Source of the DNA: Mycobacterium heckeshornense
GTDB lineage: Bacteria; Actinomycetota; Actinomycetes; Mycobacteriales; Mycobacteriaceae
Direction of reading: 5' to 3'
Assembly (NCBI RefSeq): GCF_016592155.1
Contig: NZ_AP024237.1
Coordinates: 4,030,001-4,094,000, forward strand
Length of the DNA stretch: 64,000 nucleotides
The notes under the pieces were generated by a model. The model saw nothing but the letters and a program-made list of their open reading frames with translations, was not told the DNA's origin and ran no database searches. Position numbers and translations under genes: made by a program. The stretch's first letter is position 1. Each line of letters begins with the position of its first letter. This document shows positions 1 through 64,000 of the stretch, piece after piece.

Positions 1-2681
1 CTCGTGTGTGGCTCTGCGCGCAAACATCGATACTGGGCCATCGAGTCGATCGAGTGCTCACGGAAAAGCGCCTCACGCGATCGAATGATCGACTCCAGTT
101 CGTCGATCGTGCGCGCGACTAGGTCGGGCTGGGTCTTGCCGGCGACCGCTCCCACATGCGGCAGCGAATGCAGGGGCGCGAGCGCACCACCGCCAAAATC
201 CAAGCAGTAGAACTGGACTCGCCGCGGATCATGTGTCGCGGCCAGTGCCATGACCAGTGCGCGTACGGCGGTCGATTTGCCTGATTGAGGGGCACCCACC
301 ACGGCGACGTTGCCTGCCGCGGCGGACAGGTCGACGCTCAACGGTGTGCGCCGCTGCTCGTACGGGCGGTCCACGACGCCGATGGGCACGGTCAGGTCTG
401 ACGATATCGGTTCGCCAACGGCGAGCCCGGCGTCGCGCAGCACGGCGTCCAGTGGCGGCGCAGCGGCCAGTGGCGGCAGCCATATTTGGTGGGCAGCCGG
501 GCCATAGCGTGACAGTTCGTCCACCACGGCTTGCAGAACTGTAAGGCAGGACGCATCTGCGCCGCGTTCGACCGGGGCACCCGTGACTGGACCCATCGGT
601 GCGGCAGTAAACTGCCGCACCACCGGCCGGGTCTGGTCGTCACCCGGGTCGGCGCGCGGCGTGCGCGGCGGATAGGGACCGGAGACAAACGCCGTTTGGA
701 ATCGGACCAACTCGCCGTCTGCCGTCTGGAGGAATCCTGCGCCTGGCGTGGTCGGCAACTCGAAAGCATCCGGGCCGCCAAGCACGATGCGTGACTCGTT
801 GGCGGAGAGGGTTTTCAGGCACACCCGATACGACAGGTGAGATTCCAGCCCGCGCAGCCTGCCCTCGTCGAGTCGCTGACTGGCCAGCAACAGGTGCATA
901 CCCAGGGAGCGGCCGAGACGGCCGATCGCCAAAAAGGTGTCCGCGAAATCGGGATGCTGGCTGAGCAGTTCGGAGAATTCGTCGACGATGATGAACAAGG
1001 CCGGAAGTGCGGGCAAACGTGCGCCGGCGCGGCGGGCGCGCGCGTAGGCGTCGAGACTGACGAGATTGCCCGCCGTCCTGAGCAACTGCTGGCGCCGGTT
1101 CATCTCACCGGCCAGCGCGTCACCCATGCGGGCAACAAGCGGCGCTTCATCGGCGAGGTTGGTGATGACGGCGGCCACGTGTGGAGCTCGCTCCAGACCG
1201 AGAAACGTTGCACCGCCTTTGAAGTCAATGAGAACGAGGTTCAGCATGTCCGGCGGGTGCTGGGTCATCATGCCCAGCGCGACGGTGCGCAGCAGCTCCG
1301 ACTTGCCCGAGCCCGTTGCGCCGATGCACAGCCCATGCGGCCCCATGCCGTTTTCGGCAGCCTCCTTGATGTCGAGTTCGACCGGTCTGCCGTCGACCGT
1401 AGTTCCGAGCGGAACCCGCAGGCGTTCACGGTGTTTCAACCCAACCCACCGCCCCGGCGGATACAGCGCGGTGAGGTCGTCGATGCACAGCAGGTCCTGC
1501 CACCGCGTTCCACCCGTCCGCGCGCAGTCGCTGCCCGATCTGTGCGGGCGGTATGCGGCAAGCCGCCGGGCGCACGCCAGCGCTTCAGCCGCATCCAATC
1601 GGTCGGCACGGACCGGCATTGCCTGACCATCGGTGTCGTGGACGGTGACTTCCGCGCCGTTCACCCGCAGGCTGACGCATCTGGCATGTCCGTCGTCGGT
1701 ACCGGTCCCGAGCACCGTCAACCCGGTGGTTTCGGTGTCGTCATCGATCACGGCGACGACCACCGGTTGACTCAACAGCGCACCGGCGGCGGCTTCGGCC
1801 TCAGCGCGGGTCCGATACGCCATCCGGGCAGGCCCGCCACCATCGCTGGCCGTCGGATGTTGGTGGTGCGGTAGCCACTTCAGCCACTCCCAGTGACACC
1901 TATGGCAATCACTGATCGCCGCCGCGATCCGCAGACCGTCGGGGGCGTGCAACACGGCAAGCTGGCAGATCATCGCGCGCAGCAGTGCGCGTGCACGAGC
2001 GGGGTCCCCGCGGATCGTCACGGTATCCAGGTCGCGTAGCCCGATCGTCACAGGCGCATCCGCGATCGCGGCGTAGGTGTGCAGGAAGCGTCGCAACGCG
2101 GTCGCGGTGACCGGATCGGTCCGCTCGGCCACCCCGGTCTCGGGTGCGAGCAATGGGCGGGCCAATGGCCGGGATCCGGTGCCGATTCGAACGAGACAAA
2201 AGTCCGAGTCGGTAGGACGCCGCTCCCACATCCGCGCGCTGCCGACCAGCGTCCACAGCGAATCGGGCTCAGGATGACACCAGATCAGCGACAAATACTG
2301 AGCCGCGGCTGTTTCGGCCACCGAGCTGCGGAGGCCGGTCAAGTAGCTGAAGTAATCTGCGCGGTCGCCGTTCAGCTCGGCGGCGTGCTGGCCGGTGCGC
2401 CCGGCCGCAGCGGTGACGACCACCGACACGAGCATCATCGCGGGCAAGACCAGCAACATCGGATTACCACCGCCCGGACGCGAACCAAAAACCGCCGCCA
2501 TCATCGCGGCGGTGGCGACGGCCATCACCGTCGGTAACAAGCGGACCAGCAGGCTATTTCGCGCCGGCCCGGCGACCGCCGGCGGCGGCGCCACCGTGAT
2601 CTGCTCGGTCGAATAGGACGGCGCTGCCAGCCGTGGCGCCGGCGCAAAGGCCGTCGTGCTTGTGGTGTCGCGCTGACCCAT
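1..2681 (-). CDS. eccC4: ESX-4 type VII secretion ATPase EccC4, 3' end outside window
   Basis: FtsK/SpoIIIE-type ATPase that powers the ESX-4 type VII secretion system at the inner membrane. The frame opens with ATG at 2681 and runs open to the window edge, giving 893 complete codons of a protein I recall as about 1236 aa, so the last ATPase domain is outside. Two hydrophobic segments lie near residues 45-90. The first P-loop, GATGSGKS, is at about 454-461, followed by Walker B-like LIDFKGG and a second acidic motif IIVDEFSE. A second P-loop, GAPQSGKS, is near 796. The gene is divergent from eccD4, with 138 bp between the starts. Family and neighbours make the call secure. Whether the apparatus works is doubtful because eccB4 is broken in this locus. 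Confidence 0.93.
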
Positions 2682-2819
2682 CGCCGCCTTCCCCCGCCGA
2701 GTGGCCCACACCGTATGCGGCACCTCGACCCTCGACAAGTCAGCTGTGAATGACTGAACGCATCGAGACGGCTAACGCACTACCGTCCCGGCTCGACGAG
2801 AACACGTGATGCGAAGGGA

Positions 2820-4205
2820 ATGGTGGTGTCGGAGGCCAGCCTGTGCCGGGTTTCGGTGCACGTCGACGGCGTCGACGTCGACCTGGCGTTGCCGGCGGCT
2901 CAGCCCATCGCGACGCTCATACCGCCGATCGTGGACATGGTGGCGACCCCGGATGGCCGGCACGACCCCACGACCGCGGTCCGCTACCAGCTTTCCCGCG
3001 TGGGCGGACCGGTGATGTCTTCGTCGAAGACGTTGGCCCAGTACGGCATTCGGGACGGGACCGCGCTTGTCCTGACGCGTTCGGCAGCCGAGCTGCCGCC
3101 GCCGCGATTCGACGATGCGGCGGAGGCGGCAGCGTGCACGCTTGCCGAGACGGGGCGATCGTGGACACGGCAGGCGAGCCGACTCACCGCGGCCTTGACC
3201 GCTGGCTGGCTGGCCGCCATCGGCGCCCTGGCGCTGGTCCGCGCCGCCTTCACCGCCAACGACGCCCAGCGCAGCCTCGTCGCGGCCGGCGTTGCGGTGC
3301 TCGTCAGTTGCGCCGCGCTGCTGGCGGCGGCGATAGCCAACCGCGTGTACCGCGATCGCATCGCCGCACTGACTCTCGGTCTGATAGCAACCGGATTTGC
3401 GGCCGCCGCAGGACTACTCGCCGTACCCAACGGCCCTGCGGCACCAAACCTGCTGCTCGCCGCGGCGGCGGCGGCCGCTGCCGCGGGGCTCGCGCTGCGG
3501 GTAACCGGATGCGGCGCCGTGGCGTTCACCGCCACCGCATGTTGCGCCATCGGCTGCGCCGTGAGCGCACTGGTGTGTGTGATCACGTCAACACCTCGGC
3601 CCGCGGTCGCAGCGGCGTCGGCCGTGGTGTCGCTGGCTTTGCTCGAGGCGTCGCCGCGGCTATCGATCGCGGTGGCGGGGTTATCGCCGCGACTGCCTTC
3701 ACGCGACGACGCTGCCACCGGCACGCTGCCGGATCGACTGTCGGACAGGGCGATTCGCGCCGACGACTGGTTGACCAGCCTGGTCGCCGCGTCGTCGGTG
3801 TCGGCGGCGGCGGGTGCGGTGATCGGCGTACACGAGGTCGGCGAAATGCCCATCGCTCGCATCACGTTCGCCGTGCTCACCGCAGCGGCGCTGCTCTCAC
3901 GGGCCCGCTCCGACGTCGACCTGGTCCGAACCCTGATGCTCGTCGTGAGTGGAACTGTGGCGCTCACCGCAGCTTTCGTTGCTGCCGCCGCTGCCGTACC
4001 GCGGCTGGAATGGATCACCGCAACCGCAGCGGTGCTGGTCGCCGCCGCGCTGTACCTCGGATTCGTCGCGCCGTCAGTTACACCCTCACCCGTCGCGCGG
4101 CGCAGCGTCGAAGTGCTGGAGTACCTCGCGCTAGCCGCGATCGTGCCGCTGGCCTGCTGGTTGTGCGGGTTGTACAGCGCCGTGCGAGGCCTGAGCCTGC
4201 GATGA
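2820..4205 (+). CDS. eccD4: ESX-4 membrane channel component EccD4
   Basis: Integral membrane subunit of the ESX-4 translocon, 461 aa. The N-terminal ~95 residues form a ubiquitin-like domain (SLCRVSVHVDGVDVDLALP onward), followed by a charged linker and about eleven hydrophobic helices from residue ~120 to the end, the normal EccD architecture. The ATG at 2820 sits only 2-3 nt after GAAGGGA; an in-frame GTG at 2826 would be better spaced, so the true start may be two codons later. The stop TGA overlaps the ATG of mycP4 (ATGA), indicating translational coupling. Divergent from eccC4. Secure by architecture and synteny with Rv3448. Confidence 0.92.
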   Translation: MVVSEASLCRVSVHVDGVDVDLALPAAQPIATLIPPIVDMVATPDGRHDPTTAVRYQLSRVGGPVMSSSKTLAQYGIRDGTALVLTRSAAELPPPRFDDAAEAAACTLAETGRSWTRQASRLTAALTAGWLAAIGALALVRAAFTANDAQRSLVAAGVAVLVSCAALLAAAIANRVYRDRIAALTLGLIATGFAAAAGLLAVPNGPAAPNLLLAAAAAAAAAGLALRVTGCGAVAFTATACCAIGCAVSALVCVITSTPRPAVAAASAVVSLALLEASPRLSIAVAGLSPRLPSRDDAATGTLPDRLSDRAIRADDWLTSLVAASSVSAAAGAVIGVHEVGEMPIARITFAVLTAAALLSRARSDVDLVRTLMLVVSGTVALTAAFVAAAAAVPRLEWITATAAVLVAAALYLGFVAPSVTPSPVARRSVEVLEYLALAAIVPLACWLCGLYSAVRGLSLR

Positions 4206-5581
4206 GTGCAAGGGTGCAACGCATTGCCGTTCTTATGGCGCTGGTTGCACTTTGCCCAGGTGTGGCATCTCCGGCATACGCGGTCTCGCCGGCACCGATC
4301 GACCACAGTCGGCTGCCCGATTCCGCGCCGCCGGCGCCGCCGCAGCCCACCGTGCAGCGCGAGCTGTGCACGGTGCCGGGCGCAGACCCTCGCCTCGGCA
4401 GTGTGGATAAGTCCAATCAGCTGGCGGGCCTTGACTTACCGCAGGTTTGGAAGCTCACGCGTGGCGCCGGGCAGCGGGTTGCCGTCATCGACACCGGCGT
4501 CTCGCCGCACCACCGGTTACCCCACCTGGTGGCCGGTGGTGACTACGTGTTCACCGGCGACGGCACACAGGACTGCGACGGGCACGGCACCATTGTCGCG
4601 GGAATCATCGCGGCACGACCAGATTCCAAAGCTCGCGACCAGCTCAGCGGTGTGGCACCGGAATCCACGGTTATCAGCATCCGCCAGTCCAGCACCAAGT
4701 ACGGTCCGGTCGCTGAAAGATCCGGCATCGGTGTCGGCGACGTGGACACCATGGCCAGGGCCGTGCGGACCGCGGCCGATTTGGGCGCGTCGGTGATCAA
4801 CATTTCCTCGGTCGCTTGCCTGCCGGCCGGGGCCGCGCTCGACGACCGGTCGTTAGGGGCCGCGCTGGCTTACGCGGTCGACGTGAAGAACGCCGTGGTG
4901 GTCGCCGCAGCGGGAAACACCGGCAGCACAGGGCAATGCCCCGCGCAATCGGCCCAACCAACCTGGGACACCGCCGCGGTCGCCGTCAGCCCGGCCTGGT
5001 ACGACGAGTATGTCCTGACGGTGGGTTCGGTGAACGCGCGTGGTGCGCCGTCAGCCTTCACCCTGGCCGGCCCGTGGGTCGATGTTGCAGCCCCGGGGGA
5101 AGCGGTGACATCGCTTGGCACTGTCGGTGACCGCGTAGTGAATTGCGTTGCCGCGCAACATGGTCCAGCGCCACTATCCGGTACTAGTTATTCCGCCCCA
5201 GTGGTCAGCGGGGTGGCGGCGCTGATCCGGGCGCGCTTCCCGGCGTTGACCGCACGACAGGTCGTCCAACGCATCGAGGCCACCGCACATCACCCGCCAG
5301 GCGGATGGGATCCCGTGGTGGGCAACGGGGTTATCGATGTGGTGGCCGCGGTCAGCACCGATGCGCCGCCGACTGCCACCAGCAGGCCGCGTGAGCGGTC
5401 GACCACGATCCCGCCGCCGGCTGACCGCGTCGCAAAAGGCGTCGCGCTCACCGGCGCGACAATCTGCTTTTTGGTGCTGACGGCGGCGGTCAGCACCGGC
5501 GCCGTGGCGGCGCGGCTACCTCGGCCGCGGACCCAGTCGGGCCACACCAGGGGTGGCCACGACGACATCACGCGTGGCTGA
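4202..5581 (+). CDS. mycP4: Mycosin-4, membrane-anchored subtilisin-like protease of ESX-4
   Basis: Subtilase acting on the periplasmic face of ESX-4, 459 aa. It has a Sec signal peptide (hydrophobic residues ~8-27, AYA cleavage region), catalytic Asp97 in VIDTGVSPH, His128 in DGHGT and Ser329 in GTSYSAP, a proline/threonine-rich linker, and a C-terminal membrane anchor (about 415-440) with a basic tail. The full triad is present. ATG at 4202 overlaps the eccD4 stop. The 3' end is transcribed against a minus-strand frame that continues from the broken eccB4, so a deletion endpoint seems to lie just downstream of this gene. Length agrees with the ~455 aa I recall for M. tuberculosis MycP4. Confidence 0.93.
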   Translation: MSARVQRIAVLMALVALCPGVASPAYAVSPAPIDHSRLPDSAPPAPPQPTVQRELCTVPGADPRLGSVDKSNQLAGLDLPQVWKLTRGAGQRVAVIDTGVSPHHRLPHLVAGGDYVFTGDGTQDCDGHGTIVAGIIAARPDSKARDQLSGVAPESTVISIRQSSTKYGPVAERSGIGVGDVDTMARAVRTAADLGASVINISSVACLPAGAALDDRSLGAALAYAVDVKNAVVVAAAGNTGSTGQCPAQSAQPTWDTAAVAVSPAWYDEYVLTVGSVNARGAPSAFTLAGPWVDVAAPGEAVTSLGTVGDRVVNCVAAQHGPAPLSGTSYSAPVVSGVAALIRARFPALTARQVVQRIEATAHHPPGGWDPVVGNGVIDVVAAVSTDAPPTATSRPRERSTTIPPPADRVAKGVALTGATICFLVLTAAVSTGAVAARLPRPRTQSGHTRGGHDDITRG

Positions 5582-5628
5582 AGCATCTGCTCGGCTGGGC
5601 TCCGGCCCCTCGGGGGGTGTGGCGCCGA

Positions 5629-5847
5629 CGCATCACCGAGCGCCGGCTGTGGCCGCAGGAGCGTAAGAACCGCGCATGCGGCCGCGATGATGGCCGCCAG
5701 CAGGCAGCCAAGCGCCAGCGATGCCGGGCGTGCGCGGATGGGTTCGTTGACCGCGTACAGGCTCCGCCGCAGCAACGCGCATTCGAGGCGGCGCAGCAGG
5801 AATCGATATCCGCTGACGTGCAGCCGCGTTGTCGGTTGCCATGCCAT
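5629..5847 (-). pseudogene. eccB4: eccB4 5' fragment (truncated ESX-4 EccB4)
   Basis: Only the N-terminal ~73 residues of EccB4 remain. From ATG 5847, with a strong ribosome binding site (GGAGGAGA), the frame encodes a cytoplasmic segment with LHVSGYRFLLRRLECALL and one membrane helix ending at LLRPQPALGDA. I recall full EccB4 as about 470 aa with this same start. After residue 73 resemblance stops abruptly and the frame continues 112 codons to a stop at 5290, mostly antisense to the end of mycP4; that tail has no EccB features. The periplasmic repeat domains are therefore lost. The simplest explanation is a deletion between codon ~73 and the gene's 3' end. A chimeric 185-aa anchor peptide could still be made. 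Confidence 0.82.
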
Positions 5848-5978
5848 GTGGATCTCCTCCACTCCGGTTCCCCGCCACGATAGGCAAAACGCCGGCGACG
5901 GCCGTCGCGCCGATCCACAAGGCGGGCCGTCGAGCGGCTCGGGCAGCCGCGGTTGCACTCACCCGGTAGCATCTTCCC

Positions 5979-6785
5979 GTGCACAACCGCGACTTATCTC
6001 GGCACCGTCGGCGGTCGGCCGTTCACTGGGCCGGGCTGGGCGCCACTGCCGTGCTGGCGGCCGGTGTCATGCTGTTGGCCCCGGGTCCGCGCACGGTGCC
6101 CTCGGCCGTCGCAGTGGATTGCCCGGACGTCGAAGTGATCTTCGCCCGCGGCACCAGCGAGCCGCCCGGTGTCGGGCGCGTTGGCCAGGCGCTGGTCGAT
6201 TCGCTGAGGCAGCAGACCGGGTTGAACGTCGATGCCTACGGGGTGAAGTATCCCGCCGGCAAGCTCCAGCTGGGCGGCGGCGACGGCGCCAACGACACCA
6301 TTTCGCGCGTCAAGGACGTGGTCCAAGCGTGCCCGAACACCAAGATCGTGCTGGGCGGGTACTCGCAGGGTGCGTCGGTGATGGACATCGTGGCCGGGGT
6401 GCCGGTGGGTGGCGTCACCTGGGGCAGTTCGCTGCCTCCGCAGTACGTCGATAACATCGCGGCGCTCGCCACTTTCGGCAATATCGCCGACCGATCGGGC
6501 AGCCCGATTTCCAGCCAGAGCCAACTGCTGGGGTCCAAGGCCATCGACCTGTGCAACCCCGGCGACCCGATCTGCCACGCGGGTCCGGGCAACGAATGGA
6601 GCGATCACACCGACGGCTACGTACCCACGTACACCACCCAGGCGGCGACGTACATCGCGGCAAAGCTCCTCACCGCGGGCCCGAGCTCGTTGCCCGGGCC
6701 GAGCACCCTGCCCGGCCCGGCGGCGCCGCCGGGCCCGGGTTCGGCCATGGGATCCAACGTCTCGTCGCCAACTGGCGTCCGGTAA
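5979..6785 (+). CDS. cut3: Secreted cutinase-family serine esterase (Cut3/Rv3451-like)
   Basis: Exported alpha/beta-hydrolase of the cutinase family, 268 aa, expected to hydrolyse ester lipids outside the cell. GTG start; twin-arginine-like/basic N-terminus ([10 protein letters not shown]) with a hydrophobic stretch at 17-35 and a cleavage region around AVAVDCP. Family motifs: [10 protein letters not shown] near 55, nucleophile Ser129 in GGYSQGAS, and the acid/His region CNPGDPICH followed by DHTDGY. The last ~35 residues are a Pro/Gly/Ser-rich tail ([16 protein letters not shown]) that is probably disordered. Followed 31 bp later by a second cutinase gene. The upstream 131 bp to the eccB4 fragment would hold divergent promoters. 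Confidence 0.88.
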
Positions 6786-6816
6786 CGCGCGGGTCGAGGT
6801 GTCCGATAGATCGGGC

Positions 6817-7476
6817 ATGAGTTTTCGTCCGGCCTCGGCGTTGCCGTGGCTGCTGATCGCAGCCGCACTGGCAATCCCACCGTTCGCACTCATACCGTCG
6901 GCTCACGCCGCATCGTGCCCGGATGTTCAGGTCGTGTTCGCCCGCGGCCGTCTCGAGCCGCCCGGCACCGGCCAGATCGGCACCGCGCTGGTCAGCGCGC
7001 TGCGGTCGCGGGTGTCCGGCAAGAACATCGGCGTCTATGCGGTCAACTATGCGGCGAATGCCGATGTGGTCCGCGGCGCCAACGACATGAGCACCCACGT
7101 CCAATACATGGCCGCCAACTGCCCGGACACGCGGCTGGTGCTCGGCGGTTACTCGCTTGGCGCTGCCGTCACCGACGTTGTGCTCGCGGCCCCCGGTCCG
7201 ATGTTGGGTTTCACCAATCCCCTCCCGCCGGGCACCGATGAGCACGTCGCCGCGGTCGCCCTGTTCGGCAACGGGACCCAATGGGTGGGACCGATCACCA
7301 CCTTCAACCCGATCTACAACGACCGGACCATTGAGCTGTGCCACGGCGCCGACCCTGTCTGCAACCCGGCCGATCCCAAAACCTGGTCCAACAACTGGCC
7401 TGAGCATCTGGCGCCCGCCTACATCAAAGCCGGAATGGTCGATCAGGCAGCGGATTTCATCGCCGCAAGGCTCTAG
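6817..7476 (+). CDS. cut4: Secreted cutinase-family esterase (Cut4/Rv3452-like)
   Basis: Second cutinase-like exported esterase, 219 aa, starting at ATG 6817. Signal peptide at residues 1-31 (hydrophobic LPWLLIAAALAIPPFALI, AHA cleavage). Nucleophile Ser113 in GGYSLGA. The acid/His region CHGADPVCNPADPKTW and WPEHLAPAY is present, and cysteines are placed as in cutinases. The usual FARGT(S/R)EPPG oxyanion-side motif reads FARGRLEPPG, with Arg45 instead of Thr, which might alter activity. It lacks the Pro-rich tail of its neighbour. Convergent with truA, with a hairpin between them. Confidence 0.86.
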   Translation: MSFRPASALPWLLIAAALAIPPFALIPSAHAASCPDVQVVFARGRLEPPGTGQIGTALVSALRSRVSGKNIGVYAVNYAANADVVRGANDMSTHVQYMAANCPDTRLVLGGYSLGAAVTDVVLAAPGPMLGFTNPLPPGTDEHVAAVALFGNGTQWVGPITTFNPIYNDRTIELCHGADPVCNPADPKTWSNNWPEHLAPAYIKAGMVDQAADFIAARL

Positions 7477-7493
7477 CCGTGGCCGACGGTGGC

Positions 7494-7521
7494 CTCCTGC
7501 GCCGGGCCGCCGCCGCAGGAG
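7494..7521. terminator. Hairpin between convergent cut4 and truA
   Basis: Perfect 8-bp inverted repeat, CTCCTGCG (7494-7501) and CGCAGGAG (7514-7521), with a 12-nt GC-rich loop, lying 17 bp after the cut4 stop and 4 bp after the truA stop. No T-run follows on either strand, as is common for mycobacterial intrinsic terminators. Its place between two converging genes supports bidirectional termination. Confidence 0.5.
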
Positions 7522-7525
7522 TCCG

Positions 7526-8404
7526 CTAGCCAAGCTCGTCCGGATCACGCAGATCGCGCGTGACGAGCATGCGCGCTTCGAGTTCGTCGTCGGGCGGATA
7601 GTCCACTCCCACCAGCGTCAAACCCCGAGCCGGAGCGGCGGTGAAATCGCTCGCCCGGCGCGTCGATGTCAGCAGGTCGCGACACCAGGCGGTGCTGCGC
7701 CGGTGTTCACCGACCGCCAGCAGCGCCCCGACCAGGGAACGCACCATCGACCAGCAGAAGGCGTCAGCGGTGACATCCGCGGTGATCAGATGCCCATCGC
7801 GTGACCAGTCCAACCGCTGCAGGTCACGGATGGTGGTGGCACCGGCGCGCTGGCGGCAGAATGCGGCGAAGTCGTGCAGCCCCACCAGCTCTCGCGACGC
7901 CGCGGCCATGGCGTCGATGTCCAGCTCACGCGGCCACGCCATGACATATCGAGCTTGCTGTGGCTCCGCCCCGTAGGGTGCCGTCGACAACCGGTAGCGG
8001 TAGTGACGCCGTAGCGCTGAGAACCTGGCGTCGAATCCCTTTGGCGCGCGGCCGATATCGCGGACCCGCACATCGCTGGGCAGGAACCGGCCCAGACGCC
8101 GTACCAGCGGCAGGAATTCGGGTTCGCTGCGCCGCGGCGAACGCGGGTAGGCATGGGACAACGCGTCGACCGGGACATCGACGTGGGCAACCTGTCCGGT
8201 CGCGTGCACACCGGTGTCGGTCCGCCCGGCACCGTGCAGCCGCACCGGCGTCCTAAATACCGTCGACAGCGCCTCGCCGACCACGCCGGCAACGGTGCGT
8301 TGACCCGCTTGCACCGCCCAGCCAGCGAAATCGGTTCCGTCGTAGGCTATATCGAGCCGAAGGCGAACGTGGCCGCTACCATCATCGATGGCGGGCACGT
8401 TCAT
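7526..8404 (-). CDS. truA: tRNA pseudouridine(38-40) synthase TruA
   Basis: Converts U38-U40 of tRNA anticodon stems to pseudouridine in the cytoplasm. 292 aa from ATG 8404; an upstream in-frame start at 8488 would overlap rplQ and add a basic stretch foreign to the family. The catalytic Asp lies in [29 protein letters not shown] opens the first half-domain and [17 protein letters not shown] marks the second. It is the last gene of the alpha operon, 7 bp after rplQ, the usual actinobacterial position. Confidence 0.93.
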
Positions 8405-8411
8405 CGTGTCT

Positions 8412-8954
8412 TTAGGACTCCCCGGAATCTGCCGGGGGCTCCTCAGCTTTGGGCTGGCTGTCAGCGGCCTGCGCCGGGGTGTCCGCAACCGCGTCCGGTT
8501 CGACCGCCGCCGGTGGAGCCGCCGCGGCCGCCGCCTGCTTGGTCTTGGCCTGCGCAGCAGCCACCCGCCGGGCCCGATTAGCCTCCGCGGTCACCGTCTT
8601 CTCCCGCACCAGCTCGATCACCGCCATCGGGGCGTTATCGCCCTTGCGGGGCTCGACCTTGATGATGCGGGTGTAGCCGCCGTTGCGGTCGGCGAAGTGC
8701 GGCCCGATCTCGGCGAACAAGGTGTGCACCACGTCCTTGTCGCGGATCTTCTTGAGCACCTCGCGCCGATTGTGCAGCGTGCCCTTCTTGGCGTGGGTGA
8801 TCAGCTTTTCGGCGTATGGCCGCAACGCCCGCGCCTTTGGTTCGGTGGTCTTGATCCGGCCATGCTCAAACAACGCGGTGGCCAGGTTGGCCAGGATCGC
8901 CTTCTGATGCGACGACGATCCGCCGAGGTGACGACCCTTGGTGGGCTTGGGCAT
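8412..8954 (-). CDS. rplQ: 50S ribosomal protein L17
   Basis: Large-subunit protein near the exit tunnel, 180 aa, starting at [12 protein letters not shown] (ATG 8954). The conserved L17 core occupies residues 1-120 ([22 protein letters not shown]). The remaining ~60 residues are an Ala/Pro/Glu-rich tail typical of actinobacterial L17 and probably disordered. It lies 26 bp downstream of rpoA. Confidence 0.96.
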
Positions 8955-8980
8955 TGCTGGGCTCCCTTGGTGTGTGTCCG

Positions 8981-10033
<1,053 letters not shown>

Positions 10034-10096
10034 TCATCTCCTTCTCGGCACCCGCCATTTGATGCCGTTAAATCCGCACCGGCGGTGCGGCAGGTA

Positions 10097-10702
10097 TTAC
10101 TTCGAGTAGTACTCGACGATGAGCTGTTCGGACAGCGGGACGTCGATCTGCGATCGCTCCGGCAGCTGGTGGATCAGGATGCGTTGGCGCTCCCCCACCA
10201 CCTGCAACCAGCTGGGAACCGGCCGCTCCCCGGCGGTCTCGCGGGCGATCTGAAACGGCACGGTGTTCAGCGACTTCTCCCGCACGTCGATGATGTCGTA
10301 TTGCGAGACCCGGTAGCTGGGGATATTGACCTTCACCCCGTTGACCAGGAAGTGGCCATGGCTGACCAGCTGGCGGGCGTGCCGGCGGGTCCGGGCCAGC
10401 CCGGCGCGGTAGACCACATTGTCGAGTCGGCTCTCCAGGATCCGCAGCAGTTCCTCGCCGGTCTTGCCCGGACGGCGCACTGCCTCTTCGTAGTAGCGGC
10501 GGAACTGTTTTTCCATCACGCCGTAGGTGAAGCGGGCCTTCTGCTTCTCCTGCAGCTGCAGCAGATACTCGCTCTCTTTGATCCGCGCACGACCGTGCTG
10601 GCCGGGCGGGTAAGGGCGTTTCTCGAAGGCCTGGCTGCCGCCGACGAGGTCGGTGCGCAGCCGGCGCGATTTGCGGGTAACAGGTCCGGTGTAACGAGCC
10701 AT
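10097..10702 (-). CDS. rpsD: 30S ribosomal protein S4
   Basis: Primary 16S rRNA-binding protein, 201 aa. MARYTGPVTRKSRRL starts the protein and the S4 RNA-binding domain spans about 90-155 (RLDNVVYRAGLARTRRHARQ). The N-terminal Cys-rich zinc site of some S4 proteins is absent (no Cys in the protein), so this is a zinc-independent C-minus form, as normal for mycobacteria. 17 bp downstream of rpsK. Confidence 0.97.
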   Translation of the reverse strand: MARYTGPVTRKSRRLRTDLVGGSQAFEKRPYPPGQHGRARIKESEYLLQLQEKQKARFTYGVMEKQFRRYYEEAVRRPGKTGEELLRILESRLDNVVYRAGLARTRRHARQLVSHGHFLVNGVKVNIPSYRVSQYDIIDVREKSLNTVPFQIARETAGERPVPSWLQVVGERQRILIHQLPERSQIDVPLSEQLIVEYYSK

Positions 10703-10719
10703 CTCCTACGTCTCTCCTG

Positions 10720-11133
10720 CTAGACCCGGCGACGCTTGGGTGGACGGCAGCCATTGTGCGGCTGGGGAGTCACGTCGGCAATCGCGCCGACCTCCAGGCC
10801 CGCGGCCTGCAGCGATCGGATCGCGGTCTCCCGGCCCGAGCCCGGGCCCTTGACGAACACGTCGACCTTGCGCATCCCGTGCTCCTGGGCTTTGCGGGCG
10901 GCGTTCTCCGCGGCCAGCTGGGCGGCGAACGGTGTCGACTTGCGCGAGCCCTTGAAGCCGACGTGGCCCGAGGACGCCCACGCGATGACGTTGCCTTGCG
11001 GGTCGGTGATCGTGACGATGGTGTTGTTGAACGTGCTCTTGATGTGTGCGGCCCCGTGCGGAACGTTCTTCTTCTCCCGCCGGCGAGGCTTCTGGCCCTT
11101 CTTGGGCGCCGCGGTGGTCTTCTTCGGTGGCAT
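10720..11133 (-). CDS. rpsK: 30S ribosomal protein S11
   Basis: Platform protein of the small subunit, 137 aa. A basic N-terminal extension ([21 protein letters not shown]) precedes the S11 core ([20 protein letters not shown] to [16 protein letters not shown]). Starts 3 bp after the rpsM stop. Confidence 0.97.
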
Positions 11134-11136
11134 GGT

Positions 11137-11511
11137 TTACCTGGCCTTCTTCTTGCCGGCGATGGTGCGCTTGGGTCCCTTGCGGGTGCGCGCGTTGGTC
11201 TTGGTCCGCTGGCCGCGCACGGGCAGCCCGCGCCGGTGACGCAAGCCCTGATAGCAGCCGATCTCGATCTTGCGGCGAATGTCGGCCTGCACCTCGCGGC
11301 GCAGGTCGCCCTCCACCTTCAGGTTGCCTTCGATGTAGTCGCGCAGCTTGGCCAGCTGGTCATCGGTGAGGTCCTTGGTGCGTAGATCCCGGTCGATGCC
11401 GGTCGCGGCCAGGATCTCGTTGGAGCGGCTCCGGCCGATGCCGTAGATATAGGTCAGGGCGATCTCCATGCGCTTATCGCGCGGCAGATCGACGCCGACA
11501 AGTCGAGCCAT
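11137..11511 (-). CDS. rpsM: 30S ribosomal protein S13
   Basis: Head protein contacting the P-site tRNA, 124 aa from ATG 11511 ([17 protein letters not shown]), the normal start; an earlier in-frame start at 11556 would add a non-conserved leader. H2TH region [19 protein letters not shown] and basic tail [16 protein letters not shown] 141-bp gap separates it from rpmJ; I see no further gene there, so it may hold an internal promoter. Confidence 0.97.
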
Positions 11512-11652
11512 GGGTGGCATTCCTCGTTTCTTCGCGGAGGTCTGGTCCCAGTCCATCCCGCCAGCTTGCGGGGCCCGGCCTCCGTCCGGGCGCGATGAGC
11601 GGCCCGTCCGCTCACAGGTACTGGGAGGTCTGCATTCAGTTGTCTGACGCGG

Positions 11653-11766
11653 CTAACCCTGCCGCTGCTTGTGGCGCGGATCGGGGCAGATCACCATGAC
11701 CCGCCCATGCCGGCGGATCACCCTGCACTTGTCGCACATCGGCTTGACGCTCGGGTTCACCTTCAC
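11653..11766 (-). CDS. rpmJ: 50S ribosomal protein L36
   Basis: 37-aa zinc-binding protein. GTG start at 11766 ([14 protein letters not shown]). The zinc ligands Cys11, Cys14, Cys27 and His32 are all present, so this is the zinc-containing (C+) form. It lies between infA and rpsM in the standard alpha-operon order. Confidence 0.95.
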
Positions 11767-11827
11767 GGCGTTGTCGATCCTGTTCTGTCGTTCTCGGTCG
11801 TTGACGTGGGGTCTCGGGCGCGCGGGG

Positions 11828-12049
11828 TTACTTGTACCGGTACACGATGCGGCCCCGGGACAGGTCGTAGGGCGACAGCTCCACGACCACCCGGTCCTCG
11901 GGCAGGATGCGGATGTAGTGCTGCCGCATCTTGCCGCTGATGTGGGCGAGCACCTTGTGGCCGTTTTCCAGCTCGATGCGAAACATCGCGTTGGGCAACG
12001 GTTCGACCACCCGGCCCTCGACCTCGATGGCACCGTCTTTCTTCGCCAT
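11828..12049 (-). CDS. infA: Translation initiation factor IF-1
   Basis: 73-aa OB-fold protein binding the ribosomal A site during initiation; starts [14 protein letters not shown] at ATG 12049. The length is the actinobacterial standard. An AGGAGGAT ribosome binding site lies upstream inside a GCGATGAGGAGGATCGCC element that recurs in front of other genes in the window. First gene of the alpha operon. Confidence 0.97.
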
Positions 12050-12196
12050 AAGCTTCCGGCGATCCTCCTCATCGCTCCGCCCGTTCGGTGCAGCATCGGC
12101 ACCGACTGCAAAACGTGAGCCGATCGCAGGAAATTCCGGCGAAATTCCCAGATTGCGCACAGCAAAGAGCCGGTACGGACGCCGCACCGGAATTCA

Positions 12197-12225
12197 ACGA
12201 TACTCGCTTTGTCGCGCTGGAACAA
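12197..12225 (-). promoter_or_regulatory. Candidate housekeeping promoter for infA / alpha operon
   Basis: On the minus strand TTGTTC, 17 bp, TATCGT, with the -10 about 147 bp upstream of the infA start. Both hexamers match the sigma-A consensus only partly. It lies in the 261-bp intergenic region (12050-12310) shared with the divergent LLM oxidoreductase gene. Confidence 0.35.
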
Positions 12226-12310
12226 AATTGGCGCCCACCGGGTGCGGCGGACTGCTACGGCCTGCGACCTGGGCGGAATATCGCTCCTCGGCCCACCGGT
12301 TGGAGCAACC

Positions 12311-13165
12311 ATGACCAACTCTGCAGCCGGTAAACCCAACCTCGGTCGCTTCGGATCCTTCGGTCGCGGCGTCACCCCTGAGCAAGCCAAGGAAATCGAG
12401 TCGCTCGGCTACGGAGCCGTGTGGGTGGGCGGCTCACCGCCCGCGGAGCTGGAGTGGGTGGAACCCATTCTCGAGCAGACGACGACGCTGCGGGTGGCCA
12501 CGGGCATCGTCAACATCTGGACCGCGCCCGCCGACGCGGTCGCCGAGTCGTTCCATCGCATCGACAGTGCCTATCCGGGCCGCTTCCTGCTGGGTATCGG
12601 TGTCGGCCACCCCGAGGCGCACGCCGAATATCGCCGACCATACGAGGCGCTGACGCAGTACCTGGACCGGCTCGAGCGGCACGGCGTGCCGGCAAACCGC
12701 CGGGTGGTGGCTGCGCTGGGTCCGCGGGTGCTGAAGCTTTCCGCACAGCGCAGCGCCGGAGCACACCCCTACTTGACCACTCCCGAACACACGGCGCAGG
12801 CCCGCGAGCTGATCGGCCCGTCGGCGTTCTTGGCCCCCGAGCACAAGGTGGTGCTGACCACCGACGCTGACCAGGCACGTCAGGTCGGGCGCAAGGCGCT
12901 CGACATCTATTTCAACCTGGCAAACTACCGCAACAACTGGAAGCGGCTGGGCTTCAGCGACGACGACATCACCCGCCCGGGCAGCGACCGGCTGGTCGAC
13001 GCGCTGGTCGCCTACGGCACCCCTGACGTCATCGCTGCACGGCTCAAGCAGCACCTCGACGCCGGTGCCGACCATGTCGCCGTCCAGGTCCTCACCCGGG
13101 GTGACAAGCTGGTCGCGGCGCTGGCCGCACTCGCCGGGCCGCTCGGCCTGGCCCCCGACGCTTAA
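12311..13165 (+). CDS. LLM-class (F420-type) oxidoreductase, Rv3463-like, copy 1
   Basis: Luciferase-like monooxygenase-family flavin/F420 oxidoreductase, 284 aa, matching the length I recall for Rv3463. Start ATG 12311 ([17 protein letters not shown]) has GGAG 6 bp upstream; the longer frame from 12209 reads into the infA promoter region. TIM-barrel motifs: [12 protein letters not shown] near 40, TGIVNIW near 77, [13 protein letters not shown] near 95. The substrate is unknown; F420 rather than FMN is inferred from family and genus. An 11-bp gap precedes a paralogue. Confidence 0.82.
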
Positions 13166-13176
13166 CCAGGAGCGCT

Positions 13177-14043
13177 ATGACCGACGCTGTTTCCCTCAAA
13201 CCCGCGGTTGGCCGGTTCGGCGTGTGGCTGGGCACCCGCCGTATCACCGCCGACCTCGCCGAGCAGATCGAAGCGCTGGGCTACGGCGCGGCCTGGGTCG
13301 GCGGCTCACCGGACGCGGATCTGGCATGGGTCGAACCCGCCGCGGCCCGGACCAGCTCACTGCAGCTGGCCACCGGGATCGTCAATATCTGGTCGGCACC
13401 CGCCGCGGCCGTCGCGCAGTCCTATCACCGCGTCGAGGCGAACTACCCGGGGCGATTCCTGCTCGGCATCGGGGTCGGTCACCCCGAGCACAGTGACAAC
13501 TACCGCAAGCCCTACGACGCGCTGGTCGACTATCTCGATGAACTCGACGCCGCATCGGTGCCCACTAGCCGACGGGTGCTTGCCGCCCTGGGTCCCCGGG
13601 TGCTGAAACTCTCAGCGCAGCGGAGCGCGGGCGCCCACCCGTATCTGACCACCCCCGAGCACACCGCCGCGGCGCGGGACCTGGTCGGCAACTCGGTGTT
13701 CTTGGCCCCCGAACACAAAGTGGTACTCACCGACGACGTCGATAAAGCTCGCCGCATCGGCCGCCAAACCGTCGGCTTCTACCTGGGCTTGCGTAACTAC
13801 GTCAACAACTGGCGGCGGCTGGGATTCGGCGACGACGACGTGCGCGAGCCCGGCAGCGACAGGCTGATCGACGCCGTCGTCGCATACGGCACCCCCGAGG
13901 CCATCGCCGCGCGGCTCAACGAGCATGTGGACGCCGGCGCCGACCACGTGGCCATCCAGGTGCTGGGGGCCGGCGGCGAAGACGAACTGGTGGGCGCGCT
14001 GCGCGAACTGGCCCGACCGCTCGGATTGACGCCGAAGGGCTGA
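13177..14043 (+). CDS. LLM-class (F420-type) oxidoreductase, Rv3463-like, copy 2
   Basis: 288 aa, tandem paralogue of the preceding gene. The two share long near-identical stretches ([31 protein letters not shown]), showing an ancestral tandem duplication. AGGAG lies 5 bp before ATG 13177. M. tuberculosis, as I recall, has one such gene (Rv3463) before rmlB, so this genome has gained a copy or M. tuberculosis has lost one. Substrate unknown. Probably cotranscribed with rmlB, 21 bp downstream. Confidence 0.82.
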   Translation: MTDAVSLKPAVGRFGVWLGTRRITADLAEQIEALGYGAAWVGGSPDADLAWVEPAAARTSSLQLATGIVNIWSAPAAAVAQSYHRVEANYPGRFLLGIGVGHPEHSDNYRKPYDALVDYLDELDAASVPTSRRVLAALGPRVLKLSAQRSAGAHPYLTTPEHTAAARDLVGNSVFLAPEHKVVLTDDVDKARRIGRQTVGFYLGLRNYVNNWRRLGFGDDDVREPGSDRLIDAVVAYGTPEAIAARLNEHVDAGADHVAIQVLGAGGEDELVGALRELARPLGLTPKG

Positions 14044-14055
14044 CCGGCTCGTTAG

Positions 14056-15662
<1,607 letters not shown>

Positions 15663-15762
15663 GCTGTGGCCGACGCACCCGACCAGCAGATTCGATCAAA
15701 ATCATCGTGTTAGCACCGTCGAACCCGCAGACACCCCCCGCACCAAAAAGGAGTTTGTCCCC

Positions 15763-15999
15763 ATGATCTATCGCGGTGTTGCAGGGGTGGTCGGCGCGTT
15801 AGCGCTGACGCTCGTCACCCCCGCCCAGGCTCCTGCCCAGCCACCGACGCTGTGTCTGAGCAATATTCCCGAAGGCAAACAGGTCTACATTCCCTGCGAT
15901 CTGCTCAACGCCCGTGTCAACTACCCCCCGGGGCAGCGCTGTGTCGGTCTTGGGCCGCTCGATGACTACCCGCCCGACGTTCGCGCCTGGTGTGGCTGA
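15763..15999 (+). CDS. Small secreted cysteine-containing protein, function unknown
   Basis: 78 aa, ATG 15763 with AAAAAGGAG 7 bp upstream. Signal peptide at residues 1-26 (hydrophobic VVGALALTLV, cleavage near APAQ). The mature part is about 50 residues with four cysteines (LCLSN, IPCDLL, QRCVGL, AWCG), suggesting two disulfides, and ends in a Pro/Asp-rich segment. I do not recognise the family. It follows rmlC by 100 bp. Its last 34 bp overlap the 3' end of the minus-strand O-methyltransferase. Confidence 0.65.
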   Translation: MIYRGVAGVVGALALTLVTPAQAPAQPPTLCLSNIPEGKQVYIPCDLLNARVNYPPGQRCVGLGPLDDYPPDVRAWCG

Positions 16000-17132
16000 C
16001 GATCTGCCGCTGCGCGCTGGTGGGTAGGCCGACGGCGCCGGGCGTCACCCGCCCTCGCCTCCACCACGCTAAGCGGCGCGGCGGTGCGCACCACCCGTGT
16101 CATCCGAAATCCAGCTTGGCTGAGCAGCTCCCGGTACTCGGCCGCGGTGCGTTCGCGCGAGCCCAAATTCAGCAGCATCTCCAGGTCCGCCCACTTCCCG
16201 GGGAAGTCACGGTCATGCTCGGGAATGACCAGCTCGATCAGCAATACCGTGGTCCCCGGGACGGCTGCCGCGCGCACGTTGCGCAGGATCTGCACCGCCT
16301 TATCGTCGGGCCAGTCGTGGATGATGTTTTTGAGAATGTAGGCGTCTGCACCGGATGGGACGCTGTCGAAAAAAGATCCTTCCGCGACCCATACCCGGTC
16401 GGCAACATTGCGCTCGCGCAACAGGTTCGAGGCGCTCGCAACCACCCACGGCAGGTCGTAGAGGATGCCCCGCGAACCCGGGGTCGCCGCCAGGATGGCG
16501 GCCAGTAGTTGACCCTGGCCGCCACCGACGTCGACGATCGTCGGATAGGCGCTGAAGTCATAGCTTGCGACCACCGGTGCGGTCGTCAATTCCGAAATAC
16601 TTGTCATGGTCTGGTTGAACAGGTCGGCATGCTCGGGCTGCTCGGCGAAGTAGTCGAAGCTCGCCTTGCCGTGCAATGTCGGCACGACCGTCGTGCCGGT
16701 TCGAACCGAATCCACCAACAGGGTCCACCGTTTGCGCTGCTCGTGCGAGCCGTAGAACCGCGCCGCGCACGCCATCGACGCCGGTGCATCCGAACGCAGG
16801 GTGTCGGCAAGAGAATTCAGCTCGTAGCGACCGTCACCGCGGTGACGGAAGATGCCGCGGCTGATCAACGCCCGCAGCAGTCGACGCAGCGCATCGGCGT
16901 CCGCGCCCACCCGCACCGCCAATTCGTCGATGACCAGCGGGCCGCCGGCGAGGGCATCGGCCACACCGAGTTGGGCCGCCGCCGTGATCGCCTGCGACAC
17001 CCAGGCGGCCACGATCATCTCCATCATCGCCGCCGGCGCAGGCGTCAGGCGTTGATAGAGCCGGAACAGGTGGTGGCGAATGCGCTCGAGCACCCGGGCC
17101 AAGATTGCGGGCGGCGGTTTTGCGGGGTTCAC
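15966..17132 (-). CDS. Class I O-methyltransferase (Methyltransf_2 type)
   Basis: SAM-dependent O-methyltransferase of the plant-like/hydroxyneurosporene type, 388 aa from GTG 17132, 7 bp after the SRPBCC gene stop. An N-terminal winged-helix dimerisation domain (about 30-120, VSQAITAAAQLGVADALAGG) is followed by the SAM-binding loop VDVGGGQGQLLAAIL near 200 and HDWPDDKA near 275, whose His is the expected base for phenol or enol methylation. The C-terminal ~25 residues are basic and non-conserved and run antisense into the small secreted gene. Operon with the SRPBCC gene under an ECF-type promoter; likely a tailoring step of the SigL-linked pathway. Confidence 0.8.
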   Translation of the reverse strand: MNPAKPPPAILARVLERIRHHLFRLYQRLTPAPAAMMEMIVAAWVSQAITAAAQLGVADALAGGPLVIDELAVRVGADADALRRLLRALISRGIFRHRGDGRYELNSLADTLRSDAPASMACAARFYGSHEQRKRWTLLVDSVRTGTTVVPTLHGKASFDYFAEQPEHADLFNQTMTSISELTTAPVVASYDFSAYPTIVDVGGGQGQLLAAILAATPGSRGILYDLPWVVASASNLLRERNVADRVWVAEGSFFDSVPSGADAYILKNIIHDWPDDKAVQILRNVRAAAVPGTTVLLIELVIPEHDRDFPGKWADLEMLLNLGSRERTAAEYRELLSQAGFRMTRVVRTAAPLSVVEARAGDARRRRPTHQRAAADRQPHQARTSGG

Positions 17133-17139
17133 GCCGGGC

Positions 17140-17805
17140 TCATCGCATCCAGGCCGGGGTGATCGGCAGGCCGTGACGGTGCCGGTATTCGGCAATCGCC
17201 TTGAGGTTGTTCAGCTCCAGCCGGTGCCCGGCGCCGAACATGTCCCAGAAGTCACCGACCCACACCGGACGCTGCGGCGGCGCGGTCTCCGGATAGGGAT
17301 TGTGGTCGTAAAACGGGTGATGGCAGTTCGTCCACAACACCACCGAGCCGGGTTTGTCCAACACCAGCTGCGCGTCGACCACCCGCATCATGTAGATCAT
17401 CCACAGGTGCTTACCCTGATCCCATGCGCAGTGATAGTCGACGGTGCGGGCCTGCGCGTTGGCAATCGTGCGTGTGTAAATCCTGGTCTCCGACCCGAGC
17501 CGGTCGTAGGCGAGCCACAGGCCGGGCTCGTCGGTGGGCGTGAAACCACGCAGGCTGTAGGTCCACTCCTCCAGGCTGCGGGTGTCGGCCATGTACTCGA
17601 ACAGTTCGTCGGGCGGGCATTCGATGTATCCGTTGACCGTGCAGTACTCGCCGAACACCTGGTCGTGCGGATACACCGACCGCATCATTTCCATGATGAT
17701 CGGGGTGGCCTTCTGGCGGGGGCTGGTCTCGATGCGGATGACACCGTCGATAGGGTCGGTCGTACCGGTGTGAGCGACGATGTCCTGAAGTGCGGGTAGC
17801 GACAT
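17140..17805 (-). CDS. SRPBCC/START-like ligand-binding protein, copy 1
   Basis: 221 aa, ATG 17805 with AAGGAGA upstream. The segment ECPPDELFEYMADTRSLEEW is typical of SRPBCC (polyketide cyclase/dehydrase-like) helix-grip proteins that bind hydrophobic or aromatic ligands; no signal peptide. A second copy of identical length lies at 32553-33218; by my hand count about 43 of 221 residues differ, with no gap. This copy leads the operon with the O-methyltransferase. A biosynthetic role (cyclase, dehydratase or product binding) is inference from its partners. The assignment to SRPBCC rests on local motif resemblance. Confidence 0.7.
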   Translation of the reverse strand: MSLPALQDIVAHTGTTDPIDGVIRIETSPRQKATPIIMEMMRSVYPHDQVFGEYCTVNGYIECPPDELFEYMADTRSLEEWTYSLRGFTPTDEPGLWLAYDRLGSETRIYTRTIANAQARTVDYHCAWDQGKHLWMIYMMRVVDAQLVLDKPGSVVLWTNCHHPFYDHNPYPETAPPQRPVWVGDFWDMFGAGHRLELNNLKAIAEYRHRHGLPITPAWMR

Positions 17806-17836
17806 CGGTCCCGTTCTCCTTCGCGACGATGCCTGT

Positions 17837-17864
17837 AACACGACCGGCGATCGTGGTGAGTTCA
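17837..17864 (-). promoter_or_regulatory. SigL-type ECF promoter for SRPBCC1-O-methyltransferase operon
   Basis: Minus strand: -35 TGAACT (17859-17864, preceded by GCGG), exactly 16 bp, -10 CGTGTT (17837-17842), 31 bp before the start codon. It faces a matching plus-strand site 20 bp away. Same architecture as the sigL promoter at 38977-39004. Confidence 0.7.
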
Positions 17865-17884
17865 CCGCGGCCCCGCAGCGCTGT

Positions 17885-17912
17885 CGAACCGAGGACCCGC
17901 GCGGCTCGTGGT
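17885..17912 (+). promoter_or_regulatory. SigL-type ECF promoter for ABC transporter operon
   Basis: Plus strand: CGAACC (17885-17890), 16 bp, CGTGGT (17907-17912), 70 bp before the ATPase start. The -35 hexamer equals that of the sigL promoter; the -10 keeps CGTG. A GTG at 17908 that would open a longer ATPase frame lies inside this -10, so it cannot be the start if the promoter is real. Confidence 0.62.
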
Positions 17913-17982
17913 ATCCGATACCGGCGCCTTGCGGCGCGGGGTTCGCGTGAGGCTGACGGTCGATCGCGCAGGAGGCGTGGCC

Positions 17983-18825
17983 ATGGTGGACGCAATGGCG
18001 CGGCGTCACCGCAGGAGAGCCGTGCGACGGTTCGGTCACGCGGATCCGCCAACCCGCCAGCTGAGCATCCAACTGCGCAATGTGGTGCGCGAATACCGGG
18101 TCGGCGGTCAATCGGTGCGGGCACTCGACGACATCAGCCTGCGACTGTGCGGCGGGCAGTTCGTGTCGGTGGTCGGACCGTCGGGGGCGGGCAAGAGCAC
18201 CCTGCTGCACCTGCTCGGCGCGTTGGACTGCCCCGATTGGGGGTCGATCACCTTCGACGGCGAGGAGATCGGTCGTCTCAGCGACGAGCAGCGGTCGCTG
18301 TTTCGGCATCACCGCGTGGGGTTCATCTTCCAGTTCTTCAACCTGCTGCCGTCGTTGTCGGCGTGGGAGAACGTGGCGGTCCCGAAACTGCTCGACGGTG
18401 TGCGGCTGGGCAAGGCCAAAGCCGATGCGGTTCGGCTGCTGGACCGGGTCGGGCTCGGCAACCGCGTCGAGCACCGGCCGGCGGAGCTGTCCGGCGGCCA
18501 GATGCAGCGGGTGGCGATAGCGCGGGCGTTGATGATGGACCCGCCGCTGATCCTGGCCGACGAACCGACCGGCAATCTCGATTCGGCAACGGGTGCCGCG
18601 ATATTGGAGCTTCTGGCCGACGTGGCGCATGAGGACGGCCGCGGCCAGCTGGTGGTGATGGTGACCCACAACGTAGACGCCGCCGCGGCGACTGATCGGG
18701 TGATCACCCTGCGGGACGGTCGGCTCGGTTCCGACGAGTTCACCGTTGTGTGGGGTCGCCTCGGGCTAGGCCGATTCTGGGCCACCAACGGTCGACGTCG
18801 CCGCGATCGGGCGGCGCGGCCGTGA
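17983..18825 (+). CDS. ABC transporter ATPase, MacB/LolD type
   Basis: Nucleotide-binding subunit paired with the FtsX-family permease that follows, 280 aa. ATG 17983 has AGGAGG 7 bp upstream. Walker A GPSGAGKST near 75, Q-loop FQFFNLLPSLS, signature LSGGQMQR, Walker B ILADEPTGNLDS and switch His in VTHN are all intact. The ~25-residue basic N-terminal extension and basic C-terminus are unusual for LolD-type subunits. Such two-gene systems export lipids, lipoproteins or small molecules; export of the linked pathway's product is an inference from the shared ECF-type promoter. Confidence 0.88.
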   Translation: MVDAMARRHRRRAVRRFGHADPPTRQLSIQLRNVVREYRVGGQSVRALDDISLRLCGGQFVSVVGPSGAGKSTLLHLLGALDCPDWGSITFDGEEIGRLSDEQRSLFRHHRVGFIFQFFNLLPSLSAWENVAVPKLLDGVRLGKAKADAVRLLDRVGLGNRVEHRPAELSGGQMQRVAIARALMMDPPLILADEPTGNLDSATGAAILELLADVAHEDGRGQLVVMVTHNVDAAAATDRVITLRDGRLGSDEFTVVWGRLGLGRFWATNGRRRRDRAARP

Positions 18826-21353
18826 GCCGCCGATCGGGTGATCCCGTGGTCAAACGCCGCGCCGGGGTGATCGCCGCAGGGAGCCGACTGCGGCTGTTCA
18901 GCGTTCGCGAACTCGTCGTACACCGTCGGCGCACGATCGCATCGATGACCGTGATGGCAATAGCCGCAACGTATCTGGTCGCGGTGTTCGGCATCTTCGG
19001 GTCGATCACCGGGTCGGTTAACCGGTTGGCCGACGCGATTGCCGGGATCGCCGCACTCGAGATATCGGGTATCACCGACGCGGGATTCCCGGACACCGTC
19101 GCGGCCGATGTCGCCGCAGTTCGCGGCGTTGCCGCCGCGGCACCGATGATCCGCACGTCTGCGTCCACACCATCGGGACCGGTGTTGTTGTTCGGCGCGG
19201 ACGAGAAGAGTGCCGCGTTGCGCGGCGCCCTGAAAGATGTGGTCGGGGCACCGCCGGCAGCGCCGCCGGGCGTGAGTAACGGTGTCCAGGTCGGGCCGGG
19301 AGTCGGCTATGCGAAAGGCGAGCGCTTTCGGCTGGGCTCAGCGGAGGTCACCGTCGCGGCCGTGCTGGAGGGAAAGCAACTGGCAGAGCTCAACGGCGGA
19401 CACTACATCCTGGCTCCGCTTCCCTTGGCGCAGCAGATTACCGGTCGGCCACGCCAACTCGACTCGATACTGGTCACCATGAAACCGGGCGTGGATCGCG
19501 CCGCGGTCCGCGCCGCGATCACCAACGCGGTGAACGGCCGGGCAATCGTCGCAGATCCGAGCATGCGGGCAACCCGCGCTGGCGACGGTGTCAAGCTGAT
19601 GAACTACATGTCGCTGATCGGCGCGGCGGTCGCGTTGGTGGTGGGTGCGTTTTTGATCTACACCACGATGACGATGGCGATTGCCCAACGCCGGCCGGTC
19701 ATCTCGATACTGCGTGCGATCGGCGGGCGACGCGAAACCATCGTTGGTGACATGCTGCTGGAGGCCGCGGTTCTCGGGCTGATCGGCGGCGCTGTCGGAT
19801 CGGGTATGGGGATTGTCATGGGCCGCACCGCAATTGCTCGATTGCCACCGGCAATGACTCAAGGGCTCGAAGCGCGTGTGCAGTACTGGCTGCCCGGCCA
19901 CGCGATACCAGCCGCCCTCGCGGCGACCGTGCTCACCAGCGTGGCTGCCTCGGCGATGGCCGCGCGCCAGGTATACCGGGTGTCCCCGATCGAGGCACTG
20001 GCGCCGGTCGGGGTTTCAGCTGCCGACCGCGTGCCACGGTGGCTGCGGATCGCAAGCGGGTGTGGCGCCGTCGCGGTGCTGGCCGCCTCGATCCTGCTCG
20101 CGCTCGGCCGGCACTGCACATTCCCGTTCGTCGCAGCGCTCGCTTTGCTTGGTTCCGAGATCGCGCTCGGCTTCGCTCTCACCGGGCCGATCGTCAAGGC
20201 CACCGCCGCGGCCGCTCGACGGTTCGGATCGGTCGGGGCACTGGCGGCGGCCACGATCGAGCGTGCGCCGCGGCGGGTATGGGCCACGGTGATGACCGTA
20301 CTCATCGCGGTCGTTACCACCGTGGTGATTACCGGCACCAACACCGACATGATCCGCTCAGCCCGGGCCATCTTCGCGCCGGTCGCAGGTGTCGATGTGT
20401 GGGTCAGCGCGGATCCTCCTGACCGCTATCCCACAGACGTTCTGCCGCAAGGTGTTACGGGGAAGCTGGCCGCAGTTCCGGGCGTAGCACGGGTCGTCGA
20501 GGGCGCATGCGGGTTCGCTGAGGTCGGTGGCACGCGCGTGCTGCTTGACGGGTTTGCCCGCGGAAGCCACGATGCGCTCTATCGCGCGCTGGATGAACAG
20601 GTACGCAACGAGGTGCTGGCCGGCCGCGGCGTGGTGCTCACCCAAAATCTGGGCAAGACCCTGGGTGTCGGGGTCGGCGACGGTTTGCGGCTACCCACGC
20701 CCCACGGCCCGCGGCGGGCAACGGTGCTGGCCGTGGTTCCGTACTTCTCGACCGTTATCGGCACCGTCGGGATGGACCTCGACCACATGCGGGCCTGGTT
20801 CGACCGACCGGCGCCGACGACACTGCAGATCTTCGCCGCACCCGGGGTAGATCATGCGCGACTGTTGGCGGACGTGGGCCGCATCGTGCCGGCGCCCAAC
20901 TATGTGTACGACGGCCATGTTGCGCTGTCCGGCCTCGAGGCGCCGCTGCACCAGAGCATGTTCATCGCCAACGCGGTCTTGGTGATCGTGGTGTTCGTCG
21001 CCGCCGTCGCGGTCCTCAACACGTTGACGCTTTCGGTGCTGGACCGGCGCCGAGAACTCGGCGTGCTGCGGGCGATGGGATCTAGCCGCCGGTTCACGCT
21101 GCGAATGGTGCTGGCCGAGGCCGCCGGCATCGGTGTCGTCGGTGGCGTCTCGGGATTGGTTTTCGGCCTGGTTGACCAGTGGCTCTACAGCCTGGTCAGC
21201 GGGGACATCATGAACTTCGCGGTAGGTTTCCGGCCGAGCCCGGCGGCGGTCGCCTTTACCGCGGGCGCGCTGGTGCTCAGCCTGCTCGGGTCGGTGCCGC
21301 CCGCGTTGCGCGCCGCCCGGCTGAACATCATCGCGGCGATCAGCGCCGAATAA
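18822..21353 (+). CDS. FtsX-family ABC transporter permease, fused double-domain
   Basis: Large membrane permease, 843 aa from GTG 18822, which overlaps the ATPase stop (GTGA). A membrane anchor near residues 40-65, a large extracytoplasmic domain (~65-255), three helices of the first FtsX domain (~260-400) including RRPVISILRAIGG, a middle helical pair, a second extracytoplasmic domain (~500-700) and a second FtsX core (~705-840) with RRRELGVLRAMGSS. Architecture resembles M. tuberculosis Rv0987 as I recall it. Convergent with the DUF4389 gene, 7 bp between stops. Confidence 0.87.
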   Translation: MSRRSGDPVVKRRAGVIAAGSRLRLFSVRELVVHRRRTIASMTVMAIAATYLVAVFGIFGSITGSVNRLADAIAGIAALEISGITDAGFPDTVAADVAAVRGVAAAAPMIRTSASTPSGPVLLFGADEKSAALRGALKDVVGAPPAAPPGVSNGVQVGPGVGYAKGERFRLGSAEVTVAAVLEGKQLAELNGGHYILAPLPLAQQITGRPRQLDSILVTMKPGVDRAAVRAAITNAVNGRAIVADPSMRATRAGDGVKLMNYMSLIGAAVALVVGAFLIYTTMTMAIAQRRPVISILRAIGGRRETIVGDMLLEAAVLGLIGGAVGSGMGIVMGRTAIARLPPAMTQGLEARVQYWLPGHAIPAALAATVLTSVAASAMAARQVYRVSPIEALAPVGVSAADRVPRWLRIASGCGAVAVLAASILLALGRHCTFPFVAALALLGSEIALGFALTGPIVKATAAAARRFGSVGALAAATIERAPRRVWATVMTVLIAVVTTVVITGTNTDMIRSARAIFAPVAGVDVWVSADPPDRYPTDVLPQGVTGKLAAVPGVARVVEGACGFAEVGGTRVLLDGFARGSHDALYRALDEQVRNEVLAGRGVVLTQNLGKTLGVGVGDGLRLPTPHGPRRATVLAVVPYFSTVIGTVGMDLDHMRAWFDRPAPTTLQIFAAPGVDHARLLADVGRIVPAPNYVYDGHVALSGLEAPLHQSMFIANAVLVIVVFVAAVAVLNTLTLSVLDRRRELGVLRAMGSSRRFTLRMVLAEAAGIGVVGGVSGLVFGLVDQWLYSLVSGDIMNFAVGFRPSPAAVAFTAGALVLSLLGSVPPALRAARLNIIAAISAE

Positions 21354-21360
21354 CGCCGTC

Positions 21361-21966
21361 TCATCTGCTGCCCAGATCCATTCGGAACGGCGGATATTCG
21401 TCACGCATCAACGAGACATACACGGCCACGCGATATCTCCAGCGAACCATGCCCATCAGAAAATCGAACATGCCCTGCGAGACCGTGCCGGTGGACAACA
21501 ACCACACCGGGGCGATAACGCAAACCAGCTGCAGCAGCGGCTCCATCGCCCAGCAGACGAGTATCTGGGGGAGCCCCAACAGCCACCACTTCACCAGCAC
21601 ACCCCACCTCTTGAGCCGTTGCGGGTAGTCGACCTCGAGATCGCCCGGGTAGTCGGGCCGAGACGCGAGGGTGAAAGGCGGATACTTGTCGGTGCTGTTC
21701 ATCGGGAATCGGTAGTTCATGACTCGCCACGACCAGCGCAGCACCCCGACGTTGAAGTCGAAGATAGGGCGCGGGTAGCGGCCGGTGAACAAGACGGCGA
21801 CGCCGGCGACAACCGTCAGCAGCAGATACACCAGGTAGAGCAGGATCAAGATGGGATAGTGCGGCACGGCCAGCACGCACCACTTGAAAAGCCAGAGCCA
21901 GCGTGACGGCGCGTCGATACCACCTCGTACCCGGACGGGCTCATCCGGGTGGCTCACCGGTTCCAT
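21361..21966 (-). CDS. DUF4389 membrane protein
   Basis: 201 aa, start ATG 21966 with AGGAGG 8 bp upstream; a GTG three codons earlier overlaps the ribosome binding site. Two related halves each hold one or two hydrophobic helices (WLFKWCVLAVPHYPILILLYLV; VLVKWWLLGLPQILVC) followed by aromatic-rich FNVGVLRWSWRVMNYRFPM and FLMGMVRWRYRVAVYVSLM. These tandem motifs are characteristic of DUF4389. Function unknown. Its start lies inside the 3' end of the FAD monooxygenase gene (26-bp overlap), so the two are translationally coupled and under the same ECF-type promoter. Confidence 0.8.
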   Translation of the reverse strand: MEPVSHPDEPVRVRGGIDAPSRWLWLFKWCVLAVPHYPILILLYLVYLLLTVVAGVAVLFTGRYPRPIFDFNVGVLRWSWRVMNYRFPMNSTDKYPPFTLASRPDYPGDLEVDYPQRLKRWGVLVKWWLLGLPQILVCWAMEPLLQLVCVIAPVWLLSTGTVSQGMFDFLMGMVRWRYRVAVYVSLMRDEYPPFRMDLGSR

Positions 21967-23212
21967 GCTCGACACCTCCTGACTGGTTCATCGCCGTCGA
22001 CACCAGGGGCACGACGGGATGGTGGTCGCGGGTGTAGAGGTCTCGGCTGATCCGCGCCGACATCTTGGCGTGACTGGTCCAGCGCAGAAATGTGGTCAGT
22101 GCCCACGTCATGAACCGGTCCGGAACCATCGCCATCGGTTTCAGCGCAGCTTCGCTGTGAGATACCTGCTGGGTGGTCAGCCACGAAACGGCCTTGACTT
22201 TGCGTCGCCGGGTGTTTTCATACCAGCGCAGCGCGCCCTGGACATCGACACGGGAATCCGACAGCGCCTCGCACAACACCATCGTGTCGAGCAGCGCCTG
22301 ATTGGTTCCTTGCGCAAGCGTTGGCGGCATCGTATGCGCGGCGTCGCCGAGCAACGTCACCGCGCCTTGGCCCGCATGGGGAACCGGATGCCGGAAATGC
22401 GGGAACGGCGACGGGGCCAAATCCTCGTCGGTCAATGTGGCAAGTACCTGATCGACACAATCGGCCCATCCGGTGAAGTTGGATCGGATCATGTCGAGTG
22501 GACGTTGCGGTCGGACAAAGTCCGCAGACCACGGCAGGTCGAACCACCACTGCACGGCCCAACCTCCAGCCGGCCACAGGCCAAGGTTTCCGTGTTCGCC
22601 GATCATCATCAGCGCGATGTGCTTGTCCGCGATGTTTGGGAGCGTGACCAGTCCCTGCCAGCTGCACCAGCCGGTGGGCCTGGCGCGTGGTGCGCCAACG
22701 AGTTCGCGCACCACGGAGTGCACCCCGTCCGCGCCGATCAGCACGTCGCCTTCGGCCGAGCTGCCGTCGGCGAACTCGATCCGCGCGCCGGTGCCGGTGT
22801 CGAGCACCGTGACGGCGCGGGCATCGCATCGGACGCGGTCAGCCGGAAAGCCGTCCAGCAGCCGTTCCAGCAGGACTCGCCGGGGCACCATCCGCACGGG
22901 CTCGCCCAGCCGGTCCGCGATCGCCGTCACGTCCAAACATGTGATCGCAAATCCCCGAAGTGTGTGGACCCGCACGGTGGAGATCAGCTGGCCGGTCCCC
23001 TCCATGTCGACACCCAGCTGCCGCAGCACCGTCGCGCCGTTCGGCCAGATGGTCACGGCGCCGCCGCCCGGGGTCAGATGAGGCCGCTGTTCGAACACAG
23101 TGACGTCATGACCGTCGCGCAACAAGCCCCGAGCCACCGACAGGCCGCCCACACCCGCGCCGACGACAAGGATCCGAAGCGGGCGAGTCGACGGGGCATG
23201 CGGTATCGGCAT
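21941..23212 (-). CDS. FAD-dependent aromatic-ring/polyketide monooxygenase
   Basis: Class A flavoprotein hydroxylase (PHBH/UbiH type), 423 aa. Rossmann motif VVGAGVGG at ~16-23, the DG motif GADGVHSVV near 160, and the second FAD motif LLGDAAHTMPPTLAQGTN near 290. No membrane segment. ATG 23212 has AGGAGG 5 bp upstream. An ECF-type promoter ends 17 bp before the start. It probably hydroxylates or epoxidises an aromatic or polyketide intermediate; which one cannot be read from the sequence. The promoter ties it to the clusters at 17-18 kb and 30-37 kb. Confidence 0.85.
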   Translation of the reverse strand: MPIPHAPSTRPLRILVVGAGVGGLSVARGLLRDGHDVTVFEQRPHLTPGGGAVTIWPNGATVLRQLGVDMEGTGQLISTVRVHTLRGFAITCLDVTAIADRLGEPVRMVPRRVLLERLLDGFPADRVRCDARAVTVLDTGTGARIEFADGSSAEGDVLIGADGVHSVVRELVGAPRARPTGWCSWQGLVTLPNIADKHIALMMIGEHGNLGLWPAGGWAVQWWFDLPWSADFVRPQRPLDMIRSNFTGWADCVDQVLATLTDEDLAPSPFPHFRHPVPHAGQGAVTLLGDAAHTMPPTLAQGTNQALLDTMVLCEALSDSRVDVQGALRWYENTRRRKVKAVSWLTTQQVSHSEAALKPMAMVPDRFMTWALTTFLRWTSHAKMSARISRDLYTRDHHPVVPLVSTAMNQSGGVEHGTGEPPG

Positions 23213-23229
23213 CTCGACCTCCTGCTGCT

Positions 23230-23257
23230 AACACGCTGGAGGCCGGCGAGAAGTTCA
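23230..23257 (-). promoter_or_regulatory. SigL-type ECF promoter for FAD monooxygenase-DUF4389 operon
   Basis: Minus strand: TGAACT (23252-23257), 16 bp, CGTGTT (23230-23235). Both hexamers equal those of the SRPBCC1 promoter. Predicted transcript start about 10 nt before the ATG, leaving just the ribosome binding site in the leader. Confidence 0.68.
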
Positions 23258-23433
23258 CCACCGGTGAACCGTGTCGGCCCGAGACCGCCACCGCCAGAAG
23301 GTCGCCCGCCACGCTGATCGCCGTGACGGCTCAGCCACTCTCGGAGAAGCCGAAAAGCCCGGAGGTAGGCGACATGCCTGCCGGGGCCGGTGCCGCCGGG
23401 CCAGCGACCCCGGGTTGTCAGCCATCCCCTCCA

Positions 23434-23455
23434 TTTACTAGGATGTCCTAGTAAA
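23434..23455. promoter_or_regulatory. Perfect 22-bp palindromic operator upstream of mmsA
   Basis: Arms TTTACTAGGA and TCCTAGTAAA are exact reverse complements separated by TG, ending 34 bp before the mmsA ATG. Size and symmetry suit a TetR-family dimer. The position suggests repression of mmsA-fadE9-mmsB; the divergent monooxygenase promoter is about 180 bp away. No matching regulator gene is in the window. BkaR, a TetR repressor of branched-chain keto-acid genes, is one candidate class. Confidence 0.7.
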
Positions 23456-23489
23456 CCACCTGTTCGTTTCGCGTACGACGAGGGCATCT

Positions 23490-25010
23490 ATGACTTCACG
23501 GATTCCGCATTTCATCGACGGTCGGCGTACTGCCGCTGACTCGCCGCGCACCGCCGACGTGTTCAATCCCAACACCGGCCAAGTCCAGGCCCTGGTTCCC
23601 ATGGCGACAACGAGGGAGGTCGACGCCGCGGTGGCATCGGCCGTCGAGGCGCAGAAGGGCTGGGCCGCGTGGAACCCGCAGCGGCGGGCGCGGGTGATGA
23701 TGCGCTTCATCGAGCTGGTCAACGAGCACACCGACGAGCTGGCCGAGATGCTCTCGCTCGAGCATGGCAAGACGTTGGCCGACTCCCGCGGTGACATCCA
23801 GCGCGGCATCGAGGTGATCGAGTTCTGCATCGGAATCCCGCATCTGCTCAAGGGCGAATACACCGAGGGCGCCGGGCCGGGCATCGACGTCTATTCGATT
23901 CGCCAACCGCTGGGTGTGGTCGCCGGCATCACCCCGTTCAACTTCCCGGCGATGATCCCGCTATGGAAGGCCGGTCCTGCCCTGGCATGCGGAAATGCCT
24001 TTATCCTCAAGCCTTCTGAGCGCGACCCGTCAGTCCCGGTGCGACTGGCGGAGTTGTTCATCGAAGCCGGTCTTCCCCCGGGTGTGTTCCAGGTGGTGCA
24101 CGGTGACAAGGAAGCCGTCGACGCCATCCTGGCCCATCCCGACATCAAGGCTGTCGGCTTCGTCGGCAGTTCCGATATCGCGCAGTACATCTACGCGACG
24201 GCGGCCGCGCACGGTAAGCGCTCGCAATGCTTCGGCGGCGCCAAGAATCACATGATCGTGATGCCCGACGCGGACCTCGACCAGGCGGTGGACGCGCTGA
24301 TCGGCGCCGGATATGGCAGTGCCGGCGAACGCTGCATGGCGGTCAGCGTTGCGGTACCGGTCGGCGAGCAGACCGCAGAACGGTTGCGCGGCAGGCTGGT
24401 TGAGCGAGTCAACAACCTGCGGGTGGGCCACAGCCTCGACCCGAAGGCCGACTACGGTCCGCTGGTCACCGAGGCTGCGCTCAAACGGGTGCGCGATTAC
24501 ATCGGCCAAGGCGTGGCCGCGGGCGCGGAAATCGTCGTCGACGGGCGAGACCGCGCCAGCGACGACTTGGCGTTCGGCGACGCCAACCTCGAGGGCGGCT
24601 TCTTTATCGGGCCGACGCTGTTCGATCACGTCACCCCCGACATGTCGATCTACACCGACGAGATCTTCGGGCCGGTGCTGTGCATGGTGCGCGCCACGAC
24701 ATACGAACAAGCACTAGCGCTTCCTTCTCAGCACGAATACGGCAACGGCGTGGCCATCTTCACCCGTGACGGCGACACCGCCCGCGACTTCACCTCGCGC
24801 GTGCAGGTCGGGATGGTCGGTGTGAACGTGCCGATCCCGGTGCCGGTCGCGTACCACACGTTCGGGGGCTGGAAGCGCTCCGGGTTCGGCGACCTCAACC
24901 AGCACGGCCCGGCATCGATCCAGTTCTACACCAAGGTCAAGACGGTGACGTCGCGCTGGCCGTCGGGCATCAAGGATGGCGCCGAATTCGTCATCCCGAC
25001 AATGAAATAG
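23490..25010 (+). CDS. mmsA: Methylmalonate-semialdehyde dehydrogenase (acylating)
   Basis: Oxidises (methyl)malonate semialdehyde to propionyl-/acetyl-CoA with NAD and CoA in valine catabolism. 506 aa. ALDH fold with GITPFNFPAMIPLWK, the Rossmann region GFVGSSDIAQ, and catalytic Cys in GSAGERCMAVSVAV near 285. GAGGG 6 bp before ATG 23490. First gene of an operon with fadE9 (7 bp) and mmsB (26 bp), the reverse complement of Rv0753c-Rv0752c-Rv0751c. Likely controlled by the palindrome just upstream. Confidence 0.96.
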   Translation: MTSRIPHFIDGRRTAADSPRTADVFNPNTGQVQALVPMATTREVDAAVASAVEAQKGWAAWNPQRRARVMMRFIELVNEHTDELAEMLSLEHGKTLADSRGDIQRGIEVIEFCIGIPHLLKGEYTEGAGPGIDVYSIRQPLGVVAGITPFNFPAMIPLWKAGPALACGNAFILKPSERDPSVPVRLAELFIEAGLPPGVFQVVHGDKEAVDAILAHPDIKAVGFVGSSDIAQYIYATAAAHGKRSQCFGGAKNHMIVMPDADLDQAVDALIGAGYGSAGERCMAVSVAVPVGEQTAERLRGRLVERVNNLRVGHSLDPKADYGPLVTEAALKRVRDYIGQGVAAGAEIVVDGRDRASDDLAFGDANLEGGFFIGPTLFDHVTPDMSIYTDEIFGPVLCMVRATTYEQALALPSQHEYGNGVAIFTRDGDTARDFTSRVQVGMVGVNVPIPVPVAYHTFGGWKRSGFGDLNQHGPASIQFYTKVKTVTSRWPSGIKDGAEFVIPTMK

Positions 25011-25017
25011 CTGCGCG

Positions 25018-26184
25018 ATGCCATTCTTCGGTCTCGACGACGACGAGCGGGTTATCACCCAGACGGCGGCTGCGTTCGCCGAGAAACGCCTGGCGCCATA
25101 TGCGTTGGAGTGGGACGCCACCAACCATTTCCCGGTCGACGTGCTGCGTGAGGCGGCCGGGCTGGGCATGGCGGCCATCTACTGCCGCGAGGACGTCGGC
25201 GGCAGCGGGCTGCGCCGGCTCGACGGGGTTCGAATCTTCGAGGAGTTGGCCACCGGCGATCCCACCACGGCCGCGTTTTTGTCGATCCACAACATGTGCG
25301 CATGGATGATCGACACGTTCGGCACCGAAGAACAGCGCAAGGGGTGGTTACCGAGGCTGGCGTCGATGGATGCCATCGCCAGCTACTGTTTGACCGAGCC
25401 GGGCGCGGGGTCGGACGCCAGCGCGTTGAGCACCCGGGCCGTCAGGGACGGCGGCGACTATGTCCTCGACGGGGTCAAGCAGTTCATTTCCGGGGCCGGC
25501 GCCTCGGACGTGTACGTAGTGATGGCGCGCACCGGCGGCGAGGGATCCCGTGGCATTTCGGCCTTCATCGTCGAAAAAGGCCTCGCCGGGCTGAGTTTCG
25601 GTGCCCAGGAAGAGAAGATGGGCTGGCACGCGCAGCCGACGGCCCAAGTGGTGCTGGACGGGGTGCGGGTGCCGGCGGATGCGATGCTGGGCGGCGCCGA
25701 CGGAGAGGGTGCCGGCTTTTCGATCGCGATGAACGGCCTCAACGGTGGCCGTCTCAACATCGCGGCATGCTCGCTCGGCGGCGCCCGGGCCGCCTTCGAC
25801 AAGGCGACATCGTACCTGCTGCACCGGCAGGCTTTCGGTAGCACCCTGCTCGACGAGCCGACCATCCGCTTCACCCTGGCGGACATGGCCACTGCGCTGG
25901 AGACGTCGCGCATGTTGTTGTGGCGGGCGGCAAGCGCGCTGGACGACGACGCCGCCGACAAGGTGGAGCTGTGCGCGATGGCAAAACGCTATGTCACCGA
26001 CGCCTGCTTCGAGGTGGCCGACCAGGCGCTGCAGCTGCACGGCGGCTACGGTTATCTGCGGGAGTACGGTCTGGAGAAGATCGTCCGCGACCTGCGTGTG
26101 CACCGCATCCTGGAAGGAACCAACGAAATCATGCGGGTGGTCATCGGCCGGGCAGAGGCCGCGCGGGCCCGCGCCACCGCATAA
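25018..26184 (+). CDS. fadE9: Acyl-CoA dehydrogenase FadE9 (isobutyryl-CoA type)
   Basis: FAD-dependent acyl-CoA dehydrogenase, 388 aa, likely acting on isobutyryl-CoA in valine breakdown. CLTEPGAGSDASAL near 125, the FAD/substrate region YVLDGVKQFISGAG, RQAFG near 265, and the C-terminal catalytic-base region LQLHGGYGYLREYGLEKIVRD and EGTNEIMRVVIGR. Substrate inferred from mmsA/mmsB neighbours. Confidence 0.93.
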   Translation: MPFFGLDDDERVITQTAAAFAEKRLAPYALEWDATNHFPVDVLREAAGLGMAAIYCREDVGGSGLRRLDGVRIFEELATGDPTTAAFLSIHNMCAWMIDTFGTEEQRKGWLPRLASMDAIASYCLTEPGAGSDASALSTRAVRDGGDYVLDGVKQFISGAGASDVYVVMARTGGEGSRGISAFIVEKGLAGLSFGAQEEKMGWHAQPTAQVVLDGVRVPADAMLGGADGEGAGFSIAMNGLNGGRLNIAACSLGGARAAFDKATSYLLHRQAFGSTLLDEPTIRFTLADMATALETSRMLLWRAASALDDDAADKVELCAMAKRYVTDACFEVADQALQLHGGYGYLREYGLEKIVRDLRVHRILEGTNEIMRVVIGRAEAARARATA

Positions 26185-26210
26185 CGCCACCGCACAGGAA
26201 GGCCACGGCG

Positions 26211-27095
26211 ATGACTGAAATTTCCAGGATCGCTTTCCTTGGGCTAGGCCACATGGGCGGCCCGATGTCGGCCAATCTGGTGGCCGCCGGCCATTTCGTC
26301 CGTGGCTTCGACCCATTGCCCACCGCCGCGGCGGCAGCCACCAAAACCGGTGTCGCGGTGTTCGACAGCGGCCCGGACGCGGTCGCCGACGCCGACGTGG
26401 TGATCACCATGCTGCCCAACGGCGACGTGGTCAAGCGCTGCTACGCCGAGATCCTGCCCGCCGCACAGCAAGGCGCGCTGTTCATCGACAGCTCGACCAT
26501 CTCGGTCAACGACGCCCGCGAGGTGCACGCACTGGCGGAATCGCGGGGCTTCGCCCAACTCGACGCACCGGTCTCCGGCGGGGTGCGCGGCGCCGTCGCC
26601 GGAACGCTGGCGTTCATGGTCGGTGGCGACGAGTCGGCGCTGGAGCGGGCGCGGCCGGTGCTAGAACCCATGGCGGCCAAGGTCATTCACTGCGGCGCGG
26701 CCGGTGCCGGTCAGGCCGCGAAGCTGTGCAACAACATGGTGCTGGCCGTCCACCAGATCGTCATCGGCGAAGCCTTCGTGCTGGCCGAAAAGCTCGGCCT
26801 GTCGGCGCAGTCGCTGTTCGACGTGATCACCGGCGCGACCGGCAACTGCTGGGCGGTGCACACGAACTGCCCGGTGCCGGGCCTGGTTGCGACATCGCCG
26901 GCCAACAACGACTTCGCGCCGGGGTTCGCCACCGCGCTGATGAACAAGGATCTGAGCCTGGCGATGGAGGCGGTGGCCTCGACCGGCGCAGCCGCGCCGT
27001 TAGGCAGCCATGCCGCCGACATCTATGCCAAGTTCGCGGTCGACCACGCCGACAAAGACTTCAGCGCGGTAATCGAGATGCTTCGGCAGTCCTGA
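26211..27095 (+). CDS. mmsB: 3-hydroxyisobutyrate dehydrogenase
   Basis: Oxidises 3-hydroxyisobutyrate to methylmalonate semialdehyde, the substrate of MmsA. 294 aa from ATG 26211. GLGHMGGPMSANL nucleotide-binding motif at 9-21, DAPVSGGVRGAVAGTL substrate motif near 118, catalytic Lys in GAGQAAKLCNNM near 168. The longer open frame from 25920 overlaps fadE9 and is not used. Convergent with the HAD-like gene, 3 bp between ends. Confidence 0.95.
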   Translation: MTEISRIAFLGLGHMGGPMSANLVAAGHFVRGFDPLPTAAAAATKTGVAVFDSGPDAVADADVVITMLPNGDVVKRCYAEILPAAQQGALFIDSSTISVNDAREVHALAESRGFAQLDAPVSGGVRGAVAGTLAFMVGGDESALERARPVLEPMAAKVIHCGAAGAGQAAKLCNNMVLAVHQIVIGEAFVLAEKLGLSAQSLFDVITGATGNCWAVHTNCPVPGLVATSPANNDFAPGFATALMNKDLSLAMEAVASTGAAAPLGSHAADIYAKFAVDHADKDFSAVIEMLRQS

Positions 27096-27098
27096 GCT

Positions 27099-27686
27099 TC
27101 ACCTGCTGGCCACAAGCCGCGACCGCCTGCGGGCGATCCACCATCGTCGGTGCAGCTCTCGGCAGCCCGCGGCCAGCAGCGGCGTCGCACCGTCGTAACC
27201 GCAACGCACAGCTGCTGCGCCGGTGAATTCCGCTGCGGCGCAAGGTGCGACGAGCAATGCTGGTAAACCGGCAGCGGTGGCTGCCCGTGCTCCATGCGCT
27301 GAGCCCGCCACGGCAAGGGCATCCTGAGGCGTTATTCCCAACTCCCACAATGCCAGCCGGTACAGGTCGATATTGCCGTCGGGTCGCTCCACGTCGTCGG
27401 CGGTAACGATGGTCTCGACCAGTCCCTCGCCGATGAGTTGCCGCACCAGCGTTTCCGCCCACGCCCGCGCACGGGTGCTGACCACACCGACCCAGATGCC
27501 GGCGACGAACAAGTTCATGACCAAGTCGATCAGACCGGCACGCGGCGCCAGATCGCCGGCGCACCCCGCCTCGGCGAGCGCGTCGTCGGCATCGAAGATC
27601 ACCGCACGCAGGGGCGCAATATCGGCGTCGACGGGCCGGGCCCGGTCCCACCAGAACGTCCGCCGCCGAAAGGTGCCCGCCGGCAT
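27099..27686 (-). CDS. HAD-like hydrolase, phosphoglycolate/beta-phosphoglucomutase type
   Basis: 195 aa from ATG 27686; an in-frame start 16 codons earlier is possible. HAD motif I appears as VIFDADDALAEAG near 30, keeping both aspartates but with Ala where Thr/Val is usual; motif II is GVVSTRARAW; motif III/IV is weak (ERPDGNIDLYRLALWELGI, AVAGSAHGARAATAAGLPALL). The absence of a clear second acidic pair suggests reduced or altered phosphatase activity. No function can be assigned. Downstream of, and facing, mmsB. Confidence 0.6.
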   Translation of the reverse strand: MPAGTFRRRTFWWDRARPVDADIAPLRAVIFDADDALAEAGCAGDLAPRAGLIDLVMNLFVAGIWVGVVSTRARAWAETLVRQLIGEGLVETIVTADDVERPDGNIDLYRLALWELGITPQDALAVAGSAHGARAATAAGLPALLVAPCAAAEFTGAAAVRCGYDGATPLLAAGCRELHRRWWIARRRSRLVASR

Positions 27687-27726
27687 GGTCACACTCTCAG
27701 CGTGGCCGGGCGTCGCCCGGTGGGCG

Positions 27727-27742
27727 TCCCCCATTAGGGGGA
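27727..27742. promoter_or_regulatory. Palindrome upstream of response regulator gene
   Basis: TCCCCC, ATTA, GGGGGA: perfect 6-bp arms with a 4-bp centre, 53 bp before the regulator start. A plausible dimer site, possibly for autoregulation by the NarL-type regulator. No second copy was noticed nearby. Confidence 0.4.
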
Positions 27743-27795
27743 TTCCGCGTGGCGATCTCCCGGTGCGTCGGTGCGCACAGCTCTAAGGTGATGCC

Positions 27796-28488
27796 ATGGC
27801 GGCTGCCGGCATCCAACCAGGCACTGGTCGAGCCACCGAACCCGTCCGGCTTGTGCTCGTCGACGACCACGAAATGGTCATCGAAGGACTCAAGGCGATG
27901 CTCGCCGCGTTCCAGGACCGGGTGCAGGTGGTCGGGCACGCGGTGGGCGCCGAACGCGCCGTCAGCATAATCGATGACCTGCAGCCCGACGTCGTGCTGT
28001 GCGACGTCCGCATGCAAGGTTCCAGCGGCCTGGATCTGTGCCGGGAACTGCGCGCACGCGACCCGGACCGCAAGGTCGTCATGTTGTCGGTCTACGACGA
28101 CGAGCAATACCTGTTCCAGGCGTTGCGGGTGGGCGCCCGCGGCTATCTGTTGAAGAGCATCAGCAGCGACGAGCTTGTGCGCCAGCTGGAACTGGTCCAC
28201 CACGGCGAAACAGTGATCGACCCGGGAATGGCGGCCCGCGCCGTCGACACCGCGGCGCGGATGCAGCGTGACGAATTCTGGCCGGGGGCGCGGCAGGGAC
28301 TGACCCAACGCGAAAGCGAGATCCTGTCCTACATGGTGACCGGGTTATCCAACCGCGGCATCGCCACCAAGCTGGTGATCGGTGAGGAAACCGTCAAAAG
28401 CCACCTGCGCTCGATCTACCGCAAGCTCGGCGTCAGCGACCGCACGGGAGCGGTGGCCACCGCGCTGCGCGAAGGCATCTACCATTGA
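27796..28488 (+). CDS. NarL/FixJ-family response regulator
   Basis: 230 aa. Receiver domain with acidic pocket LVDDHEM (Asp23, Asp24), phosphoacceptor Asp70 in VVLCDVRM, Ser in MLSVYDD and Lys in YLLKSIS. C-terminal LuxR-type HTH (LTQRESEILSYMVTGLSNRG to TVKSHLRSIYRKLGV, about 168-212). Stop TGA overlaps the TTG start of the sensor kinase. Regulated genes unknown; the palindrome upstream may be its own site. Confidence 0.9.
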   Translation: MAAAGIQPGTGRATEPVRLVLVDDHEMVIEGLKAMLAAFQDRVQVVGHAVGAERAVSIIDDLQPDVVLCDVRMQGSSGLDLCRELRARDPDRKVVMLSVYDDEQYLFQALRVGARGYLLKSISSDELVRQLELVHHGETVIDPGMAARAVDTAARMQRDEFWPGARQGLTQRESEILSYMVTGLSNRGIATKLVIGEETVKSHLRSIYRKLGVSDRTGAVATALREGIYH

Positions 28489-29708
28489 CCGACAGCACTC
28501 ATGGGCCCAACGCGGTGCGCGACGTCGTCGGCGCCGACCGTGAACTGGCGCTGTTGCGCGAACTCATTCAAGCCGCCTCCAGCGGCCCCGGTGTCGAACC
28601 GCTGGCAGCCGCGGCCGCGCGCATGATCACCGCGGCCACCGGTACCGACGTCTGCTTCGTGCATGTGCTCGACGACACCGACCGCTCGCTTACCCTGGCC
28701 GGGGCGACGCCACCATTCGACGGGCAGGTGGGAAAAATCCGGTTGCCGCTGGGTTCCGGCATTTCGGGCTGGGTGGCCAGCCATCGCGAGCCGGTGGTGA
28801 TCACCCATGACAAGGAGGCCGACCCGCGGTACTTGCCGATCCAGTCGCTGCGGGGGCGGGATTTCACGTCGATGGTGTCGGTGCCGATGGAGACCGACCC
28901 CGGCGGCTTGGTCGGGGTGCTCAACGTGCACACCGTGCAGCGACGCGAATTCACCGCCGACGACGTCGAACTGTTGCGCGTTATCGGCCGGTTGATTGCC
29001 GGGGCACTGCATCAGGCGCGGCTGCACCGCCAGCTGGTGGCTCGGGAACGCGCCCACGAGTTGTTCGTCGAGCAGGTGATCGAGGCGCAGGAAATCGAAC
29101 GCAGGCGACTGGCCGGCGACATCCACGACGGCATCTCGCAGCGGCTGATCACGCTGTCATACCGGTTGGATGCGGCCGCGCGGGCCGTCGGCGACGACGA
29201 CGCGGCCCAAGCCTCCCGGCACCTCAACGAGGCGCGCGAACTCGCTGAGCTGACGCTGGAGGAAGCGCGCGCCGCGATCAGCGGGCTGCGACCGCCGGTG
29301 CTCGACGACCTGGGTCTGGCGGGTGGGCTGGCCAGCCTGGCGCGGTCGATGCCGCAGCTGGACACCGAGCTCGACCTGTCCGATGCCCGGCTGCCCGAGC
29401 ACATCGAGCTTGCGCTGTACCGCATCGCGCAGGAGGGCCTGCAAAACGTCGTCAAGCACGCCGCCGCCACCAGAACCCGGCTGCGGTTCGGGGTCGACGG
29501 CGACATCGCCCGGTTGGAAATCGTCGACGACGGAGTGGGTTTCGACACTTTCGAGAATCCGCTGGGTGGCGACGAGATGGGCGGCTACGGTGTGCTGTCG
29601 ATGGCCGAGCGCGCGGAGCTGGTCGGCGGGCGGCTCAACATCCGGTCGCGGCCCGGCGCCGGAACGGCGGTGACTGCGACGATTCCGCTGCCCCCGACCC
29701 TTAAGTAG
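28485..29708 (+). CDS. Soluble GAF-domain sensor histidine kinase (HisKA_3)
   Basis: 407 aa from TTG 28485, whose TGA-overlapping TTGA couples it to the regulator. A GAF domain spans about 35-175 (GTDVCFVHVLDDTDRSLTL, LPLGSGISGWVA) and may bind a small ligand or cofactor. DHp helix with ERRRLAGDIHDGISQRL, phospho-acceptor His214; ATPase with YRIAQEGLQNVVKHA, DDGVGF and GYGVLSMAERAELVGG. No membrane segment, so it senses an intracellular signal. Related to the NarX/DevS family. The stop codon lies inside the left arm of the long hairpin that follows. Confidence 0.9.
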   Translation: MTDSTHGPNAVRDVVGADRELALLRELIQAASSGPGVEPLAAAAARMITAATGTDVCFVHVLDDTDRSLTLAGATPPFDGQVGKIRLPLGSGISGWVASHREPVVITHDKEADPRYLPIQSLRGRDFTSMVSVPMETDPGGLVGVLNVHTVQRREFTADDVELLRVIGRLIAGALHQARLHRQLVARERAHELFVEQVIEAQEIERRRLAGDIHDGISQRLITLSYRLDAAARAVGDDDAAQASRHLNEARELAELTLEEARAAISGLRPPVLDDLGLAGGLASLARSMPQLDTELDLSDARLPEHIELALYRIAQEGLQNVVKHAAATRTRLRFGVDGDIARLEIVDDGVGFDTFENPLGGDEMGGYGVLSMAERAELVGGRLNIRSRPGAGTAVTATIPLPPTLK

Positions 29709-29772
29709 CGCGAGCAGACGCAGAATCGCCCTATTCATCAGCGTTTAGGGCGATTCTGCGTCTGCTCGCGCT
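29707..29772. terminator. 27-bp perfect hairpin, bidirectional terminator
   Basis: Left arm 29707-29733, right arm 29746-29772, exact reverse complements, 12-nt loop (29734-29745). The arms contain GCGAGCAGACGCAGAATCGC and its complement. It fills the whole gap between the kinase stop (29706-29708) and the MarR stop (29772-29774), so the arms touch both stop codons. The arm resembles an intergenic sequence (GCGAGCAGACGCAAAATCGC) I remember as recurrent in mycobacterial genomes. No T-run. Confidence 0.75.
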
Positions 29773-30290
29773 CAGAAGTCGCCAGCGTTGTGCCGCAACG
29801 TTTCGATCGACGACACCAATGCCTGCGCTTCGGCGTCCGCCATCCCGATGTCGGCGAACACCTGCTCGTTGAGTGTGACGGTGGCGTCTTCGACCGTCGA
29901 GCGGCCGAGAGCGGTGATCTGCACCAGCGTGGTGCGACCGTCGGTCGGATGCGGTATGCGCTGCACCAGCCCATCGGCTTCCAGCCGGCGGATCGCGTGA
30001 GTGACGCTGGTGACGTGCACCTGAAGCCGGTCGGAGGCCTTGGTGATCGGCAGCGCCCCGGTCCGGCTGAACGCCAGCAGGCGCAGCAGCTCGAAGCGGG
30101 AGAAGCTTAGATCGTAGGGGCGCAAGGCGTTTTCGACCCGGGCAAGCAGAATCTGGTGGGCGCGCATCACCGACGTCACGGCGACCATGCCCAGCGCGAC
30201 GTCACCCCATCCGGCGCGCTCCCAGTTGGCCCTGGCCTGGGCGATCGGGTCGCGGCGGTCGGATCGCTTGTCCGGTTGGTTGGCGGCCAC
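29772..30290 (-). CDS. MarR-family transcriptional regulator (Rv0737-like)
   Basis: 172 aa from GTG 30290 with AAAGGG close upstream; a TTG nine codons earlier is an alternative. Winged-helix MarR core: YDLSFSRFELLRLLAFSR, recognition helix ASDRLQVHVTSVTHAIRRLEADGLV, wing HPTDGRTTLVQIT. In M. tuberculosis the homologue Rv0737 directly follows sigL-rslA; here it is separated from rslA by the 7-kb biosynthetic cluster, so it could be the cluster's regulator or just the old neighbour. Confidence 0.85.
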   Translation of the reverse strand: MAANQPDKRSDRRDPIAQARANWERAGWGDVALGMVAVTSVMRAHQILLARVENALRPYDLSFSRFELLRLLAFSRTGALPITKASDRLQVHVTSVTHAIRRLEADGLVQRIPHPTDGRTTLVQITALGRSTVEDATVTLNEQVFADIGMADAEAQALVSSIETLRHNAGDF

Positions 30291-30391
30291 GCCCTTTCTT
30301 ACCGCACTCCGGGCCAACGCGCCCGGGCGGATCCCGTTCGCCGCTGCGCGCAGGAACGCCGTGCCAGGTGGTGGCGCCGACGGGAAACGAC

Positions 30392-30418
30392 GATGTCGTG
30401 CGCCACAGCTACGACATC
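30392..30418 (-). terminator. Hairpin after the aminotransferase operon
   Basis: GATGTCGT (30392-30399) and ACGACATC (30411-30418) are perfect 8-bp arms with an 11-nt loop, starting 11 bp after the aminotransferase stop on the minus strand, between it and the MarR gene. It could instead be a regulator site in front of the MarR gene. Confidence 0.45.
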
Positions 30419-30429
30419 AAAAGCGGCCG

Positions 30430-31473
30430 TCACCCCAGCGCCTTGTCCACCACCGAGAGGACCGCGAGGCTGGATGCGCGGCTGCCGACGGTGATCCGCG
30501 CGCCGCCGTCCGAATAGTGCCGGACCTGCAGACCACTGCCCGCCAGCACGTCGCTCCACGGCCGATCCCTCGACGGCAGGTAGACGAAATTGGCGTGCGC
30601 GTCGGTGCTGCGGACTCCCATTGCGCGCAGTTGCTTCTGCAGATAGCGCCGCTCGGCGGTGATCAGCCGGACCCGCTTGAGCAGTTGGGTTTCGGCGGCA
30701 TAGGAGGCCGCGACCGCGAGCAATGCGGTGCTGGCCATGCCGAAGGGCAACTGCTTGGTCCACAGCGCCCTGGTCAGTTCCGGCGAACCGATTCCGTAAC
30801 CGATCCGCAGCCCGGCCAGCCCGTAGGCCTTGGAAAAGGTCCGCACCACAACCACATTGGGAAAGCGGGCGACCAATGAAGCCGCGTTGATCCGCTGCTC
30901 CGCCCCGGCGAATTCGATATACGCTTCGTCGAGCAACACCACGGTGTCCGCCGCCACCCTCCGCAGAAACCGCATCACCTCGACGGCAGGCTCCATTGTG
31001 CCAGTTGGATTGTGTGGGCGGCACAGCACCACCACCCGCGCCGCGGCTGCGGCGTCGGCCAGCGCATCGAGATTGTGATGACCGCGTTCGTCGAGCGGAA
31101 CCGTCACCGGGATCAGCCGCGCGATCTGTGCGATGATCGGGTACCCGTCGAACGTGGGTGATGCCATCACGATGGTGTCACCCAAATAGGTCAGGGCCTG
31201 CAACACTTGCATCACCACACCGGTTGCACCGGCACCAAGTACCACCTGATCCTCGGGCACCCCGATGTGATCGGCTATCAGGCGGCGCAGCCGCTCGGGC
31301 AGGAACTCCGGGTACCGATTGACTGCGTCGATCGACTTGACCAACGCTTTTCGCACCGCCCGCAGCGGCGGGAACGGATTCTCATTCAACGACAACGCCA
31401 GCGGATCGACCGCCTGCGGCAATGCGCCGAGGATCTCGGCGGTGATCGAGTTCCTCTGCGCGGCAATCGTCAT
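30430..31473 (-). CDS. PLP-dependent HisC/aromatic-type aminotransferase
   Basis: Fold-type I aminotransferase, 347 aa from ATG 31473, whose A is the last base of the preceding TAA. PLP site: LDEAYIEFAG (Asp182) and Schiff-base Lys215 in RTFSKAYGLAGLRIGYG; the NPTG motif is at 155-158. Closest in look to histidinol-phosphate/phenylalanine aminotransferases (HisC, Rv3772). There are no histidine-biosynthesis neighbours, and its place as last gene of the ThDP-SRPBCC-KAS operon suggests it aminates a keto intermediate or supplies an aromatic 2-oxo acid. Confidence 0.85.
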   Translation of the reverse strand: MTIAAQRNSITAEILGALPQAVDPLALSLNENPFPPLRAVRKALVKSIDAVNRYPEFLPERLRRLIADHIGVPEDQVVLGAGATGVVMQVLQALTYLGDTIVMASPTFDGYPIIAQIARLIPVTVPLDERGHHNLDALADAAAAARVVVLCRPHNPTGTMEPAVEVMRFLRRVAADTVVLLDEAYIEFAGAEQRINAASLVARFPNVVVVRTFSKAYGLAGLRIGYGIGSPELTRALWTKQLPFGMASTALLAVAASYAAETQLLKRVRLITAERRYLQKQLRAMGVRSTDAHANFVYLPSRDRPWSDVLAGSGLQVRHYSDGGARITVGSRASSLAVLSVVDKALG

Positions 31474-32486
31474 TAGCCGCGTCCACCCCACCGCATTGCG
31501 GCCGCTCCGGCGAAGTCACCGGCGTGGGCGAAGGCGGCCATCAGCACCACGTCGCCGGCGTTGATCTGACCGTCCGAGATAGCGCGATCGAGGTTGATCG
31601 GGATACCGGCACCGAACAGGTTGCCGCACTCGTCGAAGGTATCGCGGTGACGCTCGGGCGGTATTTCGAGCGCTTCTCGCCAATTGCGCAGGAATACCCG
31701 GTTGGGCTGGTTGGTGACGAGCAGGTCAACATCCCTGGACGCCAAGCCGATTCGATCGCAAACCGCGAGCGCCACTTCAGGAACCTGGCGGTTGCCGCGG
31801 GCCAGCACTTTGGTGATCTTGGTTTCGGTGAACCCGATGCAGCCTTCTCCGCGTCCCGGCTGCCACCACTTGCGCGGAGGATCGATCGCGAGCGTCATGT
31901 CTCCGGCGTATTCGCCGTAGGTGCGGCACTCGACATCAAGGATCGGCGATTGATCCGACAGCGTGACCAATCCGACTGCGGCACCGTCGCCGGGGACCGC
32001 AGCCTGCGCCATGCGCCGAACACCCGGCTGATCGAAGACTTGCCCCGCCGCGTTTTGCGCAATTGCGATCAGCGCGGTGCGCCCCTCGCCGGACGACAGT
32101 AGTTTACGAGCGACGTTGAGCCCGAGCACAAATGCCGCGCATCCGCCGTTGTGAAGATCCAGCACCCACGACGGCCGCATGCCTAAGCGGTGCGCGATGC
32201 CACCGCCCGCACCATAGAAAGGCATATCCGGCATCTGGGTGTGCGTGATCAACACGTCAATATGCTCTATGACATCGCGGCCATGCCGCTCGATCAGTCC
32301 TTGCGCGGCATGCTCGACCATGTCGATCGCGCTCTCGTCGGGTCCGACGTGATGGCGAAACCTCGGCGCGCGGAACATCAGGTTGTCACGCAACTCATCT
32401 GATCCGGCGAATTGCGCGTAGTAATCGGCGCTGATCGGCTCGCCCGGCAGGTAAGTGGAAACGTCGGTGAGGCTGACTTCAGTCAT
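31473..32486 (-). CDS. KAS III-like (FabH-family) condensing enzyme with altered active site
   Basis: Thiolase-fold protein, 337 aa from ATG 32486, AGGAGG 9 bp upstream. The nucleophile is kept (Cys116 in LHNGGCAAFVLGL) and so is the Asn of GNLFGAGIP (Asn289), but the His of the usual HQ(A/P)N motif is replaced by Asn in VTNQPNRVF (Asn259). That His assists decarboxylation in FabH, so this enzyme may be an acyltransferase or condense without malonyl decarboxylation, as some natural-product KAS III homologues do. Third gene of the minus-strand operon. Confidence 0.8.
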   Translation of the reverse strand: MTEVSLTDVSTYLPGEPISADYYAQFAGSDELRDNLMFRAPRFRHHVGPDESAIDMVEHAAQGLIERHGRDVIEHIDVLITHTQMPDMPFYGAGGGIAHRLGMRPSWVLDLHNGGCAAFVLGLNVARKLLSSGEGRTALIAIAQNAAGQVFDQPGVRRMAQAAVPGDGAAVGLVTLSDQSPILDVECRTYGEYAGDMTLAIDPPRKWWQPGRGEGCIGFTETKITKVLARGNRQVPEVALAVCDRIGLASRDVDLLVTNQPNRVFLRNWREALEIPPERHRDTFDECGNLFGAGIPINLDRAISDGQINAGDVVLMAAFAHAGDFAGAAAMRWGGRG

Positions 32487-32489
32487 GGC

Positions 32490-32559
32490 GGCGCTCCTCC
32501 TCATCGCTTCGCTCTGCATCGTCGCCGCCGCACATCATGGCGGCGCTCCTCCTCATCGC
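32490..32559. repeat. Two copies of an 18-bp ribosome-binding-site element
   Basis: GGCGCTCCTCCTCATCGC occurs at 32490-32507 and again at 32542-32559 (minus strand GCGATGAGGAGGAGCGCC). The first copy supplies the ribosome binding site of the KAS III-like gene; the second covers the stop of SRPBCC copy 2. A one-base variant is at 12058-12075 in front of infA. The 66-bp gap thus looks like a duplicated leader. Confidence 0.6.
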
Positions 32560-33218
32560 ATCCACGCCGGCGTGATCGGCAGGCCGTTGCGGTGGCGGTA
32601 TTCCGCGATCGTCTTGAGGTTGTTCAGCTCCAACGCATGACCGGGACCGAAAATGTCCCAGAAGTCTCCCACCCAGCCGGAACGCTGTGGCGGCGCCGCC
32701 TCCGGGTAGGGGTTGTCGTTGTAGAACGGATGGCGGCAATTAGTCCACAGCACAACGGAACCCGGCTTGTTGAGCACCACCTGCGCGTCGAGCACCCGCA
32801 TCAGATAGATCATCCACAGGTGTTTGCCCTGGTCCCACGCACAGTGATAGTCGACGGTGCGGGCCTCGGCGTTGGCATGCGTGCGGGTATAGATCTTGGT
32901 CTCCGGGAGCAACCGGTCGTAGGCCACCCACAGCCCTGGCTCGTCGGTCGGAGTGAAACCACGCAGCGTATAGGTCCACTCCTCGAGACTGCGGGTGTCG
33001 GCCATGTACTCGAACAGCTCGTCCGGTGGGCAGTCGACGTAGTCATTGACCGTGCAGTACTGACCGAACATTTCGTCGTGCGAGTACACCGAGCGCATTC
33101 TCGCCAGGAAGATCGGAGCAGTCTGCTCGAGTGGCGAGGTCTCGATGCGGACCACTCCGTCGATCGGCTCGCTTGTGCCGGTGTGGGCGTGGATATCGTC
33201 AAGCGCTGGCAGCGACAT
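32553..33218 (-). CDS. SRPBCC/START-like ligand-binding protein, copy 2
   Basis: 221 aa, gap-free paralogue of the protein at 17140-17805, with the same DCPPDELFEYMADTRSLEEW motif, the same conserved VDYHCAWDQGKHLWMIY segment and the same C-terminus. ATG 33218 lies 20 bp inside the 3' end of the ThDP-enzyme gene, with AAGGAGA ten bases upstream, so it is translationally coupled. Duplicates placed in both ECF-type loci argue that each acts on related intermediates of one pathway. The biochemical role is not known. Confidence 0.72.
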   Translation of the reverse strand: MSLPALDDIHAHTGTSEPIDGVVRIETSPLEQTAPIFLARMRSVYSHDEMFGQYCTVNDYVDCPPDELFEYMADTRSLEEWTYTLRGFTPTDEPGLWVAYDRLLPETKIYTRTHANAEARTVDYHCAWDQGKHLWMIYLMRVLDAQVVLNKPGSVVLWTNCRHPFYNDNPYPEAAPPQRSGWVGDFWDIFGPGHALELNNLKTIAEYRHRNGLPITPAWMR

Positions 33219-34944
33219 CTGCGCGGTTCTCCTTTGTGGTCGAGCTTTCGTGACTTACAGCGTGTTTGGCTGAGGAAGCGCTGAGAAATGGTGCAAACGG
33301 CGGGATTTCATCGGCTGCGCATTCCACGCTCACCACTGACGGGCCGTCGACATCTAGCGTCGCGCGCAACGCGGCAGCCAACCCGTCGGTGTCGCTGACG
33401 TCGACCGACGGCAGCCCCGGAAACATCGCTGCCAGCCCAGCACCCAGCCGGCTGGGCGCAAAGCGGTTATAGCTGTACCTATCGCCGTAGTAGAGCTGCT
33501 CGCGGGTCACGCACATGGCATGGGCGTTGTTGTTGAGCAGCACGAACGTGATCGGCAACCGGTAGTGCACAGCGGTGTGCACCTCCATGCCGTGCATGAA
33601 GAACGCACCGTCGCCCGCGATCACTACCACCCGTCGGGCCGGAGACTGCTCGCCGGTGCGGGCGAACGCCATTCCGATACCGGCGCCGAAGCTGTAGCCC
33701 ATGCCGCCCATGCCGAGGGCGACCAGGAACCGGCCCCCGCGTCGCACCGGCAAGTGATGGATGGCCGCCGCGCCGGTATTGCCCGCGTCGACCACGACGT
33801 CGACGCCGTCGGGCAACACGGCGTCCACCGCGCTCATCGCGTCGCGGTAGCGCACACCGGGACCGTCGAATGGCGGAGGCGTCAACTCCGTGCGCACCAC
33901 CGCGTCGGGCACCCGCACACCCGTTGGCCGCCCCCGACCGGATAGCGCGGTTGTCAACATACGCAGCGACGCCCGCAGGTCGTCGGTGTGCACGTGGGTG
34001 CAGGGAACGTACGGCGGCGCCGACCCGATCGACACCACGCGAACTGCAGCAAGCGCGTCGTCGAGTCCGGTGCGTGCGGTCACCGACAGCCGGGTGCCCA
34101 CCACCAAGCACAACGCACTCTTGGCCAGCGCCTCGGCAACGCCGGGATGGCCCATCACGCCGGTCACTCCCAGCGCCGACGACGACCCGAATCCCGGTGT
34201 GCCGGCGACATCTTTCGCGTCGGGCACACACGCCACCCGCGCGCGCAGCACGGCGCGCAGCCACTCCACCTCAGCGCGAGCGTCATCGCGAGCCACTTGC
34301 TCGCCGGCGATGATCGTGACCGGCCCGCTCACCTGGCGCAGGGCGCTGACGATCGGGTGGGGATCACCGACGGTGCGCGACGGCTCAAAACACTGCTCAC
34401 CGTAACCGTTTGCGCCAACGTCTGATTGTTGAATGTTTTTGGGCAACAACAAGACAGCGGGTCCGCCCCGTTGTGCCGCGGCGACCGCGGCGGGCAGAGC
34501 CGCGATGATGTCGGCGGGCTTGACCACCCGGCGGCAAAAAACCGACACCGCAGAAAACAACGCCTCGGCGTCGAGCGATCCGTTGCGGCCACTGGTGTCC
34601 TGAAAACTGCCCCGTCCGTCCATCGTCGTCGACGGTTGGCCCACCAATGCCAGGACCGGTACCCGACTGGTCAGCGATTCCCCCAACCCGGGCACAAGGT
34701 TCAGCGCTCCCCCGCCCGACGTGGCGGCCACCACACCCAATTTCTGCCCGCAGCGGCTGTACCCGTCGGCCATGGTGGCAGCGGAAAACTCGTGCTTGGC
34801 GAGTACCGCAGTGATATCTGACCGGAAATATGCGGCGTCGTAGAGATCTTCGATGTTGGCCCCGTCGACACCAAAGATGTGGCCAACCCCGATTGCCGCG
34901 AGGTGCTCGACGATGTGGTCAACCACTCGTTGCTTCGCTGGCAT
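33199..34944 (-). CDS. Thiamin diphosphate-dependent enzyme, acetolactate synthase-like
   Basis: 581 aa from ATG 34944. Catalytic Glu52 in AKHEFSAATMADGYSR of the N-terminal pyrimidine domain; a central NAD/FAD-like domain; and the ThDP/Mg motif GDGAFFMHGMEVHTA ending in LLNNN (about 444-473). It lacks a small-subunit gene and does not neighbour ilv genes, so it is more likely a decarboxylase or carboligase making an acyloin or 2-hydroxyketone. The -10 of an ECF-type promoter ends 6 bp before the ATG, implying a leaderless mRNA and fixing the start; the frame opens earlier, at 35088, but that would cross both divergent promoters. First gene of the operon ThDP-SRPBCC-KAS-aminotransferase. Confidence 0.85.
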   Translation of the reverse strand: MPAKQRVVDHIVEHLAAIGVGHIFGVDGANIEDLYDAAYFRSDITAVLAKHEFSAATMADGYSRCGQKLGVVAATSGGGALNLVPGLGESLTSRVPVLALVGQPSTTMDGRGSFQDTSGRNGSLDAEALFSAVSVFCRRVVKPADIIAALPAAVAAAQRGGPAVLLLPKNIQQSDVGANGYGEQCFEPSRTVGDPHPIVSALRQVSGPVTIIAGEQVARDDARAEVEWLRAVLRARVACVPDAKDVAGTPGFGSSSALGVTGVMGHPGVAEALAKSALCLVVGTRLSVTARTGLDDALAAVRVVSIGSAPPYVPCTHVHTDDLRASLRMLTTALSGRGRPTGVRVPDAVVRTELTPPPFDGPGVRYRDAMSAVDAVLPDGVDVVVDAGNTGAAAIHHLPVRRGGRFLVALGMGGMGYSFGAGIGMAFARTGEQSPARRVVVIAGDGAFFMHGMEVHTAVHYRLPITFVLLNNNAHAMCVTREQLYYGDRYSYNRFAPSRLGAGLAAMFPGLPSVDVSDTDGLAAALRATLDVDGPSVVSVECAADEIPPFAPFLSASSAKHAVSHESSTTKENRADVAASA

Positions 34945-34950
34945 ACCGGT

Positions 34951-34978
34951 TACACGACTCGCGGGCGCTTCCAGTTCA
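34951..34978 (-). promoter_or_regulatory. SigL-type ECF promoter for ThDP enzyme operon
   Basis: Minus strand: TGAACT (34973-34978, preceded by GCGG), 16 bp, CGTGTA (34951-34956). The expected start site falls on the A of ATG 34944, so the transcript is predicted leaderless. Confidence 0.7.
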
Positions 34979-35006
34979 CCGCACGGCAAAGCTGACCTAT
35001 TCGCGG

Positions 35007-35034
35007 TGAACCCCGCGCGTCTTCGCGCCGTGTT
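35007..35034 (+). promoter_or_regulatory. SigL-type ECF promoter for FMO-BBE operon
   Basis: Plus strand: TGAACC (35007-35012, preceded by GCGG), 16 bp, CGTGTT (35029-35034), 39 bp before ATG 35074. The best match of the six to the SigL consensus as I remember it (TGAACC, 16-17 bp, CGTG). It is back to back with the ThDP operon promoter. Confidence 0.75.
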
Positions 35035-35073
35035 AGTTGCCAAAGCCGTGGGTAAGGAGTCGTGCCGCCATTG

Positions 35074-36264
35074 ATGAGTAACCACCACGGCCTCGCCGGG
35101 TCTTCAACGACCACCGTTGTTGTCATCGGGGCAGGGCCGTCTGGTCTGGCCGTGGCGCGTCAGCTCGAGCACCGGCACCGGATCAAGACGCTTGTCCTCG
35201 AAAGAGCTTTGGCTCCCGCGATCGCCTGGCGCACGCGCTACGACGACTTTCGCCTCAATACCAGCGGTTTCTTATCCCACCTTCCCGGACAACGGATTCC
35301 GGTGACCGCGGGCCGCTGGCCGACCAAAGAGGACATGGTCCGCTATTTCGACCGCTACGTGCGCGTGCAGAACATCGCGCTTCGGCTCGGCTGCGAGGTC
35401 AACCATATCGACCGCAGTGCACAGGGCTGGCGACTCGACACATCGTCGGGGGAAATCCTTGCCCCGGTGATCGTCCTGGCTACCGGCAACTACCGCACCC
35501 CCACCATCCCCCGATGGCCGGGCCTTGGTCAGTTCAACGGCGAACTCATCCACTCCGGCGAGTTCACCAACGCGTGGCCCTTTGCGGGCCGCGACGTCCT
35601 GGTGGTCGGCGCGGGCAACTCGGCTGCCGACATCGCGGTCCAGCTCGCCTACGACGGTGCGCGCAGAATCTGGCTTGCCGTGCGCACTCCACCGCACCTG
35701 GTGCGGCGCGCATTGGGTCCGGTCCCGGCGGATGTCTTACTCGAGCTGTTCGCGCGGGTGCCTGCGGACAAGGTCGACCCGCTGATCGAGCGCGTCAACC
35801 ACCTTATATGGGGCGATCTGTCGAAGTGTGGGTTCCGGCGGCCACCGCTCGGGCTAAAGGCCACGGTGGAACAGCGAGGCCGGATCCCCACCCTGGCCGA
35901 CGAACTCATCGACGTCGTGCGGACCGGCCGGGTGCATGTGGTCGCCGCCGTGCAGGCGCTTGAGTCCGAACGCGTGATCCTCGCCGACGGCAGTTCGGTA
36001 ACGCCGCAGGTGATCATCGCCGCCACCGGCTTTCGGCCGGATCTCGAGGGCTTGGTCGGCCACCTCGGCGTTCTCGACGAACACGGCAACCCGCGCGGCG
36101 GCTTCGCCTCGCACCTCGGTGCCGGAATGTTCGCGATCGGATACGGGATTCCGCCCAACGGCCCACTGCGCGCCATCCGGCGCGCCGCCACACCGCTGGC
36201 CCAGCAGATCGCAGACTACCTGTCAGCAACACGTCATCAAGCCAAAACCGATGTTAAACAATGA
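35074..36264 (+). CDS. Flavin-containing monooxygenase (YUCCA-like FMO)
   Basis: Class B FAD/NADPH monooxygenase, 396 aa. FAD motif VVIGAGPSGLAVARQL (GAGPSG at 19-24), FMO-type IHSGEFTNAW near 155, NADPH motif VVGAGNSAADIA near 175, and ATGFRPD near 315. ATG 35074 follows AAGGAG by 14 nt; GTG 35062 and TTG 35071 are alternatives. Such enzymes N-oxygenate amines, S-oxygenate, or decarboxylate 2-oxo acids oxidatively; with an aminotransferase in the cluster, N-oxygenation or keto-acid oxidation is attractive but unproven. Stop overlaps the next ATG (ATGA). Confidence 0.85.
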   Translation: MSNHHGLAGSSTTTVVVIGAGPSGLAVARQLEHRHRIKTLVLERALAPAIAWRTRYDDFRLNTSGFLSHLPGQRIPVTAGRWPTKEDMVRYFDRYVRVQNIALRLGCEVNHIDRSAQGWRLDTSSGEILAPVIVLATGNYRTPTIPRWPGLGQFNGELIHSGEFTNAWPFAGRDVLVVGAGNSAADIAVQLAYDGARRIWLAVRTPPHLVRRALGPVPADVLLELFARVPADKVDPLIERVNHLIWGDLSKCGFRRPPLGLKATVEQRGRIPTLADELIDVVRTGRVHVVAAVQALESERVILADGSSVTPQVIIAATGFRPDLEGLVGHLGVLDEHGNPRGGFASHLGAGMFAIGYGIPPNGPLRAIRRAATPLAQQIADYLSATRHQAKTDVKQ

Positions 36265-37601
36265 CCTTTCACGTTGCCGGTAAGACCTTCTTCCGCGGTG
36301 CCGCAGGCTACGAAACGGCTCGTCGGGAAACAGTATGGAATGGGATTGTCCCCCAACGCTTTCCTGACGTCATCGTACAAGCGCATAACACCGACCATGT
36401 CGTCGCGGCGATCTGCTACGCGCGCGCCCACGGCCACCACATCGGTGTGTGCTCGGGCGGGCACAATTGGTCGGCCAGCCACCTTCGCGACGGCGGGTTG
36501 CTGCTCGATGTCAGTCGCCTGGACCACTGCAGCGTCGACACCGACCGGATGACCGCGGACGTCGGCCCGGGCAAGGTGGCGAGCGTGTTCGCGGCCGAAC
36601 TGGACTCCCAAGGGTTGTTCTTTCCCGCAGGCCATTGCGAGGGCATTTGCCTGGGCGGCTATCTGCTGCAGGGCGGATACGGCTGGAACAGCCCGATGCT
36701 CGGCCCGGCGTGCGAGAGCGTGCTGGGTCTGGAGGTGATCACCGCCGATGGCGAACGGCTCTACTGCGATGCCGAAAACCATGCTGACCTGTATTGGGCC
36801 GCCCGCGGGGCGGGACCGGGGTTTTTCGGCGTGGTCACCTCGTTCAAACTGCGGGTTCACCCGCGGCCACCGGTGTGGGGAACCTGCCTCTACGTGTACC
36901 CGATCGAGCTCGCCGACGAGGTATTCACCTGGGGACGCGCAATCAGTTCCGAGCTCGACGAGCGGGTCGAACTTCAGATCCAGACCGCACGCAGCTTCCC
37001 CGGAGCCGGCCTCGACCAGCCCGGCATCGCGATCGCTTCACCGGTTTTCGCCGACTCAGAGGACGAGGCGGCCAAAGCCCTTGCCCCGCTGGGGACTTGC
37101 CCCGTTGCTGACAAGGCGATCGTCAGCCTGCCCTATGCGCCGACTAACCTGGCCAACTGGTACAGGGCCGTGATGACCAATTATCCGACGGGGCACCGCT
37201 ATATCGCCGACAATATGTTCACGTCGGCTTCCGCCGAAGAGCTCCTGCCGGGCATCCGGAAAATCATCGAAACGATGCCGCCGCACCCGTCGCATTTCAT
37301 CTTCACGGGCTGGAAAACGTCTCCGGCCCGAGCTGGCATGGTCTACGGCTTGGAGGATGAAATCTACCTGGCCCTCTACACCATCTGGCAGGATCCGGCC
37401 GACGACGACCGCTACAGCAACTGGGCAGCATCGAATATGGCGGCGATGTCGCATCTGGCGACGGGGATCTCGCTCGCCGACGAGAATCTGTGTCGGCGCC
37501 CGGCTCGATTCATCACCGAGCCGAACATGGCTCGCCTGGACGAAGTGCGCTCAGCTTATGACCCAGAGGGTCGATTTCACAGCTGGATGGCGCGCTGCTG
37601 A
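36261..37601 (+). CDS. BBE-family FAD-linked oxidase, probably bicovalent flavin
   Basis: 446 aa, PCMH-type FAD domain and berberine-bridge-enzyme C-terminus (YDPEGRFHSWM). His68 in CSGGHNWS and Cys126 in AGHCEGICLGGYLLQGGYGW fit the two flavin attachment points of bicovalent BBE oxidases. No signal peptide, so it is cytoplasmic. Such enzymes perform two-electron oxidations such as ring closure, dehydrogenation or alcohol oxidation in natural-product pathways. ATG 36261 overlaps the FMO stop. Convergent with rslA, 7 bp apart. Confidence 0.87.
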   Translation: MTFHVAGKTFFRGAAGYETARRETVWNGIVPQRFPDVIVQAHNTDHVVAAICYARAHGHHIGVCSGGHNWSASHLRDGGLLLDVSRLDHCSVDTDRMTADVGPGKVASVFAAELDSQGLFFPAGHCEGICLGGYLLQGGYGWNSPMLGPACESVLGLEVITADGERLYCDAENHADLYWAARGAGPGFFGVVTSFKLRVHPRPPVWGTCLYVYPIELADEVFTWGRAISSELDERVELQIQTARSFPGAGLDQPGIAIASPVFADSEDEAAKALAPLGTCPVADKAIVSLPYAPTNLANWYRAVMTNYPTGHRYIADNMFTSASAEELLPGIRKIIETMPPHPSHFIFTGWKTSPARAGMVYGLEDEIYLALYTIWQDPADDDRYSNWAASNMAAMSHLATGISLADENLCRRPARFITEPNMARLDEVRSAYDPEGRFHSWMARC

Positions 37602-37608
37602 TCGGCCA

Positions 37609-38361
37609 CTAAAGCGAACGCTGCAGTAGTACGTGTCCGTTGTCGGCCAAAACCACTTGCACAGCTGAGATTTGATCCATCGGCGTCGCAATGCTGCCCA
37701 CCGGTGTTGCGGTGTGACCGGGTTCTGCCACCCAGGTTGCCAGCTGGCTGCGGCTGCCGTCGCGGCGCACCACGACCATCGCCAGCGTGTCATGGTGGGC
37801 GTTAATGGGCGCCAGGCAAACGCATTTCATCGAGATGTAGGTTCCCCACTGCTCGGCGGACAGCGAGACCGTCGAGGCCAAATTTTTGGTACCGACTTGC
37901 GCCATCGGCAGCGACGAGACGCTGGCTTGCGGCGGCGTGGTCGCTGGCGTTGAGGAATGGCCTTGGATGCCGACGAACACACCGATCGCCAGCACCACGG
38001 CGGCAGCGGCTCCGGCCGCCCAGGTCAGTACGCGGGAGCGGCGCCGTCGCCAGCCGACCCTGGCCAGCAGTGACGGCAGCAGTTCGGCAGGCACCGGCGG
38101 CGCACCGCCGGTACGGTCGGCCTCGTCGATGGCCGCCAGCTCGTCACGGTCCAGCTGCGAGAGCAATGCCGGCATGCCGCTGAGTTCGGCGACGGCGCTG
38201 CGGCACGCCGGGCAAACATCCATGTGCGCTTCGAATTCGCGCCGATCCGAGGCCGACAGGGAACCCAGCACATAGGCGGCGTCCCACGTCGCATACTCGT
38301 GGTCGTCGCGCCCGAACTGCGCACCGTCACCAGGGGGGTTAGCGCCCCATAAAGTCTTCAT
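37609..38361 (-). CDS. rslA: Anti-sigma-L factor RslA (zinc-associated, membrane-anchored)
   Basis: 250 aa, matching Rv0736 in length. The cytoplasmic N-terminal zinc-associated anti-sigma domain has the H-x3-C-x2-C motif His46-Cys50-Cys53 (EAHMDVCPACRS). One membrane helix at about 140-160 (WAAGAAAAVVLAIGVFVG) precedes an extracytoplasmic domain with a CVCL motif. The zinc site suggests release of SigL on oxidation. 70 bp downstream of sigL in the same operon. Confidence 0.93.
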   Translation of the reverse strand: MKTLWGANPPGDGAQFGRDDHEYATWDAAYVLGSLSASDRREFEAHMDVCPACRSAVAELSGMPALLSQLDRDELAAIDEADRTGGAPPVPAELLPSLLARVGWRRRRSRVLTWAAGAAAAVVLAIGVFVGIQGHSSTPATTPPQASVSSLPMAQVGTKNLASTVSLSAEQWGTYISMKCVCLAPINAHHDTLAMVVVRRDGSRSQLATWVAEPGHTATPVGSIATPMDQISAVQVVLADNGHVLLQRSL

Positions 38362-38431
38362 CGTGTAACCCCCATCTTAGGCTTCATCGAGTATTCGGAG
38401 CCGACCTCCGCGCGGATTGCACGTCGCGCCG

Positions 38432-38959
38432 TCATCGGGTCACCCCCATCTCTTGCAACGTGAGCCGCAGGGCCCGCAGGGCGTAGTGCAGACGCGACTT
38501 CACGGTGCCTTCAGCGATTCCAAGATCGGCGGCGATTTGCGCGGTGCTCCATCCCCGGTAGTACGAGCGGCAAACCACGGCGCGGTGTTCGGCGGAAAGC
38601 TGTGCGAACGCGTCGGCGATCAGCAGCCGGTCCAGCGCGGCATTGACCTCGTCCGGGCCCGCCGGCTCGGGTGCTTTATCCAGCGAGTTGACCTCGGAGC
38701 GAGCCCGTGCGCTGCGGCTCTCGTCGATGATCAGGTTGCGGGCGACGGTGAACAACCAGGCCCGCGCCGAACGCTCGGTGTCGCCGACGACCTCAGGATG
38801 CTGCCAGGCTCGCAGCAGCGTCTCCTGCACGACGTCTTCGGCGCGCGCGCGGTCACCGGTCAGCCTCAGCGCATATCGCCATAAGGCCGCGGCGTGCTCG
38901 TCGTAAAGCGCCTTCATCAAGGCGGCTTCGGGAGCCGCCGGGCTGGCGACAGTAGGCAC
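38432..38959 (-). CDS. sigL: ECF RNA polymerase sigma factor SigL
   Basis: 175 aa. Sigma-2 domain (YDEHAAALWRYALRLTGDRA, AEDVVQETLLRAWQ) and sigma-4 HTH (YYRGWSTAQIAADLGIAEGTVKSRLHYALRALR). GTG 38959 is chosen because it has AGGAGG at good spacing and gives the same 15-residue distance to the conserved LMxALYDEH as M. tuberculosis SigL; GTG 38965 overlaps the ribosome binding site. Preceded by its own ECF-type promoter, indicating autoregulation. The five other matching promoters in the window define its likely local regulon. Confidence 0.93.
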   Translation of the reverse strand: MPTVASPAAPEAALMKALYDEHAAALWRYALRLTGDRARAEDVVQETLLRAWQHPEVVGDTERSARAWLFTVARNLIIDESRSARARSEVNSLDKAPEPAGPDEVNAALDRLLIADAFAQLSAEHRAVVCRSYYRGWSTAQIAADLGIAEGTVKSRLHYALRALRLTLQEMGVTR

Positions 38960-38976
38960 TTGCACCTCCTGGAGGT

Positions 38977-39004
38977 GACACGAGTGAAGCGCCCGTCCGG
39001 TTCG
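38977..39004 (-). promoter_or_regulatory. SigL autoregulatory promoter
   Basis: Minus strand: CGAACC (38999-39004), 16 bp, CGTGTC (38977-38982), 17 bp before the chosen sigL start. The transcript would begin near the AGGAGG. A short palindrome (CACCTCC-T-GGAGGTG, 38964-38978) overlaps the -10 and ribosome binding site. Confidence 0.7.
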
Positions 39005-39026
39005 AGAACCGGCACACCAGCCACGG

Positions 39027-39827
39027 TTAGCCGAGAGTCAAGATGCGCGGTCCGTCCTCGGTCGCCGCCACGGTGTGCTCCCAGTGTGCCGCACGCGAGC
39101 CGTCGACGGTAGTAACCGTCCATTGATCGTCGAGGACCAGGGTTTTCCGGGTTCCCAGCGTGAGCATCGGTTCGATCGCCAGCACCGACCCGGGGGCCAG
39201 GAGCGGGCCACGGCCGGGGGGTCCCTCGTTGGGCAGGAACGGGTCCATGTGCATTTGCCGGCCGATGCCATGACCGCCGTATCCCTCGACGATGCCGAAC
39301 GTGCGCCCGTAGCGGGCCTCGGCCGCGTGGGTGCCGGTCTCGATGGCATGCGATACATCAGTCAACCGGTTGCCGGGTGTCATTGCCGCGATGCCGGCTT
39401 CCAACGATTCTTTGGTCGCCTGGCACAGCGCTTCATCGGCGGGGTCCAGTGTTCCGACGCCGAACGTGATCGCGGCGTCACCGTGCCAGCCATCGAGGAT
39501 CGCGCCGCAATCGACGGACACCAGATCACCGGGCGCCAAGATCTCGGCGGCGGACGGGATGCCATGCACCACGCGGTCGTTGACCGACGCGCAAATCGAT
39601 GCCGGATAGCCGTGGTAGCCCAGAAACGACGGTCTGGCGCCGGCCTCGCGGATCACCGCTTCGGCGATGCTGTCGAGACTTAACGTCGACGCCCCGGGAA
39701 CCGCGGCCTCCCGGACCGCGCGCAACGCCGCAGCCACCACCGCGCCGGCCGCTGCCATGGCGTCGAGTTCAGCGGCGCTGCGTTGCGGCACAACCTTGCG
39801 ACTGCGCAATCCCGCCAGGGCGATCAT
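39027..39827 (-). CDS. mapA: Methionine aminopeptidase, type I
   Basis: 266 aa. Removes initiator Met. The five metal ligands of the pita-bread fold are visible: two Asp ([18 protein letters not shown]), His in [12 protein letters not shown], Glu in [10 protein letters not shown] and Glu in the C-terminal VAATEDGP segment. Two bases after adk in the secY-adk-mapA arrangement (Rv0732-0734). Confidence 0.95.
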
Positions 39828-39829
39828 CG

Positions 39830-40381
39830 CTACTTTCCCAAAGCCCGCAACGCGCGAGCAAACACCTCGTCGACAGTGCCGACGGCGTCGACGGTTTGCA
39901 GTTCGTGTTCGTGCTGGTAGTACTCCAACAACGGCGCGGTCTGGTCGCGGTAGACCGTCATCCGGTTGAGAATGACCTCGTCGTTGTCGTCGTCGCGACC
40001 CCGCCCCCGGAGCCGCTCGAGCAGCACCTCGTCGGGCACGCGCAACTCCAGCACCGCGTCGAGCTTGACTCCCCGGCGTTCCAGCATGTCGTGCAGTGCC
40101 TTCGCCTGTTCCAGGGAGCGCGGATAGCCGTCCAGGATAAAGCCGGCGGCCACGTCAGGTTTGCTCAGACGGTCTTCGACGAGCTTGTTGGTTAGATCGG
40201 AGGGCACCAGATCGCCGGCGTCGAGATAGCGCTTTGCCTCCACACCCAATTCGGTGCCGTTTTCGATATTGCGGCGGAACAGTTCTCCGGTGGAGAGGTG
40301 CGGGACTCCCAGTTTGTCGGCCAGCTTGACAGCCTGCGTGCCCTTGCCGGCCCCCGGCGGCCCCAGCAAAACAACTCTCAC
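39830..40381 (-). CDS. adk: Adenylate kinase
   Basis: 183 aa from GTG 40381, which overlaps the secY stop (GTGA). P-loop [12 protein letters not shown]-binding STGELFRRN, and [10 protein letters not shown]. Short LID ([12 protein letters not shown]) without zinc cysteines, the short actinobacterial form. Two residues longer than the M. tuberculosis enzyme as I recall it (YQHEHEL region). Confidence 0.96.
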
Positions 40382-41703
40382 TTCAGAAACCCTTCGTAGT
40401 TGCGCTGCATCAGCTGGCTCTCGATCTGTTTGACCGTATCCAAACCGACACCGATCATGATCAAAACCGCGGTTCCGCCGAACGGCAGGTTCTGAACCGT
40501 CCCGGTATTGCCGATCTGCAGGAACAGGTTGGGCAGCACCGAGATCACGCCGAGGTAAATCGAGCCCGGTAGGGTGATGCGGCTGAGCACAAAGCGCAGG
40601 TAATCGGCGGTCGGCCGGCCCGGGCGGATGCCGGGAATAAAGCCGCCGAACTTCTTCATCTCGTCGGCACGTTCGTCGGGGTTGAACGTGATCGACACAT
40701 AGAAGTAGGTAAAGAAGATGATCAAGCTGAAATAGATCGCGATGTAGACCGGGTCGGCCGGGTTCGACAGGTAATTGCCGACGAATTTGTCCCACCACGT
40801 GTTACCCATGCCGCCGGTGCCGCTACGGACCAACTGGGTGATCAGATGCGGGATATAGATCAGCGACGAGGCGAAAATGACCGGGATAACCCCGGCCTGG
40901 TTGACCTTCAGCGGCAGATACGTCGACGTGCCGCCGTACATGCGCCGGCCCACCATGCGCTTGGCGTATTGCACCGGGATGCGGCGCTGGCCCTGCTCGA
41001 CGAACACCACCCCGACGATGATGATCAGCGCGGCCACGCACACCGAGGCGAAGACCACCCCGCCGCGGCTGTCCAGGATTTGCTTTCCTTCCACCGGGAT
41101 GCGCGCGGCGATGCCGACGAAGATCAGCAGCGACATGCCGTTACCGATACCGCGCTCGGTGATCAGCTCGCCCATCCACATCACCAGCCCGGCGCCCGCC
41201 GTCATCACCAGCACGATCACCACCAGCGTGAAGATGCTTTGGTCGGCGATGATGTCCAGGCTGCAGCCCTGCAGCAGGCCGCCGTTGGCCGCCAGCGCCA
41301 CGATGCTGGTGGCCTGCAGGATGGCCAGCGCGATCGCCAGGTAGCGGGTGTACTGGGTCATCTTGGCCTGGCCGGATTGGCCTTCCTTGCGCAGTTCCTC
41401 GAACCGCGGGATGACCACGGTGAGCAGCTGGACGATGATGCTGGCGGTGATGTAGGGCATGACACCGACGGCGAACACGGTCAGCTGCAACAGCGCGCCG
41501 CCGGAGAACAGGTTGATCAGCGAGTAGATCTGCGCCGCTTCGCCACCGCTGACCTGCGCGATGCACTTCTGCACGTTCGGGTAGTCGACACCGGGCGACG
41601 GTATCGAGGCGCCCACCCGGTAGAGGATGACAATGCCCAGCGTGAACAGGATTTTCCGTCGGAGGTCGACTGTCCGCAGCGACGAGATGAAAGCCGAAAG
41701 CAC
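40378..41703 (-). CDS. secY: Preprotein translocase subunit SecY
   Basis: Ten-helix channel of the Sec translocon, 441 aa. Opens [18 protein letters not shown] and carries the conserved plug and helix regions ([48 protein letters not shown]). First gene of secY-adk-mapA, normally the distal part of the spc operon but here, as in M. tuberculosis, parted from rplO by an island. Confidence 0.97.
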
Positions 41704-41827
41704 TCTTCCTCCTGCGCAGCCGGGCTAACACGGCAAGACTGGCCGGAAGCCTGTTGACCAGCTCTGCTAAACCTGCGTCACGCGCCGAGCACCCGCCGAT
41801 CCCGACGTGCGGAGTCGCGCGCCAAAC

Positions 41828-41833
41828 AGTCTA
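41828..41833 (-). promoter_or_regulatory. Possible -10 element for secY in the 41704-41948 intergenic region
   Basis: TAGACT on the minus strand, 124 bp before secY, the same hexamer as the candidate rplN promoter. No convincing -35 lies 17 bp upstream. The 245-bp region otherwise holds the divergent start of a methyltransferase and no further gene. Confidence 0.22.
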
Positions 41834-41948
41834 CGAGAGTAACAGCGCGCGCAGTGATTGCTGGCAACCAGGCGTACAGTTTCTGGTAGGTCATTAACTT
41901 GACTAAGTATCAAGGCCGGTAGGGATCGGTGCGGCGAAGGGACGGTCG

Positions 41949-42884
41949 ATGACGCGCACGGGTAGCGCACGCTTCGAAGGCGACACCTGGGATTTGGCAT
42001 CCAGTGTCGGGGTGACGGCAACAATGGTGGCCGCAGCGCGGGCGGTGGCCACCCGAGGCCCTGACCCACTGATCAACGACCAGTTCGCCGAGCCGCTGGT
42101 GCGCGCAGTGGGCGTTGATTTCTTCACGCGCATGGCCAGCGGCGAGCTAAGTCCGCACGATCTCGATGACGATGCAGCCAAGGGGCTGCGCCGATTCGCC
42201 GACGCGATGGCCATCCGCACCGAGTACTTCGACAACTTCTTTCTCGACGCCACCGCGGCCGATATCCGCCAGGCGGTGATTTTGGCGTCCGGCTTGGATT
42301 CCCGCCCCTACCGGCTGCCCTGGCCGGCGGGCACCGTGGTGTTCGAAGTCGACCAGCCGCAGGTAATCGCCTTCAAGACGGCGACGCTGGCCCAGTTGGG
42401 TGCGCAGCCGACGGCGGACCGGCGCGCGGTGGCGATCGATTTGCGCGGCGACTGGCCGACGGCGCTTGCGGACGCCGGCTTCGACCCGGGCCGGCCGACC
42501 GCCTGGATTGCCGAGGGCCTGCTGGGCTATCTGACCGCCGAAGCCCAGAATCGGCTGCTCGACCGGATCACGGCGCTGAGCACGCCGGGCAGCCGCTTCG
42601 CCACCGAAGGCCTGCTCGACGTCAACAAGCTCAGCGAACACGAATTGCGGCGGCGCATGCAGCGCCAGTCCGACAGGTGGCGCAGCCACGGCTTCGAGCT
42701 CGACATGGCCGCCCTGGTGTATTTCGACGACCGCACCGACGCCGGCACGTACCTGGCCGATCTGGGCTGGAAGACCGTCAGCACCAGCGCCACCGACCTG
42801 CTGGCCGAGCACGGACTGCCGCCGATCGACGCCGACGACGCCCCCTTCGGCGAGGTGCTCTACCTCAGCGCGGAGCTGGATTAA
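41949..42884 (+). CDS. SAM-dependent methyltransferase, mycobacterial LCMT-like family, copy A
   Basis: 311 aa, ATG 41949 with AAGGGA upstream. Family signature [40 protein letters not shown] motif [25 protein letters not shown] and AEGLLGYL. These leucine-carboxyl-methyltransferase-like (Ppm2-type) enzymes form a large mycobacterial family; Rv0731c sits beside secY in M. tuberculosis and this is the positional counterpart. Substrates unknown. Divergent from secY. Confidence 0.88.
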
Positions 42885-42888
42885 GGCG

Positions 42889-43140
42889 ATGACCCGCAGC
42901 GACAGGGACGGCTGGGATCTGGCCTCCAGTGTGGATGCTGCTCGTGCCGCGGCGCCGCGAACGGTCGGCATCGACTTGCGAGAGGACTGGCCAAAAACCT
43001 TGCGGCGCATCCTGGAGCGCCGCGGGCTTGCTCGACCACGGCTGTCGGGTGAGTCGCAGGCTTCGGGGTGTTCCCCGACGACGAGGCGGCGGCATTGCGC
43101 ACCATGGCCGCCGTCACCGCACTGCGCAAATAGCAAATAG
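42889..43140 (+). pseudogene. Remnant of a methyltransferase gene (internal deletion, frameshift)
   Basis: The frame opens like an intact family member (TRSDRDGWDLASSV) and jumps directly to a motif normally ~140 residues later ([15 protein letters not shown]), then degenerates. A plausible coding tail (FPDDEAAALRTMAAVTALRK, stop at 43131-43133) is in a different frame, showing at least one frameshift. It lies between two intact family members, 4 bp after copy A. Probably decayed after recombination between tandem copies. Confidence 0.75.
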
Positions 43141-43149
43141 GAGTATCGG

Positions 43150-44049
43150 ATGGCACGCACTGAAAACGACAGTTGGGACCTGGCCTCCAGCGTGGGGGTG
43201 ACCGCGACCCTGGTCGCCGCCTCGCGGGCGATGGCTTCGCAGGGTCGTGATCGGCTGCTCGACGATCCTTTTGCCGACCCGCTGGTCCGTGCGGTCGGCC
43301 TCGAACCCTTTGTTCGCCTGATCGACGGCGAGCTCGATGTCGACGATGACCCGCTGATGAACCGCAGGACGAGGTGTGAACGGATTGCCGTCAGGACAAG
43401 GTTTTTCGACGACTTCTTCGGTGCTGCCGCCGAAGCGGGTGTGCGCCAGGCCGTGATTTTGGCCTCCGGGTTGGACACCAGGGCCTATCGGCTGGGATGG
43501 CCGACGGGCACGGTCGTCTACGAGATCGACCAGCCGCAGGTCATCGAGTTCAAGACGCGAACCCTGGCCGATCTGGGCGCCACGCCGACCGCCGAGCGCC
43601 GTACGGTGGGCATCGACTTGCGTGACGACTGGCCGACCGCGTTGCGGCAGAGCGGTTTTGACGCAAGTCAGCCCGCCGCATGGAGCGCCGAAGGGCTACT
43701 GCCCTATCTGCCGCCCGAGGCCCAGGACCGGCTCTTCGACAACATCACCACGCTCAGCGCGCCCGGAAGCAGGCTGGCCACCGAACATTTCCCGGAACGC
43801 AACGCCTTCTCCGACGAGCGGGCACAACGTCTCAGCGAACAGTGGCACCGTCTCGGCCTGGAGATCGACATGTCCGAGTTGTTCTATCTGGGCGAACGGA
43901 GCATCGTGATGGACTACTTGACTGGTCACGGCTGGCAGGTGACCGCATATCCGGCGCGAGAGTTATACGAGCGCAACGGCTTCGAATTTCCCGAAGATGT
44001 GCTGGCCGCGTTCGGTGAAATGAGCTACGTCAGCGCGGAACTGCGCTAG
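43150..44049 (+). CDS. SAM-dependent methyltransferase, mycobacterial LCMT-like family, copy B
   Basis: 299 aa, ATG 43150. Same family motifs: [92 protein letters not shown]. The last 20 bp overlap the 3' end of the convergent sugar-kinase gene. Substrate unknown. Confidence 0.88.
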
Positions 44050-45394
44050 ACCGGCTGGGCCGCGACGGCTTGTCGGCCAGCTCCAAAAACCGGAGGTAGC
44101 GGGCTTCGATCTCGGCGGCCCACGCCGGATCGGGCTCGACGACGCGCTCGATGGCGGCCCACCGCGCGGCGTCGGTTATCGACGACTCCAGGCCGACGGC
44201 CAGCCGGGCCAGGAATGCCGCTCCCAGCGCCGCCCCCTCGGCGACCGCCGACACCTGCACCGGCCGTCCGGTGGCGTCGGCGATGGCCTGCATCCACGGC
44301 TGGACCCGGGTGCCGCCACCGGCGGCCACGATGCGCCCAGTGGCCGCTCCACCGAGGTCGATGATCTGGCGGACCACGAACGCCGAGGCCTCGTAGGCTG
44401 CCCGCCGCAGTGCGGCCGCGTCGTGTGTGAGGTCTAGGCCGTCGAGCACGCAGCGGCGGTCGGGATCGTGCAGCGGGGTGCGTTCGCCGCGCACATACGG
44501 CGACCACACTGGCACCCGATGCGGATCGACCGTCGACGGATCCCCCGGTCCCACAAGGCGATCCACCCAGCCGAGGAACAGTCCGCCGGCGTTGCTGGCG
44601 CCCCCGATCTGGCTCTTGCCGGCAGCCGTGTGGGGGATGGTCCACAGGCCCGGAACTTGGCGGGCTTCGGGAATCGTGGTCCACACGATCAGGGTCGTGC
44701 CGCACAGCACCAGCACGTCGCCGTCCTGGTCGGCGCCGGCCACGATCTGCTCACACAACGCATCGATGGCGCCGACGGCCAATACGGCATCGCCGCCGCG
44801 TACGCGGCCCGCCGCCGCCCCGGTCGCCTCGACCAGGGGCATACGCTCAACCGCGACACCGCATTCGTCGCAGGCGTCGGCGCTCCAGCCCGTGCCGTCG
44901 AACAGCGGAACGGTCGTGTACGCGGTCGCGTAGTCGACCACCGCTTCACCGGCCAGGGCGTAGTTGGCGACCGCGGGTGCCGGCCAGTACCCGGCCGCGT
45001 CCGGTGCTGCGGCGGCGGTCCAGCGCAAAAACTCCGCCGCTTCGCCCACCGGCGGGAAGGGCTGGTCGGCAGCCGCGGGGACCCGGCCCCGACTGTCGCC
45101 GTACAGCAGTCCCGGCGTAATCGGCCGGCCGGCCGAGTCGACCGCGGTCAGCGACGGCACCATTGCCGAGACGGCCACCGCGCGCGCGTCGGGGCGGGCC
45201 AGCCGAGTCAGCGCGGTCAGCGGACCCCGCCGCCAGGCCTCGTCGGCGTCGTGCTCTAGCCGGTCGGGTGCCGGCACTCGCAGCTGGTGCGGCACCCGGG
45301 TCCGGGCCACCACCCGGCCGTCCGCGTCGGCGGCCACCGCTTTGACTGCGGTGCTGCCGACGTCGATGCCGATTGTGACCTCTTTGCGTGACAC
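44030..45394 (-). CDS. xylB: FGGY-family carbohydrate kinase (XylB-like)
   Basis: 454 aa from GTG 45394 ([20 protein letters not shown]). Actin-like ATPase fold: phosphate-1 [11 protein letters not shown], adenosine region [33 protein letters not shown]. Phosphorylates a pentose or related sugar; xylulose is only the name used for Rv0729. Divergent, 30 bp apart, from serA2-fucA, which likely process the same sugar. Upstream frame to 45550 is antisense to serA2. Confidence 0.87.
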
Positions 45395-45424
45395 GGGCGT
45401 CACCGTACGCCAGCATTGGCAATC

Positions 45425-46405
45425 GTGACTCGGGCTTTGGTGACAGCGCCGTTGCGCGGCGACGGGTTCGAAAAGTTGCGGCGGCTGGCCGACGTGGTGT
45501 ACGACCCGTGGATCGACCAGAAGCCGCTGCGCATCTACACCGCCGAGCAACTGGCCGAGCGGATCTCCTCGGTGGGCGCCGATGTCGTTGTGGTGGAGAG
45601 TGATTCGGTCAGTGGCCCGGTGTTCGAACTAGGGTTGCGCGCCATCGCCTCCACCCGCGGGGATCCCAACAATGTCGACGTGCCCGGCGCCACCGCGGCC
45701 GGTGTTCCGGTGCTGTTCACTCCCGGCCGCAACGCGGAGGGGGTCGCCGAGCTGACGCTGGCGCTGCTGTTCGCCGCCACCCGCCACGTGCTGGCCGCCG
45801 ACGCCGACGTGCGCGCCGGCCAGGTGTTCCGCGACGGCACCATCCCGTATCAGCGGTTTCGGGCGTGGGAGATTGCCGGCTTGACCGCAGGCCTCGTCGG
45901 CCTGGGCGCGGTGGGCCGAGCGGTGAAGTGGCGGCTGTCAGGGCTGGGCGTACGAGTGATCGCCTGCGACCCCTACAACGACGAGGCCTGTCACGGCCTC
46001 GACGAACTGCTCGCCGAGGCCGACATCGTGTCGTTGCACGCACCGGTCACCGACGAGACCGTGGGCATGATCGGCGCCAAGCAGTTCGCTGCGATGCGCG
46101 ACGGTGTGGTGTTCCTCAACACCGCGCGGGCACAGTTGCACGACACCGACGCGCTCGTGGACGCACTGCGCACCGGTAAAGTCGCGGCCGCCGGCTTGGA
46201 CCACTTCGCCGGTGAGTGGCTGCCGGTTGATCACCCGCTGGTGGGCATGCCCAATGTCGTGCTCACGCCGCACATTGGCGGAGCGACGTGGAACACTGAG
46301 GCGCGACAGGCGCAGATGGTGGCCGACGACCTGGAGGCGCTGCTGTCAGGCCGTAAACCCGCGCATATCGTCAACCCGGAGGTGCTGGGGCCATGGGGTC
46401 GGTGA
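45425..46405 (+). CDS. serA2: D-2-hydroxyacid dehydrogenase (SerA2-like)
   Basis: 326 aa from GTG 45425, the length I recall for Rv0728c. NAD-binding GLVGLGAVGRAVKWRL near 150, catalytic Arg in NTARAQLHDTDAL near 235, Glu/Asp in LDHFAGEWLP and His in LTPHIGGAT near 290. Named as a phosphoglycerate dehydrogenase homologue, but the neighbouring kinase and aldolase suggest sugar-acid metabolism. The next gene's GTG overlaps its stop. Confidence 0.88.
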   Translation: MTRALVTAPLRGDGFEKLRRLADVVYDPWIDQKPLRIYTAEQLAERISSVGADVVVVESDSVSGPVFELGLRAIASTRGDPNNVDVPGATAAGVPVLFTPGRNAEGVAELTLALLFAATRHVLAADADVRAGQVFRDGTIPYQRFRAWEIAGLTAGLVGLGAVGRAVKWRLSGLGVRVIACDPYNDEACHGLDELLAEADIVSLHAPVTDETVGMIGAKQFAAMRDGVVFLNTARAQLHDTDALVDALRTGKVAAAGLDHFAGEWLPVDHPLVGMPNVVLTPHIGGATWNTEARQAQMVADDLEALLSGRKPAHIVNPEVLGPWGR

Positions 46406-47058
46406 AATTTGTGGACAATCCGGAGGCCGCGGTGCTGGCCGCCGCCAAGGACATGCTGCGGCGCGGGCTGGTCGAGGGGACCGCGGGCAACATCTCGGCC
46501 CGCCGCGAGGACGGAAATCTGGTTATCACGCCGTCGTCGGTCGACTACGCGGAGATGACGCTGGACGATTTGGTCGTCGTCGACCCTGACGGGGGTGTGC
46601 TGCAGGCGGCCGACGGCCGCTCGCCGTCGACGGAGATGAAGTTGCACCTGGCCTGCTACAAGGCTTTCGACGACATCGGCAGTGTGATCCACAGTCATCC
46701 GGTGTGGGCGACGATGTTCGCGATTGCCCATCAATCGATTCCCGCGTGTATCGACGAGTTCGCTGTCTACTGCGGCGGGGACATCCGCTGTACGGAGTAC
46801 GCCGCGTCGGGCACGCCCGAAGTCGGTCAGAATGCCGTCAAGGCACTGGAAGGCCGCGCGGCCGCGCTGATCGCCAATCATGGTCTGGTGGCGGTCGGCC
46901 CCCGCCCAGACCGCGTGCTGCACGTCACCGCTTTGGTGGAGCGGACAGCGCAAATCGTCTGGGGTGCAAGGGCTCTCGGCGGGCCAGTGCCTATACCTGA
47001 GGATGTCAACGCCGGATTTGCCGGGATCTACGGCTATTTGCGGGCCAACCCGATGTAG
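46402..47058 (+). CDS. fucA: Class II aldolase (L-fuculose-phosphate aldolase-like)
   Basis: 218 aa from GTG 46402, overlapping the serA2 stop (GTGA); an ATG three codons earlier is less likely. Zn-aldolase motifs GNISAR, TPSSVDY, catalytic Glu in STEMKLHL, metal His pair in VIHSHPVWATM and His in LIANHGLVAVG. Cleaves a phosphorylated ketose to dihydroxyacetone phosphate plus an aldehyde, after phosphorylation by the adjacent FGGY kinase. Confidence 0.9.
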   Translation: MKFVDNPEAAVLAAAKDMLRRGLVEGTAGNISARREDGNLVITPSSVDYAEMTLDDLVVVDPDGGVLQAADGRSPSTEMKLHLACYKAFDDIGSVIHSHPVWATMFAIAHQSIPACIDEFAVYCGGDIRCTEYAASGTPEVGQNAVKALEGRAAALIANHGLVAVGPRPDRVLHVTALVERTAQIVWGARALGGPVPIPEDVNAGFAGIYGYLRANPM

Positions 47059-47065
47059 CCAGGTC

Positions 47066-47914
47066 TCATCGACGTCGCCAATTGCGCGGCGAAGCGCCGT
47101 GGGTGCGGCGGAACAGTCTGCTGAAATAGCCTGGATCTGCGATGCCGACCCGTCGGGCCACCTCGCTGACGGGCAGATCGGTATCCGTCAGAAGCTTGCG
47201 GGCTTCGGCCATGCGGCGCTCGATGATCCACTCTTGCACGGTGCGCCCGGTGCGCCGGCGCACCACGGTCGTCAAGTGCCCGGGTGTCATGCCGATTTCG
47301 TGCGCCACATCGCGCAGCGACAGCGGCTCGGCATGGCGGCGGTCGATCACAGCGAACACGTCGGCCAGCAGTGGTTCGCCGCTGCGTCGCAGATCGCCCA
47401 CCACGTCAGCGGCCAACCGTGCCAGCTCAATGAGCAGCAATGTGAGATGCGCCAGCGCCGCCTGTCGGTAGCCCTCTTGCCGCATGGCCAGTTCCGCTTC
47501 GATCGACCCGATCGTCGTGTCCCATGCCGGTCGCCGCTCCGCGGGCACCTCCAGACAAAGCAGCCCGCCAGACCGTCCGTGCAGGAACGGGAACAGCAGC
47601 GGGTGCGCCCGCCACGCCGGCCACGGCGATCGCCCATCGCCGCCCAACGCCGCGGGATCGAACGACACCGCCACCCCACCGTCCGCCGGGCCCACCTGTG
47701 CGGGGTCGATCACTTCGCCTGGCGCCACGACATACACCAGGCCAGCCGGCCGCGCGTACCACAACGCCGGGAAGTCGTGAATGTGGCGACCACGTTCACG
47801 CACGTCGTCGCGGCCCTCCCGGAACACCGACACCGGAGGTGTATCCACGTCACTGCGGTACCCATACACGGGTACGCCCCCGCGATGGCGCACCAATCGG
47901 GCTGCTTGCGTCAT
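47066..47914 (-). CDS. AraC-family transcriptional regulator
   Basis: 282 aa from ATG 47914 (MTQAARLVRHRGGVPVYGYR); another ATG at 47974 is possible. N-terminal cupin-like sensing domain (RHIHDFPALWYARPAGLVYVV) and C-terminal double HTH (PLSLRDVAHEIGMTPGHLTTVVRR, ARRVGIADPGYFSRLFRRTHG, about 190-280). 73 bp separate it from the divergent methyltransferase, its likely target; the fucA operon converges on its 3' end. Confidence 0.85.
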   Translation of the reverse strand: MTQAARLVRHRGGVPVYGYRSDVDTPPVSVFREGRDDVRERGRHIHDFPALWYARPAGLVYVVAPGEVIDPAQVGPADGGVAVSFDPAALGGDGRSPWPAWRAHPLLFPFLHGRSGGLLCLEVPAERRPAWDTTIGSIEAELAMRQEGYRQAALAHLTLLLIELARLAADVVGDLRRSGEPLLADVFAVIDRRHAEPLSLRDVAHEIGMTPGHLTTVVRRRTGRTVQEWIIERRMAEARKLLTDTDLPVSEVARRVGIADPGYFSRLFRRTHGASPRNWRRR

Positions 47915-47987
47915 TATGCCAAAGATAGTCCTAGTTTCACGAACGATTACCCAATCACTTTGGGCACTAGTCATTCACCATCATGCT

Positions 47988-48665
47988 ATGACCGAACATC
48001 GTCTGCATTCCGCCATCCGGGCGATCGGCGGCCAGCACGATTACGTTCCCGGCGCCGGCCACGACCTGCTGTTGCCGGGCTACGACCTCATAGCTCGCCT
48101 ATTCGGCATGAATCCGGTTTACGACGCCCTCATCTCCCAGGCTGAACTCGGCGATGCTCACCGCGTCCTGGAAATCGGCTGCGGCACAGGAAATGTCAGT
48201 ATCCGGGCCAAACGAGGTCATCCTGCGATAGAACTCGTCGGCTGCGACCCTGACCCGCTAGCCCTCGCCAGGGCGCGACGAAAAGCACGCGGCCTCAGCG
48301 GGATTAGCTTCGACCGTGCCTATGCCCAAAGCCTGCCCTACGCCGACGGCGAGTTCGACCGGGTGCTGTCGTCAATGATGCTGCACCATCTGGACGACGA
48401 CGTGAAAGCCGATGCGGCAGCTGAGGTATTCCGGGTCCTGCGCCCCGGCGGCAGACTGCATCTGGTGGACGTCGGCGGCGATATGACCGCCCGCGATGGC
48501 CTGGCGGCCCGCAAGATGTTGCGCAGCCGCCACGTCGCCGGCAACCTCGGCGACTCGATTCCCCGGCTGCTGCGCACGGCCGGGTTCGACTGCGCCGAGG
48601 TCGCCACCCATCGACAACGCTTCGTCGGACGCCTCACCTACTATCGGGCGACCCGTAACTCCTAG
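47988..48665 (+). CDS. Class I SAM-dependent methyltransferase (UbiE-like)
   Basis: 225 aa, ATG 47988. SAM-binding motif VLEIGCGTGNVSIRA near 57, acidic VGCDPDPLALARAR, post-I SLPYADGEFDRVLSSMMLHH and RVLRPGGRLHLVDVGG. Not of the LCMT-like family around it. Substrate unknown. Divergent from the AraC gene. Its stop shares CTAG with the stop of the convergent dehydrogenase. Confidence 0.85.
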   Translation: MTEHRLHSAIRAIGGQHDYVPGAGHDLLLPGYDLIARLFGMNPVYDALISQAELGDAHRVLEIGCGTGNVSIRAKRGHPAIELVGCDPDPLALARARRKARGLSGISFDRAYAQSLPYADGEFDRVLSSMMLHHLDDDVKADAAAEVFRVLRPGGRLHLVDVGGDMTARDGLAARKMLRSRHVAGNLGDSIPRLLRTAGFDCAEVATHRQRFVGRLTYYRATRNS

Positions 48666-49876
48666 CGCTGGTCGAAAGCGACCTTGACCGCGCGGCTTTC
48701 GCCTTGGTTCGCGATCGCCAGGAAGGCTTCGCGCCACTGCTCGAGCCGAAACGTGTGAGTAAGCATGGGCCGCAAGTCGATACGGCCTGCGGCGGCCAGG
48801 TCGAGATAGTGCGCGATCGCGTGCTTGCGTTCGCCGCCGAGCTCCTCGATGCCGAAGGCGTTGGAACCCACCCAGCTGATCTCCTTGAAATACAGAGGGC
48901 TCCACTCCCAGCGGCCTGGCGCATGCACGCCCGCCTTCACCAACGTTCCGCGCGCCCTCAGCACGCGGACCCCGACTTCGAAAGTCTCCGGTTTGCCGAC
49001 GGTGTCGTAGACGACGTCGACGGCTCCGGGAAACGCCATCGGCAGGCCTTGCAGGGGCTGGTGCAGCCGACCACCTCCCCATGCCACCAGCTCCTCGATC
49101 ACGGCCAGTCGTGGCTCGTGAGCCAGCACTTTGGCGGCGCCGAACCGGCGGGCCAGTTCTGCCTGGGCGTCGAAACGCGCCACCACCGCCACCGCCACGT
49201 CGGGGTAGAGCGCCCGCAACAGGGCGACGGCGCACAACCCCAGCGAACCGGCGCCATACACCAGGACCCGGCCAGACGAAGGCGGCGGATGGCGGGTAAT
49301 CGCGTGCAGCGACACCGAACACGGGTCAGCGAACACGGCCAGCTCATCGGGCACCGAGTCGGGCACCGCAAACAGCATGCTGTCGTGAGCAGGCATGAGC
49401 TCGGCGTAGCCGCCGGTCACGTCGGCCGATACCCCGGTGTGGATACCCGGTTTGATGTCGCCGTCGCAGAAACTCCAGCACAGGCTGTAGTCGCCGGCTT
49501 GACACGCCGGGCACGGTGGTTCGACGCCGCGCGGGCCGCAGGATAGCCACGGGTTCAGCACCACGCGTTGACCGACGTCCAGGCCGCACGCCTTCGGCCC
49601 GACCGCCACCACGTCGGCCACCACCTCGTGGCCCATAACTTGCGGGAACGAGCAGAAAGCGGCCAACGCGTTGTCGGTATCACCTTCGCCGAAGTCGAGC
49701 AGGATCTGCTTGGCATCGGACCCGCAGATCCCGGTCAGCCTCGGCCGAGTGATTACCCAGTCATCGTGCAGCAGCCGAGGATCTGGAATGTCTTGCAGCG
49801 CAACAGGACTGCGCGCGAGCGCGTCGTCGGACCCGTCGAACGGCGCCGGCGAAACGCCGAAAACCAGTGCCTTCAT
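48662..49876 (-). CDS. Zinc-dependent medium-chain alcohol dehydrogenase
   Basis: 404 aa. Catalytic zinc ligands in TGICGSDAKQ and MGHEVV, structural Cys lobe CGPRGVEPPCPACQAGDYSLC, NAD(P) motif VYGAGSLGLCAVAL near 205. A segment near 290 (DVVYDTVGKPETFEVGVRVL) is typical of MDR enzymes. ATG 49876 overlaps the SDR stop (ATGA), so the two are one operon. Substrate unknown. Confidence 0.87.
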   Translation of the reverse strand: MKALVFGVSPAPFDGSDDALARSPVALQDIPDPRLLHDDWVITRPRLTGICGSDAKQILLDFGEGDTDNALAAFCSFPQVMGHEVVADVVAVGPKACGLDVGQRVVLNPWLSCGPRGVEPPCPACQAGDYSLCWSFCDGDIKPGIHTGVSADVTGGYAELMPAHDSMLFAVPDSVPDELAVFADPCSVSLHAITRHPPPSSGRVLVYGAGSLGLCAVALLRALYPDVAVAVVARFDAQAELARRFGAAKVLAHEPRLAVIEELVAWGGGRLHQPLQGLPMAFPGAVDVVYDTVGKPETFEVGVRVLRARGTLVKAGVHAPGRWEWSPLYFKEISWVGSNAFGIEELGGERKHAIAHYLDLAAAGRIDLRPMLTHTFRLEQWREAFLAIANQGESRAVKVAFDQR

Positions 49877-50649
49877 CGGCGTGCCATTGCGGCTGCACCG
49901 GCGAGGTACGCGTCGACGTCGGCGTTTTTGGCGTCAACCACCGCCTTCATGTCGGGCAGATAGTGCTCGAAGCGGTCGCTGCCCAGCGCGGCGATAATCC
50001 CGTCCGCCACCTCATCGGCCAGAACCTTCGGGCCGTGATAGAGCGGTTCTTCGTTGCCGGGCTGGTCCCAGATCTCGGTGTCGACCGGTCCGGGCTGAAT
50101 CAGCTTGACTGTTACCCCGGTCCCCTGCAGATCGACGGCCATTGACTCGCTCCACCCGCAGAGCGCGAACTTGCTTGCGCAGTAGGCGGCTTCGTGGACT
50201 ATCCCGAGCCGGCCGCCCACGCTGGCCACGTTGACGATCACGCCTGTCCCACGCTCCAGCATCCGCGGCAGCACGGCCAGGCTGAGCCGCATCGGCGCGA
50301 AGAAGTTGACCCGCATGACGGCCTCCACCTCGGCGGGGTCCAAGACGGTGACGACGCGCCGCTTGGGAATTGCGGCGTTGTTGACCAACACGTCGATACC
50401 GCCGAGGGTCTCCCACGCCTCCAGGGCCAGCTGGCCGACCTTGGTGGTCTCGGCCAGATCGGCCACCCACATCGTCGACGCAGCCGACGTCCTGCGGCAG
50501 TCGGCCAGGACCTCGGCGAGACGCCGAGAGCGGCGGGCGATCAGCCCGACCACCGCGCCGCGGGCTGCCAACCGCCGGGCCAGCGCGGCCCCCACACCGG
50601 ACGAGGCGCCGGTGAGCAGTACCCGCTTGCCCGCCACCGCGTACGCCAT
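49873..50649 (-). CDS. Short-chain dehydrogenase/reductase
   Basis: 258 aa from ATG 50649 (MAYAVAGKRVLLTGASSGVG). TGxxxGxG at 13-20, NNAAIP near 90, catalytic Ser and Tyr-x3-Lys in VNVASVGG and AAYCASKFAL. No clear ribosome binding site; an ATG ten codons earlier is possible. First gene of the SDR-dehydrogenase operon, divergent from methyltransferase copy C. Confidence 0.87.
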   Translation of the reverse strand: MAYAVAGKRVLLTGASSGVGAALARRLAARGAVVGLIARRSRRLAEVLADCRRTSAASTMWVADLAETTKVGQLALEAWETLGGIDVLVNNAAIPKRRVVTVLDPAEVEAVMRVNFFAPMRLSLAVLPRMLERGTGVIVNVASVGGRLGIVHEAAYCASKFALCGWSESMAVDLQGTGVTVKLIQPGPVDTEIWDQPGNEEPLYHGPKVLADEVADGIIAALGSDRFEHYLPDMKAVVDAKNADVDAYLAGAAAMARR

Positions 50650-50738
50650 GGCCACAGCCTGGCGCGCCCGAGCGGCCATGGCAAGCAGTAACGGCCCAAG
50701 TTTGTTATATTGGCTAAGTAACGATGGGAGGTTGAATG

Positions 50739-51653
50739 ATGACGCGCACCGACAATGACACCTGGGACCTGGCCTCGAGCGTGGGCGCAACCGCGACGAT
50801 GGTCGCGACTGGCCGCGCGATGGCGACAAAGGCGGACCGTCCGCTGATCAACGATCCGTTCGCCGAGCCGCTGGTCCGCGCTGTGGGCATCGATCTGTTC
50901 ACCCGGCTGGCCAGCGGCGAGTTGACCCCCGCCGATCTCGAGGACGGCGCGGGCGCCAACCGCATGGCCGACAACATGGCGGTCCGCACCAAGTTCTTCG
51001 ACGAGTTCTTCCTCGACGCGACCAACGCCGGCATCACGCAGGCGGTGATCCTGGCTGCCGGATTGGACTCGCGGGCCTACCGACTGCCCTGGCCGGCCGG
51101 CACCACGGTGTACGAGATCGACCAGCCACAGGTCATCGAGTTCAAATCCCGGACCCTTGCCGAGCTGGGCGTCAAACCCACGGCGTTTCGGCGCGCGGTC
51201 GCGATCGATTTGCGCGACGACTGGCCGACGGCGCTGCGCGCGGCGGGCTTCGACCCGGACAAGCCGACGGCCTGGAGCGCCGAGGGGTTGCTGGGCTACT
51301 TGCCGCCCGAAGCCCAGGACCGTCTGTTGGACACGATCACCACGCTCAGCGCGCCCGGCAGCCGGATTGCCACCGAAAGCGGGCCTAACCGGGATCCGGC
51401 TGCCGTGGAGCGGATGAAGGAGCGGATGCGAACCATTTCCCAGCGCTGGCGTGAACACGGCCTGGACCTCGATATGACCGAGCTGATCTACTTCGGCGAC
51501 CGCAACGAGGCCGCCCAGTACCTGGCCGACCACGGCTGGCAGCTAACCGGGACCAGCATCCGGGATCTGTTCGCCGCCAACGGGCTTCCGCCCGTCGACG
51601 ACAACGACATACCGTTTGCCGACCGGCACTACGTCAGCGGCACGCTCGGGTAG
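50739..51653 (+). CDS. SAM-dependent methyltransferase, mycobacterial LCMT-like family, copy C
   Basis: 304 aa. Two adjacent ATGs at 50736 and 50739; the second is 7 bp from GGGAGG and is preferred. [59 protein letters not shown] and [18 protein letters not shown] are all present. Positional counterpart of Rv0726c/Rv0725c near sppA. Copy D follows 2 bp later. Confidence 0.88.
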
Positions 51654-51655
51654 GT

Positions 51656-52570
51656 GTGCCGGTGGCACGAACAGATGACGATACGTGGGATCTGGCTTCC
51701 AGCGTCGGCGCAACCGCGACGATGATCGCGGCGGGACGCGCGCTGGCCACCAACAGCGGTCTCATCGATGATCCGTTCGCCGCGCCACTCGTGCGCGCGG
51801 TGGGCTTGGAGTTCTTCGTCAAGATGATCGACGGCGTGCTCGACTTGTCGGAGATCGAGGACGCCTCGCCCGCGCGGATGCAGGCCATGATCGACGGGAT
51901 CGCAGTGCGCACGAGGTATTTCGACGGCCATGTCATCGAAGCCATGAACGCCGGCGTGCGTCAGGCGGTGATTCTGGCCGCGGGGCTCGATGCACGCGCC
52001 TACCGGCTGGCCTGGCCCGTGGACACAGTGGTCTACGAGGTCGACCAGCCGCAAGTGATCGACTTCAAGACGGCCACGCTGGCCGGTCTCGGTGCCAAGC
52101 CGACAGCGACGCGGCGCACCGTCGGTATCGACTTACGGTCAGATTGGCCTGCTGCGTTGCGGGCGGCCGGCCTGGATCCCACGGTGCCCACCGTTTGGCT
52201 CGCCGAGGGTCTGCTGATCTATTTGCCTGCTCAGGCCCAGGACCGACTGTTCGACAACATCACCGCACTCAGTGTGCCGGGGAGCACTATCGCCACCGAA
52301 TATGTCCCTGGCATCAAGGATTTCGACCCCGACCGGGCCCGCGAGCTGTCCCGCCCGCTTCGTGACCACGGCGTCGACATCGACATGCCGTCGCTGGTGT
52401 ACGCCGGCGAACGCAGTCACGTCGTCGACTACCTCGAGGGCAAGGGATGGGACATGAGCAGCGTGTCCCGCACGCAACTGTTTGTGCGCGACGGATTCGA
52501 TGTCCCCGCGGCCGAAGACGACGATCCGCTCGGCGAAATCATTTTCGTAAGCGGCAGACTGCGGGCCTAG
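51656..52570 (+). CDS. SAM-dependent methyltransferase, mycobacterial LCMT-like family, copy D
   Basis: 304 aa from GTG 51656; GTG 51662 is an alternative. [83 protein letters not shown]. Tandem with copy C, so four intact copies and one remnant exist within 11 kb. Its stop shares CTAG with the convergent sppA stop. Confidence 0.88.
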
Positions 52571-54366
52571 AACCGTGTTTCTCCCAGCCACAGCGCGTTG
52601 GCACCGCTCAGCGCGCGCTCACTTTGCTCGATGACCCGGGCCACCGACCGGCTCAGCAGTGTGGCGACCGTGTCCGCCAGCGACACCGCTGCCGGCTGCG
52701 ACGACGGACGCGGCCGCAGAAATTCCCACAGCGCCGAGCCCGGGTAGCTGACGACACGCACGTCGGCGTCCTCATCGAGGCCGGACAGGATCTTGGCGCG
52801 CCGCAACGCCGTTCGTAGCCCGCCGAGTTCGTCGACCAAGCCCCGCTCAAGCGCGTCTTCGCCAGTCCAGATCCGGCCCTGCGCAACGGCATCCACCGCC
52901 GCTGTGCTCATCTTGCGGCCCTCGGCCACACGCTGCACGAAGTCGGTGTAGCACAGGTCGGCTTCGGCCTCGACCTTGGCGCGTTGTTCGGGAGTAAACG
53001 GTGTGTCGATCGACTCGGCGTCGGCATTGGCGTTGGTGCGTACGGCGTCGGTTCTAAGGCCCAGCCTGTTCTTCAGGTCGCGGGCCACCAGCTTTCCGGC
53101 CATCACGCCGATCGAACCGGTGATGGTGCCCGGGTTGGCCACGATCGCGTCGGCGGCGGTCGAAATGTAGTACCCGCCGGAGGCCGCGACCGCGCCCATG
53201 GATGCCACGACGGGCTTGCCCCGCTCCCGGGCCTTGCCCACCGCGCGCCAGATGGTTTCCGCCGCATGGACCGTGCCGCCGGGGCTGTCGACTCGCAGCA
53301 CTATCGCCGATACCGAATCAGCCGCCGCCGCCTCCCGAAGCGCGGCGGCGATGGCGTCGGCGCCGGCGGTGGAGGGACCCCAGGGCAACAGCCCAGGGCC
53401 GCCGCGCCCGCTGAGGATGTGACCGGACACGGTGACGACGGCAACGATGGGCTTGGGTTTGCGGCCGGGAATCGGTGGCGCCGGAGGGGTCAGCCGCGGC
53501 CCGCTCGCACGGGCATAGCGCGCCAGATACAGCCGCGGCGGTGCTTTTTCGTCCGTGTCGGCATCTCCGGTTTCCGGTGAAATCCCCTCTGCACCAACGA
53601 GTTGAGCGATACGGGCATACGCCTCGTCGCGGAAGCCGATACGGTCGACCAGACCCGCGGCTACCGCGTCGTCACGCAACAGCGGCGCCCGGTCGGCTAA
53701 TGCGTCGACGGCTTCGGGCTCGAGCTTGCGCGACGCGGCGACCGCCTGTCGCACCTGACCATACAAGCTCTCGATCAGCCGGGCGTCGGCTTCACGATGA
53801 GCAGCGGTGTAACCGTCTTGGGTAAAACGGTTCGCCGCAGCCTTGTATTCGCCCCTGGCGACGACCTGCGCCTCGATACCGGCCTTCTCCAGGGCGTCCC
53901 GCAGAAAGAGGGCATTGGTGGCGAAGCCGACTAGCCCGACTGTCCCCGACGATTGCATCCAGACTTCGCTGAACGCCGATGCCAGATAGTAGGACAACGT
54001 TCCGGGATAGGTCTCAGCCCACGCCACCGATGGCTTTACCGCGGTGAAGGCCGCGATGGCCTCCCGCAACTCTTGAACCGGGCCGGCTGGGGCGGGTGGA
54101 AGCTGAACGCGCGCAATCAATCCTGCTATTCGCCGGTCCTCGGCGGCACGGTGGATCGCGTCCACGGCTTCGCGAAGGGTCAGCGGCCGGCCACTTCCGG
54201 TAATAACCGTCAGCGGGTCGAAGCCCCCGGTTTCGGGCGGCACAGATTGCAGGTCGAATTCCAGCACGCAGCCATTCGGCACCCCGTGGTGGCGGACGGT
54301 ATCGACGCGGCGAGCCAAAGCCCGCACGTCATCGATGCCGGGAACGCCAGGCAGAAAACTTAACAT
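52567..54366 (-). CDS. sppA: Signal peptide peptidase SppA (67K type)
   Basis: Membrane-associated serine protease of family S49, 599 aa from ATG 54366 ([17 protein letters not shown]). Two tandem S49 domains: the N-terminal half has the general-base Lys in [14 protein letters not shown] near 195, the C-terminal half has the nucleophile Ser in [12 protein letters not shown] near 400, plus [15 protein letters not shown]. Degrades signal peptides and possibly membrane proteins. Positional match to Rv0724 next to rplO. Confidence 0.93.
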
Positions 54367-54540
54367 GAATCGAGCGTACCGATGCCCGCTGCGGCTCCGC
54401 CGTTGATCGCCCATACGGTGGCAGGGTGAGGTTCCCGGCCTCGATTCCCGGGCTGATTCCACTGGCGTGCACAGCCCTGGGCAACCGGATGTCTTTCACC
54501 GAAGGGCTGCAAGGCAGCCGGTCCGACGCGTCTGCTCGCG

Positions 54541-54981
54541 CTAGAGTTCGGTAACCGAACCACCCGCGGCCGTGATCTTCTCACGGGCGCTGCCGCTGAA
54601 TTTGTGTGCGGTCACGTCGACCTTCACGGTCAGCTTGCCGTCACCGAGCACTTTCACCAGCGAGTTCTTGCGAACGGCTCCTTTTGCCACGAGGTCGTCG
54701 ACCCCGATGGCGCCGCCCTCTGGGAAGAGCCGGTTGATGTCACCGACGTTGACGATCTCGTATTCGGTGCGAAAGCGGTTACGGAAGCCCCTCAACTTCG
54801 GTAGCCGCATGTGGATGGGCATCTGGCCGCCCTCGAAGGTGACGGCCACCTTCTTACGGGCCTTGGTGCCCTTGGTGCCGCGCCCGGCGGTCTTGCCCTT
54901 GGAGCCGTCGCCGCGACCGACGCGGGTTCGTTTGGTTTTCGCCCCCGGAGCAGGCCGCAGGTCGTGAAGTTTGATCGTCAT
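54541..54981 (-). CDS. rplO: 50S ribosomal protein L15
   Basis: 146 aa. [20 protein letters not shown] opening and conserved [23 protein letters not shown] 54981 overlaps the rpmD stop. Last gene of this half of the spc operon. The 174-bp gap to sppA contains a 42-codon open stretch from GTG 54426 that I do not call, and a 15-bp match (GCGTCTGCTCGCGCT) to the long hairpin at 29.7 kb. Confidence 0.97.
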
Positions 54982-55184
54982 TTCTTCTTACCTCCGCCTG
55001 TCACCTCGACGGGCTGTACCTCGACGAGGTGACGCACCACCGCGATCAGCCCCCGGGTCTGCGGGTTATCGTCGCGGATCACCGAATGGCGGATCCGCCG
55101 TAAGCCCAAGGTGCGCAAGCTTTCCCGCTGCTTCCAGCGGGCGCCGATAGCGCTGCGTACCTGTGTGATCTTTAGCTGAGCCAT
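54978..55184 (-). CDS. rpmD: 50S ribosomal protein L30
   Basis: 68 aa, [20 protein letters not shown] with the L30 fold residues [12 protein letters not shown] and [13 protein letters not shown]. 2 bp after rpsE. Confidence 0.96.
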
Positions 55185-55186
55185 GG

Positions 55187-55867
55187 CTATGCCGTTCCCT
55201 CACGTGGCGCGCTCGCTGCCAATGCTTCGCTTTCGCGGCGCGCCTTGAGCATGCGGGACGGTGCGACGTCTTCGATCGGCAGCCCGCGGCGAGCGGCGAC
55301 CTCCTCGGGCCGCTGCAGCATCTTCAGTGCGGCCACCGTGGCGTGCACCACATTGATTGCATTATCGCTGCCCAGTGACTTGGCCAAAATGTCCCGTACA
55401 CCAGCACATTCCAGTACCGCCCGGGCGGCGCCCCCGGCGATCACACCGGTACCGGGGCTGGCGGGGCGCAGCAGCACTACCCCGGCGGCGGCCTCACCCT
55501 GCACGGGATGGGTGATGGTGCCGGCGATGAGCGGCACCCGGAAGAAGTTTTTGCGCGCCTCTTCGACCCCTTTGGCGATCGCGGCGGGGACTTCTTTGGC
55601 CTTGCCGTAACCGACCCCGACCATCCCGTTGCCGTCGCCGACGATGACCAGTGCGGTGAAGCTGAACCGCCGACCCCCCTTGACCACCTTGGAGACGCGG
55701 TTGATGGCGACGACTCGTTCCAGGTAGTTGGTTTTGTCGCCGTCCCGCTCGCGCGCCCGGCCGCTCTCGCGGCTCCTGCGGCTCTCGCGCCCTTCGGCTC
55801 GTCCTTCGCCACGGGTCGCGCCGCCGGTGTCCGGAGCGCCACCCCCCGAAGTCGGCTGCTCCGTCAT
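55187..55867 (-). CDS. rpsE: 30S ribosomal protein S5
   Basis: 226 aa. A long Gly/Arg/Glu-rich N-terminal extension (~45 aa) precedes the S5 double-stranded-RNA-binding domain ([20 protein letters not shown]) and C-terminal domain ([19 protein letters not shown]). A few residues longer than the M. tuberculosis protein as I recall it, all in the extension. Confidence 0.97.
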
Positions 55868-55905
55868 GATGCAGTCCTTCCAGTCTCGTTCACAAAGTCA
55901 GCCAT

Positions 55906-56313
55906 TTAGAACTTCAACCCGCTTTCCCGCGCCGCGTCGGCCAGCGCCGCAATCCGACCACCGTATTTGTACCCGCCGCGGTCGAATACCACGGTTTCGA
56001 TCCCAGCGGCCTTGGCCCGCTCGGCAATCAGCTGTCCGACCCGCACGCTGCGGGCCTTCTTGTCACCCTGCACGCCGCGCACGTCGGGCTCGATCGAGGA
56101 GGCGGCCGCCAGGGTGGTGCCGTTCAGGTCGTTGACTAGCTGCACGTGGATGTGCCGCGCGGACCGGTGAACCACCAGCCGCGGACGTTCCGGGGTGCCC
56201 GAAATCTTTTTGCGCAGCCGCGCGTGCCGGCGTAGCCGTGCGGCTCGCCGGGCTGCAGCGACGCTCTGCCCCACCGGCTTTCCGGGCGCCTTCCCCGATT
56301 GTGTTGCAGCCAT
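55906..56313 (-). CDS. rplR: 50S ribosomal protein L18
   Basis: 135 aa. 5S rRNA-binding protein: [37 protein letters not shown] and [20 protein letters not shown]. An extra ~13-residue N-terminal stretch ([13 protein letters not shown]) compared with the form I remember. Confidence 0.96.
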
Positions 56314-56315
56314 GA

Positions 56316-56855
56316 CTACTTCCCTGTCTTTCCGACCTTGCGGCGCACCTGCTCGCCCTCGTAGCGCACACCCTTGCCCTTGTACGGGTCGGGGCGACGC
56401 AACCGGCGGATGTTCGCAGAGATTTGGCCGACCTTCTGCTTGTCGATCCCGGAGATCGAGAATTTGGTGGGCGATTCGACGGCGAATGTGATGCCTTCGG
56501 GCGCCTCGACTACCACGGGGTGGCTATAGCCCAGCGCGAATTCCAGGTTGTTGCCGCGCAGTTGGACGCGGTAACCCACTCCGAAGATCTCCATTTTCGT
56601 CGTGTAGCCCTGCGTCACACCAGTGACCAAATTGGATACCAGGGTGCGCGACAGCCCGTGCAGTGAGCGGCTGCGTCGCTCGTCGTTGGGGCGGCTGACC
56701 ACGATCGCGCCGTCTTCGTTGCGCGACACCGTGATCGGTTCCGCGACGGTTAACGACAGTGTGCCCTTCGGGCCTTTCACCGACACGTTTTGGCCGTCGA
56801 TTGTCACGTCCACGCCCGCGGGCACCGGAATCGGTTGCTTACCAATACGCGACAT
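56316..56855 (-). CDS. rplF: 50S ribosomal protein L6
   Basis: 179 aa, [20 protein letters not shown] start, duplicated L6 domains, C-terminal [16 protein letters not shown]. 2 bp before rplR. Confidence 0.97.
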
Positions 56856-56870
56856 AGCGTTAACTTCCCC

Positions 56871-57269
56871 TCACCACACGTATGCGAGGACTTCGCCGCC
56901 CACGCCCTCTCTGGCCGCCTGACGGTCGGTAAGCAGGCCCGAGGACGTCGAAATGATCGCCACACCCAGGCCGCCGAGGACCCGCGGCAGGTTGGTGGAT
57001 TTCGCGTAGACCCGCAGTCCCGGCTTGGACACCCGGCGCAGACCCGCCAGGCTGCGTTCGCGGTTTGGCCCGTACTTGAGTTGAATGACGAGCGCTTTGC
57101 CCACCCGAGCGTCTTCGACGCGGTAATCGGCAATGTACCCCTCGTTTTTGAGGATCTCGGCGATGTTGGCCTTGATCTTCGAGTGGGGCAGCCTCACCTC
57201 GTCGTGGTAGGCCGCGTTGGCGTTGCGCAGACGCGTCAGGAAGTCCGCGATTGGGTCCGTCATTGTCAT
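56871..57269 (-). CDS. rpsH: 30S ribosomal protein S8
   Basis: 132 aa, [20 protein letters not shown] opening and the conserved [13 protein letters not shown] motif near the C-terminus. Fifteen bp before rplF. Confidence 0.97.
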
Positions 57270-57320
57270 CGGTGCCGTGTCACCTTTCTCGCAGTGGTTC
57301 CCGGGTCGGGCCTGCTGCGT

Positions 57321-57506
57321 TCACCAACTGCTCTTCTGCACGCCCGGCAGCTCGCCCGCGTGCGCCATCTCGCGCAGGCAAATCCGGCACAGCCCGAACT
57401 TGCGGTAGACCGCGTGCGGGCGGCCGCACTTGCTGCAGCGGGTGTACGCCCGCACCTTGAACTTCGGTTTCCGCTGGGCTTTGTTGACCAGTGCCTTCTT
57501 CGCCAT
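57321..57506 (-). CDS. rpsN: 30S ribosomal protein S14 type Z (zinc form)
   Basis: 61 aa. Zinc ribbon CSKCGRP and CRICLRE (two CxxC pairs), the constitutive zinc-binding S14. Located between rplE and rpsH as usual. Confidence 0.97.
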
Positions 57507-57510
57507 GTGT

Positions 57511-58074
57511 TCAGTTCTCCTTGAACGGGAAGCCGAGGGCCCGCAACAGCGCGCGTCCTTCCTCGTCGGTCGCTGCCGAGGTGACGACGCTGATGTTCAT
57601 GCCACGGGTCCGGTCGATGGAGTCCACGTCGACCTCGTGGAACACCGTCTGCTCGGCCAGCCCGAGCGAGTAGTTGCCGGCGCCGTCGAACTGCGTCGGC
57701 GACAACCCGCGGAAGTCGCGGATACGTGGCAGGGCAATGGAAACCAGTCGGTCGAGAAACTCCCACATGCGATCACCGCGCAGGGTTGCTCGCACACCGA
57801 TCGGCATGCCTTCACGAAGCTTGAACTGCGCGATGGATTTACGCGCCCGGCGGATCTCTGGTCGCTGTCCGGTGATCATCGCGAGGTCGTTGACCGCACC
57901 GTTGATCATCTTCGCGTCGCGGGCCGCCTCTCCGATGCCCATGTTGACGACGACCTTGACCACCGTCGGGATCTGCATCACGTTGCGGTACCCGAATTGT
58001 TTTTGCAGCGCGTCACGGATCTGTTCGCGGTAGCGCACTTTCAGCCGCGGCTGAACCTTCTCTGCGGTCGTCAT
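57511..58074 (-). CDS. rplE: 50S ribosomal protein L5
   Basis: 187 aa. 5S rRNA-binding protein with [36 protein letters not shown] and [19 protein letters not shown] 58074 shares one base with the rplX stop (TGATG). Confidence 0.97.
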
Positions 58075-58391
58075 CAGATGTCCTTGCCGTTGCGCTTGGA
58101 GATGCGGACCTTCTTGCCGGTCTCCTCGTCGATGCGGTACCCGACCCGGGTCGGCTTGCCGTCGGAGTCGACAACCATGACGTTGGAGACGTGGATCGGG
58201 GCTTCCTGCGTGACGATCCCGCCCGACCGCGCGCCGCGCTGGGTCGTCGAGATCGGCGTGTGCTTCTTTATCCGGTTGACGCCCTCGACGAGCACCTTGT
58301 TTTTGGCCGGGTACGCCTTGAGCACCTTACCCTTGGCGCCCTTGTCTTTACCGGAGATGACCAGCACGGTGTCGCCCTTGTGGACCTTCAT
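58074..58391 (-). CDS. rplX: 50S ribosomal protein L24
   Basis: 105 aa, KOW motif [20 protein letters not shown] at the N-terminus. Directly follows rplN with no gap. Confidence 0.97.
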
Positions 58392-58760
58392 CTATAACAC
58401 CTCCGGGGCCAGCGAAATGATCTTCATGAACCGCTTCTCCCGCAACTCTCGGCCGACCGGACCGAAAATACGGGTCCCCCGCGGGTCATTGTCCGGCTTG
58501 ATGATCACCGCCGCGTTCTCGTCGAACTTGATGTAGCTGCCGTCGGGGCGACGGCGCTCCTTGGCGGTGCGCACGACCACCGCCTTGACCACGTCACCGC
58601 GCTTGACGTTGCCGCCGGGGATCGCGTCCTTGACCGTCGCCACGATGACGTCGCCGATCCCGGCGTAGCGCCGCCCGGAGCCGCCGAGCACACGGATGCA
58701 CAAGATCTCCTTGGCGCCGGTGTTGTCGGCAACCTTCAGACGCGATTCCTGCTGAATCAC
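58392..58760 (-). CDS. rplN: 50S ribosomal protein L14
   Basis: 122 aa, [20 protein letters not shown] to [12 protein letters not shown], standard bacterial L14. First gene of this transcription unit; the promoter candidate lies about 170 bp upstream. Confidence 0.97.
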
Positions 58761-58924
58761 CAGATCTCCTCAATCCTGTGCCTGGTCGTTGGAACTCGTG
58801 CGCGCCAACCGCCTGGCTAACGTATGCACGCCGGAGGAACTCTGTCGTGCGTGGTCTTCGTCGCCGAAAGGCACGCGGGGCCGTCACCTGGCGCCGGCCG
58901 AGGTCTGCCCACGGCAACCCCTAG

Positions 58925-58953
58925 AGTCTAGGTGACGACCTGCTCAGCGCCAA
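58925..58953 (-). promoter_or_regulatory. Candidate sigma-A promoter for the rplN (spc) operon
   Basis: Minus strand: TTGGCG (58948-58953), 17 bp, TAGACT (58925-58930), predicted start near 58918, giving a leader of about 160 nt before rplN. Each hexamer matches the sigma-70 consensus at four of six positions. Lies in the 272-bp gap between the HNH gene and rplN, which otherwise shows no gene. Confidence 0.5.
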
Positions 58954-58993
58954 ATTTTGGCTGGTTTGCCGAGGCACTGCCGATTCTGCGTAT

Positions 58994-59014
58994 ATCGCCC
59001 GGTAACCGGGTGAT
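58994..59014 (-). terminator. Hairpin after the HNH gene
   Basis: ATCGCCCGG and CCGGGTGAT, 9-bp arms with one mismatch (G-U in plus-strand RNA, A/C in minus-strand RNA), loop TAA, 18 bp after the HNH stop. No T-run. It would isolate the sulfatase-side transcripts from the spc operon promoter. Confidence 0.45.
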
Positions 59015-59032
59015 GACGCGGTCCTCCGCCAG

Positions 59033-60559
59033 CTAAAACGGTGGTGGCTCGTCGTCGGCGCGCGGCGGGGGCAGGTTGAAGTAGCTGAGGCGTTTTTCGT
59101 GCCGGGCGCGGCGTGCTTGGCGGTTGTGGCGGCGTTCGGTGGCGATGCGGTGTGCGCGGTCTTGGGCGCGGGTGCGGCGGCGCTTGGGCATCATCGCGGT
59201 GCGCTCGGAGCAGTAGTCGACCGGCGGGTCGGCGGGCGGGGCGGCGAGCTCGCCGGTGGGCCGGCACAGGCCGGGAAACAGCAGCGCGCTGCCCGGGGTG
59301 GTGACATAGGTATGTCCCGTCGGCGCGGTCAAAATCAGCGTCCCGTCCACCAACTGCTTTTCCCGCCAGCCCCAAAACGTTTTCACCAAATGATGTGTGC
59401 GGCAATAACATTTGAGGTTCGACGCGTGCGTGGGCCCGCCCTGGGCGTAGGGAATCGCGTGATCGATGTCGCAGTCGAACGCCGGGCGCTCACAACCGGG
59501 CCAGCGGCACGTCACATCCCGGCAGCGCACGAAATCGGCCAACGCCTTCGACGGCACACAGCCCCGCTCGGGCGGGGCATCGCCGGGGTGCACCAGCGGT
59601 ATCAGCGTGGCCGACTGAGCCAATTCCTCGACCAGTTCGGGTGGGAGGAGGCCATCGGCTCCCACCAGCGATCCCGGCTCACTAGCGGTCCCGTCGATGG
59701 TGGCCTGCTCGGCGATTACATGAACAACGACGGACGGGCCCGCCTGTCCCGCATCGGGCGCGCAGTCGGGCCGCCTGCACCGGCACCCCAGCCGATCGGC
59801 CCCGACCGCCAATGCCCCCAGCGCATCAGCACGACGCTGCGCTCGGGTGCGTGGGTCATGCGCACACACCGTGGCCGCCAACGCATCCAACCGCTTATCC
59901 AGCGCATGCGCATCGGTGGTGAACAGACTGCCATGGATTTCCGATATCCCGCCCTCGGCCAAATCACCGATCCACACCTCCCGATCGTCCTGGTGCTGCT
60001 TGCGCCGGCGCACCGCGTCGGCATCAGCGCGAACCACGATCTTGTCGATCATCGCCGCCAGCCGGCCCTGGGTCAGCGACGGCCAGCGCGGCACGGCCTG
60101 CGCCAGCCGGGCATCGACCGCGGCCAGCACATCGGGGTCGGTGATCAGCTCGGTGCGATACACGAGGGTCTGAAACAACCGCAGCCCAATATCGCCGGCC
60201 CGAAACACCTCAGCGGTCTTAGGCAGCCGTTCGCGCATTGCCCGGGCATAGCGCAGCCGGCTGCTCGCTAATGCGCGGCTGATCCGCAACGCCGCCGCGA
60301 CCTCGGCGGCCACCGCCTCCTCGGTGTCGATCGCCCATTCCTCGGTTTCCGAGCAGCGCGAAAGCCGGTAACCGAACAACTCCCCGATCGCGGCCAGCTG
60401 CGCGGCCGCCGCCCGGTTCTCCGCCCGCGAGGCCGCGCAAACCCGGTCCACCAACACCGTCGACTCCGCGGTGGTCGAGGGATGATGGCGCTCCCACATC
60501 TCCTCCAGCCGGGCGATCTCCTCCGGCGAGGGCACCATACCGCGCGCGTCATCGAACAT
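59033..60559 (-). CDS. DUF222/HNH endonuclease-family protein (13E12-like)
   Basis: 508 aa from ATG 60559; a TTG ten codons earlier is possible. N-terminal DUF222 region (AAAQLAAIGELFGYR, ALRISRALASSRLRYARAMRE) and C-terminal HNH domain CRWPGCERPAFDCDIDHAIP with NLKCYCRTHH (about 365-410), followed by a basic tail. This is the family of the REP13E12 proteins of M. tuberculosis. No terminal repeats flank it, so I see no evidence that it is mobile here. Lies where I recall Rv0713 in M. tuberculosis. Confidence 0.85.
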   Translation of the reverse strand: MFDDARGMVPSPEEIARLEEMWERHHPSTTAESTVLVDRVCAASRAENRAAAAQLAAIGELFGYRLSRCSETEEWAIDTEEAVAAEVAAALRISRALASSRLRYARAMRERLPKTAEVFRAGDIGLRLFQTLVYRTELITDPDVLAAVDARLAQAVPRWPSLTQGRLAAMIDKIVVRADADAVRRRKQHQDDREVWIGDLAEGGISEIHGSLFTTDAHALDKRLDALAATVCAHDPRTRAQRRADALGALAVGADRLGCRCRRPDCAPDAGQAGPSVVVHVIAEQATIDGTASEPGSLVGADGLLPPELVEELAQSATLIPLVHPGDAPPERGCVPSKALADFVRCRDVTCRWPGCERPAFDCDIDHAIPYAQGGPTHASNLKCYCRTHHLVKTFWGWREKQLVDGTLILTAPTGHTYVTTPGSALLFPGLCRPTGELAAPPADPPVDYCSERTAMMPKRRRTRAQDRAHRIATERRHNRQARRARHEKRLSYFNLPPPRADDEPPPF

Positions 60560-60614
60560 AAGTACGAGTATGGCAGCGCGGTCCGACAAGTTAACGCTCG
60601 CAGTTGACGGGCGC

Positions 60615-61490
60615 TCAGGCCACGCACCGGAACCCGATATGAGTGGTTGCGGTGTCCTGCGATTGCGGGGAGCGCGCCGCCGGCCGGTACCGGTGGCAGT
60701 ATTCCGGCGCGCACAAGTGGGAACCGCCCTTCAGCGTCTGGTTGACACCCGGATCCGCAGGTCCGGGTGGTGTACAGCATGCTTTGGGAGGCTGATCGGG
60801 CCGGTGGTGTGCGCTGAATTCGGTGGTCGTCCACTCCCAGACGTTGCCGATCATGTCCAGTAACCCAAACCGATTAGGTGGGAAGGTTCCCACCGGCGAT
60901 GTTCCCGTCCAGCCCAGGGCGCCGTGGTTGCGGTATGGGAATCGGCCCTGCCAGGTGTTGGCCATCAACTGTCCGCCCGGCTTCTCCTCGTCGCCCCAGG
61001 GGTAGGTGGTGGTGGTTCCGCCGCGGGCCGCGTACTCCCACTCCGCCTCGGTGGGCAGCCGCCGCCCTGCCCAGCGCGCGTAGGCCACCGCGTCCGGATA
61101 GGCGACCTGCACCACCGGGTGGTCGGCCTTGTCGGCGACGTCGCTGTCGGGTCCGAACGGGTGCCGCCAACACGCGCCAGGTATCCAATGCCACCACTGC
61201 CGCCAGTCGCGCAGGTCGACCGGACCGGCTGTCGGGCGGAAAACCAGCGCGCCCGGAACCAGGTCATCTGGGTTCGCTCCCGGATACTGCGCAGGGTCGA
61301 TGGGTTGTTCGGCGACCGTCACATACCCTGTGGCGGCAACGAATTCGGCAAATTGCGCATTGGTCACCGGATGTCGCTCGACCGCGAACGGGCCCACCAT
61401 CGCGGTATGGATCGGAGCTTCCTCGGGGTAGAAGCTCGCCGATCCCATGCGAAACGCTCCGCCGGGCAGCTCAACGAGCTCGGTCAGCAT
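60615..61490 (-). CDS. Formylglycine-generating enzyme (sulfatase activator)
   Basis: 291 aa, Rv0712 homologue. Oxidises the active-site Cys of type I sulfatases to C-alpha-formylglycine. FGE-sulfatase fold: VELPGGAFRMGSASFYPEEAP start, YPWGDE, GNVWEWTTTEF and the catalytic pair in GGSHLCAPEYCHRYR near the C-terminus, with ending GFRCVA. The frame lacks a signal peptide. Last gene of the atsA-lipoprotein-FGE operon, whose sulfatase is its likely client. Confidence 0.93.
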   Translation of the reverse strand: MLTELVELPGGAFRMGSASFYPEEAPIHTAMVGPFAVERHPVTNAQFAEFVAATGYVTVAEQPIDPAQYPGANPDDLVPGALVFRPTAGPVDLRDWRQWWHWIPGACWRHPFGPDSDVADKADHPVVQVAYPDAVAYARWAGRRLPTEAEWEYAARGGTTTTYPWGDEEKPGGQLMANTWQGRFPYRNHGALGWTGTSPVGTFPPNRFGLLDMIGNVWEWTTTEFSAHHRPDQPPKACCTPPGPADPGVNQTLKGGSHLCAPEYCHRYRPAARSPQSQDTATTHIGFRCVA

Positions 61491-61494
61491 GCTT

Positions 61495-62163
61495 TCAGGG
61501 TATGACGACCGCGAAGTCTGCCATCAGAGCAACTTTCGCGGCGTCAAAGCCCAGCAGTCCGGCCGGCCCTTCCTGGTGGATGGCGACGAGATAACCCTTT
61601 GTGTTTGTCCAGATATGGGCAATCCGGTCGGCAAACGCGATTGCACCGGACGGTCCTCGGTACGTGCCGGTCAGCTGCTGGCTGCTGTACCCACAGAAAG
61701 GAGCCGCGGTGATGGTCACCTCGGCGCCCGCTGCCGATCGCGCCATTGCGTCGTAATGGGCGAGGGCTGCGGCCGGTGTGAGGCTCGTCGACGCGATGGT
61801 GACCCTTCCGGTCATGCCGTCCGGTCCTGCCAACACCATCGCCACGTCACCATCTCCGGCTGTCGACGTCCAGCCGTCTGGGACATTGATGGTGATTTTC
61901 GGCGCGGCCGGGTCGGACACCGTGGCAGTGGCTGGCCTGCCCACCACGCTTGGCGGCGGGAAGCAGACCAGCGCGTCGGGCGGTAGGTGATCTGGCAGTG
62001 TCGTTTCGACACCGGGGACATCGGCGAGCGGATCCGACGGTGGTTGATGCAAAACTGCCGTCGTCGACGACGTCGGCACCGGAATCGCAATTCCTCCCGT
62101 GGTGTTGCTGCACCCGCCCGCCAGAAACGCCGAACAGATCGCAGCGCATAAACGCCATGTCAT
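61495..62163 (-). CDS. Secreted lipoprotein, LpqN/LpqT-like
   Basis: 222 aa. Signal peptide ending in lipobox LAGGC (Cys18), then a Ser/Thr/Pro linker. The conserved half from ~85 (ITINVPDGWTS to GFDAAKVALMADFAVVIP) resembles the mycobacterial LpqN/LpqT/Mtc28 family. One base separates its ATG from the atsA stop, and 4 bp separate its stop from the FGE gene, so it is inserted inside a sulfatase-activator operon. I recall Rv0711 and Rv0712 as adjacent, without a lipoprotein gene between them. Function unknown. Confidence 0.8.
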   Translation of the reverse strand: MTWRLCAAICSAFLAGGCSNTTGGIAIPVPTSSTTAVLHQPPSDPLADVPGVETTLPDHLPPDALVCFPPPSVVGRPATATVSDPAAPKITINVPDGWTSTAGDGDVAMVLAGPDGMTGRVTIASTSLTPAAALAHYDAMARSAAGAEVTITAAPFCGYSSQQLTGTYRGPSGAIAFADRIAHIWTNTKGYLVAIHQEGPAGLLGFDAAKVALMADFAVVIP

Positions 62164-62164
62164 T

Positions 62165-64000
62165 TCAGTCCCGCGAAAAGGCCAGGGCTAGTTTGGTTTT
62201 CAGGTCCTGATATGGTGCACCGGAAACGTCGACGGTGACGCGGGCGATGGCTCCACCGGTGAACGTGAATGGTGCCGTGTAGCGGGCGGACACTGCCGAA
62301 CCGCTGTTGCGTCCCACGCTGATGGCGGCTCCGGCCAACCCGAACGTGCCGGGGTGTGTCTTCATCTCGGCCAACACGCCAACCGCGGTGTCGTCGATGT
62401 AGAGAGTGGCTTCACCCAACGGGGTATGGCTGTTTTCCACGGTCCCGGTGCGGGCGTATTGGACACCAAAGAGGTGCCGGCCCAACGGCACCGTATTGGT
62501 CGCGGAGATCATCTGCTCCTGCTCACCGAGGAAGTTGTAGACATAGTGCAGCCGTCCGTCCTGGATAAACAAAGTGTGACCACCGTGGGCGCCACCCTGC
62601 TTGAACAGCACGCCTTCAGCACCCGTGGTTTCGACGCTCACGTCGGCCACCACCGAGAATGACCGCCCGCGGATCTCGACCCCGGCGCCCATGCCGACGT
62701 CGGCGGTATCGGGATAGTAAGTGTAGGTGGAGCGTTCGCCAGCCAGGTAGGGCCGCCACCGTGACATTGTTTCCAGCAGGTTGAGGTCGGCCAGCGGCAG
62801 CCCGTTGTATTTGGCCGCTTCAGAAAACCACAGCGCCTTCAGCTCCTCGAGCTTGTCGGGACGCTGGGCGGACAGGTCGTGACATTGGGTGCGGTCAACC
62901 GCGATGTGGAACAGCTCCCAGCGGTCGGAGTCGAAGTGCGACCAACCGGCGGGTGCTGCGGCGTGAACGGTGTTGGCGAACCAGCCCTCATGCCAAATGC
63001 CCCGGGTTCCCAGCATGGTGTAGAACTGGGTGCGCTTGCCGGTGTCGGCACTCGGATCTTCTATTGCCGCTTTGAAACTCACACCATCCAGTGGCTTCTG
63101 CGCGATGCCCTTTACCGTCTGCGGTGCCGCGATCCCGACCAGGTCATAGACGGTCGGGGTAATGTCGCAGACGTTGACGTAGTTATCGCGCACCTCCCCG
63201 CGTGCGGCAATCCTGTCGGGCCAGGAGATGATCGCCGCATCAGCGATGCCACCTTCGTGGGAGGCGTAGCGTTTGAACAGCTTATACGGCGTGTTGAACG
63301 CCATCGCCCATCCAATCGGGTAGTGATTATAGGTCTGCGGTCCGCCCAACCAGTCAAGGTGCTTCAGGCTCTCTTCGACGGTGTCGATGTAACCGTTGAA
63401 GAACTTCGTCTCATTTACCGACCCGTTCGGCCCGCCCTCGCCGCTGGCGCCGTTGTCGGAGATCACCACGATCAACGTGTCGTCGAGTTGGCCGGATTCG
63501 TCAAGATAGTCCAATATCCGGCCGATTTGGGCGTCGGTATAGCTGAGAAAGCCGGCGAATACCTCGGCCATCCGGCAAAACAGCCTCATCTCGTCGCCGC
63601 TCAGTGAGTCCCAGGGACGCACCGTGTCCTGCAGCGGCCACGACTGGTCATTCGGTCCCTTCGCATCCAGATAGGGATTCATCGGTGACAGCTCGGTATC
63701 CGGGGGCACTATCCCCATCGACTTCTGATTTTCCAGCACCACGTCGCGGTAGCGCTCGTAGCCCATGTCGAAGCGGCCGGTGTATTTGTCGGCCCATTCG
63801 GTGAACACATGGTGCGGGGCATGCCCCGCACCAGGGCACACATACGCAAACCACGGCTTGTCCGGCGCAATCACCTTGGCGTCACGGATGAACTCGATCG
63901 TCTTGTCGGCGATGTCCTTCGACAAGTGGTAGCCGTCCTCAGGCGTCGCTGGTGGTGACACCGGATGGTTGTCGTACACCAGGTCTGGATACCATTGGTC
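62165..64000 (-). CDS. atsA: Arylsulfatase AtsA-like, 5' end outside window
   Basis: Type I sulfatase, 611 residues visible, open to the window edge; the M. tuberculosis homologue (Rv0711) is, as I recall, 787 aa, so ~175 N-terminal residues including the Cys-x-Pro-x-Arg formylglycine site lie outside. Visible sulfatase motifs: KPWFAYVCPGAGHAPHH near residue 45 and metal/substrate region LIVVISDNGASGEGGPNGS near 180. The C-terminal ~200 residues form a beta-rich domain (VSVETTGAEGVLFKQGGAHG). Upstream of the lipoprotein and FGE genes. Confidence 0.92.
   Translation of the reverse strand, partial: DQWYPDLVYDNHPVSPPATPEDGYHLSKDIADKTIEFIRDAKVIAPDKPWFAYVCPGAGHAPHHVFTEWADKYTGRFDMGYERYRDVVLENQKSMGIVPPDTELSPMNPYLDAKGPNDQSWPLQDTVRPWDSLSGDEMRLFCRMAEVFAGFLSYTDAQIGRILDYLDESGQLDDTLIVVISDNGASGEGGPNGSVNETKFFNGYIDTVEESLKHLDWLGGPQTYNHYPIGWAMAFNTPYKLFKRYASHEGGIADAAIISWPDRIAARGEVRDNYVNVCDITPTVYDLVGIAAPQTVKGIAQKPLDGVSFKAAIEDPSADTGKRTQFYTMLGTRGIWHEGWFANTVHAAAPAGWSHFDSDRWELFHIAVDRTQCHDLSAQRPDKLEELKALWFSEAAKYNGLPLADLNLLETMSRWRPYLAGERSTYTYYPDTADVGMGAGVEIRGRSFSVVADVSVETTGAEGVLFKQGGAHGGHTLFIQDGRLHYVYNFLGEQEQMISATNTVPLGRHLFGVQYARTGTVENSHTPLGEATLYIDDTAVGVLAEMKTHPGTFGLAGAAISVGRNSGSAVSARYTAPFTFTGGAIARVTVDVSGAPYQDLKTKLALAFSRD

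What the first reader, a model, noticed from the sequence alone, without database searches (positions are those of the whole stretch)
17837..39004. Six matching SigL-type ECF promoters define one local regulon
Seen: (T/C)GAAC(C/T), exactly 16 bp, CGTGNN at 17837-17864(-), 17885-17912(+), 23230-23257(-), 34951-34978(-), 35007-35034(+) and 38977-39004(-). Four -35s are preceded by GG (GGTGAAC). Each points at an operon: SRPBCC1-O-methyltransferase, ABC exporter, FAD monooxygenase-DUF4389, ThDP-SRPBCC2-KAS-aminotransferase, FMO-BBE, sigL-rslA. Known: SigL promoters in M. tuberculosis, as I recall, are TGAACC-16/17-CGTG and include sigL itself. Inference: SigL/RslA drives a dedicated metabolite system not present in M. 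tuberculosis.
Basis: partly seen in the sequence, partly recalled or inferred. Interest (0 to 1): 0.93.

Follow-up and report, generated by a model that had tools for sequence, protein, structure and literature searches.

The report
SigL-controlled carbazole-type gene cluster
A stress-sensing switch protein that mycobacteria share with the tuberculosis bacterium appears, in this species and many relatives, to turn on a nearby set of genes that probably makes a carbazole-like compound, a pathway that some relatives have lost while keeping the switch.

Summary
All six sites are present; the 21 kb span holds six matches where 0.30 are expected from the genome's own density. Five fit YGAAC-N17-CGTGTNA, which occurs eight times in the 4.96 Mb genome. 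In the best 80 named loci of relatives, GAAC-N17-CGT stands before ThDP (76/76 windows), sigL (66/66), FMO (19/21), ABC exporter (13/16) and FAD monooxygenase (13/30), and rarely before other genes (KAS 0/80, MarR 0/73, mmsA 0/60; most 9/63, rslA). The regulator genes are SigL and RslA orthologs. A SigL regulon is well supported, though no transcription was measured. New here: the core operon is a ThDP enzyme, an SRPBCC cyclase, a KASIII-like enzyme and a HisC-like aminotransferase, the four enzyme types that build bacterial carbazoles; SRPBCC2 matches carbazole synthase CqsB2 (E 3.9e-49). It is a sister type, not the canonical one: the KASIII triad is Cys-Asn-Asn. The operon lies beside sigL in 66 of 80 loci, is decayed in a leprae-sized genome and gone in 8 of 12 sigL-only genomes examined. 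The product is inferred.

The parts
17837..17864 (-). site 1, SigL-type promoter of SRPBCC1-O-methyltransferase
   Evidence: about 25-base leader with GGAG before ATG 17805
17885..17912 (+). site 2, weaker SigL-type promoter of the ABC exporter
   Evidence: exporter relatives have GAAC-N17-CGT in 13 of 16 windows but the CGTGNNA form in 0 of 16
23230..23257 (-). site 3, SigL-type promoter of FAD monooxygenase-DUF4389
   Evidence: 13 of 30 FADMO windows
34951..34978 (-). site 4, SigL-type promoter of the core operon
   Evidence: 76 of 76 ThDP windows
35007..35034 (+). site 5, SigL-type promoter of FMO-EncM-like oxidase
   Evidence: 19 of 21 FMO windows
38977..39004 (-). site 6, SigL-type promoter of sigL-rslA (autoregulation)
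   Evidence: 66 of 66 sigL windows
38432..38965 (-). sigL, ECF sigma factor
   Evidence: PDB 6dv9_F SigL, E 5e-87
37609..38361 (-). rslA, zinc anti-sigma factor
   Evidence: PDB 3hug_B, E 6e-32; zf-HC2
33199..34944 (-). ThDP-dependent acetolactate-synthase-like enzyme (CqsB3/NzsH role)
   Evidence: TPP_enzyme domains; best PDB hits BbmA, CsmA; ScyA-related model below cut-off
32553..33218 (-). SRPBCC2, CqsB2-like carbazole synthase homolog
   Evidence: CqsB2 the only PDB hit, E 3.9e-49
31473..32519 (-). KASIII-like enzyme with Cys127-Asn270-Asn300 (CqsB1/NzsJ role)
30430..31491 (-). HisC-like aromatic aminotransferase (CqsB7 role)
   Evidence: PDB 4r2n putative phenylalanine aminotransferase, E 3.1e-56
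29772..30317 (-). MarR regulator following the operon, place of Rv0737
   Evidence: MarR in 73 of 80 loci; start codon uncertain
35062..36264 (+). FMO-type flavin monooxygenase
36261..37601 (+). EncM-like FAD oxidase
   Evidence: FAD_binding_4; PDB EncM, E 9.1e-35
17140..17805 (-). SRPBCC1, paralog of SRPBCC2
   Evidence: 81% identical to SRPBCC2; five catalytic positions alike
15966..17195 (-). O-methyltransferase (start uncertain)
   Evidence: Methyltransf_2; PDB AlpH, E 2.3e-95
17977..18825 (+). ABC transporter ATPase (start uncertain)
   Evidence: ABC_tran
18750..21353 (+). FtsX-type ABC permease (start uncertain)
   Evidence: FtsX
21941..23212 (-). FAD-dependent aromatic monooxygenase
   Evidence: FAD_binding_3; PDB 3rp8 flavoprotein monooxygenase, E 7e-42
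21361..21975 (-). DUF4389 membrane protein
   Evidence: PF14333

Best explanation
The six sites are promoters of the ECF sigma factor SigL, which drives itself, its zinc anti-sigma factor RslA and a surrounding carbazole-type biosynthetic regulon. Proposed working: RslA holds SigL until its zinc site is oxidised or RslA is cut; free SigL starts transcription at the six sites. The aminotransferase makes indole-3-pyruvate from tryptophan, the ThDP enzyme joins it to a second keto acid, the KASIII-like enzyme adds an acyl chain, and the SRPBCC protein closes the ring to an alkyl-carbazole or a close relative. The FAD monooxygenase, FMO, EncM-like oxidase and O-methyltransferase (with a second SRPBCC) decorate it, and the FtsX-type ABC transporter exports it or clears it from the membrane. 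Shown by sequence: promoter architecture and conservation, gene identities, linkage to sigL, losses. Inferred: transcription by SigL, the redox trigger (published for the M. tuberculosis proteins), the chemistry and the role of the product.
For: Six sites in 21 kb against 0.30 expected. GAAC-N17-CGT before ThDP 76/76, sigL 66/66, FMO 19/21, exporter 13/16, FAD monooxygenase 13/30; KAS 0/80, AT 1/80, MarR 0/73, mmsA 0/60, map 1/48. Orthology to SigL and RslA; zinc motif. sigL in the same stretch and on the same strand in 66 of 80 loci. L151 and L152 carry sigL-rslA-ThDP-SRPBCC-KAS-AT elsewhere in the chromosome with two such sites each. SRPBCC2 to CqsB2 E 3.9e-49, only PDB hit at E up to 1; four of five CqsB2 active-site residues kept and Glu105 replaced by Asp. 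The full set aminotransferase, ThDP, KASIII-like, cyclase matches the published carbazole route (PMC7466098, passages), including a HisC-like aminotransferase (PMC10100901, passages).
Against: No transcript, protein or compound was measured. The KAS has Asn for the catalytic His and is only 29% identical to the KAS beside a CqsB2-like gene in G642. No carrier protein or prenyltransferase was recognised among the 30 frames scanned. Only 2 of 6 sites fit the experimental -9 and 2 of 6 the -7 preference. CGTGTNA is not general: of 21 genomes, G001 has the KAS gene and no match at all. FADMO lacks its own site in 17 of 30 windows. L068, L073 and L189 show the site before ThDP with no sigL in view. 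The 80 loci are related, and two of them overlap others (L019 with L008, L046 with L012).
Confidence: 0.67

Rival explanations
1. SigL drives these operons, but the product is not a carbazole: the diverged cassette makes another acyloin-derived indole or arylpyruvate product, for example a scytonemin-like tricycle or an open-chain acyl ketone.
For: KAS triad Cys-Asn-Asn and D101 for Glu105; far from the canonical KAS in the tree (long branch); weak matches to scytonemin models ScyA-related and ScyC, both far below cut-off.
Against: SRPBCC2 matches CqsB2 at E 3.9e-49 with Tyr, Tyr, His and Glu kept; all four enzyme types of the carbazole route are present.
Confidence: 0.22
2. The promoters are read mainly by another ECF sigma factor, or by several, with SigL only one of them.
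For: SigL, SigE and SigH sites are said to be similar (PMC4821874, passages); one search shows second sigL-like hits in L001, L003, L007, L009 and L027.
Against: Tight linkage to sigL, the same promoter before sigL itself in 66 of 66 windows, and published SigL-dependent transcription from the M. tuberculosis sigL promoter (PMC6372665, passages).
Confidence: 0.1
3. The six matches are chance in GC-rich DNA.
For: 75 genome matches against 40 for the reversed pattern; 19 against 16 for a loose form; the pattern was read off the sites.
Against: Local density, conservation at one spacing with low counts before other genes, spacer change with kept elements in G186.
Confidence: 0.01

Closest known systems
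SigL-RslA of Mycobacterium tuberculosis (Rv0735-Rv0736)
   Same: Orthologous proteins, sigL beside map-adk-secY in the window, autoregulatory promoter of the same form, MarR gene of the Rv0737 kind nearby.
   Different: Here 'an operon of biosynthetic genes with its own SigL-type promoter' lies between rslA and the MarR gene; the published M. tuberculosis targets seen in passages are polyketide genes pks10/pks7, Rv1139c and sigL itself.
Carquinostatin/neocarazostatin carbazole cassette (CqsB1-B2-B3-B7, NzsJ-I-H)
   Same: Same four enzyme types; SRPBCC2 is a CqsB2 homolog with four of five named residues kept.
   Different: KAS triad Cys-Asn-Asn instead of Cys-His-Asn, Asp for Glu105, no prenyltransferase or carrier protein recognised, linked to an ECF sigma factor. 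G642 holds both types.
Scytonemin ScyA-ScyC
   Same: ThDP carboligation followed by a cyclase; weak family matches.
   Different: Matches far below the curated cut-offs (122 against 1000 bits, 20 against 400); the match to CqsB2 is much stronger.
M. tuberculosis pks10/pks7 SigL targets
   Same: SigL-driven secondary metabolism genes (passages).
   Different: Type III and type I polyketide synthases (recalled), not this cassette.

Membership tests
SigL (ECF sigma factor) | Full-length similarity to M. tuberculosis SigL above other ECF factors | tested here: met
   6dv9_F 293 bits; next full-length ECF about 58 bits; subfamily model PRK09645 above cut-off
SigL (ECF sigma factor) | Neighbouring RslA with Zn motif HXXXCXXC | tested here: met
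SigL (ECF sigma factor) | Transcribes the sites in question | not testable with these tools
   needs an experiment
SigL-dependent promoter | -35 TGAAC-type and CGTG block (C-14 G-13 T-12 G-11), fixed spacing | tested here: met
   6 of 6 have YGAAC-N17-CGTG; TGAAC in 4 of 6
SigL-dependent promoter | Experimental -10 consensus C/A at -9, A at -8, G at -7 | tested here: inconclusive
   -9 in 2 of 6, -8 in 6 of 6, -7 in 2 of 6; the four known M. tuberculosis promoters also fit only in part
CqsB/Nzs carbazole cassette | CqsB2-type SRPBCC with Glu105, Tyr144, Tyr172, His206, Glu209 | tested here: inconclusive
   homolog at E 3.9e-49; four kept, Glu105 is Asp
CqsB/Nzs carbazole cassette | KASIII-like enzyme with Cys-His-Asn, as in the CqsB2-like locus L184 | tested here: not met
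   Cys-Asn-Asn; L184 has Cys-His-Asn
CqsB/Nzs carbazole cassette | ThDP enzyme and aromatic aminotransferase in the cluster | tested here: met
CqsB/Nzs carbazole cassette | Pathway carrier protein, second KASIII and prenyltransferase | tested here: not met
   none among the 30 frames scanned (13.2-44.0 kb); the rest of the genome was not searched
CqsB/Nzs carbazole cassette | Carbazole product | not testable with these tools
   needs chemistry

The most novel reading that the evidence does not exclude
The ancestral job of SigL-RslA in mycobacteria is redox-triggered production of a membrane-soluble alkyl-carbazole or carbazole-quinone that acts as radical scavenger, electron carrier or signal. 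Lineages including the tubercle and leprosy bacilli lost the pathway, and the SigL studied in M. tuberculosis is a regulator that outlived its main target.
Probability: 0.35. Interest if true: 0.87.

Novelty: new variant of a known kind. Interest (0 to 1): 0.74.

Why it matters
SigL has been studied in M. tuberculosis, with effects on polyketide genes and, lately, on growth in low iron (passages). Here it stands at the head of a conserved pathway: 125 of 198 Mycobacterium genomes hold both a SigL and a KAS match (co-occurrence, adjacency not checked in each). The listings shown by my ten literature searches contained no paper whose title or abstract start reports a carbazole-type pathway in mycobacteria or links SigL to one; only open-licence papers are held. 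If right, it gives SigL an ancestral function, predicts a compound class not seen in those listings for mycobacteria, would make sense of a redox-sensitive anti-sigma factor, and offers a case of a regulator kept after its pathway is lost. The Cys-Asn-Asn KASIII subfamily is an enzymology question of its own.

Tried and rejected
Tried and corrected: my first footprint scan (repeated) gave 0 of 16 for the ABC exporter, because the start codon had been extrapolated too far upstream; with windows ending at the first aligned codon it is 13 of 16. The count for sigL with the full CGTG was 30 of 66 and with CGT 66 of 66: the fourth base of the block varies in relatives. With CGTGNNA the counts fall to ThDP 34/76, sigL 18/66, FMO 13/21, FADMO 11/30, ABC 0/16.

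Tried, little gained: search with the M. tuberculosis RslA domain gave 5 of 396 genomes, best identity 76%, so no M. tuberculosis genome. Literature for MSMEG_1488-1491 gave one paper with one passing mention. The 2005 SigL regulon paper is not held. BbmA and CsmA, the nearest PDB relatives of the ThDP enzyme, were not explained by the four papers listed. The strict pattern in 21 genomes matched in 14; near the KAS gene only in G000, G004, G008 and G011.

Considered and rejected: chance; a polyketide reading of KAS and SRPBCC (SRPBCC2 has CqsB2 as its only PDB hit); mmsA-fadE9-mmsB and the two-component pair at 23490-29708 as part of the system (GAAC-N17-CGT: mmsA 0/60, fadE9 0/65, mmsB 3/68, HK 0/18, RR 0/17); the three strict matches outside the cluster as SigL targets (antisense to frames; L111 less clear). 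The other genome matches of the looser patterns were not annotated.

Rows left out before counts: one search kept the best 80 of 398 relatives; one search dropped hits below 50% identity, with first aligned residue beyond 45, or with under 300 bases upstream; two loci overlap others of the same contig (L019/L008, L046/L012), so at least two ThDP and two FMO windows are counted twice; one search dropped alignments under 30% (SRPBCC, RslA) or 28% (KAS) identity and locus L134, and its copies include paralogs and repeated loci of one genome; the spacer logo was made from sites chosen by their elements; the L079 window was malformed and is ignored; I fetched 12 of 45 sigL-only genomes and 6 with a KAS at 61-69% identity; the tree has 40 rows that I picked.
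Full report
WHAT WAS CLAIMED. I tested the sites, the regulator, the genes and their relatives.

THE SITES. One search finds YGAACY-N16-CGTG six times in the window, at the six places given (100 shuffles: mean 0.98, largest 4). In the genome (4.957 Mb, one contig) there are 75 matches against 40 for the reversed pattern, and a looser form gives 19 against 16, so most single matches mean nothing; but six in 21.2 kb compares with 0.30 expected (P 7e-7, about 5e-4 after a rough correction). YGAAC-N17-CGTGTNA leaves eight matches, five being sites 1, 3, 4, 5 and 6. The other three are antisense to long frames, one in a gene that I read as nuoM. Site 2 is weaker.

CONSERVATION. One search gave the best 80 named loci of 398 relatives of the KAS protein. 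In the 300 bases upstream of each gene, GAAC-N17-CGT stands before ThDP in 76 of 76 windows, sigL 66 of 66, FMO 19 of 21, ABC ATPase 13 of 16, FAD monooxygenase 13 of 30; elsewhere SRPBCC 4/77, OMT 1/13, KAS 0/80, AT 1/80, MarR 0/73, mmsA 0/60, fadE9 0/65, mmsB 3/68, map 1/48, adk 0/45, secY 0/39, LCM 3/86, BBE 0/21, DUF4389 0/15 and rslA 9/63. Other spacings from 12 to 22 have small counts, the largest for ThDP at 14 (16) and 12 (9). The loci are related and a few windows repeat, so these are not independent events; but spacer bases vary among the ThDP sites, and between the window and its nearest relative G186 1 of 72 element bases and 12 of 102 spacer bases differ. Where the FAD monooxygenase lacks a site of its own it often follows rslA in the same direction (gene orders), so it may share that transcript; I did not count this. 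In one search the site is absent before ThDP in three mycobacterial cassettes away from sigL (L153, L154, L156) and in seven of eight loci of other genera, and present in L189, L068 and L073, where no sigL is in view.

THE REGULATOR. The sigma factor matches M. tuberculosis SigL and the next gene RslA with HXXXCXXC. Published work on the M. tuberculosis pair: RslA binds zinc and holds SigL, and oxidation lowers its affinity 8-fold (PMC2877774, abstract and passages); SigL holoenzyme starts at the sigL promoter (PMC6372665, passages); Rip1 acts in this pathway, with a role in low iron (PMC10449499, abstract and passages). The MarR gene after the operon holds the place of Rv0737, which is reported to bind the sigL promoter region; an Ms_1488 promoter fragment was the gene control there (PMC13002591, passages).

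THE GENES. The core operon is ThDP enzyme, SRPBCC2, KASIII-like enzyme, aminotransferase. SRPBCC2 has a single PDB match at E up to 1: CqsB2, the carbazole synthase of carquinostatin (3.9e-49). SRPBCC1 was not searched there but is 81% identical. In the carquinostatin and neocarazostatin routes an aminotransferase makes indole-3-pyruvate, a ThDP enzyme joins it to pyruvate, a KASIII-like enzyme adds the acyl chain and CqsB2/NzsI closes the ring (PMC7466098, passages); in chlocarbazomycin the aminotransferase is HisC-like (PMC10100901, passages), as here. CqsB2 Tyr144, Tyr172, His206 and Glu209 correspond to Y138, Y166, H194 and E197, kept in 145, 143, 145 and 145 of 145 aligned copies; Glu105 corresponds to D101 (142 of 142 covered). 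The KAS triad is Cys127 (143 of 144), Asn270 (145 of 145) and Asn300 (147 of 147). One distant actinomycete genome (G642) holds both kinds: L184, whose SRPBCC is close to CqsB2 (E 7e-103) and whose KAS has Cys-His-Asn, and L185 of the mycobacterial kind. So this is a sister subfamily. Around it are an FAD aromatic monooxygenase, an FMO, an EncM-like oxidase, an O-methyltransferase, a second SRPBCC and an exporter. In 345 genomes of the class the SRPBCC type was found in 25, in 5 of 126 genera.

HISTORY. The KAS gene matches in 130 of 198 genus genomes (E up to 1e-60) and SigL in 170 (E up to 1e-45): both 125, KAS only 5, SigL only 45, neither 23 (Fisher p 3e-8, not corrected for kinship). In 66 of 80 named loci sigL lies in the same stretch, on the KAS strand in all 66; the other 14 include short contigs and second copies and were not classified. 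Of 12 sigL-only genomes fetched, eight run sigL-rslA-MarR with no core gene found between (L141-L144, L146, L148-L150), three keep fragments (L139, L145, L147) and one is different (L140); seven of the 12 have YGAAC-N17-CGTG before sigL. A 3,268,203-base genome, the size of M. leprae (recalled), has broken KAS, aminotransferase and SRPBCC genes and a scrap of sigL beside map-adk-secY, with no ThDP match. Two genomes (L151, L152; M. abscessus group is my guess from size) carry sigL-rslA-ThDP-SRPBCC-KAS-AT away from map-adk-secY with sites before sigL and ThDP. Their KAS falls outside the main clade in a tree with long branches, so the linkage is either old and often lost or arose twice.

VERDICT. 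Regulation by SigL is well supported by sequence (about 0.9 in my judgement); a carbazole-type product is likely but not shown (the joint statement 0.67); its function is open. The review describes bacterial carbazoles as protecting cells against free-radical damage, which would suit a redox-sensing switch; that last step is a guess.

Noticed in passing
L009, L027 (also L001, L003, L007): A second sigL-like and rslA-like pair stands in tandem with sigL-rslA.
   Followed up: no
17140-17805 and 32553-33218: The window has two CqsB2-like SRPBCC proteins 81% identical to each other; in most relatives read only one lies in the core operon.
   Followed up: partly
L134: Leprae-sized genome with broken remnants of the operon and of sigL beside map-adk-secY.
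   Followed up: partly
34942-34978: The -10 element of site 4 ends about 7 bases before the ThDP start codon, so this mRNA may be leaderless; inference.
   Followed up: no
23250-23275: A second GGTGAAC on the + strand faces the site 3 -35 box (GTTCACCACCGGTGAAC), like the back-to-back -35 boxes between exporter and ThDP in relatives.
   Followed up: no
29772-30317: The MarR gene follows the aminotransferase on the same strand and is kept in 73 of 80 loci; it may sense the product, since genomes without the operon often keep it beside rslA.
   Followed up: partly
L184, L185 (G642): One actinomycete genome holds both the CqsB2-like cassette and the mycobacterial-type cassette.
   Followed up: partly
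G006:C1:183446-221469: Eight identical matches to the strict pattern at spacings of about 3.2 or 6.3 kb, suggesting a large repeated gene.
   Followed up: no
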